A DNA stretch of 39,317 nt, from IMG/VR virus record IMGVR_UViG_3300050010_000571, positions 1 through 39,317 of that record. The stretch is one strand, 5' to 3'. This document shows, piece after piece, positions 1 to 39,317 of this stretch. The position numbers were made by a program, and so were the translations under genes. The DNA is from a virus. A model generated the notes under the pieces. The model was not told the DNA's origin, ran no database searches, and saw nothing but the letters and a program-made list of their open reading frames with translations. Every line of letters begins with the position of its first letter. Position 1 is the first letter of the stretch.

Positions 1-289
1 CATTTGGGCCTGTAATGGTAGTTTTAATCCAAAAAGAAAGCGAAAATGTATTTATATTTCCGCCTAATGAAAGGGTAGGTATAGATAGTAAATTGCCATT
101 AAATTTAAGAGCACTACCATCTCCGCCAGCAGCAAAAGTCTGACCATCCAATGTAATATTATTTTGCCCGCTATCGTTAGAATAATCCCTCACAATATTT
201 CCACCCCTTTCGTTAAAGGACCAGTATGCTATTAGTCCGTCGGAAATAATCAGTGGGTTTTGCGCAATTGATATTAGTGCAGGGTTCAT
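1..289 (-). CDS. LamG/concanavalin-like protein, N-terminal part (runs off the left edge)
   Basis: The minus strand reads an open frame from ATG at 289 to the window edge, about 96 residues. It contains GLIAYWSFNE near residue 18 followed by an SFWIKT-type strand, the usual opening of LamG/jelly-roll lectin folds (AYWsFdE, then fSlsfWvk). Such domains occur in phage tail fibres and virion decorations that bind glycans. The 3' end is missing, so the full architecture is unknown. A terminator at 351-381 lies just upstream, so it is transcribed separately from the genes to its right. No good Shine-Dalgarno is visible. Confidence 0.6.
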   Translation of the reverse strand, partial: MNPALISIAQNPLIISDGLIAYWSFNERGGNIVRDYSNDSGQNNITLDGQTFAAGGDGSALKFNGNLLSIPTLSLGGNINTFSLSFWIKTTITGPN

Positions 290-350
290 AAAGCTAGGAT
301 ATAACCATATTTTTTATACTTTCTACCTTAATTTACACTATTTTAATAGA

Positions 351-381
351 AAAATCCCCAATCTTTCGACTGGGGACTTTT
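351..381 (-). terminator. Rho-independent terminator
   Basis: A stem TCCCCA/TGGGGA encloses a short loop; on the minus strand a run of five T follows. It lies between the small gene at 425-589 and the LamG-like gene and would end the upstream minus-strand operon. Confidence 0.75.
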
Positions 382-424
382 GGGTATCGGCTATTTTTTA
401 ATTTTATTAAAACTTGGCATGGCC

Positions 425-589
425 CTAAGACCTTTTGAAACTCATGGATTTAATTCTGTACCATTCGTCATCCGTTAATTTTTTACCCAGAGCAACTTCT
501 TGACGATTACGTTCAACACGGTCAGCTTCAATCATCTTCTGATTGAGTTTAAACTTTTGTGGACGTTTAAGTAGGTAGGTGAATACCAT
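425..589 (-). CDS. Small basic hypothetical protein, 54 aa
   Basis: ATG at 589 sits 1 nt after the TAA of the upstream gene (593-591), so it is translationally coupled. The product is lysine/arginine rich with an N-terminal MVFTYLLKRP and a polar middle, ending before the terminator at 351-381. No signal peptide or membrane segment is visible. Tight coupling and the following terminator support a real last gene of an operon. The family is not recognised. Confidence 0.5.
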   Translation of the reverse strand: MVFTYLLKRPQKFKLNQKMIEADRVERNRQEVALGKKLTDDEWYRIKSMSFKRS

Positions 590-590
590 A

Positions 591-1109
591 TTATTTCAGG
601 TCTTTGGGCCAAATTTCCTCAGCCACATCAATTATGTCTGACATCCTGACCATACTAAGCAAATCACTTCGGCCTTTTCTCTGGTAGCCACGGTACAAAG
701 CTTCTTCGGAAAATCTTACCAAAGGAAACAACTTGCATTTTTCTTCGGCCATTTTGACGAGGGCAGACCTTTCAACGATCACGAAGTCCAACTCTCTTTC
801 AAATGCCATGTAATCAGCATTCCCATATAGCCAACCTCGATCTCCCATAACGTTTGAGAACTCTACCCAAATGGTATCATCCGTGACTCTTAAATCAGAA
901 CGACGGACTTTCTTTCGAGACTTGACTTCATATTTCAGGGCTGGTTTATCATTACGTTTAAGAATAAAGTCAATATGAGTGAGTTGACCGTCTATTCGAG
1001 CTTCGTCTACGTCGCCCAATTTGACTAAAAGTTTTTTGAAAAGAGTCTCTGCATTTTCGCCCATTGTGGAACACTCACCAGTACGATCGTAACGATTCCT
1101 GTAATACAT
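591..1109 (-). CDS. Possible PD-(D/E)xK nuclease-fold protein, 172 aa
   Basis: A mixed alpha/beta protein with THIDFILKR near residue 44 followed by KYEVKSRKK near residue 58. The spaced D...ExK pattern is what PD-(D/E)xK restriction-type nucleases carry (D in the second strand, ExK in the third), so a nuclease-like fold is plausible. A second Met (MGENAE, residue 16) could be the true start. Its short distance from the small gene at 425-589 suggests one transcript. The family is not securely recognised; with only two motif elements visible, catalysis is an inference. Confidence 0.45.
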   Translation of the reverse strand: MYYRNRYDRTGECSTMGENAETLFKKLLVKLGDVDEARIDGQLTHIDFILKRNDKPALKYEVKSRKKVRRSDLRVTDDTIWVEFSNVMGDRGWLYGNADYMAFERELDFVIVERSALVKMAEEKCKLFPLVRFSEEALYRGYQRKGRSDLLSMVRMSDIIDVAEEIWPKDLK

Positions 1110-1135
1110 ACAGGAATGACAACTAATTGAGAGTT

Positions 1136-1669
1136 TTATTCAACAGGGGGCACGTCGGGAACATCCAAAGTATCATTGTTAATGTTCTTTTTAAACTTGA
1201 CTTTCCTGGTCTTCTTGGGGCGCTTTGGCTTTGGTAACAAATCTTTCACGGCGGCCCGCAATGAGGCAACGGAATCAGGATTTGCCGCAGCCTCCTTTTC
1301 CAGCATGGCCACTTTGTCAATGAAGATTCGGGCCATTTTCGTGGCTTCCGCATAGAAACCCTGATTTGCCAAAATCTCATGGGTAAAACAAATGATACTG
1401 AAACGCGTGTCAACAGGACTGGTCCCCTTCAAATGCACCACCATAGTTTCCCCCAAGTAGGGTATATTTTCTCCCGAATCCAAAATAACAAAGAGTTCTT
1501 GCGAGAAACCCTTAAATACCATCAAAGCCTTGGAGGCGGCTTCATGAGCTTGAATCTCATTGGTAAACTGGACATTGTAGGCATCCAGAGGGATATCTAT
1601 CTGCCAATTAGTTCCGTGAACTGTCCAAATTTTTTCGTCTATTTGTCCGTTGATGATATTTGCACTCAT
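1136..1669 (-). CDS. Hypothetical protein with basic C-terminal tail, 177 aa
   Basis: An intact 177-residue frame between two minus-strand genes. The first 140 residues look globular, with alternating hydrophobic strands and a helix rich in Ala/Glu. Residues 148-165 are strongly basic (KPKRPKKTRKVKFKK), followed by an acidic/proline tail (DVPDVPPVE). Such a tail may contact nucleic acid, but this is inference. No signal peptide or TM segment. It is one of a run of unassigned phage genes. Confidence 0.6.
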   Translation of the reverse strand: MSANIINGQIDEKIWTVHGTNWQIDIPLDAYNVQFTNEIQAHEAASKALMVFKGFSQELFVILDSGENIPYLGETMVVHLKGTSPVDTRFSIICFTHEILANQGFYAEATKMARIFIDKVAMLEKEAAANPDSVASLRAAVKDLLPKPKRPKKTRKVKFKKNINNDTLDVPDVPPVE

Positions 1670-1690
1670 AAATTTTATTATTTGTATAAG

Positions 1691-1933
1691 TCAGGAAATT
1701 TTTTTTAGATTACCCCATTGTTCAGCCATGGCATTTGCTATACCATCAAATGTTTTTGATCGTTCCTTGGACCGATCACTACTCGGACCCATGCGAAAGA
1801 TTCTTTGTTCCCTGTCTGGAACTATATTTGTTGGATTTAATTTTGGCAATCCTTTCAACCATAAGCATGTCGCTTTTGTCTCGCCATGACCAAACTGCCA
1901 TGGTTGGATTATTTGATCTGGTTTTCGATATAA
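1691..1933 (-). pseudogene. C-terminal remnant of a phage methyltransferase-associated protein
   Basis: The frame has no usable start codon and opens directly after an in-frame TGA at 1934-1936. It encodes QPWQFGHGETKATCLWLKG, then a PTNIV strand, an EQRIFRMGPSSDR segment and a FDGIANAMAEQWG end. From memory this is the C-terminal block of a widespread phage protein often annotated as cytosine-methyltransferase-like. The N-terminal half with the usual PPCTYL motif is absent, so this looks like a 5'-truncated gene. A stop or frameshift upstream could also explain it. Confidence 0.55.
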
Positions 1934-1961
1934 TCATGTCTCATTCTCTCTTTCAACTTAT

Positions 1962-2108
1962 TCAATTCTCCGTAAGTTCGTCTAGTTCAGTCTGAGCGAC
2001 ATCCGCCTGGGTTGTTTCAGGTTTCACAATTGAAAAGTCCACTTCTGAATCGCTCCAGGCAGAAACGAAAGTCCCGTCATCATCAACAAGTAGTACGATT
2101 TTTGTCAT
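1962..2108 (-). CDS. Small acidic hypothetical protein, 48 aa
   Basis: ATG at 2108 overlaps the TGA of the upstream gene in an ATGA arrangement (2105-2108), the commonest junction in this genome. The product is acidic, beginning MTKIVLLVDDDG and ending ELDELTEN. The overlap and normal codon use support a real gene despite its size. Function unknown. Confidence 0.55.
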   Translation of the reverse strand: MTKIVLLVDDDGTFVSAWSDSEVDFSIVKPETTQADVAQTELDELTEN

Positions 2109-2554
2109 AATTTTTTTAAAATATTTTTCTTGATCCTGCGGACGGGTTTAGTTTTAATGGCGAATAAACGTTTGAGATAAAGTAGATGTTGAATCACTCT
2201 CTCATAAATAGTGTCCTTTATTTGTGGTTGAGTGTCCAGAATAGCTTTCAGGTGAGCTACGTTGCAATCGTACAACAGAACATAGGTGAGTGGTTCGTCA
2301 CCATTTTTTCCACGAGTACCCCAAAGTAATTTGGCAACGCACTCGTTGAAGTCACTTTTCATAGTGTCCAAATTCCATTCCTCATATCCATCCAAATGCG
2401 TGGTAAAGCAGCGACGAATATATGATCGCCCACCATCAACGGCAACCATCTTTCCATTGGGCATTTCCATACTTTGAAAGTCATGCGAATGTGTGGAAAC
2501 CAAATAAACTGGTTTCTTGGTGCATGTCACTTTGACGGCATTTTGAATAATCAT
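2105..2554 (-). CDS. Hypothetical phage protein, 149 aa
   Basis: A TTG at 2566 opens the longer frame, but a promoter (2566-2594) overlaps it, so ATG at 2554 is the better start; AAGGAT just before it resembles a weak ribosome site. The N-terminal third has STHSHDF and DGGRSYIRR motifs seen in small unassigned phage proteins; the C-terminus is helical and basic. It overlaps the following 48-aa gene by ATGA. Function not recognised. Confidence 0.6.
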   Translation of the reverse strand: MIIQNAVKVTCTKKPVYLVSTHSHDFQSMEMPNGKMVAVDGGRSYIRRCFTTHLDGYEEWNLDTMKSDFNECVAKLLWGTRGKNGDEPLTYVLLYDCNVAHLKAILDTQPQIKDTIYERVIQHLLYLKRLFAIKTKPVRRIKKNILKKL

Positions 2555-2565
2555 ATCCTTGTCCA

Positions 2566-2594
2566 ACTTTACAAAGGCTTTGAGCGCATGTCAA
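2566..2594 (-). promoter_or_regulatory. Sigma70-like promoter for the 2105-2554 gene
   Basis: Minus strand TTGACA (2594-2589), 17-nt spacer, TAAAGT (2571-2566). The start codon at 2554 lies 11 nt further on, giving a leader of only a few bases. The -35 box lies inside the end of the upstream gene. Confidence 0.65.
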
Positions 2595-2983
2595 GTCTGA
2601 TAAAATTCTTTTTTAGCTCTTTCTTTGGCCTGCTCAAACCCATCACAAGTAGATGTGGGTTGGGCGGCTTCGCCCCTAATTACCCGTCTAGCCAAAGGCA
2701 TGAATCTCCCAATAAAATCCTCCGAACGGCAATAATCAGCCTGTTCCTTTGATTCGCAAACCACCAAATTAGACGCAATTTCCCATTTTCGTCCACCACA
2801 TCTCCACAGAATATATCTGTTTTGCCAGGCATGGTAAAGCTCGGAATCATCAACCTTATTTTTATACAAACCACACATGATTCTATCTTGCATTCCTAAT
2901 ACACTATAAACAGAACAATATTTACAGTGGATACAAAGTTTCTTATCTATCTGGGATTTTTCGACGAATAATTTATTAGTCAT
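2591..2983 (-). CDS. Cysteine-rich, probably zinc-binding hypothetical protein, 130 aa
   Basis: The N-terminus carries CIHCKYC (residues 17-23) and further cysteines at CGLYKN, WRCGG and VVCES, suggesting one or two metal sites. The C-terminus is helical and charged (FEQAKERAKKEF). No catalytic motif is recognised. The frame is complete, and its last codons host the -35 element of the next gene. Function unknown. Confidence 0.6.
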   Translation of the reverse strand: MTNKLFVEKSQIDKKLCIHCKYCSVYSVLGMQDRIMCGLYKNKVDDSELYHAWQNRYILWRCGGRKWEIASNLVVCESKEQADYCRSEDFIGRFMPLARRVIRGEAAQPTSTCDGFEQAKERAKKEFYQT

Positions 2984-3071
2984 AGTTTTATTTGTTTATG
3001 TTAAAATATCTATTCACTGTATTTTCGAGAATCCGAACAAGTTGCGGAGAATTGTGGAAAATTGTGGAAAA

Positions 3072-3674
3072 CTAAATCCCGCTTGACCCAAATCCACCAG
3101 AACCTCTTGTACTATTAGGCAGCATATCCACCAACTCAAAATCAATGCGAGTATTTTGCTCTGGCTTGATTTGTACGATTTTGTCTCCTTGATTGTAAAT
3201 TGTATCAGGATTGACAATACCATAAATTTTTGTTCCGCCAGATTCGGCAATACTAACCAAATCTTCTGGTTGAAAGTAGTATTTAAATTTTACAAAAATT
3301 TGCCCCCTATATCCCGCGTCAATAGTACCAACACTATTTGCTAAAATTAATTGATACTTTGAAATCGAAGAACGAGGATACAATAATGTATGATAATGAA
3401 TAAAAGTGCTCGGACGGTCTTGCCCACCATCGGTCAGATCAGCATTATTAATTTCCTGTACTTCGGGGGCCACAAACAAATTAGTCCCATATTCAATATA
3501 ATCCACGCGACTCCAGGCGGTTCTTAAATCATAGGGGATAATAAGTTGATTACCAACGATCTTTGGCGGCGTTGTGGCCAAAATGTCATAGGCCGCATCA
3601 GGATAATCAGATTGATCATTATTAGCCTTTTTTGGAAGCTGCAACTCGGGCATCCGTTTAACGTATAATTTCAT
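3072..3674 (-). CDS. dut: dUTPase (trimeric dUTP diphosphatase)
   Basis: Hydrolyses dUTP to dUMP and pyrophosphate, keeping uracil out of DNA and feeding thymidylate synthase. Motif-1-like AAYDILA (about residue 28), motif 2 PRSSISK (about 100), motif 3 with GTIDAGYRGQI (about 115), GDKIVQI motif 4 and the glycine-rich C-terminal arm TRGSGGFGSSG (motif 5, which closes over the active site) are all present. At 200 aa it is longer than minimal dUTPases (about 150), with an insertion between motifs 1 and 2. It is next to thyA on the same strand, the logical next step of the dTMP pathway. Confidence 0.9.
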   Translation of the reverse strand: MKLYVKRMPELQLPKKANNDQSDYPDAAYDILATTPPKIVGNQLIIPYDLRTAWSRVDYIEYGTNLFVAPEVQEINNADLTDGGQDRPSTFIHYHTLLYPRSSISKYQLILANSVGTIDAGYRGQIFVKFKYYFQPEDLVSIAESGGTKIYGIVNPDTIYNQGDKIVQIKPEQNTRIDFELVDMLPNSTRGSGGFGSSGI

Positions 3675-3699
3675 AAATTTATTAGAAGTATCGTTACAA

Positions 3700-4812
3700 T
3701 TAAACCGCGACCTCAGCTTTAATTGCTGGATGACTTTGATAATTCAAAATCTCAATATCTTGATATTTGAAGTCAAATAGGTTCTTAATCTCTGGATTTA
3801 ACTTTAGTGTGGGCAATTCCATTGGAGTTCGGGACTTTTGTAATTTAATCTGTTCGACATGATTCTCATAAAGATGAAGGTCAGTAAAAGATACTAATAG
3901 TTCCCCAACAAACATATTCACAGATTGAGCTACCATACTAGTCAATAACGCATATGAAGCTATATTAAACGGAAGTCCCAAGAAAATATCAGTTGAACGC
4001 ATATTCACGTGACAGTTTAAACGTCGTTTTGATACGCCGAACTTATCCGCTAATTGATTCACATCATCATCATCATTCCAAATATCATCATCATTCCAAA
4101 TATCATTACGAAATTTATAATAATCTTCTGGATGGTTTTCCATCCAGAAATCAAATCTTTCTCTTAGTGTAAGTTCCTCAGTATGAAATTGAAAACAGAA
4201 ATGACAAGGAGGAAGATTACAAAAATCTACATGATATGGATGCCACGAAACAACTAACATTCTCCTATCATCAGGATTGATCTTCAAAGTATTAATTACT
4301 TTGGCCAGTTGGTCTACATGACCTTGAGCTATTTGAATAGGTTGTTTTTCACTATGAAGATATTGATTGGAATTAATGGCATCAGTGTTAAAGTAAGGAA
4401 AAGCTCTCCACATACCACCATACGTACCAGTTCCAAGTTCACCATAATATTTTGCGAATTCAGGACTATTTTTAATTTCCTCTATAAAAGCGTTTTGATG
4501 AAAATAAATAGTTCCTTTTTTAGACATTGTATCTTTATATCTCTTATACGCCCATTCATCCCAAATATGCACGTCATTATCAACGAGATATTTGATGTTT
4601 GTCGAACCACTTAAAAACCACAGAAGTTCATGCGTGATGGCCTTCATGAAGACTTTCTTAGTTGTCAGGAGCGGAAACCCTTCGCTCAAATCAAAACGTA
4701 TCTGTGCGCCAAATACGCCAAACGTATCAACACCTGTGCGGTTCTTCTTACGACGACCCTTGGTGAGGACTAAATCAACCAAACGTAGATATTCTGAGTC
4801 AATGTTATTCAT
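3700..4812 (-). CDS. thyA: Thymidylate synthase with internal insertions, 370 aa
   Basis: Converts dUMP to dTMP with methylene-tetrahydrofolate. Visible: N-terminal [22 protein letters not shown], the folate/dUMP loop [10 protein letters not shown], the nucleophile in [10 protein letters not shown] (Cys203), the [14 protein letters not shown] helix and the C-terminal [10 protein letters not shown]. It is about 100 residues longer than typical ThyA (264-290 aa): one insertion lies before GTYGG, and another of roughly 50 residues follows the catalytic segment and contains the duplicated unit DIWNDD. The start overlaps the end of the 4805-4990 gene. Function is secure; the role of the insertions is unknown. 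Confidence 0.95.
4065..4108 (-). repeat. Short tandem repeat inside thyA
   Basis: Two adjacent copies of an 18-bp unit (core atcatcatcattccaaat) encode consecutive DIWNDD units. It sits in the insertion after the catalytic cysteine and is a likely site of length variation by slippage. Confidence 0.7.
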
Positions 4813-4990
4813 GAGTAGAACTTATTTCTAATGCGGAGGCTGGATAAATTTGAACCGAACCTTTTTCAGTAGAAGACTCAACGGCATATCCTTCGAGAGT
4901 TAAGGTTGTGCTGTATTCTCCGACCACAATACCACTCCATTGAGCGCCTTTAATTTTGCGAACTTTATCGCCACGTTTAAATTTCGACAT
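4805..4990 (-). CDS. Small KOW/SH3-like protein, 61 aa
   Basis: The longer frame starts at 5005, but a promoter at 4996-5024 places the start at ATG 4990 ([10 protein letters not shown]). The sequence [12 protein letters not shown], then GIVVGEY and VYP-type strands, fits a small KOW/SH3-like barrel as seen in NusG-type or plasmid/phage nucleic-acid binding proteins. It overlaps the thyA start by a few bases, suggesting coupled translation. The fold is inferred from pattern only; function unknown. Confidence 0.6.
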
Positions 4991-4995
4991 GGCAA

Positions 4996-5024
4996 ATGAT
5001 AACACGAGTTTGGGTATTCGTCAA
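4996..5024 (-). promoter_or_regulatory. Sigma70-like promoter, leaderless geometry
   Basis: TTGACG (5024-5019), 17-nt spacer, TATCAT (5001-4996), then only 5 nt before ATG at 4990. The transcript should begin at or within a few bases of the start codon, and would carry the KOW gene and thyA. Confidence 0.75.
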
Positions 5025-5062
5025 CAAAAAAAGCCGCCTGAGAGTTTCCTCCCAAGCGGCTC
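5025..5062 (-). terminator. Strong Rho-independent terminator after the outer-membrane protein gene
   Basis: On the minus strand AGCCGC pairs with GCGGCT around a second stem (TTGGGAG/CTCTCAG, GAAA loop), followed by seven T. It directly precedes the next promoter and isolates the two transcripts. Confidence 0.9.
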
Positions 5063-5075
5063 TGCGACCCCACAA

Positions 5076-5597
5076 TTAGAATACCAACTTGAATCCACCG
5101 ACAACCTGACTGGCACCCTTGTCGTACTCTTGGAAGCTGGGTATAACGTATTGATACTCCACAAAGGTTCCCAAATAATGGGTAAAACGGAATTCAACAC
5201 CACCCTTGGCGAGCGGACTAAAGTCAACGTTCTTCCAGGCGAAATCAGTTCCGAGACCCAGATAAGGGGCAAAACCAAACTGCTTCCCCACAGTGATGGG
5301 TAAACGAACCAAACCATCAAGAGTCACATCTTTAACAGCAACTCCCTCGGTATTGTAAAAGGGCAATGAACCCTCGACACCGATGTACTTGTTGAAGTAG
5401 TAACCGAGACCAACAGCGGCATTAATATCATACGCGCCATTCAACTTCGCATAACCCTTCAACTGGTATGCAGTTGAAGCGTTAACCGAAAATTCATGAC
5501 CCGTGAATAGGGATGCCGAATTTGTATCACTAGCCACTGCGCTTGAAACGACGAGTGCTAGAGCCAATACCGTACCAATGAATAAACTTTTCATCAT
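5076..5597 (-). CDS. Outer-membrane beta-barrel protein with signal peptide, 173 aa
   Basis: The N-terminus MMKSLFIGTVLALALVVSSA followed by VASD is a clear Sec signal peptide. The mature part is made of amphipathic strands alternating with glycine/aromatic turns and ends in a terminal Phe (GGFKLVF), the C-terminal signature used by the BAM machinery. Length and strand count fit an eight-stranded barrel of the OmpA/OmpW/Lom kind. In a phage genome such a protein may alter the host surface during infection, e.g. block superinfection (inference). It has its own promoter (5604-5632) and terminator (5025-5062). Confidence 0.75.
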   Translation of the reverse strand: MMKSLFIGTVLALALVVSSAVASDTNSASLFTGHEFSVNASTAYQLKGYAKLNGAYDINAAVGLGYYFNKYIGVEGSLPFYNTEGVAVKDVTLDGLVRLPITVGKQFGFAPYLGLGTDFAWKNVDFSPLAKGGVEFRFTHYLGTFVEYQYVIPSFQEYDKGASQVVGGFKLVF

Positions 5598-5603
5598 ATT
5601 TAA

Positions 5604-5632
5604 ATGTTAGCGTGAACTTGTGATTTTGTCAA
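5604..5632 (-). promoter_or_regulatory. Sigma70-like promoter of the outer-membrane protein gene
   Basis: TTGACA (5632-5627), 17-nt spacer, TAACAT (5609-5604), 6 nt, then ATG ATG at 5597/5594. Leaderless or nearly so. Confidence 0.8.
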
Positions 5633-5738
5633 GTTCTTTTGAAGTTTCTGGTATTAGATAAACTGAATTAGCCCCGATCTTTCTACCATCCTCATACTTA
5701 CACTTAAATCTTACGTTCTGCCATACAAATAGTGTCAT
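5607..5738 (-). CDS. Possible small overlapping protein, 43 aa
   Basis: An ATG at 5738 opens a 43-codon frame that overlaps the 3' end of the methyltransferase-like gene and ends in the promoter of the next gene. It reads MTLFVWQNVRFKCKYEDGRK at its start and has plausible composition, but nothing else proves expression. It may be only a chance frame. Confidence 0.3.
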   Translation of the reverse strand: MTLFVWQNVRFKCKYEDGRKIGANSVYLIPETSKELDKITSSR

Positions 5739-6246
5739 AATGGCTTCTGCTGTGACAACAAAGCATGATTTCCTCAATCTCATATCCGCGTTCGATACCC
5801 ATACCGACACTATTCCAACCAAAACTCAAAACAACACCATTAGGTTTGAGTAGCTTGTCAGCCGTATTACGAATCTCTTTATAGAATGTCCCGATCTGAG
5901 TAGTCTGTTGAGTAACAGGTATTCCAAGAGCTTTGTAACACTCTGAAATTTGGCGAGCCGTCCGAGGCATATCCAAAATAACTAAATCAATAGGAACAGG
6001 GTTGGAGATTTCTGTTTGTTGTTTAACAAAAAAATTTAAAAACACCAAAGCATCCAAATGATATTTGGCCTTCGTATTTGGATTAATATCATTGCGATAA
6101 GTCGCCCACTCACAATTCCTTGCAAATGGGTCAACACTATATCTGGACTTATCCAAGTATCTTTTGACAAACTCCCCAATAGGTTTCACGCTAAAGGTGT
6201 CCGATGATGGCCTTGTACAAATTCTGGAAAACTTAGGTTCTTTCAT
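5704..6246 (-). CDS. Methyltransferase-like protein with altered catalytic motif, 180 aa
   Basis: VDPFARNCEWATYRNDINPN (from about residue 38) and the C-terminal VVLSFGWNSVGMGI block match, from memory, a common phage family annotated as adenine-specific DNA methyltransferase. In that family a DPPYSPRQ segment provides motif IV (DPPY); here the same place reads DMPRTARQ. Loss of the PPY residues that stack the target adenine suggests an inactive enzyme or a changed activity. The start overlaps the previous gene by ATGA-type junction (6243-6246). Confidence 0.65.
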   Translation of the reverse strand: MKEPKFSRICTRPSSDTFSVKPIGEFVKRYLDKSRYSVDPFARNCEWATYRNDINPNTKAKYHLDALVFLNFFVKQQTEISNPVPIDLVILDMPRTARQISECYKALGIPVTQQTTQIGTFYKEIRNTADKLLKPNGVVLSFGWNSVGMGIERGYEIEEIMLCCHSRSHYDTICMAERKI

Positions 6247-6581
6247 ACAAGGTCGGGAAAATGTTTCTTAAGAAATTCTTGGTCTTTATCCAAAAGCTCC
6301 TTTTGTTCTTTTGCAAGACGTTGTTTGTCTTGGTTAAAAATAAGTTCACTTATTGCATTGCAAATCTCTTCTTGTTCCGAGAGATTTAACAAACTTCGAT
6401 CGTATCCAAAAAATCGAAGATTATTAAAAATACCCTTCTTTGTATAAGTGAGGGCATAAGAAAAACTTGGCGACTCTAATTTAAAATCATCCTCCGTACA
6501 AGAAAGGAATTTCTCTTCCCAGGCACCAGTTTCTAAATCTTTAAGAATTTTTTGGGCAATTTTACCAATTGAATTTTTCAT
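6243..6581 (-). CDS. Hypothetical protein, 112 aa
   Basis: The open frame begins at 6659, but that part lies inside the dCMP deaminase gene; ATG at 6581 (MKNSIGKIAQ) is the sensible start and overlaps the deaminase end by 20 nt. The product is charged with a C-terminal helix rich in Lys/Glu/Gln. No motif is recognised. The overlap on both sides supports one operon with the deaminase and the methyltransferase-like gene. Confidence 0.55.
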   Translation of the reverse strand: MKNSIGKIAQKILKDLETGAWEEKFLSCTEDDFKLESPSFSYALTYTKKGIFNNLRFFGYDRSLLNLSEQEEICNAISELIFNQDKQRLAKEQKELLDKDQEFLKKHFPDLV

Positions 6582-7002
6582 ATGAAAGCTTTGTTTGCAA
6601 CAGTTCGATTCCGAATTCCTTTGCAAGCTGTTTGGCCAAACCGTTGTCATAACCGTCAAGTTCTTTTCCGTAATAGACTTTTTTGACTCCTTTTTGAGCC
6701 AGTTTCACGATACAAGCCTTACAAGGCATGGCTGTAACAGCCATTAACTTGGCCTCACCAAATCTAATATTGTCCAGGGCATTCGCTTCTGCATGAATCA
6801 CTCGATCTCTACGAGCATCGCGATCAGACCAGTCAATATAAATCTTGGGTGGTGCGCCATTGTAGCCCAAAATTATTGAATTATCATGCTTGATGATAAC
6901 CGCGCCAACCTGTACATAAGGGTCCTCGCTCCGATACTCTGCAATGTCAAAGGCAAGCATTAAAGCTGTTTCTTCCCAAGATAGTCGTTTACGTTCGTTC
7001 AT
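6562..7002 (-). CDS. Deoxycytidylate (dCMP) deaminase
   Basis: Zinc-dependent deamination of dCMP to dUMP, the substrate of the thymidylate synthase encoded at 3700-4812. HAEANAL (about residue 70) gives the zinc His and the proton-shuttle Glu; AMPCKAC (about 91) gives the two zinc Cys in a PCxxC. The YNGAPPKI loop and upstream VGAVIIK strand are typical of ComEB/phage dCMP deaminases. Length (146 aa) is normal. The start overlaps the upstream gene by ATGA (6999-7002). Confidence 0.92.
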   Translation of the reverse strand: MNERKRLSWEETALMLAFDIAEYRSEDPYVQVGAVIIKHDNSIILGYNGAPPKIYIDWSDRDARRDRVIHAEANALDNIRFGEAKLMAVTAMPCKACIVKLAQKGVKKVYYGKELDGYDNGLAKQLAKEFGIELLQTKLSYEKFNW

Positions 7003-7253
7003 GTTTCAAATTTCTTTTTTAGTTCCAAGTACTTTGCAAATTCAGGGCCTTGTGATTTCATGATGTCTTTGACATAATATTCAAGAAAACTAGGTAGACG
7101 ATTCTCTAATCCAGCCTCAAAAGCATTTGCTATATCGAGCATTCTACTACAACCTCCGTCTCCTATTTCACCATCGAAAACAGCATTTTTTTCGGCATCT
7201 TTGGCGGCAGCACGATACCTTTGAAGGGCAGCTTTAATAATATCTCTAGTCAT
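6999..7253 (-). CDS. Small helical hypothetical protein, 84 aa
   Basis: Mostly helical and charged (ALQRYRAAAKDAEKNAVF, C-terminal YLELKKKFET) with one glycine-rich turn. It overlaps the dCMP deaminase start by ATGA, so it is in the same operon. No family is recognised. Confidence 0.55.
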   Translation of the reverse strand: MTRDIIKAALQRYRAAAKDAEKNAVFDGEIGDGGCSRMLDIANAFEAGLENRLPSFLEYYVKDIMKSQGPEFAKYLELKKKFET

Positions 7254-7280
7254 AAAAAATTCTGGACTACTGTTACATCA

Positions 7281-8138
7281 TCAAGAAATAATGGACCTAT
7301 CAGCATATTCCGCCTCAACAATCCTACTAACTCGTTCCACCACTTTGGTTTTATTCATAACATAGAGTCCCGCTGATGAAAATGAGGTCAACTCACCCAA
7401 CCAAAAAATGCCATCACCATCTTGGAAAACATCCACGCAGAATACTGAATCAGGATAATAACCGACCTTCAAAACTTTTTTACACAATTCTGTTGCTCCA
7501 TTTGGGCAGGAGGGAATGAGACATCTTTTACCTTGATATTGATATGTTGAACCAGCAATGATTTCTCCGCCGTTATACTTGGAACAGACAAATCTCCACT
7601 CACCATTAATTTTTTTGGGGGTAGAGATAACCACCAAATCATCATCGGTTGCACTGCTGGCAATTCCATTCTCCCAAAACCTATCGAAATCCTGTAAATC
7701 AATCAACTGGGCTTGAAAAGTCTTCTCTCCGCTATCTGGGCGAACAAAAACCATACATTCTCTGCCAAATGCCAAATATATGTCAAATTTATCCTCTTTC
7801 AATTGTTTGAGGGTTAAAAATTTATGATTGTCGTTAAACAATAATCCTTTAAAATGAGGATAATAGGCTGAACAAAGATACTTATCCCAAGAACTATAAG
7901 CTACAGGAAAACATCCAGCGGGCAAACGAGACCGAATATTTTTGGTCATTTGAATGGAACCTTGTACCATCACACAATCGTTTTCGTTAAAACCTTTGGG
8001 GTCAAAATCACCATGTTCGTGACGCCCGATCACAAAACATTCGCGGCCCGAATCTTTCACGGCTTTAATAAGCTCGCGATAGTCTTCTGCGTTGGTGAAA
8101 TTTTCCACGAGCCATATTGTTTTAATACTCATGCTCAT
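7281..8138 (-). CDS. ATP-grasp domain protein (DUF4343-like)
   Basis: A TTG at 8159 opens the frame, but ATG at 8138 (MSMSIKTIW) or 8132 is more likely. FVRPDSGEKTF (about residue 130) resembles the ATP-grasp phosphate-binding loop of the DUF4343 family, and the C-terminal VDVFQDGDG/FWLGELTSFSSAG segment has the acidic residues expected for Mg-ATP binding. ATP-grasp enzymes ligate carboxylates to amines or thiols; the substrate here is unknown. It overlaps the nucleotidyltransferase gene upstream (stop 8122), so both are co-translated. Confidence 0.65.
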   Translation of the reverse strand: MSMSIKTIWLVENFTNAEDYRELIKAVKDSGRECFVIGRHEHGDFDPKGFNENDCVMVQGSIQMTKNIRSRLPAGCFPVAYSSWDKYLCSAYYPHFKGLLFNDNHKFLTLKQLKEDKFDIYLAFGRECMVFVRPDSGEKTFQAQLIDLQDFDRFWENGIASSATDDDLVVISTPKKINGEWRFVCSKYNGGEIIAGSTYQYQGKRCLIPSCPNGATELCKKVLKVGYYPDSVFCVDVFQDGDGIFWLGELTSFSSAGLYVMNKTKVVERVSRIVEAEYADRSIIS

Positions 8139-8889
8139 GTGATGCAATCGGGAAAACAAGTTTAAGATACTGCTCGTTAATTAAAGGACCATAAATCCTC
8201 AGACACAATTCATCTGCTAAAGTTTCGTTAAATTTAGTTTCTATTACTCTTGACTCGAACTTCTTAATCATTTCTTGTTCTGCCTCTAAAATTTCAGATT
8301 CTATTTGTTCTTTAGAAAATTTCTCCGCATGAGTTTTAATATCAAGAAGTTTGTTTGAAAAAACCTTATCTTCTTTGGAAATATTTACAGGAAAGTATCC
8401 CCTGGTAAAATAAATGCCACCAGCCCAAAGTAAACGCAAACATTGAACAGCGTTTTTTGGACTATACCCAAATTTTTCTAATTGGGCAAAACGTTTACCT
8501 CCTAATTTGCCCGTTCGGAGTCCTAAAGTCAACTTTAGTTCGCCCTGCATATAACCTCTTAGACAAGAGAATAGCCTTCGAGAATCCACAAGTTCCTTGC
8601 GATATCTCTGAATTATGTCCCAAGGTTCCGTAATACCGAGCCACTGATCGTTATAAAGTAACTCAACCATCTGCGTGTTTGCGCCTCTTAGGAGTTTAAG
8701 GGCATTCCGAAGTTCGGTATAGGCCACGTCCTGTTCCTCTGTTTGAGTAATTTGATGTTCGTGCTTGTTAAGACCAACTAACGTAGATACGTCGTCGTTG
8801 ACGAATACGCCACGATAATCAATATCGCTGTCTTTGGTTGCCAGTCCGTAAGAATGGGAACCACCTTGATATTTACATAGTAACTTCAT
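8122..8889 (-). CDS. Nucleotidyltransferase of the DNA polymerase beta superfamily, 255 aa
   Basis: GGSHSYGLATKDSDIDYRG near the N-terminus is the GS...DxD signature of stand-alone pol-beta-type nucleotidyltransferases (YcgL-like). The rest is helical, with a conserved-looking RLLWAGGIYFTRG segment. I chose ATG at 8889 (MKLLCKYQ) because it precedes the motif directly; its first 17 nt overlap the end of the PEP-CTERM-like gene. Such phage proteins are common; the substrate nucleotide and acceptor are unknown. It may act with the adjacent ATP-grasp protein. Confidence 0.75.
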   Translation of the reverse strand: MKLLCKYQGGSHSYGLATKDSDIDYRGVFVNDDVSTLVGLNKHEHQITQTEEQDVAYTELRNALKLLRGANTQMVELLYNDQWLGITEPWDIIQRYRKELVDSRRLFSCLRGYMQGELKLTLGLRTGKLGGKRFAQLEKFGYSPKNAVQCLRLLWAGGIYFTRGYFPVNISKEDKVFSNKLLDIKTHAEKFSKEQIESEILEAEQEMIKKFESRVIETKFNETLADELCLRIYGPLINEQYLKLVFPIASHEHEY

Positions 8890-9499
8890 ATGTCTTACGG
8901 AGGAAAAAGAATATCGTCCCAATCAAACCAGCTAATACGGTACAACTGGCGATTTTATCTGATTCGGGAACACTGGTTATGAGTTGATTTTGGGCGGTAG
9001 AACCATTGTCATCAGTGAGTTGCATGATGGCGACAGGATAAAGCCCGTTGTTTGGTTGATAAGCTTCGTCACCCAGGTCTGTCAAGGCTAAATTATAGTA
9101 TGGATTATTCTCTACTGTTGAAATAGTGAAACCGACTGGCAACTGTTGATTCTGGAAAGTCCAGATGGTTGCTTGTAATTCCCCATCCTGAGTAGGATTA
9201 CTAGCTGTAATTTTTCCATTCTCAAATTCAGCAAAAAGAAAAGCCGTGCCCAGCGTCAAAGGATTACCAAAACTATCAACCGAACTCTCAGTGAAATTAT
9301 AAGTTTGATCGGCAGAAAAACCATTCTGTGATTGGACGCAAAACGTTATAAAATCGTAGTTCTGATTGGGACTGGTAATTTGAGCGACGAATTCCCCTCC
9401 GTCACTAAACGAATTGGCATCTTGATTCAGAATGACCGAATCAGCAGAAGAATTCAAAGCCAACATTGCAATGGTGGTAAGGATAATGAGTTTTTCCAT
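8873..9499 (-). CDS. Secreted protein with PEP-CTERM/VPxS-type sorting tail, 208 aa
   Basis: Residues 1-19 are a Sec signal peptide (MEKLIILTTIAMLALNSSADS). The C-terminus has the tripartite exosortase signal: VPES, a hydrophobic helix (VLAGLIGTIFFFL) and a basic end (RK). The mature domain resembles PEP-CTERM surface proteins: FCVQSQNGF, then a Y-N-F strand, PLTLGTAFLFAEF and ATIWTFQN. In hosts with exosortase the tail is cut and the protein exported to the surface or matrix. A phage copy implies such a host and display of a phage-encoded surface protein. It precedes, and overlaps by 17 nt, the nucleotidyltransferase gene. Confidence 0.75.
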   Translation of the reverse strand: MEKLIILTTIAMLALNSSADSVILNQDANSFSDGGEFVAQITSPNQNYDFITFCVQSQNGFSADQTYNFTESSVDSFGNPLTLGTAFLFAEFENGKITASNPTQDGELQATIWTFQNQQLPVGFTISTVENNPYYNLALTDLGDEAYQPNNGLYPVAIMQLTDDNGSTAQNQLITSVPESDKIASCTVLAGLIGTIFFFLRKTYEVTM

Positions 9500-9544
9500 G
9501 GAATTATTTTTTAATATTTAAAAAAAGAAAAAAAACACAACAGA

Positions 9545-9575
9545 CTATCAACGCACCGAAAGAAAGGGTTGATAG
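9545..9575 (-). terminator. Rho-independent terminator
   Basis: Eight-base stem CTATCAAC/GTTGATAG on the minus strand; the T-rich stretch follows after a short gap (TCTGTTGTG then eight T). It separates the 9604-9849 gene from the PEP-CTERM-like gene. Confidence 0.65.
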
Positions 9576-9603
9576 CTGTTCGTGATTGAGGTAAATTCTC
9601 AAT

Positions 9604-9849
9604 TTATCGGGCATGAGCCAGATATTGCTTCACCTCTGATTTTCCAACTTTATGCAGGTCCTTAACGGGGACAATGCCAGTTAAAGCCTTATGCAAACCG
9701 ATAACGGCTGTGGAATTGTCACTAGAAACAGAAAGAACGCGAACTGCGGCACCTTTGTAACCATAAATACAGTTGCGCCTAACAATCAAGGGTTGGCGCG
9801 GATTTCTGACAGTAAAACGACCTTTAAAATCTCGAATATTGTATCTCAT
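9604..9849 (-). CDS. Small basic hypothetical protein, 81 aa
   Basis: A single-gene transcript with its own promoter (9856-9884) and terminator (9545-9575). The protein is strongly basic in its first third (RDFKGRFTVRNPRQPLIVRR) followed by alternating valine-rich strands (VRVLSVSSDNSTAVIGLHKA) that could form a small barrel. It may bind nucleic acid, by composition only. No family is recognised. Confidence 0.65.
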   Translation of the reverse strand: MRYNIRDFKGRFTVRNPRQPLIVRRNCIYGYKGAAVRVLSVSSDNSTAVIGLHKALTGIVPVKDLHKVGKSEVKQYLAHAR

Positions 9850-9855
9850 ATTTCA

Positions 9856-9884
9856 ATATTATCAAGGGCTTGGTGAAATGTCAA
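9856..9884 (-). promoter_or_regulatory. Sigma70-like promoter, leaderless geometry
   Basis: TTGACA (9884-9879), 17-nt spacer, TAATAT (9861-9856), 6 nt (TGAAAT), then ATG at 9849. Confidence 0.85.
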
Positions 9885-9930
9885 CTTTCTTTTGAAGGTT
9901 TTGGAGACGTTTTGACGTGTAATCTTGGGT

Positions 9931-11034
9931 ATGAGAAGCCATTTAAAAATTTTAGCCATTTTAGCCCTCGCAGTCTCATTGGTGGGTTGCTCTCACATGC
10001 CTACTATTTTCGGTCATTCTTCACAAGCTGTTGCAAGGCAAAACAATGCCATTGTCAAGGTTCAGAATAAGATTTCAAACGTTAACGAAAACAAAGTGGC
10101 TCAAGTTCAGTCCCTATCTTATGGCGTTGACTATTCCCTTGGAAAATCAACAAACAAGGAACCCGCCGTTCTCGTCGCCAAAGAATTAAACACCCGCGTT
10201 CAATCTATTGTTGGTTTACCCGAACTTCAACAACAAAAGGAAATGATGTTGATGGTGGAAAACCTAGTTTCAAACAACGTTGCTGGTCAATTTGCTCTTG
10301 CTCAAAAAGACGCGGAAATTACCCTGCTTCAAACTCAGTCCGATGTATTAGTCAAAGCTAAGAACGAGGCAGTTAACAATGCGATTACTCTTTCTGAAAA
10401 AGTTGCCTCTGAAAATGACGCTAGTCAAGCCGAACTTTCTAAATATACGGGATGGTTTGGTCTTTCAGCTATTGCCATGGGATTCAAACAATTGATTCAT
10501 TCAATTTTCTGGTTCCTAATCATTGGCGGTATCATCTTCTTAATTTTACGCATACTCTCAACTGTAAACCCTATTGCAGGAGCTATCTTTGGTATCTTTG
10601 ATATGTTCTTCTCATGGGTTGTCAACACAATCAAGGTTATCGCCCCAAAAGCTATGACTATTGCCAATACCGTTGAAACAAGTGCATTCAATGCAACTTC
10701 TTCAGCCCTGGGTAAGGTTGTAGATGCCGTTGAGACTGTCAAATTGACTTCTTCTGCATCTGGTACTACAGCCACCGTTGAAGACCTGCTCGATACTGCT
10801 GAACTCAGTATGAATTCTGCTGATAAGACTGTTATTGAAAACTTGAAAATTCAACTTGGTTGGACAAAGCCTTCCACGACTTCAACTGTACCAGCGTCCG
10901 TTTCTACTCCAAAGGTTGTCGCTGCACCAACAGCGGTTCCTGTCGTTACAACTGTACCTGCCACCGTGGCTTCTCCAACTGTGATAGTAGCTCCTGTGGC
11001 TAGTCCAGTAGTAACGCTACCAGTTACTTCATAA
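9931..11034 (+). CDS. Membrane-anchored lipoprotein with coiled coil and Pro/Thr/Val tail, 367 aa
   Basis: One of the few plus-strand genes. A lipoprotein signal is clear: hydrophobic ILAILALAVS then LVGC as lipobox. Residues 30-170 are Gln/Asn/Glu-rich helix with coiled-coil spacing; two membrane segments follow (IHSIFWFLIIGGIIFLILRI and a second after VNPIAGAIFGIF). The last 60 residues are a low-complexity Thr/Val/Pro/Ala tail. I start at ATG 9931 rather than the TTG two codons before, because TGTAAT lies 7 nt upstream. It ends base-to-base against the convergent SLOG gene. It may act in the envelope (spanin-, adhesion- or exclusion-like); function not known. Confidence 0.6.
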   Translation: MRSHLKILAILALAVSLVGCSHMPTIFGHSSQAVARQNNAIVKVQNKISNVNENKVAQVQSLSYGVDYSLGKSTNKEPAVLVAKELNTRVQSIVGLPELQQQKEMMLMVENLVSNNVAGQFALAQKDAEITLLQTQSDVLVKAKNEAVNNAITLSEKVASENDASQAELSKYTGWFGLSAIAMGFKQLIHSIFWFLIIGGIIFLILRILSTVNPIAGAIFGIFDMFFSWVVNTIKVIAPKAMTIANTVETSAFNATSSALGKVVDAVETVKLTSSASGTTATVEDLLDTAELSMNSADKTVIENLKIQLGWTKPSTTSTVPASVSTPKVVAAPTAVPVVTTVPATVASPTVIVAPVASPVVTLPVTS

Positions 11035-11454
11035 TCACAATTCAAACGATGTTTTTTCAACAGGTTTCACTATATCAAAGGTAATTAATTTGATTGGTTT
11101 GCCTAATTCTTTCGCAATATCAAGACTATTTTGAGTTCCTTTCGAGCCTCCGCGTTGCATGAAAGCCATCACAACATCACAGTGTTCGATGATATAACGG
11201 TTGCGAGCAAATCCAGCCCCACGATTAAACGCTCCCGTAAACGGGTCATGCCAAAGAGCAGGGAATACTAGGTATGGCAATCCATAGTCTGAGGCCCACT
11301 GGGTCGCTAGTGTGTCGGCCCCAGTGGCTCCGCCGCTGATAATCAACTTGATATTCGGCAGGTTCTTAGTCAAAATGTCATAGAGACGTTGTTTATCGTC
11401 GAAAGTACGGCTACCGATCACGGCGAGTTTTTTCCCTTTAAGGTTGATTGGCAT
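11035..11454 (-). CDS. SLOG-domain protein (YspA/DUF2493-like), 139 aa
   Basis: LAVIGSRTFDD at the N-terminus, then IISGGATGADTLATQWA and RNRYIIEHCDVVMAF with a GGSKGT turn: the Rossmann-type SLOG fold (YspA/DUF2493) that binds nucleotide-derived ligands. SLOG proteins are proposed sensors or processors of NAD- or ADP-ribose-type molecules, which fits the NAD cassette at 15.7-20.4 kb (inference). Its stop codon abuts the stop of the plus-strand lipoprotein gene with no spacer. Confidence 0.85.
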   Translation of the reverse strand: MPINLKGKKLAVIGSRTFDDKQRLYDILTKNLPNIKLIISGGATGADTLATQWASDYGLPYLVFPALWHDPFTGAFNRGAGFARNRYIIEHCDVVMAFMQRGGSKGTQNSLDIAKELGKPIKLITFDIVKPVEKTSFEL

Positions 11455-11469
11455 ATTAGTAAATTTTCT

Positions 11470-12630
11470 TTAAAAATGTTGATGATCAGGATGTTTTATC
11501 TCGGAATAAATTGCGCAAAGAGGAAGCGAAAGTGGCGCAACGGGTTTCTTCAAAAGCTTAAGACCAACTTCATGGTTAAACTTGTTTCCCTTTTTAGAAT
11601 TTACATCTTTGTGAGCCGCCACCAGATTGTGCCAGTTATCCCTTCCGCCTTTGGAACGAGGAATAATATGGTCGAGCGAGAACGTTTTATTGGTCAATTC
11701 TACTCCCGTATATTGACAATTATGTGTTAAAATGTGACCAGCAATGTAAGTATGAGTTTTTGATGTCTCAAAATTATACACTGGCGTCTGTTTAACAGAT
11801 ACATATTTAATGTCTCTAATTTTGGTACATAGGTATTGAATACCATCAATCCTAATAAAAAATCTCTTATTAAATTTCTGATCAATAGATTTGAACTTAT
11901 TTTTGGGATTTAATCCCAAAGGTTGCAACAATATATCTCCAATGTACAAGTCTTTGGCCTTGATTTGCTTGAAGGCATCTTGAGAGCGGAAATCACCAAT
12001 AGAAGGTTGTCTTTTGCCGTCTTTAAAAACGAGTAGGTCTTTATTTAAAATAATACATTCATGGTTGCTTGTCATTTTAAATGACAGTTTGCCCTCTGGT
12101 TTAACGACAACTAAATCTCCATTATAAAGACGATTTTTGGTATGAGCAACCCTTTCTTTTTGGGCATACTTGTTTAAAATAAAGTCTCCAACCTTAACCC
12201 GCTCAATAGGTTTTAATGAATGGTTCGCCATCGTGATTAGCGTATTTTGAACAAAACATTTATTTCCATCCCTTTTCTTGATTGCCGATGGAGTGGCACG
12301 CTGTTCTTTTCGTGGCATCTTGGAGAAGTTTGGACACAACACAACTGTGGGTATGCGGATCAATTGCCTTGCGCTTCTAATACTCTGGTCCCAAGGACGA
12401 ATGGGAAGTTGAATCCATTCCTGCCAGGTGACAGGCTGACGAATCAGCAATGAATCATATTTTGGATTACCCTTTTCATCAAGTTCATATTGAAAATCAA
12501 TGGCGAGATATGGTGGGGTGTGACTGCCACCCCACATGGCTGTGAATGCCTCTTTTGGAGTGGCCCAGCCAATGCGTTGATATGCCGCGTTGACCCGCAA
12601 CACGGAAGGATAATTTAATATATCAGACAT
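11470..12630 (-). CDS. HNH endonuclease interrupted by an in-frame intein, 386 aa
   Basis: The extein halves (residues 1-124 and 305-386) join to RDGNK-CQYTGVELTNKT, then LDHIIPRSKGG and a CK/VNSKKG end: a classic HNH nuclease with zinc-knuckle cysteines. The intein sits exactly before the cysteine of KCQYTG. The N-terminal 110 residues are a domain I do not recognise. After splicing the HNH protein would be 206 aa. The start ATG at 12630 lies 6 nt after a weak -10 (CACATT) with TTGACA at 17 nt, matching the leaderless pattern. The nuclease may be a homing enzyme or act in phage DNA metabolism. Confidence 0.85.
   Translation of the reverse strand: MSDILNYPSVLRVNAAYQRIGWATPKEAFTAMWGGSHTPPYLAIDFQYELDEKGNPKYDSLLIRQPVTWQEWIQLPIRPWDQSIRSARQLIRIPTVVLCPNFSKMPRKEQRATPSAIKKRDGNKCFVQNTLITMANHSLKPIERVKVGDFILNKYAQKERVAHTKNRLYNGDLVVVKPEGKLSFKMTSNHECIILNKDLLVFKDGKRQPSIGDFRSQDAFKQIKAKDLYIGDILLQPLGLNPKNKFKSIDQKFNKRFFIRIDGIQYLCTKIRDIKYVSVKQTPVYNFETSKTHTYIAGHILTHNCQYTGVELTNKTFSLDHIIPRSKGGRDNWHNLVAAHKDVNSKKGNKFNHEVGLKLLKKPVAPLSLPLCAIYSEIKHPDHQHF
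11719..12258 (-). mobile_element. Mini-intein (about 180 aa) in the HNH endonuclease
   Basis: Begins with Cys125 (CFVQNTLI, block A), has a VKVGD turn, block B MTSNHECIIL with the TxxH, block F VYNFETSKTHTYIAG and block G ending HILTHN followed by Cys305. All residues for class 1 protein splicing are present (Cys1, TxxH, penultimate His, terminal Asn, Cys+1). No LAGLIDADG or HNH homing domain lies inside, so it is a mini-intein, likely splicing-competent but not self-mobile. Confidence 0.88.
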
Positions 12631-12632
12631 AT

Positions 12633-12773
12633 TTACAATGTGGGCAAAACTTGGCTCCGTGTCAAGCGGATTTGAGATTTTTTTAAATTTTGTTTCTTTG
12701 GACGAAAAATAGCATCCCAGTTCTCTCGAACCTTGTTTGCATCTTCTAGTCTTCGTTTTGAGCCTTTTCCCAT
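12633..12773 (-). CDS. Small basic protein, 46 aa
   Basis: Begins MGKGSKRRLEDANKVRENWD with a basic C-terminus, like many tiny phage proteins that start MGKGSKRR. It has a near-perfect promoter (12780-12808), and its TAA lies 2 nt before the ATG of the intein-containing gene, so the two are coupled. Function unknown, possibly nucleic-acid binding. Confidence 0.65.
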   Translation of the reverse strand: MGKGSKRRLEDANKVRENWDAIFRPKKQNLKKSQIRLTRSQVLPTL

Positions 12774-12779
12774 AAAATG

Positions 12780-12808
12780 ATTTTATTAGAAAATTGTTTA
12801 AATGTCAA
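12780..12808 (-). promoter_or_regulatory. Sigma70-like promoter, leaderless geometry
   Basis: TTGACA (12808-12803), 17-nt spacer, TAAAAT (12785-12780), 6 nt (CATTTT), then ATG at 12773. Confidence 0.85.
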
Positions 12809-12860
12809 TTGTTTTTTGGTTGGAGTTCCCATTTGTTCCAACCATGTGTAAAAATATTAT

Positions 12861-13280
12861 ATGAAAGAAAAAATCCTTCAATTACAAAAAGAAAACAAAA
12901 GTTATAGAGAAATTGAAAAAATCACAGGTTTAAATCGAGGAACGATTAGTTATTACTGCTCTAGTGAAACCCGTGAAACAAAACGTTTACAACGTCTTCA
13001 AAAAAGAGAAGATAAAAAGAAACAATGTACTGCCTATAAGGGTGGTAAATGTATTTCTTGTGGATTTAATAGATTCCAATCGGCACTTGAATTTCATCAC
13101 TTGGACCCTAAAACAAAAGATCAGTCTATTGCTAATTCATTTGCTAGGAATCATTCTTTTAAACGTATTAAAAAAGAATTAGACAAATGTATTTTATTAT
13201 GTGCTAATTGTCATCGAGGCATACATAGTGGAGAATTGGTGCTGGATGGTAATAGCCGCGTTTCTGTATCTAGTTCTTGA
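12861..13280 (+). CDS. HNH endonuclease with N-terminal helix-turn-helix, 139 aa
   Basis: Plus strand, against the surrounding genes. Residues 1-32 form a resolvase-like HTH (YREIEKITGLNRGTISYYC). Then zinc pair KCISCGF, the catalytic EFHHLDP with the paired histidines, and the second pair LLCANCHRGIH. This is the layout of free-standing phage homing endonucleases. Codon use is more A/T-rich than its neighbours and the gene sits alone in an intergenic gap, as mobile endonucleases do. A TATTAT immediately precedes the ATG. Confidence 0.85.
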   Translation: MKEKILQLQKENKSYREIEKITGLNRGTISYYCSSETRETKRLQRLQKREDKKKQCTAYKGGKCISCGFNRFQSALEFHHLDPKTKDQSIANSFARNHSFKRIKKELDKCILLCANCHRGIHSGELVLDGNSRVSVSSS

Positions 13281-13509
13281 TTTTTCTCAACATTGCTGTT
13301 GGTTTTTCTTTATGAAAAACTGCTCCAACCTTGACTTAAACGAGCAGAACTACTCTCAGTCACTTTAGGATTATTGCTACCTTGTGGTCATAACGACTAA
13401 TATTATAGTCTGCCAACGGCTTCTGTGCAAACGCGAACTTCCTCTATCAATAATGATAGCCAAGAACTTCCATCCAGCATTATTATCCTAATGGAAAGTT
13501 GGTGGTTTG
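13281..13509 (+). other. Structured intergenic region downstream of the HNH gene
   Basis: No convincing gene. It holds CTGCTC/GAGCAG and GACTA/TAGTC hairpins and an AACGACTA stretch that recalls group I intron P7 strands, but the spacing is too short for a proper core. It may be a decayed intron or the untranslated tail of the mobile HNH unit. Confidence 0.3.
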
Positions 13510-13952
13510 TCAACGTAAAAAATCAACAATATGCTTCGTATCTTCCATCCGTAAGCCTTTGGCGGGGTCAATCTTATAAAAATTCAACCCAATAAATGGC
13601 AAATTCAAATCATCTAGGATGGCATGATGGGTGACTTTTGGATGATCTTCCAGCCATTCTTGAATCTGGTCATCCCTGCGTGATACGTTTTCGTCTGTAG
13701 TTGTTAAATCCAAGACACGATCTTTACAGTCTACACCACAGACTAATAAAAGGTACTCAAACCTTTCAAAGTCATAGCTTGCTGATGAACCATGTAACGC
13801 CAAGCTGACGAGACAACTATTTTAGCCTCTGGAACTTTTGCAAGAATGTAATTCAATGCTTGAACATGAGGCTGTTCAATTCCACAATATCCATTGTTTT
13901 GTAGAATATGACGATTTAACACTCCGTCAATATCAAGGAAGATAATTTTCAT
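13510..13952 (-). pseudogene. HAD-fold protein of the Swiss-Army-Knife RNA-repair type, split by a frameshift
   Basis: Frame 1 (from ATG 13952) gives MKIIFLDIDGVLN (DxDGV motif 1) and KIVVSSAWR (motif 2) and stops at 13743. Frame 2 continues with FEYLLLVCGV, RRDDQIQEWLEDHP and AILDDLNLPF (DD motif 4) to 13510. Joined with a -1 shift near the AAAGGTTTGAG stretch at about 13754-13765, the two give a normal 145-aa HAD of the family tied to RNA 2'-phosphate/cyclic-phosphate processing. A sequencing error, a real mutation or programmed -1 shifting could explain it; no canonical slippery heptamer is visible. Confidence 0.7.
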
Positions 13953-14110
13953 CGTCTCTCGAACTCATGAACCGCAGCTATTCCAAAACCAATACAAGAG
14001 ACTACAGAAGCAATTCCATACCACCAGTATGTATGAGTAAAGAAACACGCAGCAGTCCATAAGAATAAGGCTGATGTTCCCATAAAATAGTGACCTAAAT
14101 GTAATTTCAT
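13949..14110 (-). CDS. Small membrane protein with two hydrophobic segments, 53 aa
   Basis: Starts MKLHLGHYFMGTSALFLWTA and has a second hydrophobic stretch (GIASVVSCIGFGIAAV) before a charged end (HEFERR). The TGA overlaps the ATG of the HAD gene (ATGA), and its start overlaps the stop of the homing endonuclease upstream by ATGA-like junction. Two short TM helices suggest a holin- or regulator-like peptide; function unknown. Confidence 0.6.
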   Translation of the reverse strand: MKLHLGHYFMGTSALFLWTAACFFTHTYWWYGIASVVSCIGFGIAAVHEFERR

Positions 14111-14682
14111 AATGTATTTTTAGAAAAATCAATGACTTTTTGACACCAACTTTTAAACTTTACTAAATCAAGCCTATTTCTCATAATGTTTATTTCTTTT
14201 TGCACCCATTGAATATTATTAATAGTATAACCTTTTAAATTATCTATTCGGTCAAGGGAAGCAGTTTGTCCTTTTGAATCTCGAAGATTAACTGCAAATG
14301 CTAAAGGCTCACCTGTCATAGCACAACGCCACTGCTGTTTCTCCATTTGATGATATGCTTGTTCAGCAGAAATAGTACAAGGAATCCCTCTCCTTTTAGC
14401 TTGAGAAGTCACAATATACCAATAGCTTCCACTTAGTTCTTTAAAACCAGTACGATTATACGCATTACCTTTAGAATAGCACCCACATGATTTCGTGTCA
14501 CCATTCACTAGATATTTACCCAACACATCTGTTTGCTGCCCGCAACTGCATTGGCATAACCAAATGGGTCGGCGAGATTTTCTTCTTCCAGAATCTTTTA
14601 AAACTGTTAACTTACCAAAAATTTTACCAGTTAAATCAATCTTATTGTGTCCTCCACGATTAGTATGTCTATCATTGCTCAT
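14107..14682 (-). CDS. HNH-type homing endonuclease, 191 aa
   Basis: N-terminal zinc-like block WLCQCSCGQQT with LVNGDTKSCGC, then a central catalytic stretch (CAMTGEPL, TASLDRIDN) and the C-terminal NIQWVQKEINIMRN/FKSWC block typical of phage HNH homing enzymes. A GTG at 14697 opens the frame, but it lies inside a TATAAT; ATG at 14682, 6 nt after that box, is preferred. A fragment with the same C-terminal block occurs at 24397-24526. Confidence 0.8.
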   Translation of the reverse strand: MSNDRHTNRGGHNKIDLTGKIFGKLTVLKDSGRRKSRRPIWLCQCSCGQQTDVLGKYLVNGDTKSCGCYSKGNAYNRTGFKELSGSYWYIVTSQAKRRGIPCTISAEQAYHQMEKQQWRCAMTGEPLAFAVNLRDSKGQTASLDRIDNLKGYTINNIQWVQKEINIMRNRLDLVKFKSWCQKVIDFSKNTL

Positions 14683-14722
14683 ATAAATATTATACACTTA
14701 AATGAGCTAAACAGACACCAAA

Positions 14723-15655
14723 TTATCTAGGAGTATGAATTTTTGGTAGTCCAAACCCTTTTGAAGGTTTGGCTTTATCAGGGTTATTTCTAAGCCATTC
14801 TTGTACATACCACAACATTCCGCAACCACCACCAATGTCATCCTGCCCCGCTGGGTCAAACATACGAGTCGAGTATCCAGCTTTAAGCATTTTTTCCATG
14901 AAATCAGAAGTTAGACTACGTTGACGTTCATTTGCAGCCGCAATATGCTCGTTACGTTCACAGACAACTGATAACGTAGCTTCCCAAACAGAGGGGTCAA
15001 AGAGCCTGACAAGACGATCTACGTCCTCTTGAGTATTGTTCTTGTCGTGTACACAATAGTTAAAGAATGGCCTCCGACCAGTTTCTTCCGCCCACCAATC
15101 ACCAATATTGGCGATTTCAGTAAGAGAAAAAGTTGGAGTAGGAATCAGTTTGGCTCGTGCTTCATCAGTACTTTCATGTACAGAAAATTGAAGACCAATT
15201 GTAGGAACTTCAACAGATAGCTTTTGAAGCTTCTCGAAAGCTTTAAGATTTCTGGGTGCCGAAGTACTAATCAACAAACGCGCATGAGGATACAAATAAT
15301 AAAGCTGGCGAATTGCCTCGGCCAGAGCTTCGTAATTCAACATGGGTTCTCCCATTGACATAAACATGATTTGAAGCTTTTTGATCTTGCTCGGGTCAAC
15401 TCCTGTTGCTTCCAAAAGATACTTCGGCTGACTGACAATTTCTTCGGCTGTGAATGATCGAACGAAATAGTCTCCTGCTCCGCAGAATCGGCAACCTACA
15501 GGGCACCCGCTTTGTGTTGAACAGCAAATGACTGTACGATCAATGTAAGTTGGGTACTTGTAAAGTACCGCCTCTGCAACGCCCGTGGCACAGGTGAAAA
15601 CGAATTTGCTTACGTTTTCGTTTGATGATTCAATTTTTTTTATATTATCCCACAT
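14723..15655 (-). CDS. RlmN/Cfr-like radical SAM methyltransferase, 310 aa
   Basis: The [4Fe-4S] motif is CPVGCRFC (CxxxCxxC, about residue 51), with the extra cysteine seven residues earlier (first C of ICCSTQSGC), as in RlmN. MSMGEPMLNYE is the SAM-binding GEP element, and GGGCGML near the C-terminus places the second methyl-carrier cysteine. RlmN methylates C2 of A2503 in 23S rRNA and A37 in some tRNAs. This protein is about 70 residues shorter at the N-terminus, lacking most of the RNA-binding accessory domain. It sits between a homing endonuclease and the NAD cassette; with a phage tRNA set nearby, a tRNA or rRNA target is plausible. Confidence 0.8.
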   Translation of the reverse strand: MWDNIKKIESSNENVSKFVFTCATGVAEAVLYKYPTYIDRTVICCSTQSGCPVGCRFCGAGDYFVRSFTAEEIVSQPKYLLEATGVDPSKIKKLQIMFMSMGEPMLNYEALAEAIRQLYYLYPHARLLISTSAPRNLKAFEKLQKLSVEVPTIGLQFSVHESTDEARAKLIPTPTFSLTEIANIGDWWAEETGRRPFFNYCVHDKNNTQEDVDRLVRLFDPSVWEATLSVVCERNEHIAAANERQRSLTSDFMEKMLKAGYSTRMFDPAGQDDIGGGCGMLWYVQEWLRNNPDKAKPSKGFGLPKIHTPR

Positions 15656-15702
15656 AATTTCTTCCCCCCCAAACAGGAGTGATAATTGATGTTATTGGTA
15701 TA

Positions 15703-17106
15703 TTAGCGGCTAGCGTTAGCACGAACTTCCGCGAAGGTGTATTCCTTGAGCAAAACGCCATTCTCGAACACCGTCACCAAAACGTCGGGTCGTGGGTCAG
15801 ATTCGGAAACGGTGGAATAACTATCGCCATCTTTTACGAGTTTGAGACGACCCTTTTTGCTGGCCTTGCTAGAGTCCAAAGGTTTCTTTTGGATGTCATA
15901 CCAAATTCCCTTTCGTTTTTGGGCGGAACTTTTGAATGCACTCTGAATAGTATCTCGATTCAAATCCTTCTGAACTAAACCTGACCCGCTACCAAAAGTA
16001 GCAATATTACTGGTGGAATATCCAGAATTTTTTAATGTCAAAAGTATTTGCTTAATGTCTTCATGACCACAACCATCACCATATAGAACGCGAACACAAT
16101 TATTCAATACTTTAAATCCTTTTGAATTGATACTACTGCCAAAGATTTTTTCCAATTCTTGGACAATCCACAAAGTCAGACTTTCTTTTGTCGGGTGTTT
16201 TTCTGTAATTGAGTCAGGCCTCACAACAAAAATACCTTTACGATTTTGAATATTTTCTTTGAACTTTTTCCCTACGATGTTTGAAACAAAATTGTAAATA
16301 TCGTAAGTATCGGCGACTACGCTTAAAATGCCATTCGGATATTTTTCCAACAATTCTCCCACAATTTTTTCTTCTCCATCTTGTCCATAGACGCTCATCA
16401 CTGAATGTTCGGACGCTGGAACAGAATAAGCTAAATCATTATAATCAGTATTATAAAACTGCTTGGCTGAAGCAAACGATAGAATATCATCAGTACCCTT
16501 AAAGTGGACTAAGTGAGCCAATGAACCGATTTCTGCTGCTTCATTAGAAGAATAACTACGATAACCAAAACCATGAAGCATAAACGGAAGTAAATCAAGA
16601 TTATCAGATGTTTCTTCCATAAAAGACTTTATCGTCTGTTTAATCTCAAATACATTTGAAGATACAGCAATTGGATACCAAATATGAGAAATAAGAGATT
16701 CCAGATAATTTGTCAACCAACCACATTTTTCATCGGTATTCTCAATGGTAATTAAAACATTGGACACTCCAACCAATGAACCCTCTGGAACTGCTTTAAT
16801 ACGAATTGGCAAACGACCACTGTATTGAGATAAAATGTATTCCCAACTTTTTTTATTAAAAGCTGTTTCATTACCGAAATGTGCCTTACAAATATCCGCC
16901 ACCTCGTCAATTTTTTCTTGAGTAATTACAATTCCTTCGAGAAAATTCTTAATAAGATATTGTAGGCCGAAAAAAATGGTTTTTGGAAATTTGCTTCCAA
17001 TTCGTGCCTCAAAATAGGAATAAACAATTTGCGTATCTTGAGGATACATATTCCAATGCGCTCCGATTTTGTAGGAATCAGTTAAAAGAATCAAGTTTTT
17101 GGTCAT
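15703..17106 (-). CDS. nadV: Nicotinamide phosphoribosyltransferase (NAMPT/NadV), 467 aa
   Basis: Makes NMN from nicotinamide and PRPP. Recognisable blocks: LTDSYKIGAHWNMYP, VYSYFEARIG, FFGLQY, SSNEAAEIGSLAHLVHFKG, the catalytic His in VPASEHSVMS, VRPDS, GDGCGHEDI and FGSGSGLVQKDLNRDT. In human NAMPT the segment before the SSQE loop is HDFG with Asp219 contacting nicotinamide; here it reads HGFG. I start at ATG 17106 (MTKNLILLTD) rather than 17136 because TACTAT lies just upstream. It closes the NAD cassette running from 20.4 kb down and pairs with the NMN adenylyltransferase at 19252-19824. Confidence 0.92.
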   Translation of the reverse strand: MTKNLILLTDSYKIGAHWNMYPQDTQIVYSYFEARIGSKFPKTIFFGLQYLIKNFLEGIVITQEKIDEVADICKAHFGNETAFNKKSWEYILSQYSGRLPIRIKAVPEGSLVGVSNVLITIENTDEKCGWLTNYLESLISHIWYPIAVSSNVFEIKQTIKSFMEETSDNLDLLPFMLHGFGYRSYSSNEAAEIGSLAHLVHFKGTDDILSFASAKQFYNTDYNDLAYSVPASEHSVMSVYGQDGEEKIVGELLEKYPNGILSVVADTYDIYNFVSNIVGKKFKENIQNRKGIFVVRPDSITEKHPTKESLTLWIVQELEKIFGSSINSKGFKVLNNCVRVLYGDGCGHEDIKQILLTLKNSGYSTSNIATFGSGSGLVQKDLNRDTIQSAFKSSAQKRKGIWYDIQKKPLDSSKASKKGRLKLVKDGDSYSTVSESDPRPDVLVTVFENGVLLKEYTFAEVRANASR

Positions 17107-17145
17107 AAAAATAGTATTTGTGAAATTTAAAATCATTTAAAAATT

Positions 17146-17817
17146 TTAAAACGATGTCAATATTTTCTTGAAAAAAACACTAAAAAGGGATTGATTTTCA
17201 GTGTCAGCAGTGAAAGGACACGGTATTAATTGGCGGATCGTATCTGCCTGCCATTTACGTTCGGTAGCAGCACCAGCAACATAAGTATCATAAGTAACAG
17301 AATAAACAGCAGCAGCATCAGCAGTATAAACATCAGCAGCAGCATCAGCAGCATAAGCATCAGCAGCAGCAGCAGCAGCATAAGCATCAGCATGAGCATC
17401 AGCAGCAGCAGCATAAGCAGCAGCATAAATAACAGTATTAACAGCATAAATAACAGCAACAACAGCAGCATTTTTGTTAATTTTTAATGCTTCATTTAAA
17501 GCTGATTTAATTAACAACTTATTTTCCTCTGTAGGGTCATTTATCCATTTTTTTATAGCCTCAATCACTAAATGTAGGAGCTTATCATTAGGATATTTTT
17601 CCTCAAAAATATACAATACATGTTCGGCCCAGATACATGCTATTTTTACATTGTCCAATGCATTAATAGTTTTGGTCTTTTTCAACAACCAAAGCAACCA
17701 ATCTCCCCTGGGACAGGTATCCCAGATTTTGACTATGTTAAAATTGCAGGATTCTGCAAATGATAATCCTTTAGAGCAAGGACTAAGTGCGATGATATTT
17801 TTTTTTGTCAGTTTCAT
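17146..17817 (-). CDS. Imm5-like protein with Ala/Asp/Tyr repeats, 223 aa
   Basis: The N-terminal half has GDWLLWLLKKT, WAEHVLYIFEEKYPND and AIKKWINDPTEENK, which fit from memory the helical Imm5-type 'putative immunity protein' family common in phages. Residues 120-180 are a low-complexity run of Ala with Tyr, Asp and Val (AAYAAAADAHADAYAAAAAA). It overlaps the deoxyribosyltransferase-like gene by ATGA (17814-17817) and lies directly before NAMPT, so it belongs to the NAD cassette. Its role is unknown; neutralising a toxin or effector is possible. Confidence 0.6.
   Translation of the reverse strand: MKLTKKNIIALSPCSKGLSFAESCNFNIVKIWDTCPRGDWLLWLLKKTKTINALDNVKIACIWAEHVLYIFEEKYPNDKLLHLVIEAIKKWINDPTEENKLLIKSALNEALKINKNAAVVAVIYAVNTVIYAAAYAAAADAHADAYAAAAAADAYAADAAADVYTADAAAVYSVTYDTYVAGAATERKWQADTIRQLIPCPFTADTENQSLFSVFFKKILTSF
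17265..17475 (-). repeat. GCTGAT/GCTGCT-type short repeats inside the Imm5-like gene
   Basis: A 200-bp run of imperfect 3- and 6-bp units (plus strand cagcag, atcagc, ataagc) encoding the Ala/Asp/Tyr tract. Such tracts change length by slippage in steps of codons, so the protein's length may vary between isolates. Confidence 0.8.
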
Positions 17818-18290
17818 ATAGTATTTGTAATCGTGTCAAGCGTTTGTTGAAGTAAGGAATAAAATGATTGTACTACTTCGATTTCAGGGCGTTCTAAACG
17901 GGTCTGATACGTTACGTCGAAAATCCGTTTATAATCAGCATGACAGCCAATCAGGATTGGTCCCTTGTGATATTGCAAAGCAGAGCCCAACTCAAAAAGA
18001 GCGATCGGACACAAAGTTTCGTAAGGAAACCAAAACACTAAAATTTTCGCCCGATGTAAATAATAGTTTTCCCAAGCAATTTGGACCTCGCTCTGCTTTG
18101 GGTCGCTTACGTCGAAGTTCTCTCGGCGAGGATTAAAAATCGTTACATGAATTTTTCTTGCTTGTGTGAAAAATTCAATGTATTCAATGAATACTTTTTG
18201 CCAATCTGCACAATTACTTATTCCGCCCCCAACGAAAAGAGTGGTAGAGTAATTCGGTTTGCGATAGATTGGAGCCTCAATTACTTGCAT
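17814..18290 (-). CDS. Nucleoside 2-deoxyribosyltransferase-like protein, 158 aa
   Basis: LFVGGGISNCADWQ, VTIFNPRRENFD, QIAWENYYLHRA, ILVFWFPYET and PIALFELGSAL in that order define the Nuc_deoxyrib_tr2-type Rossmann fold. Members cleave or transfer N-glycosidic bonds of (deoxy)nucleosides and related NAD-derived compounds. It overlaps both neighbours by a few bases, inside the NAD cassette, so a role in processing nicotinamide- or ADP-ribose-type nucleosides is reasonable (inference). Confidence 0.85.
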   Translation of the reverse strand: MQVIEAPIYRKPNYSTTLFVGGGISNCADWQKVFIEYIEFFTQARKIHVTIFNPRRENFDVSDPKQSEVQIAWENYYLHRAKILVFWFPYETLCPIALFELGSALQYHKGPILIGCHADYKRIFDVTYQTRLERPEIEVVQSFYSLLQQTLDTITNTI

Positions 18291-18681
18291 AATATTTAAT
18301 TTTTTCTAAATTTTGTAAAATTCCTGGCATGAGAGGCAATTTGGATGCCTCGTCAGGCGTGTAAAGCTGCCAAGGAGTGCGTTTCTTGAAAACGTTGTTG
18401 AAATTCCCAGAATGCGTCTTATACTGGAAGATTAAATACATTTCCGTTATAAAGTCATCTATTACACAATCAATTACTTCAATGAAGTGATGTTGGACGA
18501 ACAGGCCAGTTTTTTCTTTAATCTCCCTCTGAATACCACATTGGATACTCTCATTTGGTTCAATTTTTACACAAATACTCTCCCAGTAGCCTGGGAAGTT
18601 TTTGGTTTTAAGTCGCTGAGAAAGCATCAATCTTTCACCAAACCATATAAGACAACAAGCAGTTAATGGGCATCTCTTCAT
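18277..18681 (-). CDS. Nudix-fold protein with a degenerate Nudix box, 134 aa
   Basis: NFPGYWES, then a box reading EPNESIQCGIQREIKEKTG. The ExxxxxxxREIxE core is there, but the leading Gly of the box is Val and the second Glu of the metal-binding EE is Lys. Catalysis may be weak or altered, or the domain may only bind its ligand. It lies between another Nudix gene and the deoxyribosyltransferase-like gene. Confidence 0.7.
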   Translation of the reverse strand: MKRCPLTACCLIWFGERLMLSQRLKTKNFPGYWESICVKIEPNESIQCGIQREIKEKTGLFVQHHFIEVIDCVIDDFITEMYLIFQYKTHSGNFNNVFKKRTPWQLYTPDEASKLPLMPGILQNLEKIKYYASN

Positions 18682-18689
18682 GAGTATGG

Positions 18690-19247
18690 TTAAAGTTCTC
18701 CCAACTCAATTAATTTTTCAACAATGGGAAAATGTTCTGGCATGATAATTTTTTTATACTTGCGACGAATATAGTCCCTGGAAAACCATCTAACTTTTCC
18801 AATATCGTCTCCTGCTTTTGGAGCGCCCCATAAATAAAAACTTTTAAACACGGCGCTCATAATCTTGTCGGGTTTATCGCTATAACGAGGGTCATTGACT
18901 CGGAAACTAAACAAGTATTCAGGACGAGAACATTCCAAATCAATTCCACCTTCTTCCTGACGCTCGCGAGCATTCGCGGCTTCAAGACTGGCATCGGACG
19001 GGTCAACAAACCCACCCAAGAAACGCCAGAATTTCTGACTTGGTTTCTTACCAAGCAGGATTTTTCCACCTTCTCGATGGACAATGAAACAATCTGTCGC
19101 TTGAAACGAAGTAGGATACTTGTGCATCTGAAAAGGGAACGGACGATAATGCACGTCTGATTCGTCCGATTTCATTTTAGAAACCCAACCGTTGGATGAC
19201 AGCCACAAATCTTCGGATGGTAGAGTGGACATGAGAAGAGTAGACAT
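18690..19247 (-). CDS. Nudix hydrolase, 185 aa
   Basis: FWRFLGGFVDPSDASLEAAN followed by ARERQEEGG is a Nudix box with intact REXXEE; the early Glu is replaced by Asp. The FIVHREGGKILLGKKP strand before it is typical of NADH/ADP-ribose-type Nudix enzymes, and a GGFVDP start is seen in the Nudix half of bifunctional NadM. It directly follows the NMN adenylyltransferase gene (5 nt apart), mirroring the NadM fusion. Likely substrate: ADP-ribose or a dinucleotide (inference). It also has its own promoter (19262-19290). Confidence 0.8.
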   Translation of the reverse strand: MSTLLMSTLPSEDLWLSSNGWVSKMKSDESDVHYRPFPFQMHKYPTSFQATDCFIVHREGGKILLGKKPSQKFWRFLGGFVDPSDASLEAANARERQEEGGIDLECSRPEYLFSFRVNDPRYSDKPDKIMSAVFKSFYLWGAPKAGDDIGKVRWFSRDYIRRKYKKIIMPEHFPIVEKLIELGEL

Positions 19248-19251
19248 AAAT

Positions 19252-19824
19252 TTAGGATTTCACTGTAACAGGCATTTGGGATTTTGTCAATGCCATTCGT
19301 AACTCCGTAGATGAAATTGGGTTACTAAATTGGGAAGCTTCCTCGCTTTGGATACGAAATTCCTCGCCAATTGTGGAGTCAAACTCAATATTTATGCGAC
19401 GACCGAACACAAGGAACTTCGCCTTGTTTTCGCGGAACACTTCAGCTACCCTATCAAGGGGACCAGCATACTTGGCGTCCCAAATCCGCACCCAAGTATC
19501 AGCACCCACCACGAAAATTAGTTCTTTGTTTGGATATTCTTTTGAAAATAGAACAGCTTTTTGAATAAAAGTGGGGGCTTTGGTTACGATACATGGATAT
19601 TTTTCCAAACCTTTGAGACGACGATTTATTTCTACAATATCATATTCTCCCTTATCTGCATTCCTAGATGACAATTCCAAAACTATTGGGAAACCTAAGA
19701 TTTTTTCAGCCGCATTTATTATAGAAATGTGACCCATATGTATTGGGTTGAAGCTTCCAGAGAAAATGCCCAAACCTTTCGCATTTTTCATGTCTATTTT
19801 GCTAAATTCAGGGGTAATATACAT
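19252..19824 (-). CDS. Nicotinamide/nicotinate mononucleotide adenylyltransferase, 190 aa
   Basis: Joins NMN (or NaMN) and ATP to give NAD. GIFSGSFNPIHMGHISI is the GxFxPxHxGH nucleotidyltransferase motif; LIFVVGADTWVRIWD and the C-terminal ISSTELR (ISSTxxR) complete the NMNAT signature. Normal length for single-domain enzymes. With NAMPT at 15703 it makes a two-step route nicotinamide to NMN to NAD, as in the phage NAD-reconstitution pathway NARP2. It follows the CinA-like gene by 10 nt. Confidence 0.92.
   Translation of the reverse strand: MYITPEFSKIDMKNAKGLGIFSGSFNPIHMGHISIINAAEKILGFPIVLELSSRNADKGEYDIVEINRRLKGLEKYPCIVTKAPTFIQKAVLFSKEYPNKELIFVVGADTWVRIWDAKYAGPLDRVAEVFRENKAKFLVFGRRINIEFDSTIGEEFRIQSEEASQFSNPISSTELRMALTKSQMPVTVKS
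19262..19290 (-). promoter_or_regulatory. Sigma70-like promoter inside the NAD cassette
   Basis: TTGACA (19290-19285), 17-nt spacer, TACAGT (19267-19262); 14 nt separate it from ATG at 19247. It lies within the 3' end of the adenylyltransferase gene and could drive the Nudix-to-NAMPT part separately. Confidence 0.65.
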
Positions 19825-19834
19825 AATTATTTGT

Positions 19835-20380
19835 TTAAGGCAAAATGTTAGTAGCTTTTAATTCATACTTAATTTTCTGATCCAGAGATGGTGTTTCAAA
19901 CTCTCCACCAATAATGGCATAATATAACAGTTTAAAAATCCAATCAGAAATTAATTGATTTTCTTCCTCCCGTGTCCTACCTTGCACAAAAATAATGTTA
20001 AGAACATGAGATTTATCATAAGTTTGAATGGCAATATGAACACGATGAATGCGCCCAGCCCGTTCGCCATCATAAGCAATAGAGCTTGCCGCACCAATGC
20101 CTATTGCATTCTCAGGATTTTTGTCAGCTCTGAGGACTTTGAAATATGCAGCCACGGCTAACTGGGTTGCTGCTTGCTCGCTTGCATACGTATCTAACTT
20201 GTTGTTGCCCACAAAATCATTAAAAATTTCTCTGTTATAGGGAATCATCGCCCCCATAAATGAACGGGAGGCCCCACTGAACGACAGATAATCACTTACA
20301 ATACTTTGGCCACCGCCAGTGATGGCAAAAAACAATTTCTTTCCAGAATTGTTCAAAACGTCAAAATAAAATTTATGCAT
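19835..20380 (-). CDS. CinA C-terminal-like protein, 181 aa
   Basis: The order FAITGGGQSIVSDYL, FSGASRSFMGAMIPY, LDTYASEQAATQLAVAAYF, IGIGAASSIAYD and HRVHIAIQT follows the CinA/PncC fold, whose members deamidate NMN to NaMN. The nucleophile motif ESCTGG of true PncC is replaced by AITGGG, a variant I recall from CinA-like domains paired or fused with NMN adenylyltransferase. Here the adenylyltransferase is the very next gene. It probably binds or processes NMN, but deamidase activity is doubtful. Confidence 0.75.
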   Translation of the reverse strand: MHKFYFDVLNNSGKKLFFAITGGGQSIVSDYLSFSGASRSFMGAMIPYNREIFNDFVGNNKLDTYASEQAATQLAVAAYFKVLRADKNPENAIGIGAASSIAYDGERAGRIHRVHIAIQTYDKSHVLNIIFVQGRTREEENQLISDWIFKLLYYAIIGGEFETPSLDQKIKYELKATNILP

Positions 20381-20409
20381 AATTAAAGATTAATAACAAT
20401 TTGTCAAGC

Positions 20410-20952
20410 CTATTTCAGGGCATTCCGAGTCGTCATAAGAATTTTACTAAGCTTGTTACGCCCGTCGTCGGGGAACCAAACATCACCAAAAAATCCTGAA
20501 ATAGTTTTTTCATCATGTTGACAATAATCAGGTATAGAATATGGTAATCTTGTTACTTCAATTTCAGTAACGTTGGGATTAAGCGATTTACTAATAAGAT
20601 TTTGGATGGCTGCACCACCATATTGATTTTTGGAATGGACTATGTAATCTGGATGGGATACTTGATGATGCTTGCAATAGTTAATTAAAAACTCCGCACA
20701 CTCAATACCACATTTTTGTTTGAAGGTTTTGTGATGGGCGGGATATAACTCTTTAAGTTCAAAATAGGCTGCATAATGTTCATCACAAAGATCGCAATCA
20801 TACGCGACAAATTTTGGTACACCCATTATTTGAATAGTGTGAACAAACTCGTTGTAATTTTTAACAATGACCCATTCGACATTTTGGGGAAGTTTAACCC
20901 AATCAACTTTATGTGGCTGGCGCGAATCATCGAGAAAGAGAAAAAAGTTCAT
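20410..20952 (-). CDS. Cyclic-phosphate-processing receiver-like (cREC) protein, 180 aa
   Basis: Starts NFFLFLDDSRQPHKVDW, has VAYDCDLCDEHY in the place of the second acidic strand and DYIVHSKNQYGG after it. FLDDxRxP, a D-x-D-L strand and HSxN are the marks of the cREC receiver-like domain described in RNA-repair-associated gene sets. These are thought to handle 2',3'-cyclic phosphate ends. It overlaps the MazG-like gene start by ATGA (20949-20952). Compare the HAD at 13510 and the 2H protein at 28722. Confidence 0.7.
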   Translation of the reverse strand: MNFFLFLDDSRQPHKVDWVKLPQNVEWVIVKNYNEFVHTIQIMGVPKFVAYDCDLCDEHYAAYFELKELYPAHHKTFKQKCGIECAEFLINYCKHHQVSHPDYIVHSKNQYGGAAIQNLISKSLNPNVTEIEVTRLPYSIPDYCQHDEKTISGFFGDVWFPDDGRNKLSKILMTTRNALK

Positions 20953-21317
20953 AGTTTTCGTTTACTTCCAACTCTTATGCTTACTTCGTTGAACTTTTCG
21001 ATTACCGCCTCTTCAAGTGAAATATTCATCGCGGTAGAAATCAAATCCAAGTAGGTTAGAACATCGGCAATTTCCTTTTTACATTCAGCATGAAGTTTGG
21101 CAAGTTTGGCGACGGCCTTCTTATGAGAGGCAACATCTAGTCTGATATTATCATAGACGCGTTTGCGTTTTTTAATAAAATTACAAAACTCCCCTACTTC
21201 ACCTGCCAAAGCACATGCCCAAGCTTCTTCCGACCAACTTTTGATGGGATGGAATGATTCTTCGCATCTTTTTGTATTTACTTCCCGTAACTTTTTAAAC
21301 GTTAAGTCTTTTTTCAT
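20949..21317 (-). CDS. MazG-like nucleotide pyrophosphohydrolase, 122 aa
   Basis: WACALAGEVGEFCNFIKK gives the first ExxE-type helix (GEVGE) and KEIADVLTYLDLISTAM the second (EIADV), the Mg-binding pairs of all-alpha NTP pyrophosphatases. Ends with LEEAVIEKFNEVSIRVGS, as phage MazG-like proteins do. It removes pyrophosphate from (d)NTPs or alarmones, either cleaning the dNTP pool or damping host stress signals. It is the first gene of the pair with cREC. Confidence 0.85.
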   Translation of the reverse strand: MKKDLTFKKLREVNTKRCEESFHPIKSWSEEAWACALAGEVGEFCNFIKKRKRVYDNIRLDVASHKKAVAKLAKLHAECKKEIADVLTYLDLISTAMNISLEEAVIEKFNEVSIRVGSKRKL

Positions 21318-21324
21318 ATTTTTT

Positions 21325-21462
21325 TTAAAAATTATCTGTTTTGGGCATTAAACCACCTCGTTCTCTGTTAAAGGTTATCGAACCACCACACCCACAGTCT
21401 GGAAAACAACAGTAAATTAATTCACTTCCATCCATTGGATTACCATACTTATCGCACGGCAT
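21325..21462 (-). CDS. Possible small cysteine-rich protein, 45 aa
   Basis: ATG at 21462 opens a 45-codon frame reading MPCDKYGNPMDGSELIYCCF, then CGCGGSITFNRERGG. The same frame stays open upstream as far as about 21560 without another ATG, so the true start may be a rarer codon. Five cysteines suggest metal binding. The stop lies 8 nt before the MazG gene's ATG. No family recognised. Confidence 0.45.
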   Translation of the reverse strand: MPCDKYGNPMDGSELIYCCFPDCGCGGSITFNRERGGLMPKTDNF

Positions 21463-21653
21463 TTCTCCATCGTCAAGTAATTGAAGAAAATACCTCCTGA
21501 TGAAGTTGAGGACGCTTCGTATACTTGATGATGTTAGCGTGGAAAAAATGAGTGTCTGCCGTCAAGAAAGTTGTCATTAAAGGAAAAGTCTATCAGTTAT
21601 TTGATTGTTTGATTGTTTGTCAAGAAGATTTTTTGAAGTCTGACGTGTTATTT

Positions 21654-21740
21654 TGGCGGTGAACGTAGGAGTCGCACCCAACCCCTTTCGGAGCGCATTG
21701 CTTTCCAAGCAGGCATAGTCACTGGACTATTTCATTCACC
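21654..21740 (-). tRNA. tRNA-Ser(GGA)
   Basis: Acceptor GGTGAAT/GTTCACC, discriminator G, encoded CCA. Anticodon loop TTGGAAA, long variable arm (CTCC-GAAA-GGGG) as expected for Ser. T-loop is TGCGACT; D-loop TCCAGTGA lacks the GG pair. Two inner bases of the anticodon stem mispair. Confidence 0.8.
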
Positions 21741-21761
21741 ATCTTTATTTAAATTTTTTGA

Positions 21762-21899
21762 TTACTCGCGCTTGTAATTTGCACTAAGTTCGACTTCGAC
21801 TTCATCATAATTAAATAAAGGATAATTACGTTGACCGTGATAGTCTCGTTGGGCGAGTCTCAGCCATTCTTTGTGTGCGTCTGAGTTAAACCAGTCCAT
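21762..21899 (-). CDS. Small hypothetical protein, 45 aa
   Basis: ATG at 21899 follows the upstream TAA by 1 nt (TAATATG), so it is coupled to the 21901-22116 gene; the longer frame to 21989 only overlaps that gene. Product starts MDWFNSDAHKEWLRLAQRDY and is polar and charged. Function unknown. Confidence 0.5.
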   Translation of the reverse strand: MDWFNSDAHKEWLRLAQRDYHGQRNYPLFNYDEVEVELSANYKRE

Positions 21900-21900
21900 A

Positions 21901-22116
21901 TTAGTTAGTGATAGTAATCTGTTCACTCCACCAAGCGTCAGGAATTTCGTAAAAATATAGTGGCTTGCGCTCTTTAAATGAAGCATCACATAGTATTTGC
22001 TTTTTACCTAAAGCCCCGTCCATGACTACTACCATGTGTAATCCACTACTTTCTGCAAATTTGAGCAGATAGTACCCATTTTCTGTGGGCGGTGTTTTGG
22101 ACATTTTAATTTCCAT
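21901..22116 (-). CDS. Hypothetical protein, 71 aa
   Basis: Begins MEIKMSKTPPTENGYYLLKF, with valine-rich strands (GLHMVVVMDGALG) and a WW pair near the end (DAWWSEQ). This looks like a small beta protein in which ENGYYLLK resembles phage proteins for which 'what the user sees' PP-x-NGxY motifs are common. A TGTAAT lies 9 nt before the ATG. Function not recognised. Confidence 0.55.
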   Translation of the reverse strand: MEIKMSKTPPTENGYYLLKFAESSGLHMVVVMDGALGKKQILCDASFKERKPLYFYEIPDAWWSEQITITN

Positions 22117-22132
22117 ACACCATCTATTACAC

Positions 22133-22519
22133 TTATTTCTTACTTAACGCCATTGCACTTAACCAAAGAGTATGAAGATTCATAAAATGAGCGATCTCAA
22201 ATATGGGAATACAGCCCTCATAAATTTCATGACCCAGCAGATCATAATGACCAACAAACTGTTGCACAATCGCGGGGACAAAGTGAAAAAAGAACGGTTC
22301 TTGCCAAATACGATTATTATCCCAGACAGCCAAACCATGCACCTTATGAATATAAAAGTGGCCCGTTTGATCTGGATACCGAAAAGAATTATCGTAAGAG
22401 TTGAAAATCCGAACTTTGTAAATATGTTTCATTCTCCATACATTACCAAAAACTTGTTCGTTTGACAATGGGGTGTTCTCCGTATGGCGGCAGTAATAGG
22501 GATTCCACCTATGCTCCAT
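22133..22519 (-). CDS. Hypothetical protein, 128 aa
   Basis: ATG at 22519 is preceded at 8 nt by GGAGG, one of the few clear Shine-Dalgarno sites in the window. A second Met at residue 30 (MKHIYKVRIF) could also start. Rich in His, Phe, Tyr and Trp, with no signal peptide or clear motif. Function unknown. Confidence 0.55.
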   Translation of the reverse strand: MEHRWNPYYCRHTENTPLSNEQVFGNVWRMKHIYKVRIFNSYDNSFRYPDQTGHFYIHKVHGLAVWDNNRIWQEPFFFHFVPAIVQQFVGHYDLLGHEIYEGCIPIFEIAHFMNLHTLWLSAMALSKK

Positions 22520-22550
22520 TTCTGAAACCTCCGTTTTCGAGACGGGTACA

Positions 22551-22625
22551 TTAGTTCTCTGTCATACTGCCAACAAAATGAAGTTCGGCATGGCAATTAG
22601 CACAGATTAAAATACTTGACAATAC
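22551..22625 (-). pseudogene. HNH endonuclease C-terminal fragment
   Basis: The minus strand reads ILICANCHAELHFVGSMTEN then stop. CANCHxELH is the second zinc/HNH block of phage HNH enzymes (compare LLCANCHRGIH at 12861-13280). The rest of the gene is missing. Confidence 0.5.
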
Positions 22626-22634
22626 TCACAACAT

Positions 22635-22853
22635 TTATCTATGCTTCAGACAGCGGATATGACTATCTTCCGTCACCATAACAAAAGGTTTACCATTATG
22701 ATAATCACGAATTGGAAACCATTCATGACAATCGTCGCATTGTTCAATACAAGCGTTATTGGCGTAATACGTCATATCATCAAGGGACAAATCATATTGA
22801 GGAAGCGAAGATTCTAAGTGTTCTCCGTTAATAATAATGGTATTATTAATCAT
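22635..22853 (-). CDS. Small zinc-finger-like hypothetical protein, 72 aa
   Basis: Contains CIEQCDDCHEWFPIRDYHNG and a final HIRCLKHR; the CxxxCxxC and CxxH spacing suggests one zinc site. Overlaps the upstream gene by ATGA-type junction (22850-22853). Function unknown. Confidence 0.6.
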   Translation of the reverse strand: MINNTIIINGEHLESSLPQYDLSLDDMTYYANNACIEQCDDCHEWFPIRDYHNGKPFVMVTEDSHIRCLKHR

Positions 22854-23098
22854 GCTATTTGATCGGTAATCGGAGACTTGTCATTGCGATCCTTCAAAAA
22901 CTGTTTAAAACTTGGGGCAAATTTTCCACGATACTTAAACAAATCACCGCAGATTTTTTTCCATTCGCGACGAGCCACTCCGTGATTAAAACGATTAATT
23001 TTGATACCGTTGGATTGTGGTTTTCCCTTTTTTTCCGCTTCCACGTCACCAGCAATTTGAGTTACAGCCAATTCTGTTACTTGAGTCTGTTCTTGCAT
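22850..23098 (-). CDS. Hypothetical protein directly behind tRNA-Thr, 82 aa
   Basis: The open frame reaches 23134, but that part is inside tRNA-Thr(GGT). The start is ATG 23098 (MQEQTQVTEL), 2 nt after the encoded CCA of the tRNA (CCA-TT-ATG). The C-terminal half is basic with REWKKICGDLFKYRGKFAPS. tRNA 3' processing would leave a leaderless message. Function unknown. Confidence 0.6.
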   Translation of the reverse strand: MQEQTQVTELAVTQIAGDVEAEKKGKPQSNGIKINRFNHGVARREWKKICGDLFKYRGKFAPSFKQFLKDRNDKSPITDQIA

Positions 23099-23100
23099 AA

Positions 23101-23176
23101 TGGAGCCGTTAGCTGGAATTGCACCAGCCCTCACAAACCTACCAAGTTTGGCCCTCGCTTTCTAGGGGTTAACGGC
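23101..23176 (-). tRNA. tRNA-Thr(GGT)
   Basis: Seven-bp acceptor GCCGTTA/TAACGGC, discriminator T, encoded CCA. Anticodon stem CAAAC/GTTTG, loop TTGGTAG. Perfect T-stem GCTGG/CCAGC around loop TGCAATT; D-loop AGAAAGCG. Followed after 2 nt by the ATG of the next gene. Confidence 0.92.
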
Positions 23177-23306
23177 ATATCTAGCATGTAATTCTCTATG
23201 ACATCTACAACACAAAAGAATACATTTTTCTGCCTCTTTTAAGGCTTTTTCGTCAGTAGAGTTCAACAACTCTTTTATACTTGAATTTCGGGAACTTGCA
23301 TACTAA
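23163..23306 (-). pseudogene. HNH endonuclease C-terminal remnant, cut by a mini-element
   Basis: Reading from the edge of the 143-bp element gives RNSSIKELLNSTDEKALKEA, then EKCILLCCRCHRELHARY and a stop inside tRNA-Thr. CILLCxxCHRxxH matches the C-terminal HNH block at 12861-13280. The 5' part is gone: the element at 23307 sits at the break. Confidence 0.65.
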
Positions 23307-23449
23307 GTCAACAACACCTACCCTAAAGGGATAGGTGCTTGAACGGCCCCGAGGAGCGGGGACTTATATTCATTTGGCGTATTGACTGACGCCTGCCCAT
23401 AAGTCAGATTTGATGTCTGTGATACGGGATGTTTGGACATTTTACCAAT
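23307..23449 (-). mobile_element. 143-bp tnpB-derived mini-element, copy 1
   Basis: Identical over its whole length to the 3' end of the tnpB element at 37999-39187 (coding end, then right-end hairpin GCACCTATCCC/GGGTAGGTG, then GTTGTTGAC). On its left border stands TTCAT (23450-23454). It holds only the region expected to encode the TnpB guide RNA; the sequence beyond GTTGAC (the HNH remnant) would be the guide. Confidence 0.85.
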
Positions 23450-23453
23450 ATGA

Positions 23454-23519
23454 AGCCGCATCCAACATCGCAGTTGGCATTCTCGGGTACGAGACGAGAG
23501 CAGGAACTTTCATGCGGCT
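23454..23519 (-). tRNA. tRNA-like remnant
   Basis: Acceptor AGCCGCA/TGCGGCT and a T-arm CCAAC-TGCGAT-GTTGG are clear, but the anticodon arm (TCTCG/CGAGA) has an oversized loop and the D-arm is short. The 3' end runs into TTCAT of the mini-element instead of CCA. Anticodon unclear. Confidence 0.5.
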
Positions 23520-23525
23520 TTGAAA

Positions 23526-23966
23526 CTAGGGATGAAGCTTCAAGTTTCCAATCACTTTCTGGCATTCATTTTTTTCACCAAAAACGAAACTGCAAGTTAG
23601 TTGACTAACAAAAATCGTAGTCTGATTAAAATCAACTATCCTTGGTGATACTTCCCGCTTTAAGTCAAAAAAAGCAGCAACATCATTTGGCACTCTATAA
23701 CCGTATTCAGGGTCAATGACCATACCGTATAGTAGATCAGGATGTTCACGATGGGTGCGTGAAACAGAATTGATATCGTCCAACGATGCCGTTAAAACAA
23801 CCGCTGTACCAAAACCATTCTTGGTTTCTCTCTGCCATTCTTTGACGCTATCAAATTTTCCAAACTGGTAAATAAACTGATTCGACGCATGAGAAGCTTG
23901 TGCCATCGCCCGACCCGCATTCATGTTGCTGAGGTCAGCCCGCATTAAAATATACAAGACTTTCAT
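23526..23966 (-). CDS. PTH2-like peptidyl-tRNA hydrolase, 146 aa
   Basis: The frame opens at 24014, but ATG 23966 (MKVLYILMRADL) is preceded by AGGAGGTCAA, the strongest Shine-Dalgarno in the window. NAGRAMAQASHASN near residue 20 corresponds to the GKxxAQxxHA helix of archaeal/eukaryal-type PTH2, followed by the TAVVLTASLDDI strand and a Pro-Glu-Tyr-Gly-loop. PTH2 cleaves peptidyl-tRNA to recycle tRNA, fitting a genome with its own tRNAs. Catalytic details of phage members are unproven. Confidence 0.7.
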   Translation of the reverse strand: MKVLYILMRADLSNMNAGRAMAQASHASNQFIYQFGKFDSVKEWQRETKNGFGTAVVLTASLDDINSVSRTHREHPDLLYGMVIDPEYGYRVPNDVAAFFDLKREVSPRIVDFNQTTIFVSQLTCSFVFGEKNECQKVIGNLKLHP

Positions 23967-23974
23967 TTGACCTC

Positions 23975-24184
23975 CTACGTGATAATTGTTGGAGGAGTGT
24001 AAGGAGTTAGACATTTTGCACAGAAAAGAACCTGTGTAGGAATGACTTCTGACTTACCTGTACCAGACAAAATTGCACTTACTCCACGGAGTTTTGCTCC
24101 AATTTGGAATACTGTACAGCCGCACGGACATGCGACTTCGGTAGTATCAGATAGCTTGATTTGTGGTTGTTGTGGTGTTTCCAT
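23975..24184 (-). CDS. Small zinc-ribbon protein, 69 aa
   Basis: CPCGCTVF near residue 19 and LFCAKCLTPY near residue 53 form a two-CxxC zinc ribbon. Its last codons contain the ribosome site of the PTH2-like gene. Function unknown; similar tiny ribbons are common in phages. Confidence 0.65.
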   Translation of the reverse strand: METPQQPQIKLSDTTEVACPCGCTVFQIGAKLRGVSAILSGTGKSEVIPTQVLFCAKCLTPYTPPTIIT

Positions 24185-24185
24185 A

Positions 24186-24365
24186 TTATTGTAAATTAAA
24201 AGTTTTTAAAACGATTGTAAAGACAATGGCAAAGATCATTAGACCACCGATTATCCAACAATTTGTTCGGAAGTTTTTTTTATTTTGAGCTTCTTGTTCC
24301 AAGAGGGCGAAATATTCGGATTCTTGGACTATCCTGTTTGATGTCTCGTCGTCGAGATTTGTCAT
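24186..24365 (-). CDS. Small single-TM protein, 59 aa
   Basis: Charged N-terminal helix (MTNLDDETSNRIVQESEYF) followed by one hydrophobic segment (CWIIGGLMIFAIVFTIVL) and a short tail. It has a consensus promoter (24372-24400). Probably an inner-membrane peptide with its N-terminus in the cytoplasm; function unknown. Confidence 0.65.
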   Translation of the reverse strand: MTNLDDETSNRIVQESEYFALLEQEAQNKKNFRTNCWIIGGLMIFAIVFTIVLKTFNLQ

Positions 24366-24371
24366 GATTCA

Positions 24372-24400
24372 ATATTAAGTGGAATTTGTTTGTTTGTCAA
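24372..24400 (-). promoter_or_regulatory. Sigma70-like promoter, leaderless geometry
   Basis: TTGACA (24400-24395), 17-nt spacer, TAATAT (24377-24372), 6 nt (TGAATC), then ATG at 24365. The box overlaps the last codons of a homing-endonuclease remnant. Confidence 0.88.
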
Positions 24401-24526
24401 ATCAATTTATTATGTTTACAAATTAATTTACAATATTTAAAAAATTGTTCTGTAGAAAATTCTTGTTTCATTCGGTTGAGGTATTTGTGAACCCACTGGA
24501 CATTACCTTCAATGTAACAAATGATA
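24397..24526 (-). pseudogene. Homing endonuclease C-terminal fragment
   Basis: Reads CYIEGNVQWVHKYLNRMKQE and FFKYCKLICKHN before the stop. GNVQWVxxxxNxMK plus FxxxC is the C-terminal block of the enzyme at 14107-14682. Only the end remains, abutting the glycosyltransferase stop. Confidence 0.6.
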
Positions 24527-25291
24527 TTATATTTTCAATTTCGCTTGTTTTCTTATACCATCCCAATTTTCACCGATTTTGGGGATTGAGGGGCACAGGT
24601 GATAACATATCACACTAGGTAAATGACGACGAGAGTGAAGTGGCCATAATGCAGAAAACATCATATCATCGTGACTTGCGTTGCCTAATGAATACGGATA
24701 AGGCTTCTGCGTACTAGCGTGCCACAATTGAAAAAATCCAAGCGGCAAATAGCCGCGCAAATTATCAACCAAACGATGACCAATCATCGCGTCATTCTCG
24801 GTTTCTCCAACCAAAAGACCATGATGGTGTTGGTTAGCGGAAGATTTTAAAAGCTTTTTAATATTTTCGTTACCAATCACATTGTAACGATCAGCCCCAT
24901 ACAGACAGTGACGTTCAAGATAACTATGATTGAAAAGTACTCTCTTAAAATTATCTGGCAAAATAATGTCAGAATCAATATGCATTCTCCAACCATGATA
25001 CTGGAAGTAATCAAATCCAGCATTAATAGCTGCACCCTTGTTGAAGTTTCGCCCATTCTTAAAGAATAGATCACTTTGCACACAAGTGGCACCATGTTTG
25101 CGAGCAACAGATTGGGTTGCACGATCGCCGTGGGTAGTTACTACTATGTAAGTATCAGCATGAGCATGATTTTTGCTCAAAGTGGCATCAAGAATATCGT
25201 CAAAGCCCACGCAAGTGGTGACGATTTCAAGGCGGGTTGACTCAGAATCGTAAAGACTCTGTTGATTTGAAAAATTGGGGTCATAGCTCAT
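24527..25291 (-). CDS. GT-A glycosyltransferase-like protein, 254 aa
   Basis: After the start MSYDPNFSNQ comes LEIVTTCVGFDDIL, TYIVVTTHGDRATQ, FNKGAAINAGFDYF and HIDSDIILPDNF: the nucleotide-sugar-binding strand order with a DSD (DxD) metal motif. The C-terminal ASHDDMMFSALWP may supply the catalytic Asp. The frame extends to 25447 through tRNA-Gln; ATG 25291 is preferred because TAATAT lies 5 nt upstream. It may glycosylate phage DNA or host surface; the target is unknown. Confidence 0.75.
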   Translation of the reverse strand: MSYDPNFSNQQSLYDSESTRLEIVTTCVGFDDILDATLSKNHAHADTYIVVTTHGDRATQSVARKHGATCVQSDLFFKNGRNFNKGAAINAGFDYFQYHGWRMHIDSDIILPDNFKRVLFNHSYLERHCLYGADRYNVIGNENIKKLLKSSANQHHHGLLVGETENDAMIGHRLVDNLRGYLPLGFFQLWHASTQKPYPYSLGNASHDDMMFSALWPLHSRRHLPSVICYHLCPSIPKIGENWDGIRKQAKLKI

Positions 25292-25342
25292 ACAATATAT
25301 TACTTTTGACAACAGAAATAACAAATTATTCAATGAAAAAAC

Positions 25343-25416
25343 TGGCTCCCGTTGATCGTAATGCTCGATCTTTTTGTCGTTCAGAATGACTCGTAATACT
25401 TTTATACTAAACGGGA
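25343..25416 (-). tRNA. tRNA-Gln(CTG)
   Basis: Acceptor TCCCGTT/AACGGGA with U1-A72 and discriminator G, as in bacterial tRNA-Gln, and encoded CCA. Anticodon loop TTCTGAA. T-stem GATCG/CGATC with loop AGCATTA. D-loop without GG. Confidence 0.85.
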
Positions 25417-25436
25417 ATTGAACTTGCAGCTTTAAT

Positions 25437-25780
25437 GTCAACGACATCTAGGCTAAAGCCGTAGATGCTTGTAATACTGATTTGGATAAAACCAAACAAG
25501 ATTTACATACGTTTAGCCGATTGACAACGGCTTGCCCGTCAAGCAAATTTCCTTGCGAGATGGGGAGTTTTGATAGTTTAGCTATATTTATAGCCGCGTT
25601 AATATCACTATCATAGATAAGTCCTGATTTAGCATAAAACCTGCGACCCTTACGCTCACCTTCAACTTTACCAGTAATGGAATCTGTCTTGGATGTATTA
25701 TAAGGACAAACTAAAAGAACCGTTTTGCCTTGGTTCTCTGCCTTGTAGGTTAGTATGCGTCTAAGTTCAAATAAATGAAC
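25437..25780 (-). mobile_element. 344-bp tnpB-derived element, copy 1
   Basis: Base-for-base identical to 28074-28417. It carries a truncated tnpB 3' end (FELRRILTYKAENQGKTVLL ... YDSDINAAINI) and a right-end hairpin (CATCTA/TAGATG) ending GTTGAC. The left border is TTCAT, which here is also the 3' end of tRNA-Arg(CCT). About 80 codons remain, including RuvC-III; the protein is not functional alone. Confidence 0.85.
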
Positions 25781-25848
25781 GCACTAGGATTTGCACCTAG
25801 AACTAAGGTTTAGGAAACCCACATGATTTCTAATTTCACCATGCGTCC
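25776..25848 (-). tRNA. tRNA-Arg(CCT)
   Basis: Acceptor GGACGCA/TGCGTTC, discriminator A, no CCA because the 344-bp element begins at its TTCAT end. Anticodon loop TTCCTAA. T-stem CTAGG/CCTAG, loop TGCAAAT. D-arm GTGA-AATTAGAAA-TCAT. Confidence 0.82.
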
Positions 25849-25951
25849 GACTATTCTTTCATAACAAACACCGACCAGCTAATTAAAATCGCCGATATAA
25901 GTACGAAAGTTATGATAGCTGGCCAATCTATCTATCATATTTACACTTAAT

Positions 25952-26027
25952 TGGTAGACCTATCAGGAATCGCACCCGAATATCCAATTTAGAAAAATGG
26001 CACTCTGTCTATTTGAGTTACGAGAAC
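25952..26027 (-). tRNA. tRNA-Arg(TCT)-like, acceptor not paired
   Basis: D-stem ACTC/GAGT, anticodon loop TTTCTAA, T-arm TCGGG-TGCGATT-CCTGA and encoded CCA are present. The 3' acceptor TAGGTCT does not pair with the 5' side (GTTCTCG). It looks like a chimera or decayed copy. Confidence 0.55.
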
Positions 26028-26048
26028 AAATACATACTCGTACTTAAA

Positions 26049-26126
26049 TGGCGACCATACTCGGAATCCCACCGAGACTTACTGTTTAGAAGACAGTCGT
26101 GATTGTAATTTCATTTTTCGCTTACT
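26049..26126 (-). tRNA. tRNA-Arg(TCT)-like, second copy, 5' side replaced
   Basis: Anticodon arm ACTGT-CTTCTAA-ACAGT and T-arm CTCGG-TGGGATT-CCGAG are perfect and CCA is encoded. The 5' acceptor does not match; that stretch can also be read as the tail of the broken frame behind 26175-26267. Probably not functional. Confidence 0.5.
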
Positions 26127-26174
26127 ACGAACTTTAAAATGGTCAGGGTCCATTTGACGATCAAAAGCTTCCCA

Positions 26175-26267
26175 TTAAGTTTTAATTTTCTCAATAGTTG
26201 GTGGAGGAAGCTTTACTAATATTTCCATTCTCTCAATCAACCATTTTTGGAGTTTTTTAACTGACAT
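26175..26267 (-). CDS. Small peptide gene behind tRNA-Arg, 30 aa, possibly a broken longer gene
   Basis: ATG at 26267 lies 2 nt after the CCA of tRNA-Arg(TCT) (CCA-AT-ATG). It reads MSVKKLQKWLIERMEILVKL, then a TAA. The same frame continues after the stop with WEAFDRQMDPDHFKVRSKRK and ends in the next tRNA-like sequence, so a longer protein may have been interrupted by a nonsense mutation. Confidence 0.45.
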   Translation of the reverse strand: MSVKKLQKWLIERMEILVKLPPPTIEKIKT

Positions 26268-26269
26268 AT

Positions 26270-26349
26270 TGGTAGCCGCAGAGGGAATTGCACCCACATG
26301 AATCTAATTACTCTTTCTCTTGGTTAGAAGCCAAAGGAGATACGCGGCC
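26270..26349 (-). tRNA. tRNA-Arg(TCT), D-arm missing or rebuilt
   Basis: Acceptor GGCCGCG/TGCGGCT, encoded CCA, anticodon arm TTTGG-CTTCTAA-CCAAG, T-arm GTGGG-TGCAATT-CCCTC. Only 7 nt lie between acceptor and anticodon arm, and about 20 nt between anticodon and T-arm. TCTC/GAGA could alternatively form a large D-arm enclosing the anticodon hairpin. Confidence 0.6.
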
Positions 26350-26651
26350 ATTTAAATTGTCTATGAGTTTTTGTTTTTTTGCGAGATAAATTTCAAAAAA
26401 TTTTGCTCCTTCTTTTGGGGATAATCTACAAGTTCCAAAAGGAGTTTTCCCTTTAATAACTTTGGTTGATGATTTACTTCTATATTTATAGATTTTAATT
26501 AAATTTCTATCAATGCCAGATTTGCACCAAAAATCTTTAATTTGTTCATCTGTAATATCATCTTCTGGATGCGTTTGAATATTTACCCTAATGTTAAACC
26601 AAGTTTTCGTAATTCCTGCGCTTCTTTTTGAAAAATTATATTAGTCTTCAT
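26308..26651 (-). pseudogene. Frameshifted homing-endonuclease-like gene
   Basis: ATG at 26651 starts MKTNIIFQKEAQELRKLGLT and stops early; another frame continues with WFNIRVNIQTHPEDDITDEQ, FWCKSGIDRNLIKIYK and a TPFGTCRLSPKEG turn, running into tRNA-Arg. The PxGTCR strand after a W-C-K-S-G helix is reminiscent of small phage endonuclease families. It is out of frame and lies at a tRNA border. Assignment tentative. Confidence 0.4.
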
Positions 26652-26698
26652 AATATACCAACAATAAATCGTTGAGAAACGCTTTTTCTAGTGCAAAA

Positions 26699-26775
26699 TG
26701 GAGTTCAGTAGTGGTGCTGCCCCACTCAATTAATCGCTTTGCAGGCGAACCCGTTCGCTGGCTCGGTCACTGAAC
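26699..26775 (-). tRNA. tRNA-Cys(GCA)
   Basis: Acceptor GTTCAGT/ACTGAAC, discriminator T (typical of Cys), encoded CCA. Anticodon loop CTGCAAA. D-stem CCG/CGG with loop AGCCAGCGAA. T-stem AGTGG/CCACT with the unusual loop GGCAGCA. Confidence 0.88.
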
Positions 26776-26789
26776 ATCTTCTTTATTTT

Positions 26790-26918
26790 TCAACCAACAC
26801 TCCAAACACCTAATAAATCCACCATCAACCAACACATTGGGTGCAATTCATGGCAATCATCATATTCTTCTTCGTTACCTTGCCAATAAAGATCGCCGTT
26901 TTCTTCGGCTTTTCCCAT
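26790..26918 (-). pseudogene. Small acidic/zinc protein, probably frameshifted
   Basis: ATG 26918 gives MGKAEENGDLYWQGNEEEYD, then CHELHPMCW. Shifting frame afterwards gives DGGFIRCLECWLKNKEDVQ up to the tRNA-Cys start, with a CxxCW that would complete a zinc site with CHExHxxC. The unshifted frame ends at 26790 after a hydrophobic tail. A frameshift is likely. Confidence 0.4.
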
Positions 26919-27048
26919 TATCTTTTACGACTTCAAATTTTCCTTTAGGAAAGTGTTTCTGCATTTTAGCGTAAATTTCGGTACATAAACAACCTTCTTT
27001 TTTGGAATAAGGCTGCATAATTCCCCGATATTTTGGGTTAGTGGACAT
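26875..27048 (-). CDS. Small hypothetical protein, 57 aa
   Basis: Starts MSTNPKYRGIMQPYSKKEGC and has CTEIYAKMQKHFPKGKFEVV. TTGACA-17-TAATAT ends just upstream; by the genome's usual spacing a different ATG at 27052 would be the leaderless start of another frame, so the real start is uncertain. The 3' end overlaps the 26918 frame. Confidence 0.45.
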   Translation of the reverse strand: MSTNPKYRGIMQPYSKKEGCLCTEIYAKMQKHFPKGKFEVVKDNGKSRRKRRSLLAR

Positions 27049-27103
27049 TTCATATTTAAATATTATACTACATTTGTATGATTGTCAAGCCATTAATCAG
27101 GCT

Positions 27104-27193
27104 TTAATTACTATTTAGCCATTCGACATATACGTCTCCATGACATAGTATATTTTGATTCTTCTGCTCTTTGTAGTCAGGGTCAAAGGTCAT
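27104..27193 (-). CDS. Small acidic peptide, 29 aa
   Basis: Overlaps the stop of the GIY-YIG gene by ATGA (27190-27193). Sequence begins MTFDPDYKEQKNQNILCHGD. Too short to classify; the overlap is the only support. Confidence 0.4.
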   Translation of the reverse strand: MTFDPDYKEQKNQNILCHGDVYVEWLNSN

Positions 27194-27618
27194 AAAAATT
27201 TATTAAAGAGTTTCTTATCTCTTTTTGGATTTATCCATTCGTAAGCGGGTAACACAGGCAAATTTAACCATTGATAATAGATAGGACTTTTCAAAAGTTC
27301 TGTGTAAATTCTTGGCCAAACAGATGCGATAAATTCCTCTCTATTAATTTGCGGAACGATTTCTTTGATAAAGTCAACATCATCATTGGTTAAAGTAAAC
27401 CATTCCCTACGCAAATGTTTATCCATAAGATAATAATGTAATAATCTTTCAAGATACTCTGCGTATTTCGACCTAAAGCTCCAAATCAATTTAACACCCA
27501 TGGGTGCATTAGCGTCAAGATTTTTGAGTCGTTTATCTATATCTGAGGAAAATCCTATTTTATAATGTTTTCCAGATTTAACAAGATAAACAGATGGCAT
27601 TTTATCAGCATGACGCAT
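27190..27618 (-). CDS. GIY-YIG nuclease (T5orf172/Mug113-like), 142 aa
   Basis: VYLVKSGKHYKIGFSSDIDKR is the GIY-YIG core in its T5orf172 form (VY-x-IG), with the catalytic Arg in DKR, then LERLLHYYLMDKHLRREWF carrying the metal Glu. Start is ATG 27618 (MRHADK), 2 nt after the CCA of tRNA-Leu(GAG) (CCA-AT-ATG); the frame extends into the tRNA. A Met at MPSVYLV could also start. Probably a homing or DNA-processing nuclease. Confidence 0.75.
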   Translation of the reverse strand: MRHADKMPSVYLVKSGKHYKIGFSSDIDKRLKNLDANAPMGVKLIWSFRSKYAEYLERLLHYYLMDKHLRREWFTLTNDDVDFIKEIVPQINREEFIASVWPRIYTELLKSPIYYQWLNLPVLPAYEWINPKRDKKLFNKFL

Positions 27619-27620
27619 AT

Positions 27621-27706
27621 TGGTGGGCATGATAGGATTTGCACCTACACGATCTTACGACCACAAGACCCTCAATCTTGCGCGGCTTCTATTACGCCAC
27701 ATGCCC
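27621..27706 (-). tRNA. tRNA-Leu(GAG)
   Basis: Acceptor GGGCATG/CATGCCC, discriminator A, encoded CCA. Anticodon stem CAAGA/TCTTG, loop TTGAGGG. Class II variable arm (GGTC-GTAA-GATC). T-loop TGCAAAT, D-loop containing AGAAGC. The GIY-YIG gene's ATG follows after 2 nt. Confidence 0.9.
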
Positions 27707-27728
27707 GTTTCATCCCATTCTTTATTAG

Positions 27729-28061
27729 TTATAGTGAATTAAATGTTTCAGGAGTAACAATCCATGGGGAAGATGGTTCATACTGCCAATGCTTAATCTT
27801 AAATTTCACTTTATACAGCCAGTTTCCATCAACAATCTCTGCCAGTCCCAAGAATTTTTCCTTATATTTTTCAATCTCTTGTTCAAGAGCATGTAATGTA
27901 AGTACTGCTGCCTCTGGTTTGTGTAGACATCCATCAGCATTCCACGGATGATCTTTATCCCATTTTTGGCCATGAAAATCAATGAAGTTTCCTGCACGAG
28001 CTAACATCCAGCCACTATTAAAAGCAATATCGAAAAGTCTTGCTTTTAAGTGCCCTTCCAT
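27729..28061 (-). CDS. Hypothetical protein, 110 aa, perhaps truncated at its 5' end
   Basis: ATG at 28061 (MEGHLKARLFDIAFNSGWML) is the first start downstream of the 344-bp element that ends at 28074. Contains a central Trp/His-rich loop and a coiled helix (LHALEQEIEKYKEKFLGLAE). The element may have cut off a longer N-terminus or supplied a new upstream region. Function unknown. Confidence 0.5.
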   Translation of the reverse strand: MEGHLKARLFDIAFNSGWMLARAGNFIDFHGQKWDKDHPWNADGCLHKPEAAVLTLHALEQEIEKYKEKFLGLAEIVDGNWLYKVKFKIKHWQYEPSSPWIVTPETFNSL

Positions 28062-28073
28062 ATTTGGGTCTAA

Positions 28074-28417
28074 GTCAACGACATCTAGGCTAAAGCCGTA
28101 GATGCTTGTAATACTGATTTGGATAAAACCAAACAAGATTTACATACGTTTAGCCGATTGACAACGGCTTGCCCGTCAAGCAAATTTCCTTGCGAGATGG
28201 GGAGTTTTGATAGTTTAGCTATATTTATAGCCGCGTTAATATCACTATCATAGATAAGTCCTGATTTAGCATAAAACCTGCGACCCTTACGCTCACCTTC
28301 AACTTTACCAGTAATGGAATCTGTCTTGGATGTATTATAAGGACAAACTAAAAGAACCGTTTTGCCTTGGTTCTCTGCCTTGTAGGTTAGTATGCGTCTA
28401 AGTTCAAATAAATGAAC
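28074..28417 (-). mobile_element. 344-bp tnpB-derived element, copy 2
   Basis: Identical to 25437-25780. Left border TTCAT again; here it lies at the right end of another tnpB remnant (28418-28655), so one element inserted next to another. The right end GTTGAC faces the 27729-28061 gene, whose sequence would serve as guide. Confidence 0.85.
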
Positions 28418-28655
28418 TACCCACCCGCTAAAGCAGGTGGGTTTCCGCTCCAACCAACTGCCCATTATTACTAATAGGTCTTACATCGGGACAAGCAGCT
28501 AACCCAGTCGTTCCAACTGTTAAATTTAATCCTTGTCTCAGGATATTTTGTGAGGCATTCAAATCTCTATCCAATACTTTTTGGCATCGTGGGCATTCCC
28601 ATTCTCGTTTGTCTAATGTTAGACCATCGTTAATGTATCCACAATAAAAAATTAG
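28418..28655 (-). pseudogene. tnpB C-terminal fragment of a third IS605-type family
   Basis: Encodes CGYINDGLTLDKREWECPRC then KVLDRDLNASQNIL: the four-Cys zinc ribbon and RuvC-III Asp of TnpB. The right-end hairpin CCCACC/GGGTGG follows at 28418-28440. The 5' part of the gene is absent and the fragment begins at the 3' end of a tRNA. Confidence 0.75.
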
Positions 28656-28722
28656 TGCCACGGGTGGGACTTGTACCCGCATATCTTTTCTTAAAAGCAA
28701 ATTAGACAACCCGACCATTGGC
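28656..28722 (-). tRNA. Degenerate tRNA, possibly Lys(TTT)
   Basis: T-arm GCGGG-TACAAGT-CCCAC is intact and the acceptor GCCAATG/CCGTGGC pairs in five of seven positions. The anticodon region CTTTTAA suits Lys, but its stem has mismatches. No CCA; a tnpB fragment follows directly. Confidence 0.45.
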
Positions 28723-29126
28723 TAATATCCCCTAAAACACACGGTGAGATGTGGAGGGTGATACGGACTATCATTCAGTCCGAGAGAATTTCTGATTATT
28801 TTGATATACGGACAACTGACACTCAACCAAAAATATTCTCCCTGGGTAAACCAATCGTGATCGGTATAAATTTGAGAATCGTATTGAACTTGCACTTTTA
28901 TCCCATCATACTTTTTCCAATTCGGATGTTTTTCTTTGCCCTTGTCGTGTTTTCCAGCTACTACGGTGCAATGAGGAAAATGAAGCGAAGTAGAAGTTTT
29001 CTTGCCGATGAACTTTTCTACCCAAAAACGATAATAGTTGACGACAGATAACGGGCATTCAATAATAACCCAACCATCTGGTTTATATCGAACTATTCCA
29101 TTGACAATATAAGATTTTTTGTTCAC
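28722..29126 (-). CDS. 2H phosphoesterase-like protein (RNA-repair type), 134 aa
   Basis: Two His-x-Thr motifs, HFPHCTVVAG (about residue 48) and HPPHLTVCFRG (at the C-terminus), define the 2H (LigT/CPDase) fold, which acts on 2',5' or cyclic phosphates of RNA. The compact form resembles the 2H domains of 'Swiss Army Knife' RNA-repair sets, as do the HAD (13510) and cREC (20410). The frame starts with GTG at 29126, 16 nt after the CCA of tRNA-Asp. Likely heals RNA ends or degrades cyclic oligonucleotides used in defence signalling. Confidence 0.72.
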   Translation of the reverse strand: MNKKSYIVNGIVRYKPDGWVIIECPLSVVNYYRFWVEKFIGKKTSTSLHFPHCTVVAGKHDKGKEKHPNWKKYDGIKVQVQYDSQIYTDHDWFTQGEYFWLSVSCPYIKIIRNSLGLNDSPYHPPHLTVCFRGY

Positions 29127-29142
29127 TATTATCTTTCATGTT

Positions 29143-29220
29143 TGGCAGTGCTGGCGGGATTTGCACCCAGCGTTGCTATCGTGACAGGATAGCCGATGAA
29201 ACATACTCTCTTACAGCACT
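29143..29220 (-). tRNA. tRNA-Asp(GTC), copy 1
   Basis: Acceptor AGTGCTG/CAGCACT, discriminator G, encoded CCA. Anticodon stem CTATC/GATAG, loop CTGTCAC. T-loop TGCAAAT. Confidence 0.85.
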
Positions 29221-29275
29221 AAACCGATTTCTTTCAAAATCACATAAACTTGGCATTTTGTCAATACTGAATTTT

Positions 29276-29361
29276 TGGTCGCTGCGGGGAGATTTGCACT
29301 CCCAAGGTCGTATCATTTTGAGTGATATGCTTCTTCTAATTTCGCTTTCGGCCACGCAGCG
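29276..29361 (-). tRNA. tRNA-Leu(CAA)
   Basis: Acceptor CGCTGCG/CGCAGCG, discriminator A, encoded CCA. Anticodon arm TATCA-CTCAAAA-TGATA. Variable loop short (about 6 nt) while the D region is long. T-stem GGGAG/CTCCC, loop TGCAAAT. Confidence 0.8.
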
Positions 29362-29385
29362 TTTTTCTATGGCAATGCAGACAAA

Positions 29386-29652
29386 CTAAATATCACCATT
29401 CTCTATGATTTTTCTATCTTCAAGGTTAGCAACCTGGCGGCGATAAAACTCGGCCTTGACACATTCCAAGACTCCCATCAAATTATTTGCCGTTGAGTAG
29501 CGGGGGTTCTTTTTAAAAAGTTCCCAAACCACAGAGGAAATCACATAGTTTACTTCTCCCACATCGAATTGTTCATTTACAGTTAGGGCTGCAACGACAT
29601 CCTCAATAGGAGAGTTGAATTTCGTTCTGTTTTCTGGCTTGATGTAAGGCAT
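29386..29652 (-). CDS. DUF6899-like hypothetical protein, 88 aa
   Basis: Begins MPYIKPENRTKFNSPIEDVV and has VGEVNYVISSVVW, NNLMGVLECVKAEFYRRQVA and a final ENGDI, matching from memory a small phage family of unknown function. Start is ATG 29652, 2 nt after the CCA of tRNA-Glu (CCA-AT-ATG). Confidence 0.75.
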   Translation of the reverse strand: MPYIKPENRTKFNSPIEDVVAALTVNEQFDVGEVNYVISSVVWELFKKNPRYSTANNLMGVLECVKAEFYRRQVANLEDRKIIENGDI

Positions 29653-29654
29653 AT

Positions 29655-29730
29655 TGGTAGGGTCATTGGCACTTGCAGCCAAATTCAAAGCTTGAGAAGC
29701 TCTAGTCCTTTCTACTTAGACGATGGCCCC
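29655..29730 (-). tRNA. tRNA-Glu(CTC)
   Basis: Acceptor GGGGCCA/TGACCCT (one mismatch), discriminator A, encoded CCA. Anticodon arm AGAGC-TTCTCAA-GCTTT, D-stem GTC/GAC, T-arm TTGGC-TGCAAGT-GCCAA. The next gene's ATG follows 2 nt after CCA. Confidence 0.82.
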
Positions 29731-29841
29731 ATTATGTTTTTTAAAAGTTAAGCGGGTAGATTCGGTCACTGATTAAACTCCAAGTTTTTCAAAATGTACT
29801 TCTTTTATACGACACTCGCATTATTTTTTCTATTGTATCTT

Positions 29842-30135
29842 TTAGCTTTTTTTAATGATTTGTTCAACAGAAGTTATTTTCGTACTATTCTCAGAAAATG
29901 ATTGAACGGTTTTACCAGCCATTAAGACAGATAATAAGGAAATAATACTATAATCTATTGGAACTAACTTGTGATCTTTCAAACAGGCTAAAATCCAGAC
30001 GATCATAATAATAAACCAGGACCCTAGAAAAGCAAGGCGAGTTGAAGATAGTTGTTTATCCCCGTCTCTTAAAAAGAAGGATAGTTTTCCCACAACCTTT
30101 TTAAAGGTTAACTTATTCTTTTTTAACCGTTTCAT
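29842..30135 (-). CDS. Small two-TM protein, holin-like, 97 aa
   Basis: ATG 30135 (MKRLKKNKLTFKKVVGKLSF) starts a basic N-terminus; two hydrophobic segments follow (LAFLGSWFIIMIVWILACL and IISLLSVLMAGK) with a polar tail. LSSTR...GKxVQSF resembles small phage membrane proteins annotated as putative holins. No lysin gene is next to it, so the role is uncertain. Confidence 0.55.
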   Translation of the reverse strand: MKRLKKNKLTFKKVVGKLSFFLRDGDKQLSSTRLAFLGSWFIIMIVWILACLKDHKLVPIDYSIISLLSVLMAGKTVQSFSENSTKITSVEQIIKKS

Positions 30136-30207
30136 TGGTGCCAATGGACGATTCTGCCTCGTCGCCCGAAATCTTATGGGGATTTGGTTGCACTACGCAT
30201 CACTGGC

Positions 30208-30420
30208 CTACTTACCGTTTCCATCATTCGGAAAATCCAAGGGTGTGCTGGTAAGCGGCACATAACCAAAATCTGATTTATTGGAGGGTTTTCCGCACTT
30301 GGCTCGCGCTGCTTCGATGACAGCGCAATGATCGGACGTGATAGAAGTAGCGGATTTTGAACCCGACATAACTCCTTCTTCATCAAGAGAAGTTTTTTGA
30401 AAAATTGTCATCGCATCCAT
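30208..30420 (-). CDS. Hypothetical protein, 70 aa
   Basis: ATG 30420 follows the previous stop by 1 nt (TAA at 30422-30424), so it is coupled. Sequence starts MDAMTIFQKTSLDEEGVMSG and contains DHCAVIEAARAKCGK. An overlapping frame at 30174-30386 has a poorer composition. Function unknown. Confidence 0.5.
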   Translation of the reverse strand: MDAMTIFQKTSLDEEGVMSGSKSATSITSDHCAVIEAARAKCGKPSNKSDFGYVPLTSTPLDFPNDGNGK

Positions 30421-30421
30421 A

Positions 30422-30916
30422 TTATTTCGTCCAAGTAGCTGGTAGCGTACACCCTAATTTAGCGGCTTTTTCTTTTATGCGCCTTTTGAATTCTTCAAAA
30501 GTAAGAGAACCTGTATATCTACCAAAACTGTGAATGGCAGCATGTAGATCAGTACAATTAGTTACAGGAAAACTTCTTTTCTCATGGTCAATAAAGTCTG
30601 AATCCTTCATTTCGTCGCGTTTCTTGGTCGAAATGTAGCGGGCAGCCCCTTCTTCAAGGGAAATCACCCCTGACGCGCTAGGCTCGCTACTGGATGCCTT
30701 GGCTCGTTGATTGCGCTTATTAAGGAATTGACGAAGACATTCTTCGTCGCAGAAGTGAAAATCTTTGACATCACCATTTGGTCCGCTCGATAACTTCGCT
30801 TGAAGCGTCTCAACGGGTTCTGAGGGTTTACCTTTGACAGCAGCTTTTGGCTTTTTGAGGTCAATGGTAGACTTGCAGTTGTAACATTGGGCAGTCATCT
30901 TTGCTTCTGATTCCAT
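30422..30916 (-). CDS. Zinc-finger protein with DUF6582-like C-terminus, 164 aa
   Basis: Starts at ATG 30916 (MESEAKMTAQ). N-terminal CYNCKSTI with FHFCDEECLRQF forms a treble-clef-like zinc site; the C-terminal segment FPVTNCTDLHAAIHSFGRY and EEFKRRIKEKAAKLG resembles the DUF6582 module of phage proteins. It follows the other zinc protein by 4 nt. Confidence 0.6.
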   Translation of the reverse strand: MESEAKMTAQCYNCKSTIDLKKPKAAVKGKPSEPVETLQAKLSSGPNGDVKDFHFCDEECLRQFLNKRNQRAKASSSEPSASGVISLEEGAARYISTKKRDEMKDSDFIDHEKRSFPVTNCTDLHAAIHSFGRYTGSLTFEEFKRRIKEKAAKLGCTLPATWTK

Positions 30917-30920
30917 AAAA

Positions 30921-31229
30921 TTAGCTCTTTTTTGGAAGTGTACTTGCAATGTCTAATTCAAAAGTTTTGAAGACAGATGCTTGAGCAATTGTCATGCCCA
31001 CAACGTTACCCTTGGCAACTTTAGCAGCTTTTGCGCGATTTTGAAGGTGGGCGAGCATACAGGATTCACCACAATAATCGTAACGATTATACTGATCATA
31101 ACCATTGTCGTTTTGACCATCCTTCAAACTGAGTGACATTGCCCCACGTTTATCAGAATAAGAAGAATTACTACTGAGTGTAGCACCGCATCCATCGCAC
31201 TTTGTTTTAACTGACGCTTGAGTTTCCAT
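30921..31229 (-). CDS. Zinc-finger protein, 102 aa
   Basis: N-terminal KCDGCGATL and YCGESCMLAHL provide CxxC pairs like the neighbouring gene's, suggesting the two are related or act together. The remainder is a small alpha/beta segment. A TA-rich -10-like box precedes ATG 31229. Function unknown. Confidence 0.6.
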   Translation of the reverse strand: METQASVKTKCDGCGATLSSNSSYSDKRGAMSLSLKDGQNDNGYDQYNRYDYCGESCMLAHLQNRAKAAKVAKGNVVGMTIAQASVFKTFELDIASTLPKKS

Positions 31230-31274
31230 ATGAATATTTTTACACTAAAAACCAGCTTTTCGACGATATTTTTA

Positions 31275-31367
31275 TGGCGGAAGCAGGGGGAATTGCACCC
31301 ACGCTGGTTTTTGAGGCCAGATTTGTTTAGCAAACAAACGCGACAAACTGACATTCGCCTTACTTCC
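31275..31367 (-). tRNA. tRNA-Ser(GCT)
   Basis: Acceptor GGAAGTA/TGCTTCC, discriminator G, encoded CCA. Anticodon arm TTTGT-TTGCTAA-ACAAA, long variable arm CTGG/CCAG, T-loop TGCAATT. Confidence 0.88.
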
Positions 31368-31524
31368 ATTTGGTCCCAACTCTCGGTTTCGCGCCGAGCT
31401 ATTATGTGCTTCAAACATACGCTTTCACTAGATTAGCTTAGTTGGGAAACAGTTTCACCGCAGCCCAACACTGGGCGCATTATTTTTTCTAAGCCAAAGG
31501 CGATACTTGGCGCGGCTACTAAAT

Positions 31525-31598
31525 TGGTGAACCGAGCCAGTATCGCACTGGGCATCGCTTTATAACAAGCGAGACTCATCTTTCTGAGCTATCGGTCA
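31525..31598 (-). tRNA. tRNA-Asn(GTT), copy 1
   Basis: D-stem GCTC/GAGT with loop AGAAAGAT, anticodon region TTGTTAT in an 8-nt loop, T-arm CCCAG-TGCGATA-CTGGC, discriminator A, CCA encoded. Acceptor TGACCGA/TCGGTTC has one end mismatch. The loop size makes the isotype a little uncertain. Confidence 0.6.
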
Positions 31599-31805
31599 AA
31601 GGAGAGAATGTTTCGGGAGCGTAGATGATGCTTAATTGTCCCGCACTTGTGGATAAAGGTTATTAATACACCTTAGTAACATGGGATATCCATTTCTGGA
31701 GTCACCAAAACCACCAATAACTACGCTAAATACATTCTCAATTAACGAGAATAAACGATTACAGTTTTTTTGACGGACAGCTTACCACTAGCTTACACAA
31801 GCTTA
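31599..31805 (-). other. Gap with a gene fragment of unknown origin
   Basis: No intact gene. One frame (about 31640-31775) reads RQKNCNRLFSLIENVFSVVI, GGFGDSRNGYPMLLRC and INNLYPQVRDN before a stop, which looks like coding remnant without a start codon. The flanks GAGAATGTTT and CATTCTC form a long imperfect inverted repeat. Confidence 0.3.
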
Positions 31806-31844
31806 CGCTTGCAACAGGAATCGAACCTGTGTCTTCTGTTTGGT
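31806..31844 (-). tRNA. 3' part of a tRNA interrupted by the 143-bp element
   Basis: A canonical T-arm ACAGG-TTCGATT-CCTGT and acceptor-like TGCAAGC remain. The 5' part would lie beyond the element at 31845-31987, where GGTAC-TTCAT borders it. The isotype cannot be determined. Confidence 0.5.
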
Positions 31845-31987
31845 GTCAACAACACCTACCCTAAAGGGATAGGTGCTTGAACGGCCCCGAGGAGCGGGGA
31901 CTTATATTCATTTGGCGTATTGACTGACGCCTGCCCATAAGTCAGATTTGATGTCTGTGATACGGGATGTTTGGACATTTTACCAAT
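31845..31987 (-). mobile_element. 143-bp tnpB-derived mini-element, copy 2
   Basis: Identical to 23307-23449 and to the 3' end of the element at 37999-39187. TTCAT stands at its left border (31988-31992). Beyond GTTGAC the guide position reads ACCAAACAGAAGACACAGGT, i.e. tRNA sequence leading into the T-loop. Confidence 0.85.
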
Positions 31988-32020
31988 ATGAAGTACCTGT
32001 AACCTACACTACGTCAAATC

Positions 32021-32094
32021 TGGTGCGCCCTCGGGGTAACGCTCCCCGTTCAATAAATTAAAAGTTTATTGCATCACTTTAATGCTTGAGGCGC
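32021..32094 (-). tRNA. tRNA-Lys(TTT)
   Basis: Acceptor GCGCCTC/AGGGCGC (one mismatch), discriminator A, encoded CCA. D-arm GCAT-TAAAGTG-ATGC, anticodon arm ATAAA-CTTTTAA-TTTAT, T-arm CGGGG-AGCGTTA-CCCCG. Confidence 0.85.
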
Positions 32095-32161
32095 ATGTGG
32101 GCACTACTTAGTGACCCTTACACTTGTCATTTCAAGTTAATACTTGGAATTGCTTCCGAGA

Positions 32162-32593
32162 TCAGAATTTGTTATTCGTGACGAGAACCCGAACAGATTC
32201 TTTCGTCTTGAGATTGATGTTTTTTGCCTTGATAAATTTACGTTTCAGGCCAGCAAAAGCTTCACCGATTGTCTTGATGACATTTTTCTTTCGTTTGGCC
32301 GCTTCGTTTTGATCCCGAACAGCCTCAGCGATTCGTGCCAAAACAGTTCCGTGATCGCCACCCTGCGGAATTGTGTAAACTGATGCGGTCAAATCTTTAC
32401 CAGCTAGTGAACCATCCGCATCATACAATACGACGCCGTATTCATTCTTCTGATGAGGGAGTTTAGTGGAAGACTTTTCAGCTTCCAATTCTTGGATGAC
32501 TTCCTGCAAATGCTCAACCACAGCTTTTTGCTGATCGTTCGGAATCTTGGCCGCAGCCAAGGCGCCTTGAATTTCTTCGAGTGATAATTTCAT
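32162..32593 (-). CDS. Hypothetical protein, 143 aa
   Basis: Single gene with a consensus promoter (32601-32629). N-terminal helical hairpin (LSLEEIQGALAAAKIPNDQQ), a central strand pair (YGVVLYDADGSLAGKDL) and a basic C-terminus (GLKRKFIKAKNINLKTK). The strong promoter suggests it is well expressed. No family recognised. Confidence 0.65.
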   Translation of the reverse strand: MKLSLEEIQGALAAAKIPNDQQKAVVEHLQEVIQELEAEKSSTKLPHQKNEYGVVLYDADGSLAGKDLTASVYTIPQGGDHGTVLARIAEAVRDQNEAAKRKKNVIKTIGEAFAGLKRKFIKAKNINLKTKESVRVLVTNNKF

Positions 32594-32600
32594 TGTTTAA

Positions 32601-32629
32601 ATATTAACATGAACTTGAACGATTGTCAA
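32601..32629 (-). promoter_or_regulatory. Sigma70-like promoter, leaderless geometry
   Basis: TTGACA (32629-32624), 17-nt spacer, TAATAT (32606-32601), 7 nt (TTAAACA), then ATG at 32593. Confidence 0.88.
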
Positions 32630-32683
32630 GTCCGAAATGGAGCCAAGATTAGCGAATATTAAAGTTTTTCTAACTTTTTAAAT

Positions 32684-32758
32684 TGGAGCCGTATGTAAGA
32701 ATTGCACTTACTTAAACCTTTTTACAAGAAAGGGCATCACTAACAATGTTTATACGGC
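32684..32758 (-). tRNA. tRNA-Thr(TGT)
   Basis: Acceptor GCCGTAT/ATACGGC, discriminator T, encoded CCA, all very close to tRNA-Thr(GGT). Anticodon arm CCTTT-CTTGTAA-AAAGG. T-arm GTAAG-TGCAATT-CTTAC. Confidence 0.9.
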
Positions 32759-32838
32759 AAATTCGTTTGCATAATAGAGGAGTTTTCATTCCATTACGCA
32801 AACGTCCCCAAACACCCCCATGTGTTACTGAGCGGGAA

Positions 32839-32914
32839 TGGAGCATAGGACGGGATTCGCACCCGCGTAAAGCAGTTTGGAAGACTGCCGCCTGAACTTC
32901 TAGGCTACCTATGC
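32839..32914 (-). tRNA. tRNA-Gly(TCC)
   Basis: Acceptor GCATAGG/CCTATGC, discriminator T, encoded CCA. D-stem GCCT/AGGC with loop AGAAGTTC, anticodon arm GCAGT-CTTCCAA-ACTGC, T-arm GCGGG-TGCGAAT-CCCGT. Confidence 0.93.
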
Positions 32915-33069
32915 AATTTTGAAACCTTGAAAACACACAAAATTGAGAGACTATCAATCAGAGGTATTGAACTTTCGCCCAAGGGACTTAGATAGTCAAT
33001 GTTTTCTACGACCGATGCTTGTTGTACGTTTGTCCACGTTTGCAATCGTAATACAACAGAGGAAAACAT
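32905..33069 (-). CDS. Doubtful small protein, 54 aa
   Basis: An open frame from ATG 33069 reads MFSSVVLRLQTWTNVQQASV and ends 10 nt inside tRNA-Gly. It also covers a GACTATC/GATAGTC hairpin with a TTCAATA loop that could be a tRNA relic. Composition is acceptable, but no promoter with the right spacing is seen. Confidence 0.22.
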   Translation of the reverse strand: MFSSVVLRLQTWTNVQQASVVENIDYLSPLGESSIPLIDSLSILCVFKVSKLHR

Positions 33070-33090
33070 CGCATCATAACTGATTGCAAA

Positions 33091-33164
33091 TGGTGGCCTC
33101 GGAGGGAATTTCGCCCACAACCTTTCCCACATCAAGGGAATACTCTGAATTGAGTTACGAGGCC
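33091..33164 (-). tRNA. tRNA-Ile(GAT), copy 1
   Basis: Acceptor GGCCTCG/CGAGGCC, discriminator A, encoded CCA. D-stem ACTC/GAGT with a short loop (AATTCA), anticodon arm TTCCC-TTGATGT-GGGAA, T-loop CGAAATT, which is neither canonical nor the xGC type. Confidence 0.82.
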
Positions 33165-33187
33165 ATTATTACGTTTAGCACATAAAT

Positions 33188-33261
33188 TGGTCGTCCATGA
33201 AAGTAATGCTCTTTCTTTTACGCCTTATCAAGACGTTACTTTACTTTTAAGTTAATAGACG
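33188..33261 (-). tRNA. tRNA-Ile(GAT), copy 2
   Basis: Acceptor CGTCTAT/ATGGACG, discriminator A, encoded CCA. D-arm ACTT-AAAAGTA-AAGT, anticodon arm ACGTC-TTGATAA-GGCGT, T-arm GAAAG-AGCATTA-CTTTC. Confidence 0.85.
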
Positions 33262-33265
33262 AAAA

Positions 33266-33345
33266 TGACAAAGACTTGAATCGGCAACTGTTGCAACAGC
33301 CCAAACCGCTAAATTATCGTCAAGCTATATTGGTTTTTCTTTGTC
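33266..33345 (-). tRNA. tRNA-like, perhaps Pro(GGG)
   Basis: Acceptor GACAAAG/CTTTGTC and a possible anticodon arm GCGGT-TTGGGCT-GTTGC. The T-stem pairs poorly (loop region TGCCGAT), a 10-nt excess lies before the D-arm, and no CCA is encoded. Decayed or misassigned. Confidence 0.4.
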
Positions 33346-33347
33346 AA

Positions 33348-33439
33348 TGGTACTCCTGCTTGGACTTAAACCAAGACTCGGCACTAATCTGGTGCGCCTA
33401 GTTTATAAAACTAGCGATGCTTTATTACATCACAGGAGC
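33348..33439 (-). tRNA. Class II tRNA with anticodon TAT
   Basis: Acceptor GCTCCTG/CAGGAGT, discriminator A, encoded CCA, D-arm GATG-TAATAAAG-CATC, anticodon arm CTAGT-TTTATAA-ACTAG. A long variable arm (GCAC/GTGC) is unusual for Ile(TAT); it may be a derived Leu/Ser-type tRNA. T-arm CTTGG-TTTAAGT-CCAAG. Confidence 0.7.
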
Positions 33440-33504
33440 GTATCGCACTATCTGGTTGGAAATTATATGAAATCCCTTATCATCATGCTTTTAACAAAGA
33501 AAAA

Positions 33505-34020
33505 ATGTTAAATATGATTAAGTTGATTTTAAATTCTCTAATTAAAGTTGATTTTAATTATGCTCTTTACCAACCGAAGGGTCGAAAAAAATACAATACT
33601 AAATTTAAAAATAATATTAAATATGATTATCCATCTGATGAAAAACTTAAATTACTGAGTGAAACAAACTCACTTGGACAATTAGTTAAATTACTTAATA
33701 TTCCTCAAAAAGCTTTATGGTATCATTTAAACAAAAGAAATATTTCTACTTTTCATACTCCAAAAAAAGAAAAAATAAAAAAAGATCGCCACGCCCCAAG
33801 AATTAATCAAAGGAAAATAAAAAGACCTTCAAAAGAAGAGCTATTTCAATTAATTGAAAATAAACCATTTTCTCAAATTGGTAAAATGTTTAATACCACA
33901 GATAATAATATTAGAAAATGGGCTATTTCATATGGACTAAATCCTAATAGGTATCCAAGAGGATACTGGCAAAAATTGGGAGCCTCCACCACCAAGGTAA
34001 AGGGGAATCGAACCCCATAG
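33505..34020 (+). CDS. HTH protein, probably a decayed homing endonuclease, 171 aa
   Basis: Plus strand, very A/T-rich. Two helix-turn-helix units: LLSETNSLGQLVKLLNIPQK ... LWYHLNKRNIS and RPSKEELFQLIENKPFSQIG followed by WAISYGLNPN/PRGYW. The second is the C-terminal DNA-binding domain typical of phage HNH homing enzymes (KPFSQIGKMF...WAISYGL). No HNH catalytic block is present, so the nuclease core is missing. The last 20 codons run through a tRNA T-arm fragment, so the original end is lost. Confidence 0.6.
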   Translation: MLNMIKLILNSLIKVDFNYALYQPKGRKKYNTKFKNNIKYDYPSDEKLKLLSETNSLGQLVKLLNIPQKALWYHLNKRNISTFHTPKKEKIKKDRHAPRINQRKIKRPSKEELFQLIENKPFSQIGKMFNTTDNNIRKWAISYGLNPNRYPRGYWQKLGASTTKVKGNRTP

Positions 34021-34025
34021 GAGGC
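33982..34025 (-). tRNA. tRNA fragment (canonical T-arm)
   Basis: GGGG-TTCGATT-CCCC is a canonical T-arm next to an acceptor-like TTTACC. GCCTCC/GGAGGC flank the piece, but D- and anticodon arms are absent. It appears to be the 3' half of a tRNA cut by the plus-strand HTH gene. Confidence 0.4.
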
Positions 34026-34029
34026 AAAA

Positions 34030-34104
34030 TGGTCGGGTTTGAGTAACTTCATCCACTCATTTCCAGCACAATCGCTGGCGTTTTAGATTTTAAACTATCG
34101 CCCG
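34030..34104 (-). tRNA. Degenerate tRNA, anticodon undetermined
   Basis: CGGG at the 5' end and CCCG-A-CCA at the 3' end pair as in tRNA-Pro, but the inner acceptor does not. A CCAGC/GCTGG stem has a 6-nt loop (GATTGT) without a normal anticodon; the T-arm loop is enlarged. Confidence 0.45.
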
Positions 34105-34107
34105 TTA

Positions 34108-34179
34108 TGGCTCAAGTGGTTATCGCATCCACATCTGCGGGGTTTCAAGCCGCTGCTAATCTATTTCAGCTATTGAGCC
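34108..34179 (-). tRNA. tRNA-Phe(GAA)
   Basis: Acceptor GGCTCAA/TTGAGCC, discriminator A, no encoded CCA. D-stem GCT/AGC, anticodon arm GCGGC-TTGAAAC-CCCGC with one closing mismatch, T-arm GTGGA-TGCGATA-ACCAC. Confidence 0.72.
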
Positions 34180-34185
34180 ATAAAA

Positions 34186-34264
34186 TGGTGCAGGAGGCGA
34201 GGGTTGCGCTCGCGTTATTTCCCGCCCCAAACGGGATGCCATAACCTCACTAGGCGACTCCTAC
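34186..34264 (-). tRNA. tRNA-Pro(TGG), copy 1
   Basis: Acceptor GTAGGAG/CTCCTGC, discriminator A, encoded CCA. D-loop TAGTGAGGTTAT keeps GG, unlike most others. Anticodon arm TCCCG-TTTGGGG-CGGGA, T-arm GCGAG-CGCAACC-CTCGC. Confidence 0.85.
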
Positions 34265-34274
34265 AACTAACAAA

Positions 34275-34331
34275 TGGTCGGAATGACTTCTGTACCCAAA
34301 ACAGACGCGATAAACACTACGCTACATTCCG
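34275..34331 (-). tRNA. tRNA-Pro(TGG), copy 2, lacking a T-arm
   Basis: Acceptor CGGAATG/CATTCCG with C1-G72 and ACCA end as in bacterial tRNA-Pro. D-stem GCG/CGC and anticodon arm TCTGT-TTTGGGT-ACAGA are intact, but only AGT lies between anticodon arm and acceptor. Length 57 nt with CCA. Confidence 0.65.
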
Positions 34332-34335
34332 AAAA

Positions 34336-34382
34336 TGGTCAGCGGGGAATCGTTTTTCCAATTACCGATTCGCCGTCAACCG
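34336..34382 (-). tRNA. Short tRNA-like remnant
   Basis: GGTTGAC/GCTGACC can pair as an acceptor around a GAATCG/CGATTC stem. No normal anticodon arm. It lies in register in the array, so it is probably a collapsed tRNA. Confidence 0.3.
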
Positions 34383-34407
34383 AAAAATTTAAAACTTTTC
34401 AAAAAAA

Positions 34408-34481
34408 TGGTGCGGGTTGGTGGTAATGCTCCACCTTTACTTGGGTGTAGGCCAAGTGTTATGCTTCTCTACTAAACCCGC
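34408..34481 (-). tRNA. tRNA-Val(TAC) with C33
   Basis: Acceptor GCGGGTT/AACCCGC, discriminator A, encoded CCA. Anticodon arm CTTGG-CCTACAC-CCAAG: the universally conserved U33 is C. T-arm GGTGG-AGCATTA-CCACC, D-loop containing AAGCA. Confidence 0.82.
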
Positions 34482-34493
34482 TTTTCTTTTCCG

Positions 34494-34730
34494 TTATTTT
34501 TGTATGCGGCGATAATTTTGACGCCAAACAGCATCGGTGATTACGTTTGCTGAATCTACCACGGCTTGTTCACTTAAGTCGGGAAAACAAGCATGGAGAC
34601 ACTCATGAATTAACGTATCGAGATATTCTTTAGAATTTTGGCGAGGGTCTATTTCAATCAGATCACCGATTTGCTGTCCCAAATTTCCTTCTCGTCCCAG
34701 CTTCCTTTCAACGATTTTGACACGCTTCAT
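34494..34730 (-). CDS. Small zinc metallopeptidase-like protein, 78 aa
   Basis: TLIHECLHACFPDLSE contains HExxH (HECLH) on a helix with downstream acidic residues, as in small SprT/ImmA-like phage proteins. IEIDPRQNSKEYLDTL before it is the usual strand-helix lead-in. ATG 34730 is 7 nt after a TGTAAT and 19 nt after the CCA of tRNA-Leu(TAG). Role unknown; ImmA-like peptidases cleave repressors. Confidence 0.72.
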   Translation of the reverse strand: MKRVKIVERKLGREGNLGQQIGDLIEIDPRQNSKEYLDTLIHECLHACFPDLSEQAVVDSANVITDAVWRQNYRRIQK

Positions 34731-34749
34731 GTCTTGAATTACACTGTTT

Positions 34750-34826
34750 TGGTAGCGACGGAGGGATTTGCACCCACACTGCCATGTTCCTAAGACATGT
34801 GACTCCTTCTGTTGGTCTACGTCGCC
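34750..34826 (-). tRNA. tRNA-Leu(TAG)
   Basis: Acceptor GGCGACG/CGTCGCT, discriminator A, encoded CCA. Anticodon arm CATGT-CTTAGGA-ACATG. Variable loop only about 5 nt (GCAGT), atypical for Leu. T-arm GTGGG-TGCAAAT-CCCTC. Confidence 0.85.
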
Positions 34827-34901
34827 ATTAATTTATTTTGATGAGGACAAATTTCTTCTTGCATATAGGTAGTTATACATAAAAGCTACCTAATGGGATG
34901 A

Positions 34902-34978
34902 TGGTAGCCCCTGCCGTGGTTGCAACGGCACTGTAATCCTCTTAAGGGATTTGTCTCCTGCTCTTGGACTAAGGGGCC
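34902..34978 (-). tRNA. tRNA-Leu(TAA)
   Basis: Acceptor GGCCCCT/AGGGGCT, discriminator A, encoded CCA. Anticodon arm AATCC-CTTAAGA-GGATT. Short variable loop (ACAGT). T-arm GCCGT-TGCAACC-ACGGC. Confidence 0.88.
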
Positions 34979-34980
34979 AT

Positions 34981-35040
34981 TAAATTTTTTTCCAATTTTT
35001 TGTCTTATAATTTGGAGTTAAAGCATGACAATTTGGACAT
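34981..35040 (-). pseudogene. HNH endonuclease C-terminal fragment
   Basis: Reads CPNCHALTPNYKTKNWKKI then stop; CPNCHxLTxxYKxxN is the usual C-terminus of phage HNH homing enzymes. It begins at the 3' end of tRNA-His, where the rest of the gene is missing. Confidence 0.6.
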
Positions 35041-35114
35041 GGTCAGGTAGTTGGTATTCGCAACCAAACAAATTCTTTCACAAAGAATGATGCTACTATT
35101 ACATCACGTACCTG
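35041..35114 (-). tRNA. tRNA-His(GTG)
   Basis: Acceptor CAGGTAC/CTACCTG (inner pair mismatched), discriminator A, encoded CCA. D-arm GATG-TAATAGTAG-CATC, anticodon arm ATTCT-TTGTGAA-AGAAT, T-arm TTGGT-TGCGAAT-ACCAA. The usual His C73 is not seen. Confidence 0.82.
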
Positions 35115-35142
35115 ATAAAAAGTACAACAGTTAAGTTGTACT
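35115..35142 (-). terminator. Rho-independent terminator
   Basis: Perfect 8-bp stem AGTACAAC/GTTGTACT with a 6-nt loop, followed on the minus strand by five T. It ends the transcript of the 52-aa gene and isolates tRNA-His. Confidence 0.85.
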
Positions 35143-35169
35143 GGGGCAACTTTGCCTCCACCACTTGCT

Positions 35170-35328
35170 TTAAGAAGCAAGAAATTCTCGAACACGATCA
35201 ATTTCAGTCGTATCGCCTTTACCATAAGCAATCAAAGCTCGCATAGTAGATTCTCTACCTTGCCAACTCATTGGTTTCTCAGGTGGGAAAATCGAATCCC
35301 ATATTTCACTAAAACGTTCGTATTTCAT
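35170..35328 (-). CDS. Small protein behind tRNA-Arg(GCG), 52 aa
   Basis: ATG 35328 lies 2 nt after the CCA of tRNA-Arg (CCA-AT-ATG). The sequence MKYERFSEIWDSIFPPEKPM and ALIAYGKGDTTEIDRVREF is protein-like and ends shortly before a terminator. Function unknown. Confidence 0.6.
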   Translation of the reverse strand: MKYERFSEIWDSIFPPEKPMSWQGRESTMRALIAYGKGDTTEIDRVREFLAS

Positions 35329-35330
35329 AT

Positions 35331-35414
35331 TGGTGATCGTGAAAGGAGTTGCACCTTCATTTTCAGAATCTATTTACGGATATTTGCTTCGCAAGCAAAC
35401 TCGACTACACGACC
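35331..35414 (-). tRNA. tRNA-Arg(GCG), D-arm reduced
   Basis: Acceptor GGTCGTG/CACGATC, discriminator A, encoded CCA. Anticodon arm TTTGC-TTGCGAA-GCAAA starts only 8 nt after the acceptor, leaving no D-stem; about 22 nt separate it from T-arm GAAGG-TGCAACT-CCTTT. Start codon of the next gene follows CCA by 2 nt. Confidence 0.7.
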
Positions 35415-35416
35415 AT

Positions 35417-35492
35417 TGGCGGAATAGATGGGACTTGAACCCACTAATGTCTGCGCGACAGGCAGATGATTCGACTCTTTATCTTCTATTCC
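35417..35492 (-). tRNA. tRNA-Asp(GTC), copy 2, canonical T-loop
   Basis: Acceptor GGAATAG/CTATTCC, discriminator G, encoded CCA. Anticodon arm TCTGC-CTGTCGC-GCAGA. T-arm GTGGG-TTCAAGT-CCCAT: one of very few with the normal TTC. Confidence 0.9.
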
Positions 35493-35545
35493 AATGCTAC
35501 TTAAAATGTTTTTCACCAAATAAAATCTTCAAACCAATTTATAAA

Positions 35546-35620
35546 TGGTGGGCAACCTCGGAATCTCACCGAGAACTAAAGTTCCGAAGACTATTGTGAT
35601 TATAATTTCACCAGTCGCCC
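35546..35620 (-). tRNA. tRNA-Arg(TCG)
   Basis: Acceptor GGGCGAC/GTTGCCC, discriminator A, encoded CCA. D-arm GTGA-AATTATAA-TCAC, anticodon loop CTTCGGA with one stem mismatch, T-arm CTCGG-TGAGATT-CCGAG. Confidence 0.82.
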
Positions 35621-35704
35621 AAAAAAGCCAGAATCTGACTTGTAATATTGGCTCCCGTTCCTCCAAACTTACAAAAATTTACATTCATAGTTTTAATACG
35701 TAAG

Positions 35705-36010
35705 TAAATTTCCCGTTGGATTCCTTTTTCAACGACGGGCTAAAATCGTTCGTTACCGAACAATCTGAACTCCCATCTCCCATCTCCCAAGGCGTAATTT
35801 CCCGTCGAACTGACGGTAGAAAGTTTCAAAAGATTTTTAGAGGCGTTCAAGTCTCTGTCAATCTCACTCTTGCAAATCTCACACTTGAAAACTCTATCTT
35901 TCAAGGTAAGACTATCGTTTTTCCATCCGCAACACGAACAAGTCTTGCTGGAAGGATAGAAAGTATCAGCAATTATGATTTCACGACCATACCCCATAGC
36001 AGAATTAACC
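35705..36010 (-). pseudogene. tnpB C-terminal fragment of a fourth family
   Basis: Encodes IIIADTFYPSSKTCSCCGWK, then KCEICKSEIDRDLNASKNLL: four-Cys zinc ribbon and RuvC-III. The 5' part stops within NSAMGYGRE. A right-end-like hairpin (CCCGT/CGGG) lies at 35710-35745. Non-functional as a protein. Confidence 0.72.
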
Positions 36011-36072
36011 TATCTGCAAAAGGCGCGGGAGGCAACCATCAAGAATTAACTGGCACTAACTATCTCACAAAC

Positions 36073-36148
36073 TGGTGGACCAGCAGGGTAACGCTCCCTG
36101 TCCTACGCATTGCAAATGCGTCGTGCTAACTTTTATCACTACAAGCCC
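36073..36148 (-). tRNA. tRNA-Ala(TGC)
   Basis: Acceptor GGGCTTG/CTGGTCC (one mismatch, two wobbles), discriminator A, encoded CCA. Anticodon arm ACGCA-TTTGCAA-TGCGT, T-arm CAGGG-AGCGTTA-CCCTG. Confidence 0.82.
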
Positions 36149-36201
36149 AGATTCGCGGAACAAATGACTCAAGTATTTTTCACACAAGAAGTAACTCGAA
36201 T

Positions 36202-36645
36202 CTACACCAGCGAAATTGTTTTCGGCCAAGGAATCACACCTTTGCCGTCACTAATTACATTTGTAACCAGACTGCTTGGCGATTGGCTATCACCTTTGCC
36301 AATACGGAAGCTATCATCCTCAAAATGTTGAGTAGATACTTCAAAAATCTCTCCTTCAATCAGACATGTTAGTTGATGAGGTTGCCCTTGCGGAATGTGA
36401 ATTACGTCGCCTGATTGAAGCTTTCTGCCTTGCTTTTCAGCGTTTGTCGTATCGAAATAATCCAAATAAAATAAACCTTTTGAAACGAACCAAGTTTCCT
36501 CTTTCTTCACATGAAAGTGAAAACTAAACTTGGCGTGTTGATTGAACTGTAGGATTTTTCCACAGTACAAAGTACCGTTACGAATCCACAACTCGCGACC
36601 CCAAGCCTTTTCGTGAATCTCTGGTTTGTAAAACTCAATGCCCAT
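36202..36645 (-). CDS. Cupin protein, sugar-phosphate-isomerase type, 147 aa
   Basis: HEKAWGRELWI, HFHVKKEETWFV (metal HxH...E), GDVIHIPQGQPHQL and EVSTQHFEDDS-RIGKGD give the cupin order seen in mannose-6-phosphate isomerase/GDP-mannose pyrophosphorylase-type cupins. Start ATG 36645 is 3 nt after the CCA of tRNA-Ser(TGA) (CCA-ATT-ATG); the frame extends into the tRNA. The last 30 residues after KGDSQ look like an added tail. It may shape surface sugars or nucleotide-sugar supply. Confidence 0.8.
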   Translation of the reverse strand: MGIEFYKPEIHEKAWGRELWIRNGTLYCGKILQFNQHAKFSFHFHVKKEETWFVSKGLFYLDYFDTTNAEKQGRKLQSGDVIHIPQGQPHQLTCLIEGEIFEVSTQHFEDDSFRIGKGDSQSPSSLVTNVISDGKGVIPWPKTISLV

Positions 36646-36648
36646 AAT

Positions 36649-36739
36649 TGGCGGTAAGCTAAGGTCACGCTCCCTATGCGGGTTTAAGCCGCACCACCCG
36701 ATTTCAAGTCGGAGACGAGTCTTACTCGTTAAACTTACC
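36649..36739 (-). tRNA. tRNA-Ser(TGA)
   Basis: Acceptor GGTAAGT/GCTTACC, discriminator G, encoded CCA. Anticodon arm TCCGA-CTTGAAA-TCGGG, variable arm TGCGG/CCGCA, T-arm TAGGG-AGCGTGA-CCTTA. The cupin ATG follows 3 nt after CCA. Confidence 0.88.
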
Positions 36740-36870
36740 ATTTGTTTTCAATTTCCCGTTGAAATAGCGGTTCATGTTGAACCCAAGTCGAAACTTGAAA
36801 GTCATCAAACGATTATTTGATTCAGAATGTTACGCCTGTTAGACTCAAGCTACATACAATGTGAGATTTA

Positions 36871-36924
36871 CGGAAGACTGAGGTATTGCACCACATCACC
36901 TATTTAGGGGAAATTTAATCTTCC
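36871..36924 (-). tRNA. Short tRNA-like, one arm missing
   Basis: Acceptor GGAAGAT/GTCTTCC and T-arm TGTGG-TGCAATA-CCTCA are clear; only 22 nt lie between them, with at most a weak CC/GG-closed anticodon-like loop (CCTAAAT). No CCA. Confidence 0.45.
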
Positions 36925-36932
36925 ATTTACGG

Positions 36933-37003
36933 GATTACTGTCTTACTAATCCAAGAATCTACGGATTTTACCATGTGGCTAAACGATACCCGCGACGTTT
37001 ATT
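36933..37003 (-). tRNA. tRNA-like, possibly Glu(TTC), T-arm decayed
   Basis: A D-arm with normal AGCC...TGGTA and an AATCC/GGATT stem with an enlarged loop containing TTC are visible. Acceptor pairs in five positions; the T-arm is not recognisable. Confidence 0.35.
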
Positions 37004-37010
37004 TAAAAAA

Positions 37011-37096
37011 TGGTGGTCGCAGAAGGAATTGCACCCACGAAGCCGTTAGGCGGCGCATTTACAGTGCGCTGTATTTGCTACTATACGAATACGACC
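37011..37096 (-). tRNA. tRNA-Tyr(GTA)
   Basis: Acceptor GGTCGTA/TGCGACC, discriminator A, encoded CCA. Anticodon arm GCGCA-CTGTAAA-TGCGC, class II variable arm (GCCG/CGGC) as in bacterial Tyr. T-arm GTGGG-TGCAATT-CCTTC. Confidence 0.9.
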
Positions 37097-37285
37097 ATTA
37101 AAATTATCCCAGAGACCGAAATGTTTTATGGGAAAATTAAACGAGTTTTTAGGCAGGTTTGCTCGTTGCCCTACTACTGATACGCTTCTATTCTCAAGAA
37201 GAACCTCTAGTTGAGAACAAACTAGAACTGCTTTTCGTTCAGCGAAATTGCAGGGCGGGTATACTCGTCATCCGCCCGTAAAGGC
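37097..37285 (-). other. Structured gap with several hairpins
   Basis: No intact gene of useful length. Hairpins ACGAG/CTCGT, CTAGTT/AACTAG and GGGCGG/CCGCCC follow one another. One frame entering from the next tRNA-like piece reads MRKPLRADDEYTRPAISLNE then stops. A structured RNA or decayed tRNAs are possible. Confidence 0.35.
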
Positions 37286-37345
37286 TTTCTCATAAGGACT
37301 CGAACCTTAATCTCTTTTAACAATGCTCAATTAGACCATGAGAAA
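37286..37345 (-). tRNA. Short tRNA-like with canonical T-arm
   Basis: Acceptor TTTCTCA/TGAGAAA and T-arm TAAGG-TTCGAGT-CCTTA are clear, but only 26 nt lie between them, so one arm is missing. GTT in the remaining loop could be an Asn anticodon. Confidence 0.45.
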
Positions 37346-37612
37346 ATTTTAGGGGAACAAACGACCCAAGTGTTTTTTCTCGAATAGAGAAGTAACTCAA
37401 ATCTACACCGCCTAATGTTTTCAGCTAAGGAATCGCACCTTTGTATTATACCCGCTATACATTGCGGACTGAGACTCACGTAACTATTAAAGGTGACTAA
37501 TTCCTTCTACGCCGATACAAATGCAAAGTCTTCTAAGCATACTAGACTCGTCAAGTCTTCACCTTTGCCGTCACTAATTACATTTGTAACCAGACTGTTT
37601 GGCGATTGTCGT
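37346..37612 (-). repeat. Diverged partial duplicate of the cupin gene's 3' end
   Basis: 37352-37432 matches 36157-36240 (region after the cupin stop plus its last codons) with substitutions, and 37559-37610 matches 36235-36288 almost exactly. About 125 bp of unrelated sequence (37433-37558) separates the two parts. It suggests duplication with insertion. Confidence 0.65.
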
Positions 37613-37639
37613 ATTGTCTTGCAGCTAACGCTACTGAAA

Positions 37640-37715
37640 TGGCAGGACGGAAGGGGGTCGCACCCTTATCTCTCGTTTTGGAGACGACTATGTTAACTAT
37701 TACACCACTCATCCT
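37640..37715 (-). tRNA. tRNA-Trp(CCA)
   Basis: Acceptor AGGATGA/CCGTCCT (one mismatch), discriminator G, encoded CCA, as in bacterial Trp. Anticodon loop CTCCAAA, T-arm AAGGG-TGCGACC-CCCTT. Confidence 0.82.
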
Positions 37716-37817
37716 ATTTACTTTTCCCAAAACAGTAAAACGAATGTAATAGCTATTAATTCGTATAGAAAAGTTTTTAACTGATTATTTTGAATCAACA
37801 ATTAAACCAATTTTAAT

Positions 37818-37895
37818 TGGTAGCTGACGGCGGGCCTTTATCCACTTATACGCATTTTCAGTATCCGCGTTATGAGCGCGGCAAGACTATTTTTC
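37818..37895 (-). tRNA. tRNA-Met(CAT)-like, degenerate
   Basis: A perfect anticodon arm CCGCG-CTCATAA-CGCGG and a 3' GTCAGCT-A-CCA are present. No matching 5' acceptor and no normal T-arm are visible, so the gene may be damaged. Confidence 0.4.
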
Positions 37896-37909
37896 TTCAC
37901 GCAGCATCG

Positions 37910-37998
37910 CTCCGAAGGCTGGACCTGCCCCAGCATACCGTTTTCACGGAATACACGAAATTAACAGTTTCGCCGCTTACTAATTAGCGTACCTCGGA
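37910..37998 (-). tRNA. tRNA-Asn(GTT), copy 2, long variable arm
   Basis: Acceptor TCCGAGG/CTTCGGA, discriminator G, no CCA. D-arm CGCT-AATTAGTA-AGCG, anticodon arm CGAAA-CTGTTAA-TTTCG, an unusual 21-nt variable arm with CCG/CGG, and T-arm GCTGG-GGCAGGT-CCAGC. The tnpB element begins at its first base. Confidence 0.8.
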
Positions 37999-39187
37999 GT
38001 CAACAACACCTACCCTAAAGGGATAGGTGCTTGAACGGCCCCGAGGAGCGGGGACTTATATTCATTTGGCGTATTGACTGACGCCTGCCCATAAGTCAGA
38101 TTTGATGTCTGTGATACGGGATGTTTGGACATTTTACCAATGTTAATGGCAGCGTTAATGTCCGAGTCGTATATCATTCCATTCTTAGAGTAAAATCTAC
38201 AACCTCTTCGTTCACCTTCAACTTTACCCGTTACCGAGTCCCGTTGTGATGTGTAAGAAGGGCAAACAAGCAGAACCGTCTTACCTTGGTTCTGTGCCTT
38301 ATAGGTTATTACTCTACGAAGTTCAAACATTGGAACTTGTGATATACTTCTTTTGTTTTGGTATTTGTTCTTTTTTCTTTTTATGCTCTTGAGGTTTTCA
38401 AGACAAATTGTATCGGCATCCGTTTGTAGAACGGCATTGGAAATCAAATGGGTTTGGTTCTTATTCTTATTTCGTTCTTTTCTTCGTAACGAATAACGGA
38501 GTTTCCTACGAGCACTTTTTGTTCCTTTGGACTTGAGTTCGTCTTTGAGATGTCTCAGTTTTCGTTTCTCACCATTGAACTTTTTATCAATAATAAGTCG
38601 TCCATCCGAACAAGCAGCACTTCTACGAATTCCAATATCCACACCTAATGCCAATCGTTGCTTAACTTGTGGTTGTTTATTCTCAAATGGGAACGAAATG
38701 TAAATCTTGCCCCCATCTTCGTAAATGAGTGGGTCTTGATATGGATACTTTTCCATCAATTCTTTGAGTCGGGGATATACAACGAATTTGTAAGTCTGTC
38801 GTCCATTGGAACCAGTAATACGAATAGAGGACTTATCAGGAATGGAATAGAGTCGTTTATCCAATCTCATTGAGAGGTTCTTCTTCTCAATTGGTTTCTT
38901 CAATTTATGTTTGTTGGATTTGACAGAACGGTAACTAGCCAAACATTCCTGCTCTGCTTTAATAACAACCTGTGATGGAATTTCTGGATACTGCTTTCTA
39001 ACATTTCTATAGACCTTGGAGTGTAGAACTACGAGAGAGTTCTTTGTCTCTGGGAATTGTTCTTTGGACGCATGATTAAACGCAATACGATGGAGTTCAA
39101 GCAAGCGTTTAAGTTCGCTTGTATCTCCTATTAACATTGTGTTATACGTTATCATTCTAATCTATTATACACATAAATAGTCATTCA
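37999..39187 (-). mobile_element. IS605-type element carrying tnpB only
   Basis: Right end (37999-38025): GTTGAC preceded by hairpin GCACCTATCCC/GGGTAGGTG. Left end at 39187 next to TTCAT (39188-39192) in a DNA-ligase frame. It contains tnpB but no tnpA. Its last 143 bp recur exactly at 23307 and 31845. Confidence 0.85.
38010..39155 (-). CDS. tnpB: TnpB RNA-guided nuclease, 381 aa
   Basis: OrfB/TnpB of IS200/IS605 elements, the ancestor-type of Cas12: cuts DNA next to a TAM using an omega-RNA made from the tnpB 3' end and the element's right end. RuvC-I LALGVDIGIRRS (Asp about 171), RuvC-II ICLENLKSI (Glu), RuvC-III IYDSDINAAINI (Asp) are all present; the basic helix TKSARRKLRYSLRRKE lies before RuvC-II. 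The usual four-Cys zinc ribbon is lost: the region reads CPSYTSQRDS ... RRGCRFYSKN. TATAAT lies 8 nt before ATG 39155. Probably active on TTCAT-flanked targets. Confidence 0.88.
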   Translation of the reverse strand: MITYNTMLIGDTSELKRLLELHRIAFNHASKEQFPETKNSLVVLHSKVYRNVRKQYPEIPSQVVIKAEQECLASYRSVKSNKHKLKKPIEKKNLSMRLDKRLYSIPDKSSIRITGSNGRQTYKFVVYPRLKELMEKYPYQDPLIYEDGGKIYISFPFENKQPQVKQRLALGVDIGIRRSAACSDGRLIIDKKFNGEKRKLRHLKDELKSKGTKSARRKLRYSLRRKERNKNKNQTHLISNAVLQTDADTICLENLKSIKRKKNKYQNKRSISQVPMFELRRVITYKAQNQGKTVLLVCPSYTSQRDSVTGKVEGERRGCRFYSKNGMIYDSDINAAINIGKMSKHPVSQTSNLTYGQASVNTPNEYKSPLLGAVQAPIPLG

Positions 39188-39317
39188 ATGAACAGTCTTA
39201 CGAAGTAGCTTCATTATTTCGTTAAGTTTCTCTCGCAGAGGATAATTATAGCCCTCCCCGTCAAGTATAGCATCAGGATACTTTAAGAAGAATGGTTTTA
39301 GAGCTTCTTCGATATGT
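39185..39317 (-). pseudogene. ATP-dependent DNA ligase fragment, interrupted by the tnpB element
   Basis: From the right edge the minus strand reads ALKPFFLKYPDAILDGEGYN then YPLREKLNEIMKLLRKT and stops two codons later. LDGExYN with LNEIxxLxRKT is the motif IIIa/adjacent region of small phage ATP ligases (LDGELYN...). The TGA is formed by the element's first bases after TTCAT. The downstream half of the ligase is not in the window. Confidence 0.7.

Follow-up and report, generated by a model that had tools for sequence, protein, structure and literature searches.

Sequences support an A18–G55 pair swap at the elbow of a phage tRNA set and of bacterial tRNA arrays

Introduction

Among the described systems that resemble the locus reported here are the tRNA sets of jumbo phages, which also combine many tRNAs with RlaP, cREC, an RNA ligase and TROVE, and which have been proposed to be substitutes for cleaved tRNAs (PMC7824862); the accessible part of that work describes no change of the elbow. 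Phage tRNAs that evade anticodon nucleases are similar in that they are altered such that host enzymes fail, but their changes are in the anticodon loop, whereas in the set studied here the elbow is changed, in nearly every isotype (PMC10264068). Mycobacterium and Anabaena have tRNA array units that share with the present loci the dense arrays, the HNH neighbours and, in cluster C phages, PTH2, and the Anabaena array is expressed under stress along with rtcB (PMC5966550, PMC10272220). The rsr-yrlBA-rtcBA operon is also alike, having RtcB and Ro60 relatives and being part of a damaged-tRNA response (PMC7790460), but the bacterial loci described below add a full tRNA array, HNH and a FliA-like sigma factor.

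No earlier report of an A18/G55 elbow was found in the literature searched, which covered few subscription journals. In nearly every tRNA the L shape is closed by G18–U55, and this G18–Ψ55 pair is regarded as invariable in cytosolic tRNA; alternative elbow pairs have reportedly been obtained in selections of suppressor tRNAs with randomised D- and T-loops. Ψ55 has been termed universally conserved (PMC4810234).

Results and discussion

The tRNA genes of the window

The window is the whole stretch of DNA that was analysed, 39,317 nt of IMG/VR virus record IMGVR_UViG_3300050010_000571. Its tRNA-like genes were curated by hand on the minus strand between 21,656 and 37,998 (Table 1). There are 36 tRNA-like genes, and since one has no T-arm, 35 T-loops can be compared. 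G55 is present in 33 of these, with 29 xGC loops (exactly the count given in the preliminary description), two xGA loops (Arg-UCG and the Ile-GAU copy at 33091) and two xGG loops (Ser-CGA and Arg-UCU at 26049). Two genes keep U55, with TTC in Asp at 35417 and TTT in Ile-UAU at 33348. Most of the 36 genes have the regular cloverleaf (7-bp acceptor stem, 5-bp anticodon and T stems, U33 and CCA); besides the T-armless gene, the exceptions are two genes in which no D-arm can be recognised, the Val gene with its C33, and a few genes that do not encode CCA.

Table 1. Features of the window, with loop sequences of the tRNA genes.
Feature	Coordinates	Strand	T-loop	D-loop	Remarks
RlaP-family RNA-repair nucleotidyltransferase	8122..8922	-			48.3 bits, cut-off 23
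HNH protein	11470..12630	-			type adjoining set-wide G55 arrays; split by intein, about residues 125-304
cREC cyclic-phosphate receiver domain	20410..20952	-			46.4 bits, cut-off 27
tRNA-Ser(GGA)	21656..21742	-	TGCGACT		
tRNA-Ser(CGA)	22485..22571	-	TGGAATC	GAGAACTAA	A18 C19, G55 G56; 19-56 compensated
tRNA-Thr(GGU)	23101..23176	-	TGCAATT	AGAAAGCG	
PTH2-like peptidyl-tRNA hydrolase	23526..24014	-			
tRNA-Arg(CCU)	25773..25848	-	TGCAAAT	AATTAGAAA	
tRNA-Arg(UCU) copy	25952..26027	-	TGCGATT		
tRNA-Arg(UCU)	26049..26135	-	TGGGATT	AATTACAA	A18 C19, G55 G56; 19-56 compensated; 5' boundary uncertain
tRNA-Cys(GCA)	26699..26775	-	GGCAGCA	AGCCAGCGAA	
tRNA-Leu(GAG)	27621..27706	-	TGCAAAT		
tRNA-Asp(GUC) copy 2	29143..29220	-	TGCAAAT		
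tRNA-Leu(CAA)	29275..29362	-	TGCAAAT		
tRNA-Glu(CUC)	29655..29730	-	TGCAAGT	AAGTAGAAA	
tRNA-Ser(GCU)	31275..31367	-	TGCAATT		
tRNA-Phe(GAA)	31371..31446	-	CGCGAAA	AATCTAGTGAA	
tRNA-Lys(UUU)	32021..32094	-	AGCGTTA	TAAAGTG	
tRNA-Thr(UGU)	32684..32758	-	TGCAATT		
tRNA-Gly(UCC)	32839..32914	-	TGCGAAT	AGAAGTTC	top score of set
tRNA-Ile(GAU)-like	33091..33164	-	CGAAATT		G55 A56
tRNA-Ile(GAU)	33188..33261	-	AGCATTA	AAAAGTA	
tRNA-Ile(UAU)	33348..33439	-	TTTAAGT		exception, U55; A19-U56 possible; long variable arm
tRNA-Phe(GAA) copy 2	34105..34179	-	TGCGATA		without CCA
tRNA-Pro(UGG)	34186..34264	-	CGCAACC		
tRNA-Val(UAC)	34408..34481	-	AGCATTA		C33
tRNA-Leu(UAG)	34750..34826	-	TGCAAAT		short variable loop
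tRNA-Leu(UAA)	34902..34978	-	TGCAACC		short variable loop
tRNA-His(GUG)	35040..35114	-	TGCGAAT	..TAATAGTAG..	
tRNA-Asp(GUC) copy 1	35417..35492	-			exception, TTC
tRNA-Arg(UCG)	35546..35620	-	TGAGATT	AATTATAA	A18 U19, G55 A56; 19-56 compensated
tRNA-Ala(UGC)	36073..36148	-	AGCGTTA	ATAAAAGTTAG	G3-U70 kept
tRNA-Ser(UGA)	36649..36739	-	AGCGTGA	AGTAAGAC	
tRNA-Tyr(GUA)	37011..37096	-	TGCAATT		
tRNA-Trp(CCA)	37640..37715	-	TGCGACC	..ATAGTT..	
tRNA-Asn(GUU)-like	37907..37998	-	GGCAGGT	AATTAGTA	long variable arm

The register of the T-arm was examined with register-free scans, in which T-stem, loop and acceptor are sought and the T-loop sequence is left free. These scans and the Rfam covariance alignments agree in placing G at position 55, as first described, and no neighbouring register gives TTC; a shift cannot restore TTC because the letters are absent from the sequence. 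At the gathering score with permissive filters Rfam finds 18 of the window genes, and ARAGORN just 12 of about 35.

The preliminary description had reported a change of the T-loop. The G55 is real, but A18 in place of G18 in the D-loops, and the compensated 19–56 pairs, had gone unnoticed. With G18 replaced by A18 and U55 by G55, the G18–Ψ55 pair became A18–G55, whereas the 19–56 pair is kept, mostly as G–C, and covaries (G–C, U–A, C–G). The sequences thus strongly support a pair swap at the elbow.

That this is a set-wide rewiring and not one mutation holds true, since the isotypes keep their own stems and discriminator bases (G73 in Asp, Asn and Gln, U73 in Cys), and Ala keeps G3–U70 (5/5). 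At these positions the swapped-elbow tRNAs retain the identity elements for aminoacylation. Tandem duplication of a single A18–G55 founder, followed by anticodon changes, would be a simple account of the uniformity, but it is highly improbable: outside the elbow, the nearest canonical tRNA is one for the same amino acid for 8.2 of 18 window tRNAs, against 1.1 expected, with identities to the same-isotype canonical tRNA of up to 84% (Ala), isotype features are kept, and the isotypes of the window are no more alike than those of canonical viral tRNAs (identity between isotypes 0.36 vs 0.41).

Covariation of the elbow positions

The same dependence is demonstrated by 1,823 tRNAs, mostly from loci other than the window. 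U55C56 occurs with GG in the D-loop in 99% of 1,362 tRNAs, and G55C56 with AG in 96% of 381; the other combinations are UU with GA, UA with GU, UG with GC and GG with AC. The covariation is also found within the TTC-fetched set alone (Fisher p = 7e-27). Homologous Arg-UCG genes include A18C19/G55G56, A18U19/G55A56 and G18U19/U55A56 forms; for these no formal pair count was used, MAFFT having set the D-loop residues out of structural register.

Alongside G55, the commonest 54–58 pair is T–A, with A18 in 96%, and many T-loops have no U54 either (A54–U58, G54–G58). The UGCRA loop together with an A from outside matches, at the level of sequence, the UGNRA T-loop receptor of riboswitches, with its U-G-N-R-A loop, 54–58 closing pair and external A. 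In this receptor, a lonepair triloop that offers a structural precedent, the closing pair is also U–A and the G at loop position 2 is contacted by the intercalated outside A; it differs in being known from riboswitches and other RNAs, with no tRNA elbow described in these sources (PMC2258182, PMC11363276).

Distribution of A18–G55 tRNAs

In viral loci fetched with the TTC pattern, G55 is found in only 17 of 478 tRNAs (3.6%), so the 33 of 35 in the window is not chance; A18–G55 accounts for about 4% of the tRNAs in these clusters. The G55 fraction is 67–88% in phage relatives (L494–L498), and G55 also predominates in viral contigs L499 (10/10), L544 (18/20), L548 (25/29), L560 (9/10) and L566 (15/18). 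The change had been described as a phage trait, but it extends beyond phages: A18–G55 is also set-wide in chromosomal tRNA arrays within a single class of Verrucomicrobia type. One such chromosome (G104) has an array with G55 in 27 of 27 tRNAs, packed within 3.6 kb and adjoining HNH, whereas 29 of 30 housekeeping tRNAs are GG/TTC; this dense cluster with its HNH companion, apart from the housekeeping tRNAs, is a tRNA array unit. Descent from the bacterial arrays was considered for the window set and rejected, its tRNAs being no nearer to those arrays than to canonical viral tRNAs, in a comparison of reference sets of unequal size. No close relatives were found in IMG/VR via the NAMPT protein, and megablast against phage records found none either.

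Compensated pairs (A18–G55, G18–C55 and others) also occur sporadically throughout phage tRNA clusters, as would be expected if spare tRNAs drift under relaxed selection, with 18–55 and 19–56 drifting together because only pairing matters, and with the set-wide state as a functionless end point. Such drift should give mixtures, yet the per-contig G55 fractions are strongly over-dispersed (chi2 354, 49 df; maximum 103 in 5,000 binomial simulations), most being low and several at 83–100%, and a single state, G55 mostly with A18, is found in 27 of 27 genes. We consider this explanation distinctly unlikely.

By pattern match, the sole clear tRNA-Cys has G55 in seven of nine Patescibacteria and in both Thorarchaeota. 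Because the only tRNA-Cys found in Patescibacteria is of this kind, A18–G55 tRNAs probably work in translation. Conversely, the arrays scanned in Nostoc are about 90% canonical U55, as against nearly all G55 in the arrays found here, and viral contigs L571–L573 have HNH beside tRNAs that are all U55; a tRNA array can therefore persist without G55, which speaks against the replacement set proposed below.

Genes linked to the arrays

The window carries, besides its tRNAs, genes for RlaP, cREC, PTH2 and HNH proteins (Table 1), of which cREC has been tied to RNA repair in jumbo phages (PMC7824862). A relative (G010) has an RNA ligase. RtcB and TROVE were sought in the window and neither was found, and the window holds no capsid or terminase gene. 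The linkage of set-wide G55 to RNA repair is evident from the neighbours of nine bacterial arrays, which include HNH (9/9), RtcB (8/9), LysR (8/9), a sigma factor (7/9), TROVE (Ro60/TROVE, 3/9) and RlaP (3/9). No RtcR was seen beside these arrays, which have LysR and a sigma factor where the rsr-rtcBA operon, with its optional Ro60 and Y RNA, has RtcR as its control. TROVE is also present in three of five viral contigs with G55 and HNH, vs none of 119 TTC-fetched loci.

The HNH gene of the window is about 9 kb from its tRNAs, which stand looser than those of the G104 array. In the HNH region, the H, N and N residues are invariant. One possibility is that selection is at the DNA level: a homing-type HNH would cut ordinary tRNA genes at the motif conserved in their T-arms, the recoded array would stay uncut, and A18 would be a mere repair of the fold. 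This fits the invariant residues, the presence of HNH beside all nine bacterial and several viral arrays, and the finding that HNH genes accompany Mycobacterium tRNA arrays more commonly than any others (PMC5966550). It is nevertheless very unlikely, as at most two tRNAs lie near 72 of the 80 viral HNH loci, three HNH loci have U55 tRNAs, and lone A18–G55 tRNAs occur in many clusters with no HNH in the stretch examined. The idea that HNH strictly marks G55 arrays was also rejected, given the few tRNAs near most viral HNH loci.

Possible function of the swapped elbow

We regard the tRNAs of the window as a near-complete set of a large, jumbo-type phage. The set-wide swap in phage, viral contigs and repair-linked bacterial arrays suggests a spare kit that is read unlike the cell's own tRNAs. 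With moderate confidence, we propose that this is a replacement set for conflicts in which tRNA is damaged, having an elbow that is unusable by enzymes that read G18 and U55. The elbow would have been exchanged isotype by isotype; the T-loop, mostly UGCRA, would act like the UGNRA receptor, A18 intercalating and pairing with G55 at the second position of the loop, and the L would still be capped by the Watson–Crick 19–56 pair. Keeping their acceptor identity features, the phage copies would probably be used in translation and, with the RNA-repair enzymes, serve once the host or phage tRNA pool is damaged.

As U55 is missing, G55 tRNAs are not substrates of TruB, in line with the preliminary description; for TruB and TrmH, the swapped tRNAs would be poor substrates or none, their target bases being absent. 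Loss of these targets and, in many T-loops, of U54 also fits the proposal that independence from elbow modification is the selected trait and nuclease escape is irrelevant: A18–G55 would fold without Ψ55, Gm18 and m5U54, and so allow fast maturation, or function where the host's modification enzymes are missing or occupied. The tRNA-Cys of Patescibacteria and Thorarchaeota, where no tRNA-damage conflict is evident, and the occurrence of the UGNRA receptor in RNAs lacking such modifications (PMC2258182, PMC11363276) point the same way. This proposal is unlikely, however, as it leaves unexplained both the clustering of the set-wide form with RNA repair and the second, rewired set in bacteria with canonical housekeeping tRNAs.

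For the replacement set, tRNA-directed nucleases may also fail on the swapped elbow, such that the tRNAs, being poor or non-substrates for G18/U55 readers, would stay intact or be sorted from cellular tRNAs. We know of no nuclease that needs G18/U55, and the analysis identified none. The tRNA-targeting defences known so far mostly cleave the anticodon loop (PMC10264068), and to these the elbow may be irrelevant. Escape from elbow-reading enzymes, as suggested earlier, is nevertheless plausible, given the repair-gene linkage and the observation that a compensated G18U–U55G swap still abolished TrmK activity (PMC9801127); it is an inference. A doubtful extension is a second elbow code, in which whole A18–G55 sets pass the ribosome and the synthetases but not the elbow-reading enzymes. 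Such sets would have been fixed at least twice, in phages and on bacterial chromosomes, to form an orthogonal reserve, and the element that carries one may also encode an effector that eliminates canonical tRNAs but leaves the element's tRNAs alone.

A natural whole-set swap with matching covariation implies that the elbow can be rewritten with the tRNA probably still working, and it opens to direct testing a long-standing question, namely what use phages and other elements have for the whole tRNA sets that they carry. It also offers a modification-free elbow for the design of orthogonal tRNAs. Many swapped-elbow genes are missed by ARAGORN, a common tRNA finder.

The elbow of the window tRNAs

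The window carries 36 tRNA-like genes on the minus strand, at 21.6-38.0 kb, in which 18 amino acids are represented and no Met or Gln tRNA is seen. Residue 55 is a G in 33 of the 35 T-loops (letters 54-56 are xGC in 29, xGA in two and xGG in two), and the two U55 exceptions are an Asp (TTC) and an Ile-UAU (TTT) gene. The scans required stems and left the T-loop letters free, and they give the same T-arm register as the Rfam alignments, confirming the 29 xGC loops among 35 claimed in the preliminary description. A few pieces said there to keep TTC are indeed tRNA fragments. A stricter scan gives 22 minus-strand matches with scores of 19-31, the top score in four shuffled sequences being 18.4; the tRNA scanner is biased toward genes with an encoded CCA.

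The D-loops of these tRNAs have AG in place of the ordinary GG. This is found in the D-arm of 27 of the 29 xGC genes, and the remaining two lack a recognisable D-arm. Residue 19 shifts along with the lost C56, as seen for Arg-UCG (AATTATAA/TGAGATT, D-loop/T-loop), Arg-UCU (AATTACAA/TGGGATT) and Ser-CGA (GAGAACTAA/TGGAATC), with the second Ile-GAU gene (AATTCA/CGAAATT) being an ambiguous 19-56 case. From the D-loop AG and the tracking of C56 by residue 19, the swap is double and compensated, with 18-55 changed from G-U to A-G and 19-56 still paired, and we regard such an elbow swap in this tRNA set as very likely.

Covariation and distribution

The same coupling is seen among the matches listed from four scans, three by pattern over viral contigs and the fourth over genomes, all blind to the D-loop (1,823 distinct tRNAs, 20 of them from the window; D-loop positions placed by motif, not structure). 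The D-loop dinucleotide tracks T-loop residues 55-56: UC occurs with GG (99%), GC with AG (96%), UU with GA (89%), UA with GU (100%), CC with GG (94%), UG with GC (3/3), GG with AC (4/4) and GA with AU (5/7). Within the viral loci fetched with a TTC pattern alone, the G55/AG association has p = 7e-27, which is only rough because related contigs enter as separate counts. The Arg-UCG homologues of different arrays have three solutions for the same two pairs, one being G18-U55 with U19-A56.

Among the matches listed, G55 occurs in 17 of 478 tRNAs of the TTC-fetched loci, at 1-2 per cluster. In 50 contigs retrieved by patterns that did not ask for G55, the per-contig G55 fractions are far off binomial, being at most 0.20 in 45 and 0.83-1.00 in five, again among the matches listed, which are not an unbiased census. 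Set-wide G55 contigs include the window, its viral relatives G009-G011 and five other viral contigs (L499, L544, L548, L560 and L566). Of these relatives, two have an ATP-grasp protein in common with the window (66%) and one a glycosyltransferase (49% identity). The gene content of G010 (rIIA, rIIB, clamp loader, RNA ligase) shows that the lineage of the window and its relatives is phage. No earlier report of A18-G55 tRNAs was found in the literature searched, which lay mostly outside subscription papers, and a prior report is possible.

Bacterial arrays and their neighbours

The genome scan also gave near-pure G55 tRNA arrays on MAG contigs. Several of these contigs bear the label Opitutaceae or Verrucomicrobia, and the class of the array genomes is taken from the labels of the MAG contigs leading there. 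In one of these genomes (G104, one contig of 5.96 Mb) the array tRNAs are G55 in 27/27 cases and the housekeeping tRNAs GG/TTC in 29 of the 30 examined. Array gene order is alike among several genomes. The arrays have in common an adjoining HNH protein, about 210-230 residues long, and a search of 286 genomes of the Verrucomicrobia-type class separates a high-scoring array-type group from a ubiquitous relative. Over nine array loci the neighbours are HNH (9), LysR (8), RtcB (8), a FliA-like sigma factor (7), TROVE (Ro60) (3), RlaP (3) and, in some, an AAA ATPase. TROVE is present in 3/5 viral G55 contigs with HNH versus 0/119 TTC-fetched viral loci (p = 3e-5; locus lengths unequal), and the window itself has the RNA-repair-linked genes RlaP and cREC. 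In some array tRNAs (Glu-UUC and Leu-CAG, from locus L609 and other arrays) a pyrimidine at 18, not A18, lies opposite G55, as in the D-loops AACCGATCA and GAATGCATA.

Structure, translation and possible role

In the TPP riboswitch, the UGNRA lonepair triloop is a U-G-N-R-A T-loop whose G at position 2 is touched by an intercalated outside A (PMC2258182), and T-loops are adenosine receptors through a trans sugar-edge/Hoogsteen pair to this G (PMC11363276). Position 2 corresponds to residue 55 and the intercalated base to residue 18; G55 and A18 match these positions, so that in the A18-G55 elbow this motif would take its riboswitch form, with the tRNA geometry inferred.

A18-G55 also occurs in tRNA-Cys of Patescibacteria and Thorarchaeota, where a G55 gene is the sole clear tRNA-Cys by pattern in 7/9 and in both genomes, respectively, some genomes being incomplete. 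The array and window tRNAs have sensible discriminator bases, with G3-U70 in 5/5 Ala genes. Because of these two observations, A18-G55 tRNAs likely translate. Apart from the elbow, the window tRNAs look like the canonical tRNAs for their own amino acid, which suggests that the swap was made repeatedly, isotype by isotype, and it probably arose separately in phages and bacteria. Such repetition argues for a selected set-wide state, with moderate evidence from unequal comparison sets (1,352 canonical versus 119 array tRNAs).

Jumbo phages are thought to carry tRNAs and RNA repair against host tRNA attack (PMC7824862). Broken tRNAs trigger RtcB/Ro60 operons (PMC7790460), and in Anabaena a tRNA array and rtcB are under one common repressor, relieved by translational stress (PMC10272220). 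The set probably serves as replacement tRNAs. Enzymes reading G18/U55 would not see a spare set that departs from the cell's tRNAs at these bases; such enzymes exist, since TrmK methylation is abolished by G18U alone and likewise by G18U-U55G (PMC9801127). A destructive enzyme of this kind may be the selecting force, and we give evasion or sorting through the elbow, as the selected benefit, an even chance or slightly less.

Other features of the window

Long-arm Ile-UAU genes are also found at L609:15621-15712, in L613, L361, L544 and others, in unrelated phages and bacterial arrays; among the matches listed, the arm is present in 20/35 census Ile-UAU genes (25 in a wider set) and 1/59 Ile-GAU genes. 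The placing of the TnpB-type pieces would fit insertion of these elements at tRNA genes.

Features of the window and tRNA-Cys genes with G55
Feature	Position or locus	Remark
HNH protein with intein	11470-12630	intein +1 position occupied by the Cys of HNH-domain CQYTG
Radical SAM protein, relative of RlmN/Cfr RNA methyltransferases	14723-15655	score well under family cut-offs
NAMPT, NMNAT-like, two NUDIX, CinA-like, deoxyribosyltransferase-like, cREC, MazG-like	15703-21317	NAD-salvage and nucleotide-handling block of a type usual for anti-defence regions
TnpB-type 3'-end fragments	23300-23460, 25430-25770, 28070-28400, 31840-31990	adjoin other tRNAs or tRNA fragments
tRNA-like genes without recognisable D-arm	26270-26349, 35331-35414	long variable region with TAGATTC
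tRNA-Ile(UAU), named by anticodon	33348-33439	long variable arm of about 22 nt, loop like YAGATKAG
tRNA-Pro-like short gene (57 nt), T-armless	34275-34331	adjoins full tRNA-Pro; either decayed copy or T-armless form
tRNA-Leu(UAG)	34750-34826	5-nt variable loop; ordinary bacterial tRNA-Leu differs
tRNA-Leu(UAA)	34902-34978	5-nt variable loop; ordinary bacterial tRNA-Leu differs
tRNA with Asn anticodon GUU	37907-37998	yet 21-nt variable arm and G73, tRNA-Ser features
Full TnpB-type transposase gene	38010-39155	end adjoins tRNA-Asn
tRNA-Cys(GCA) with G55, Patescibacteria and Thorarchaeota	L308, L358, L262, L254, L279, L351, L319, L249, L317	A18 in scanned D-loops; apparently the genome's only tRNA-Cys
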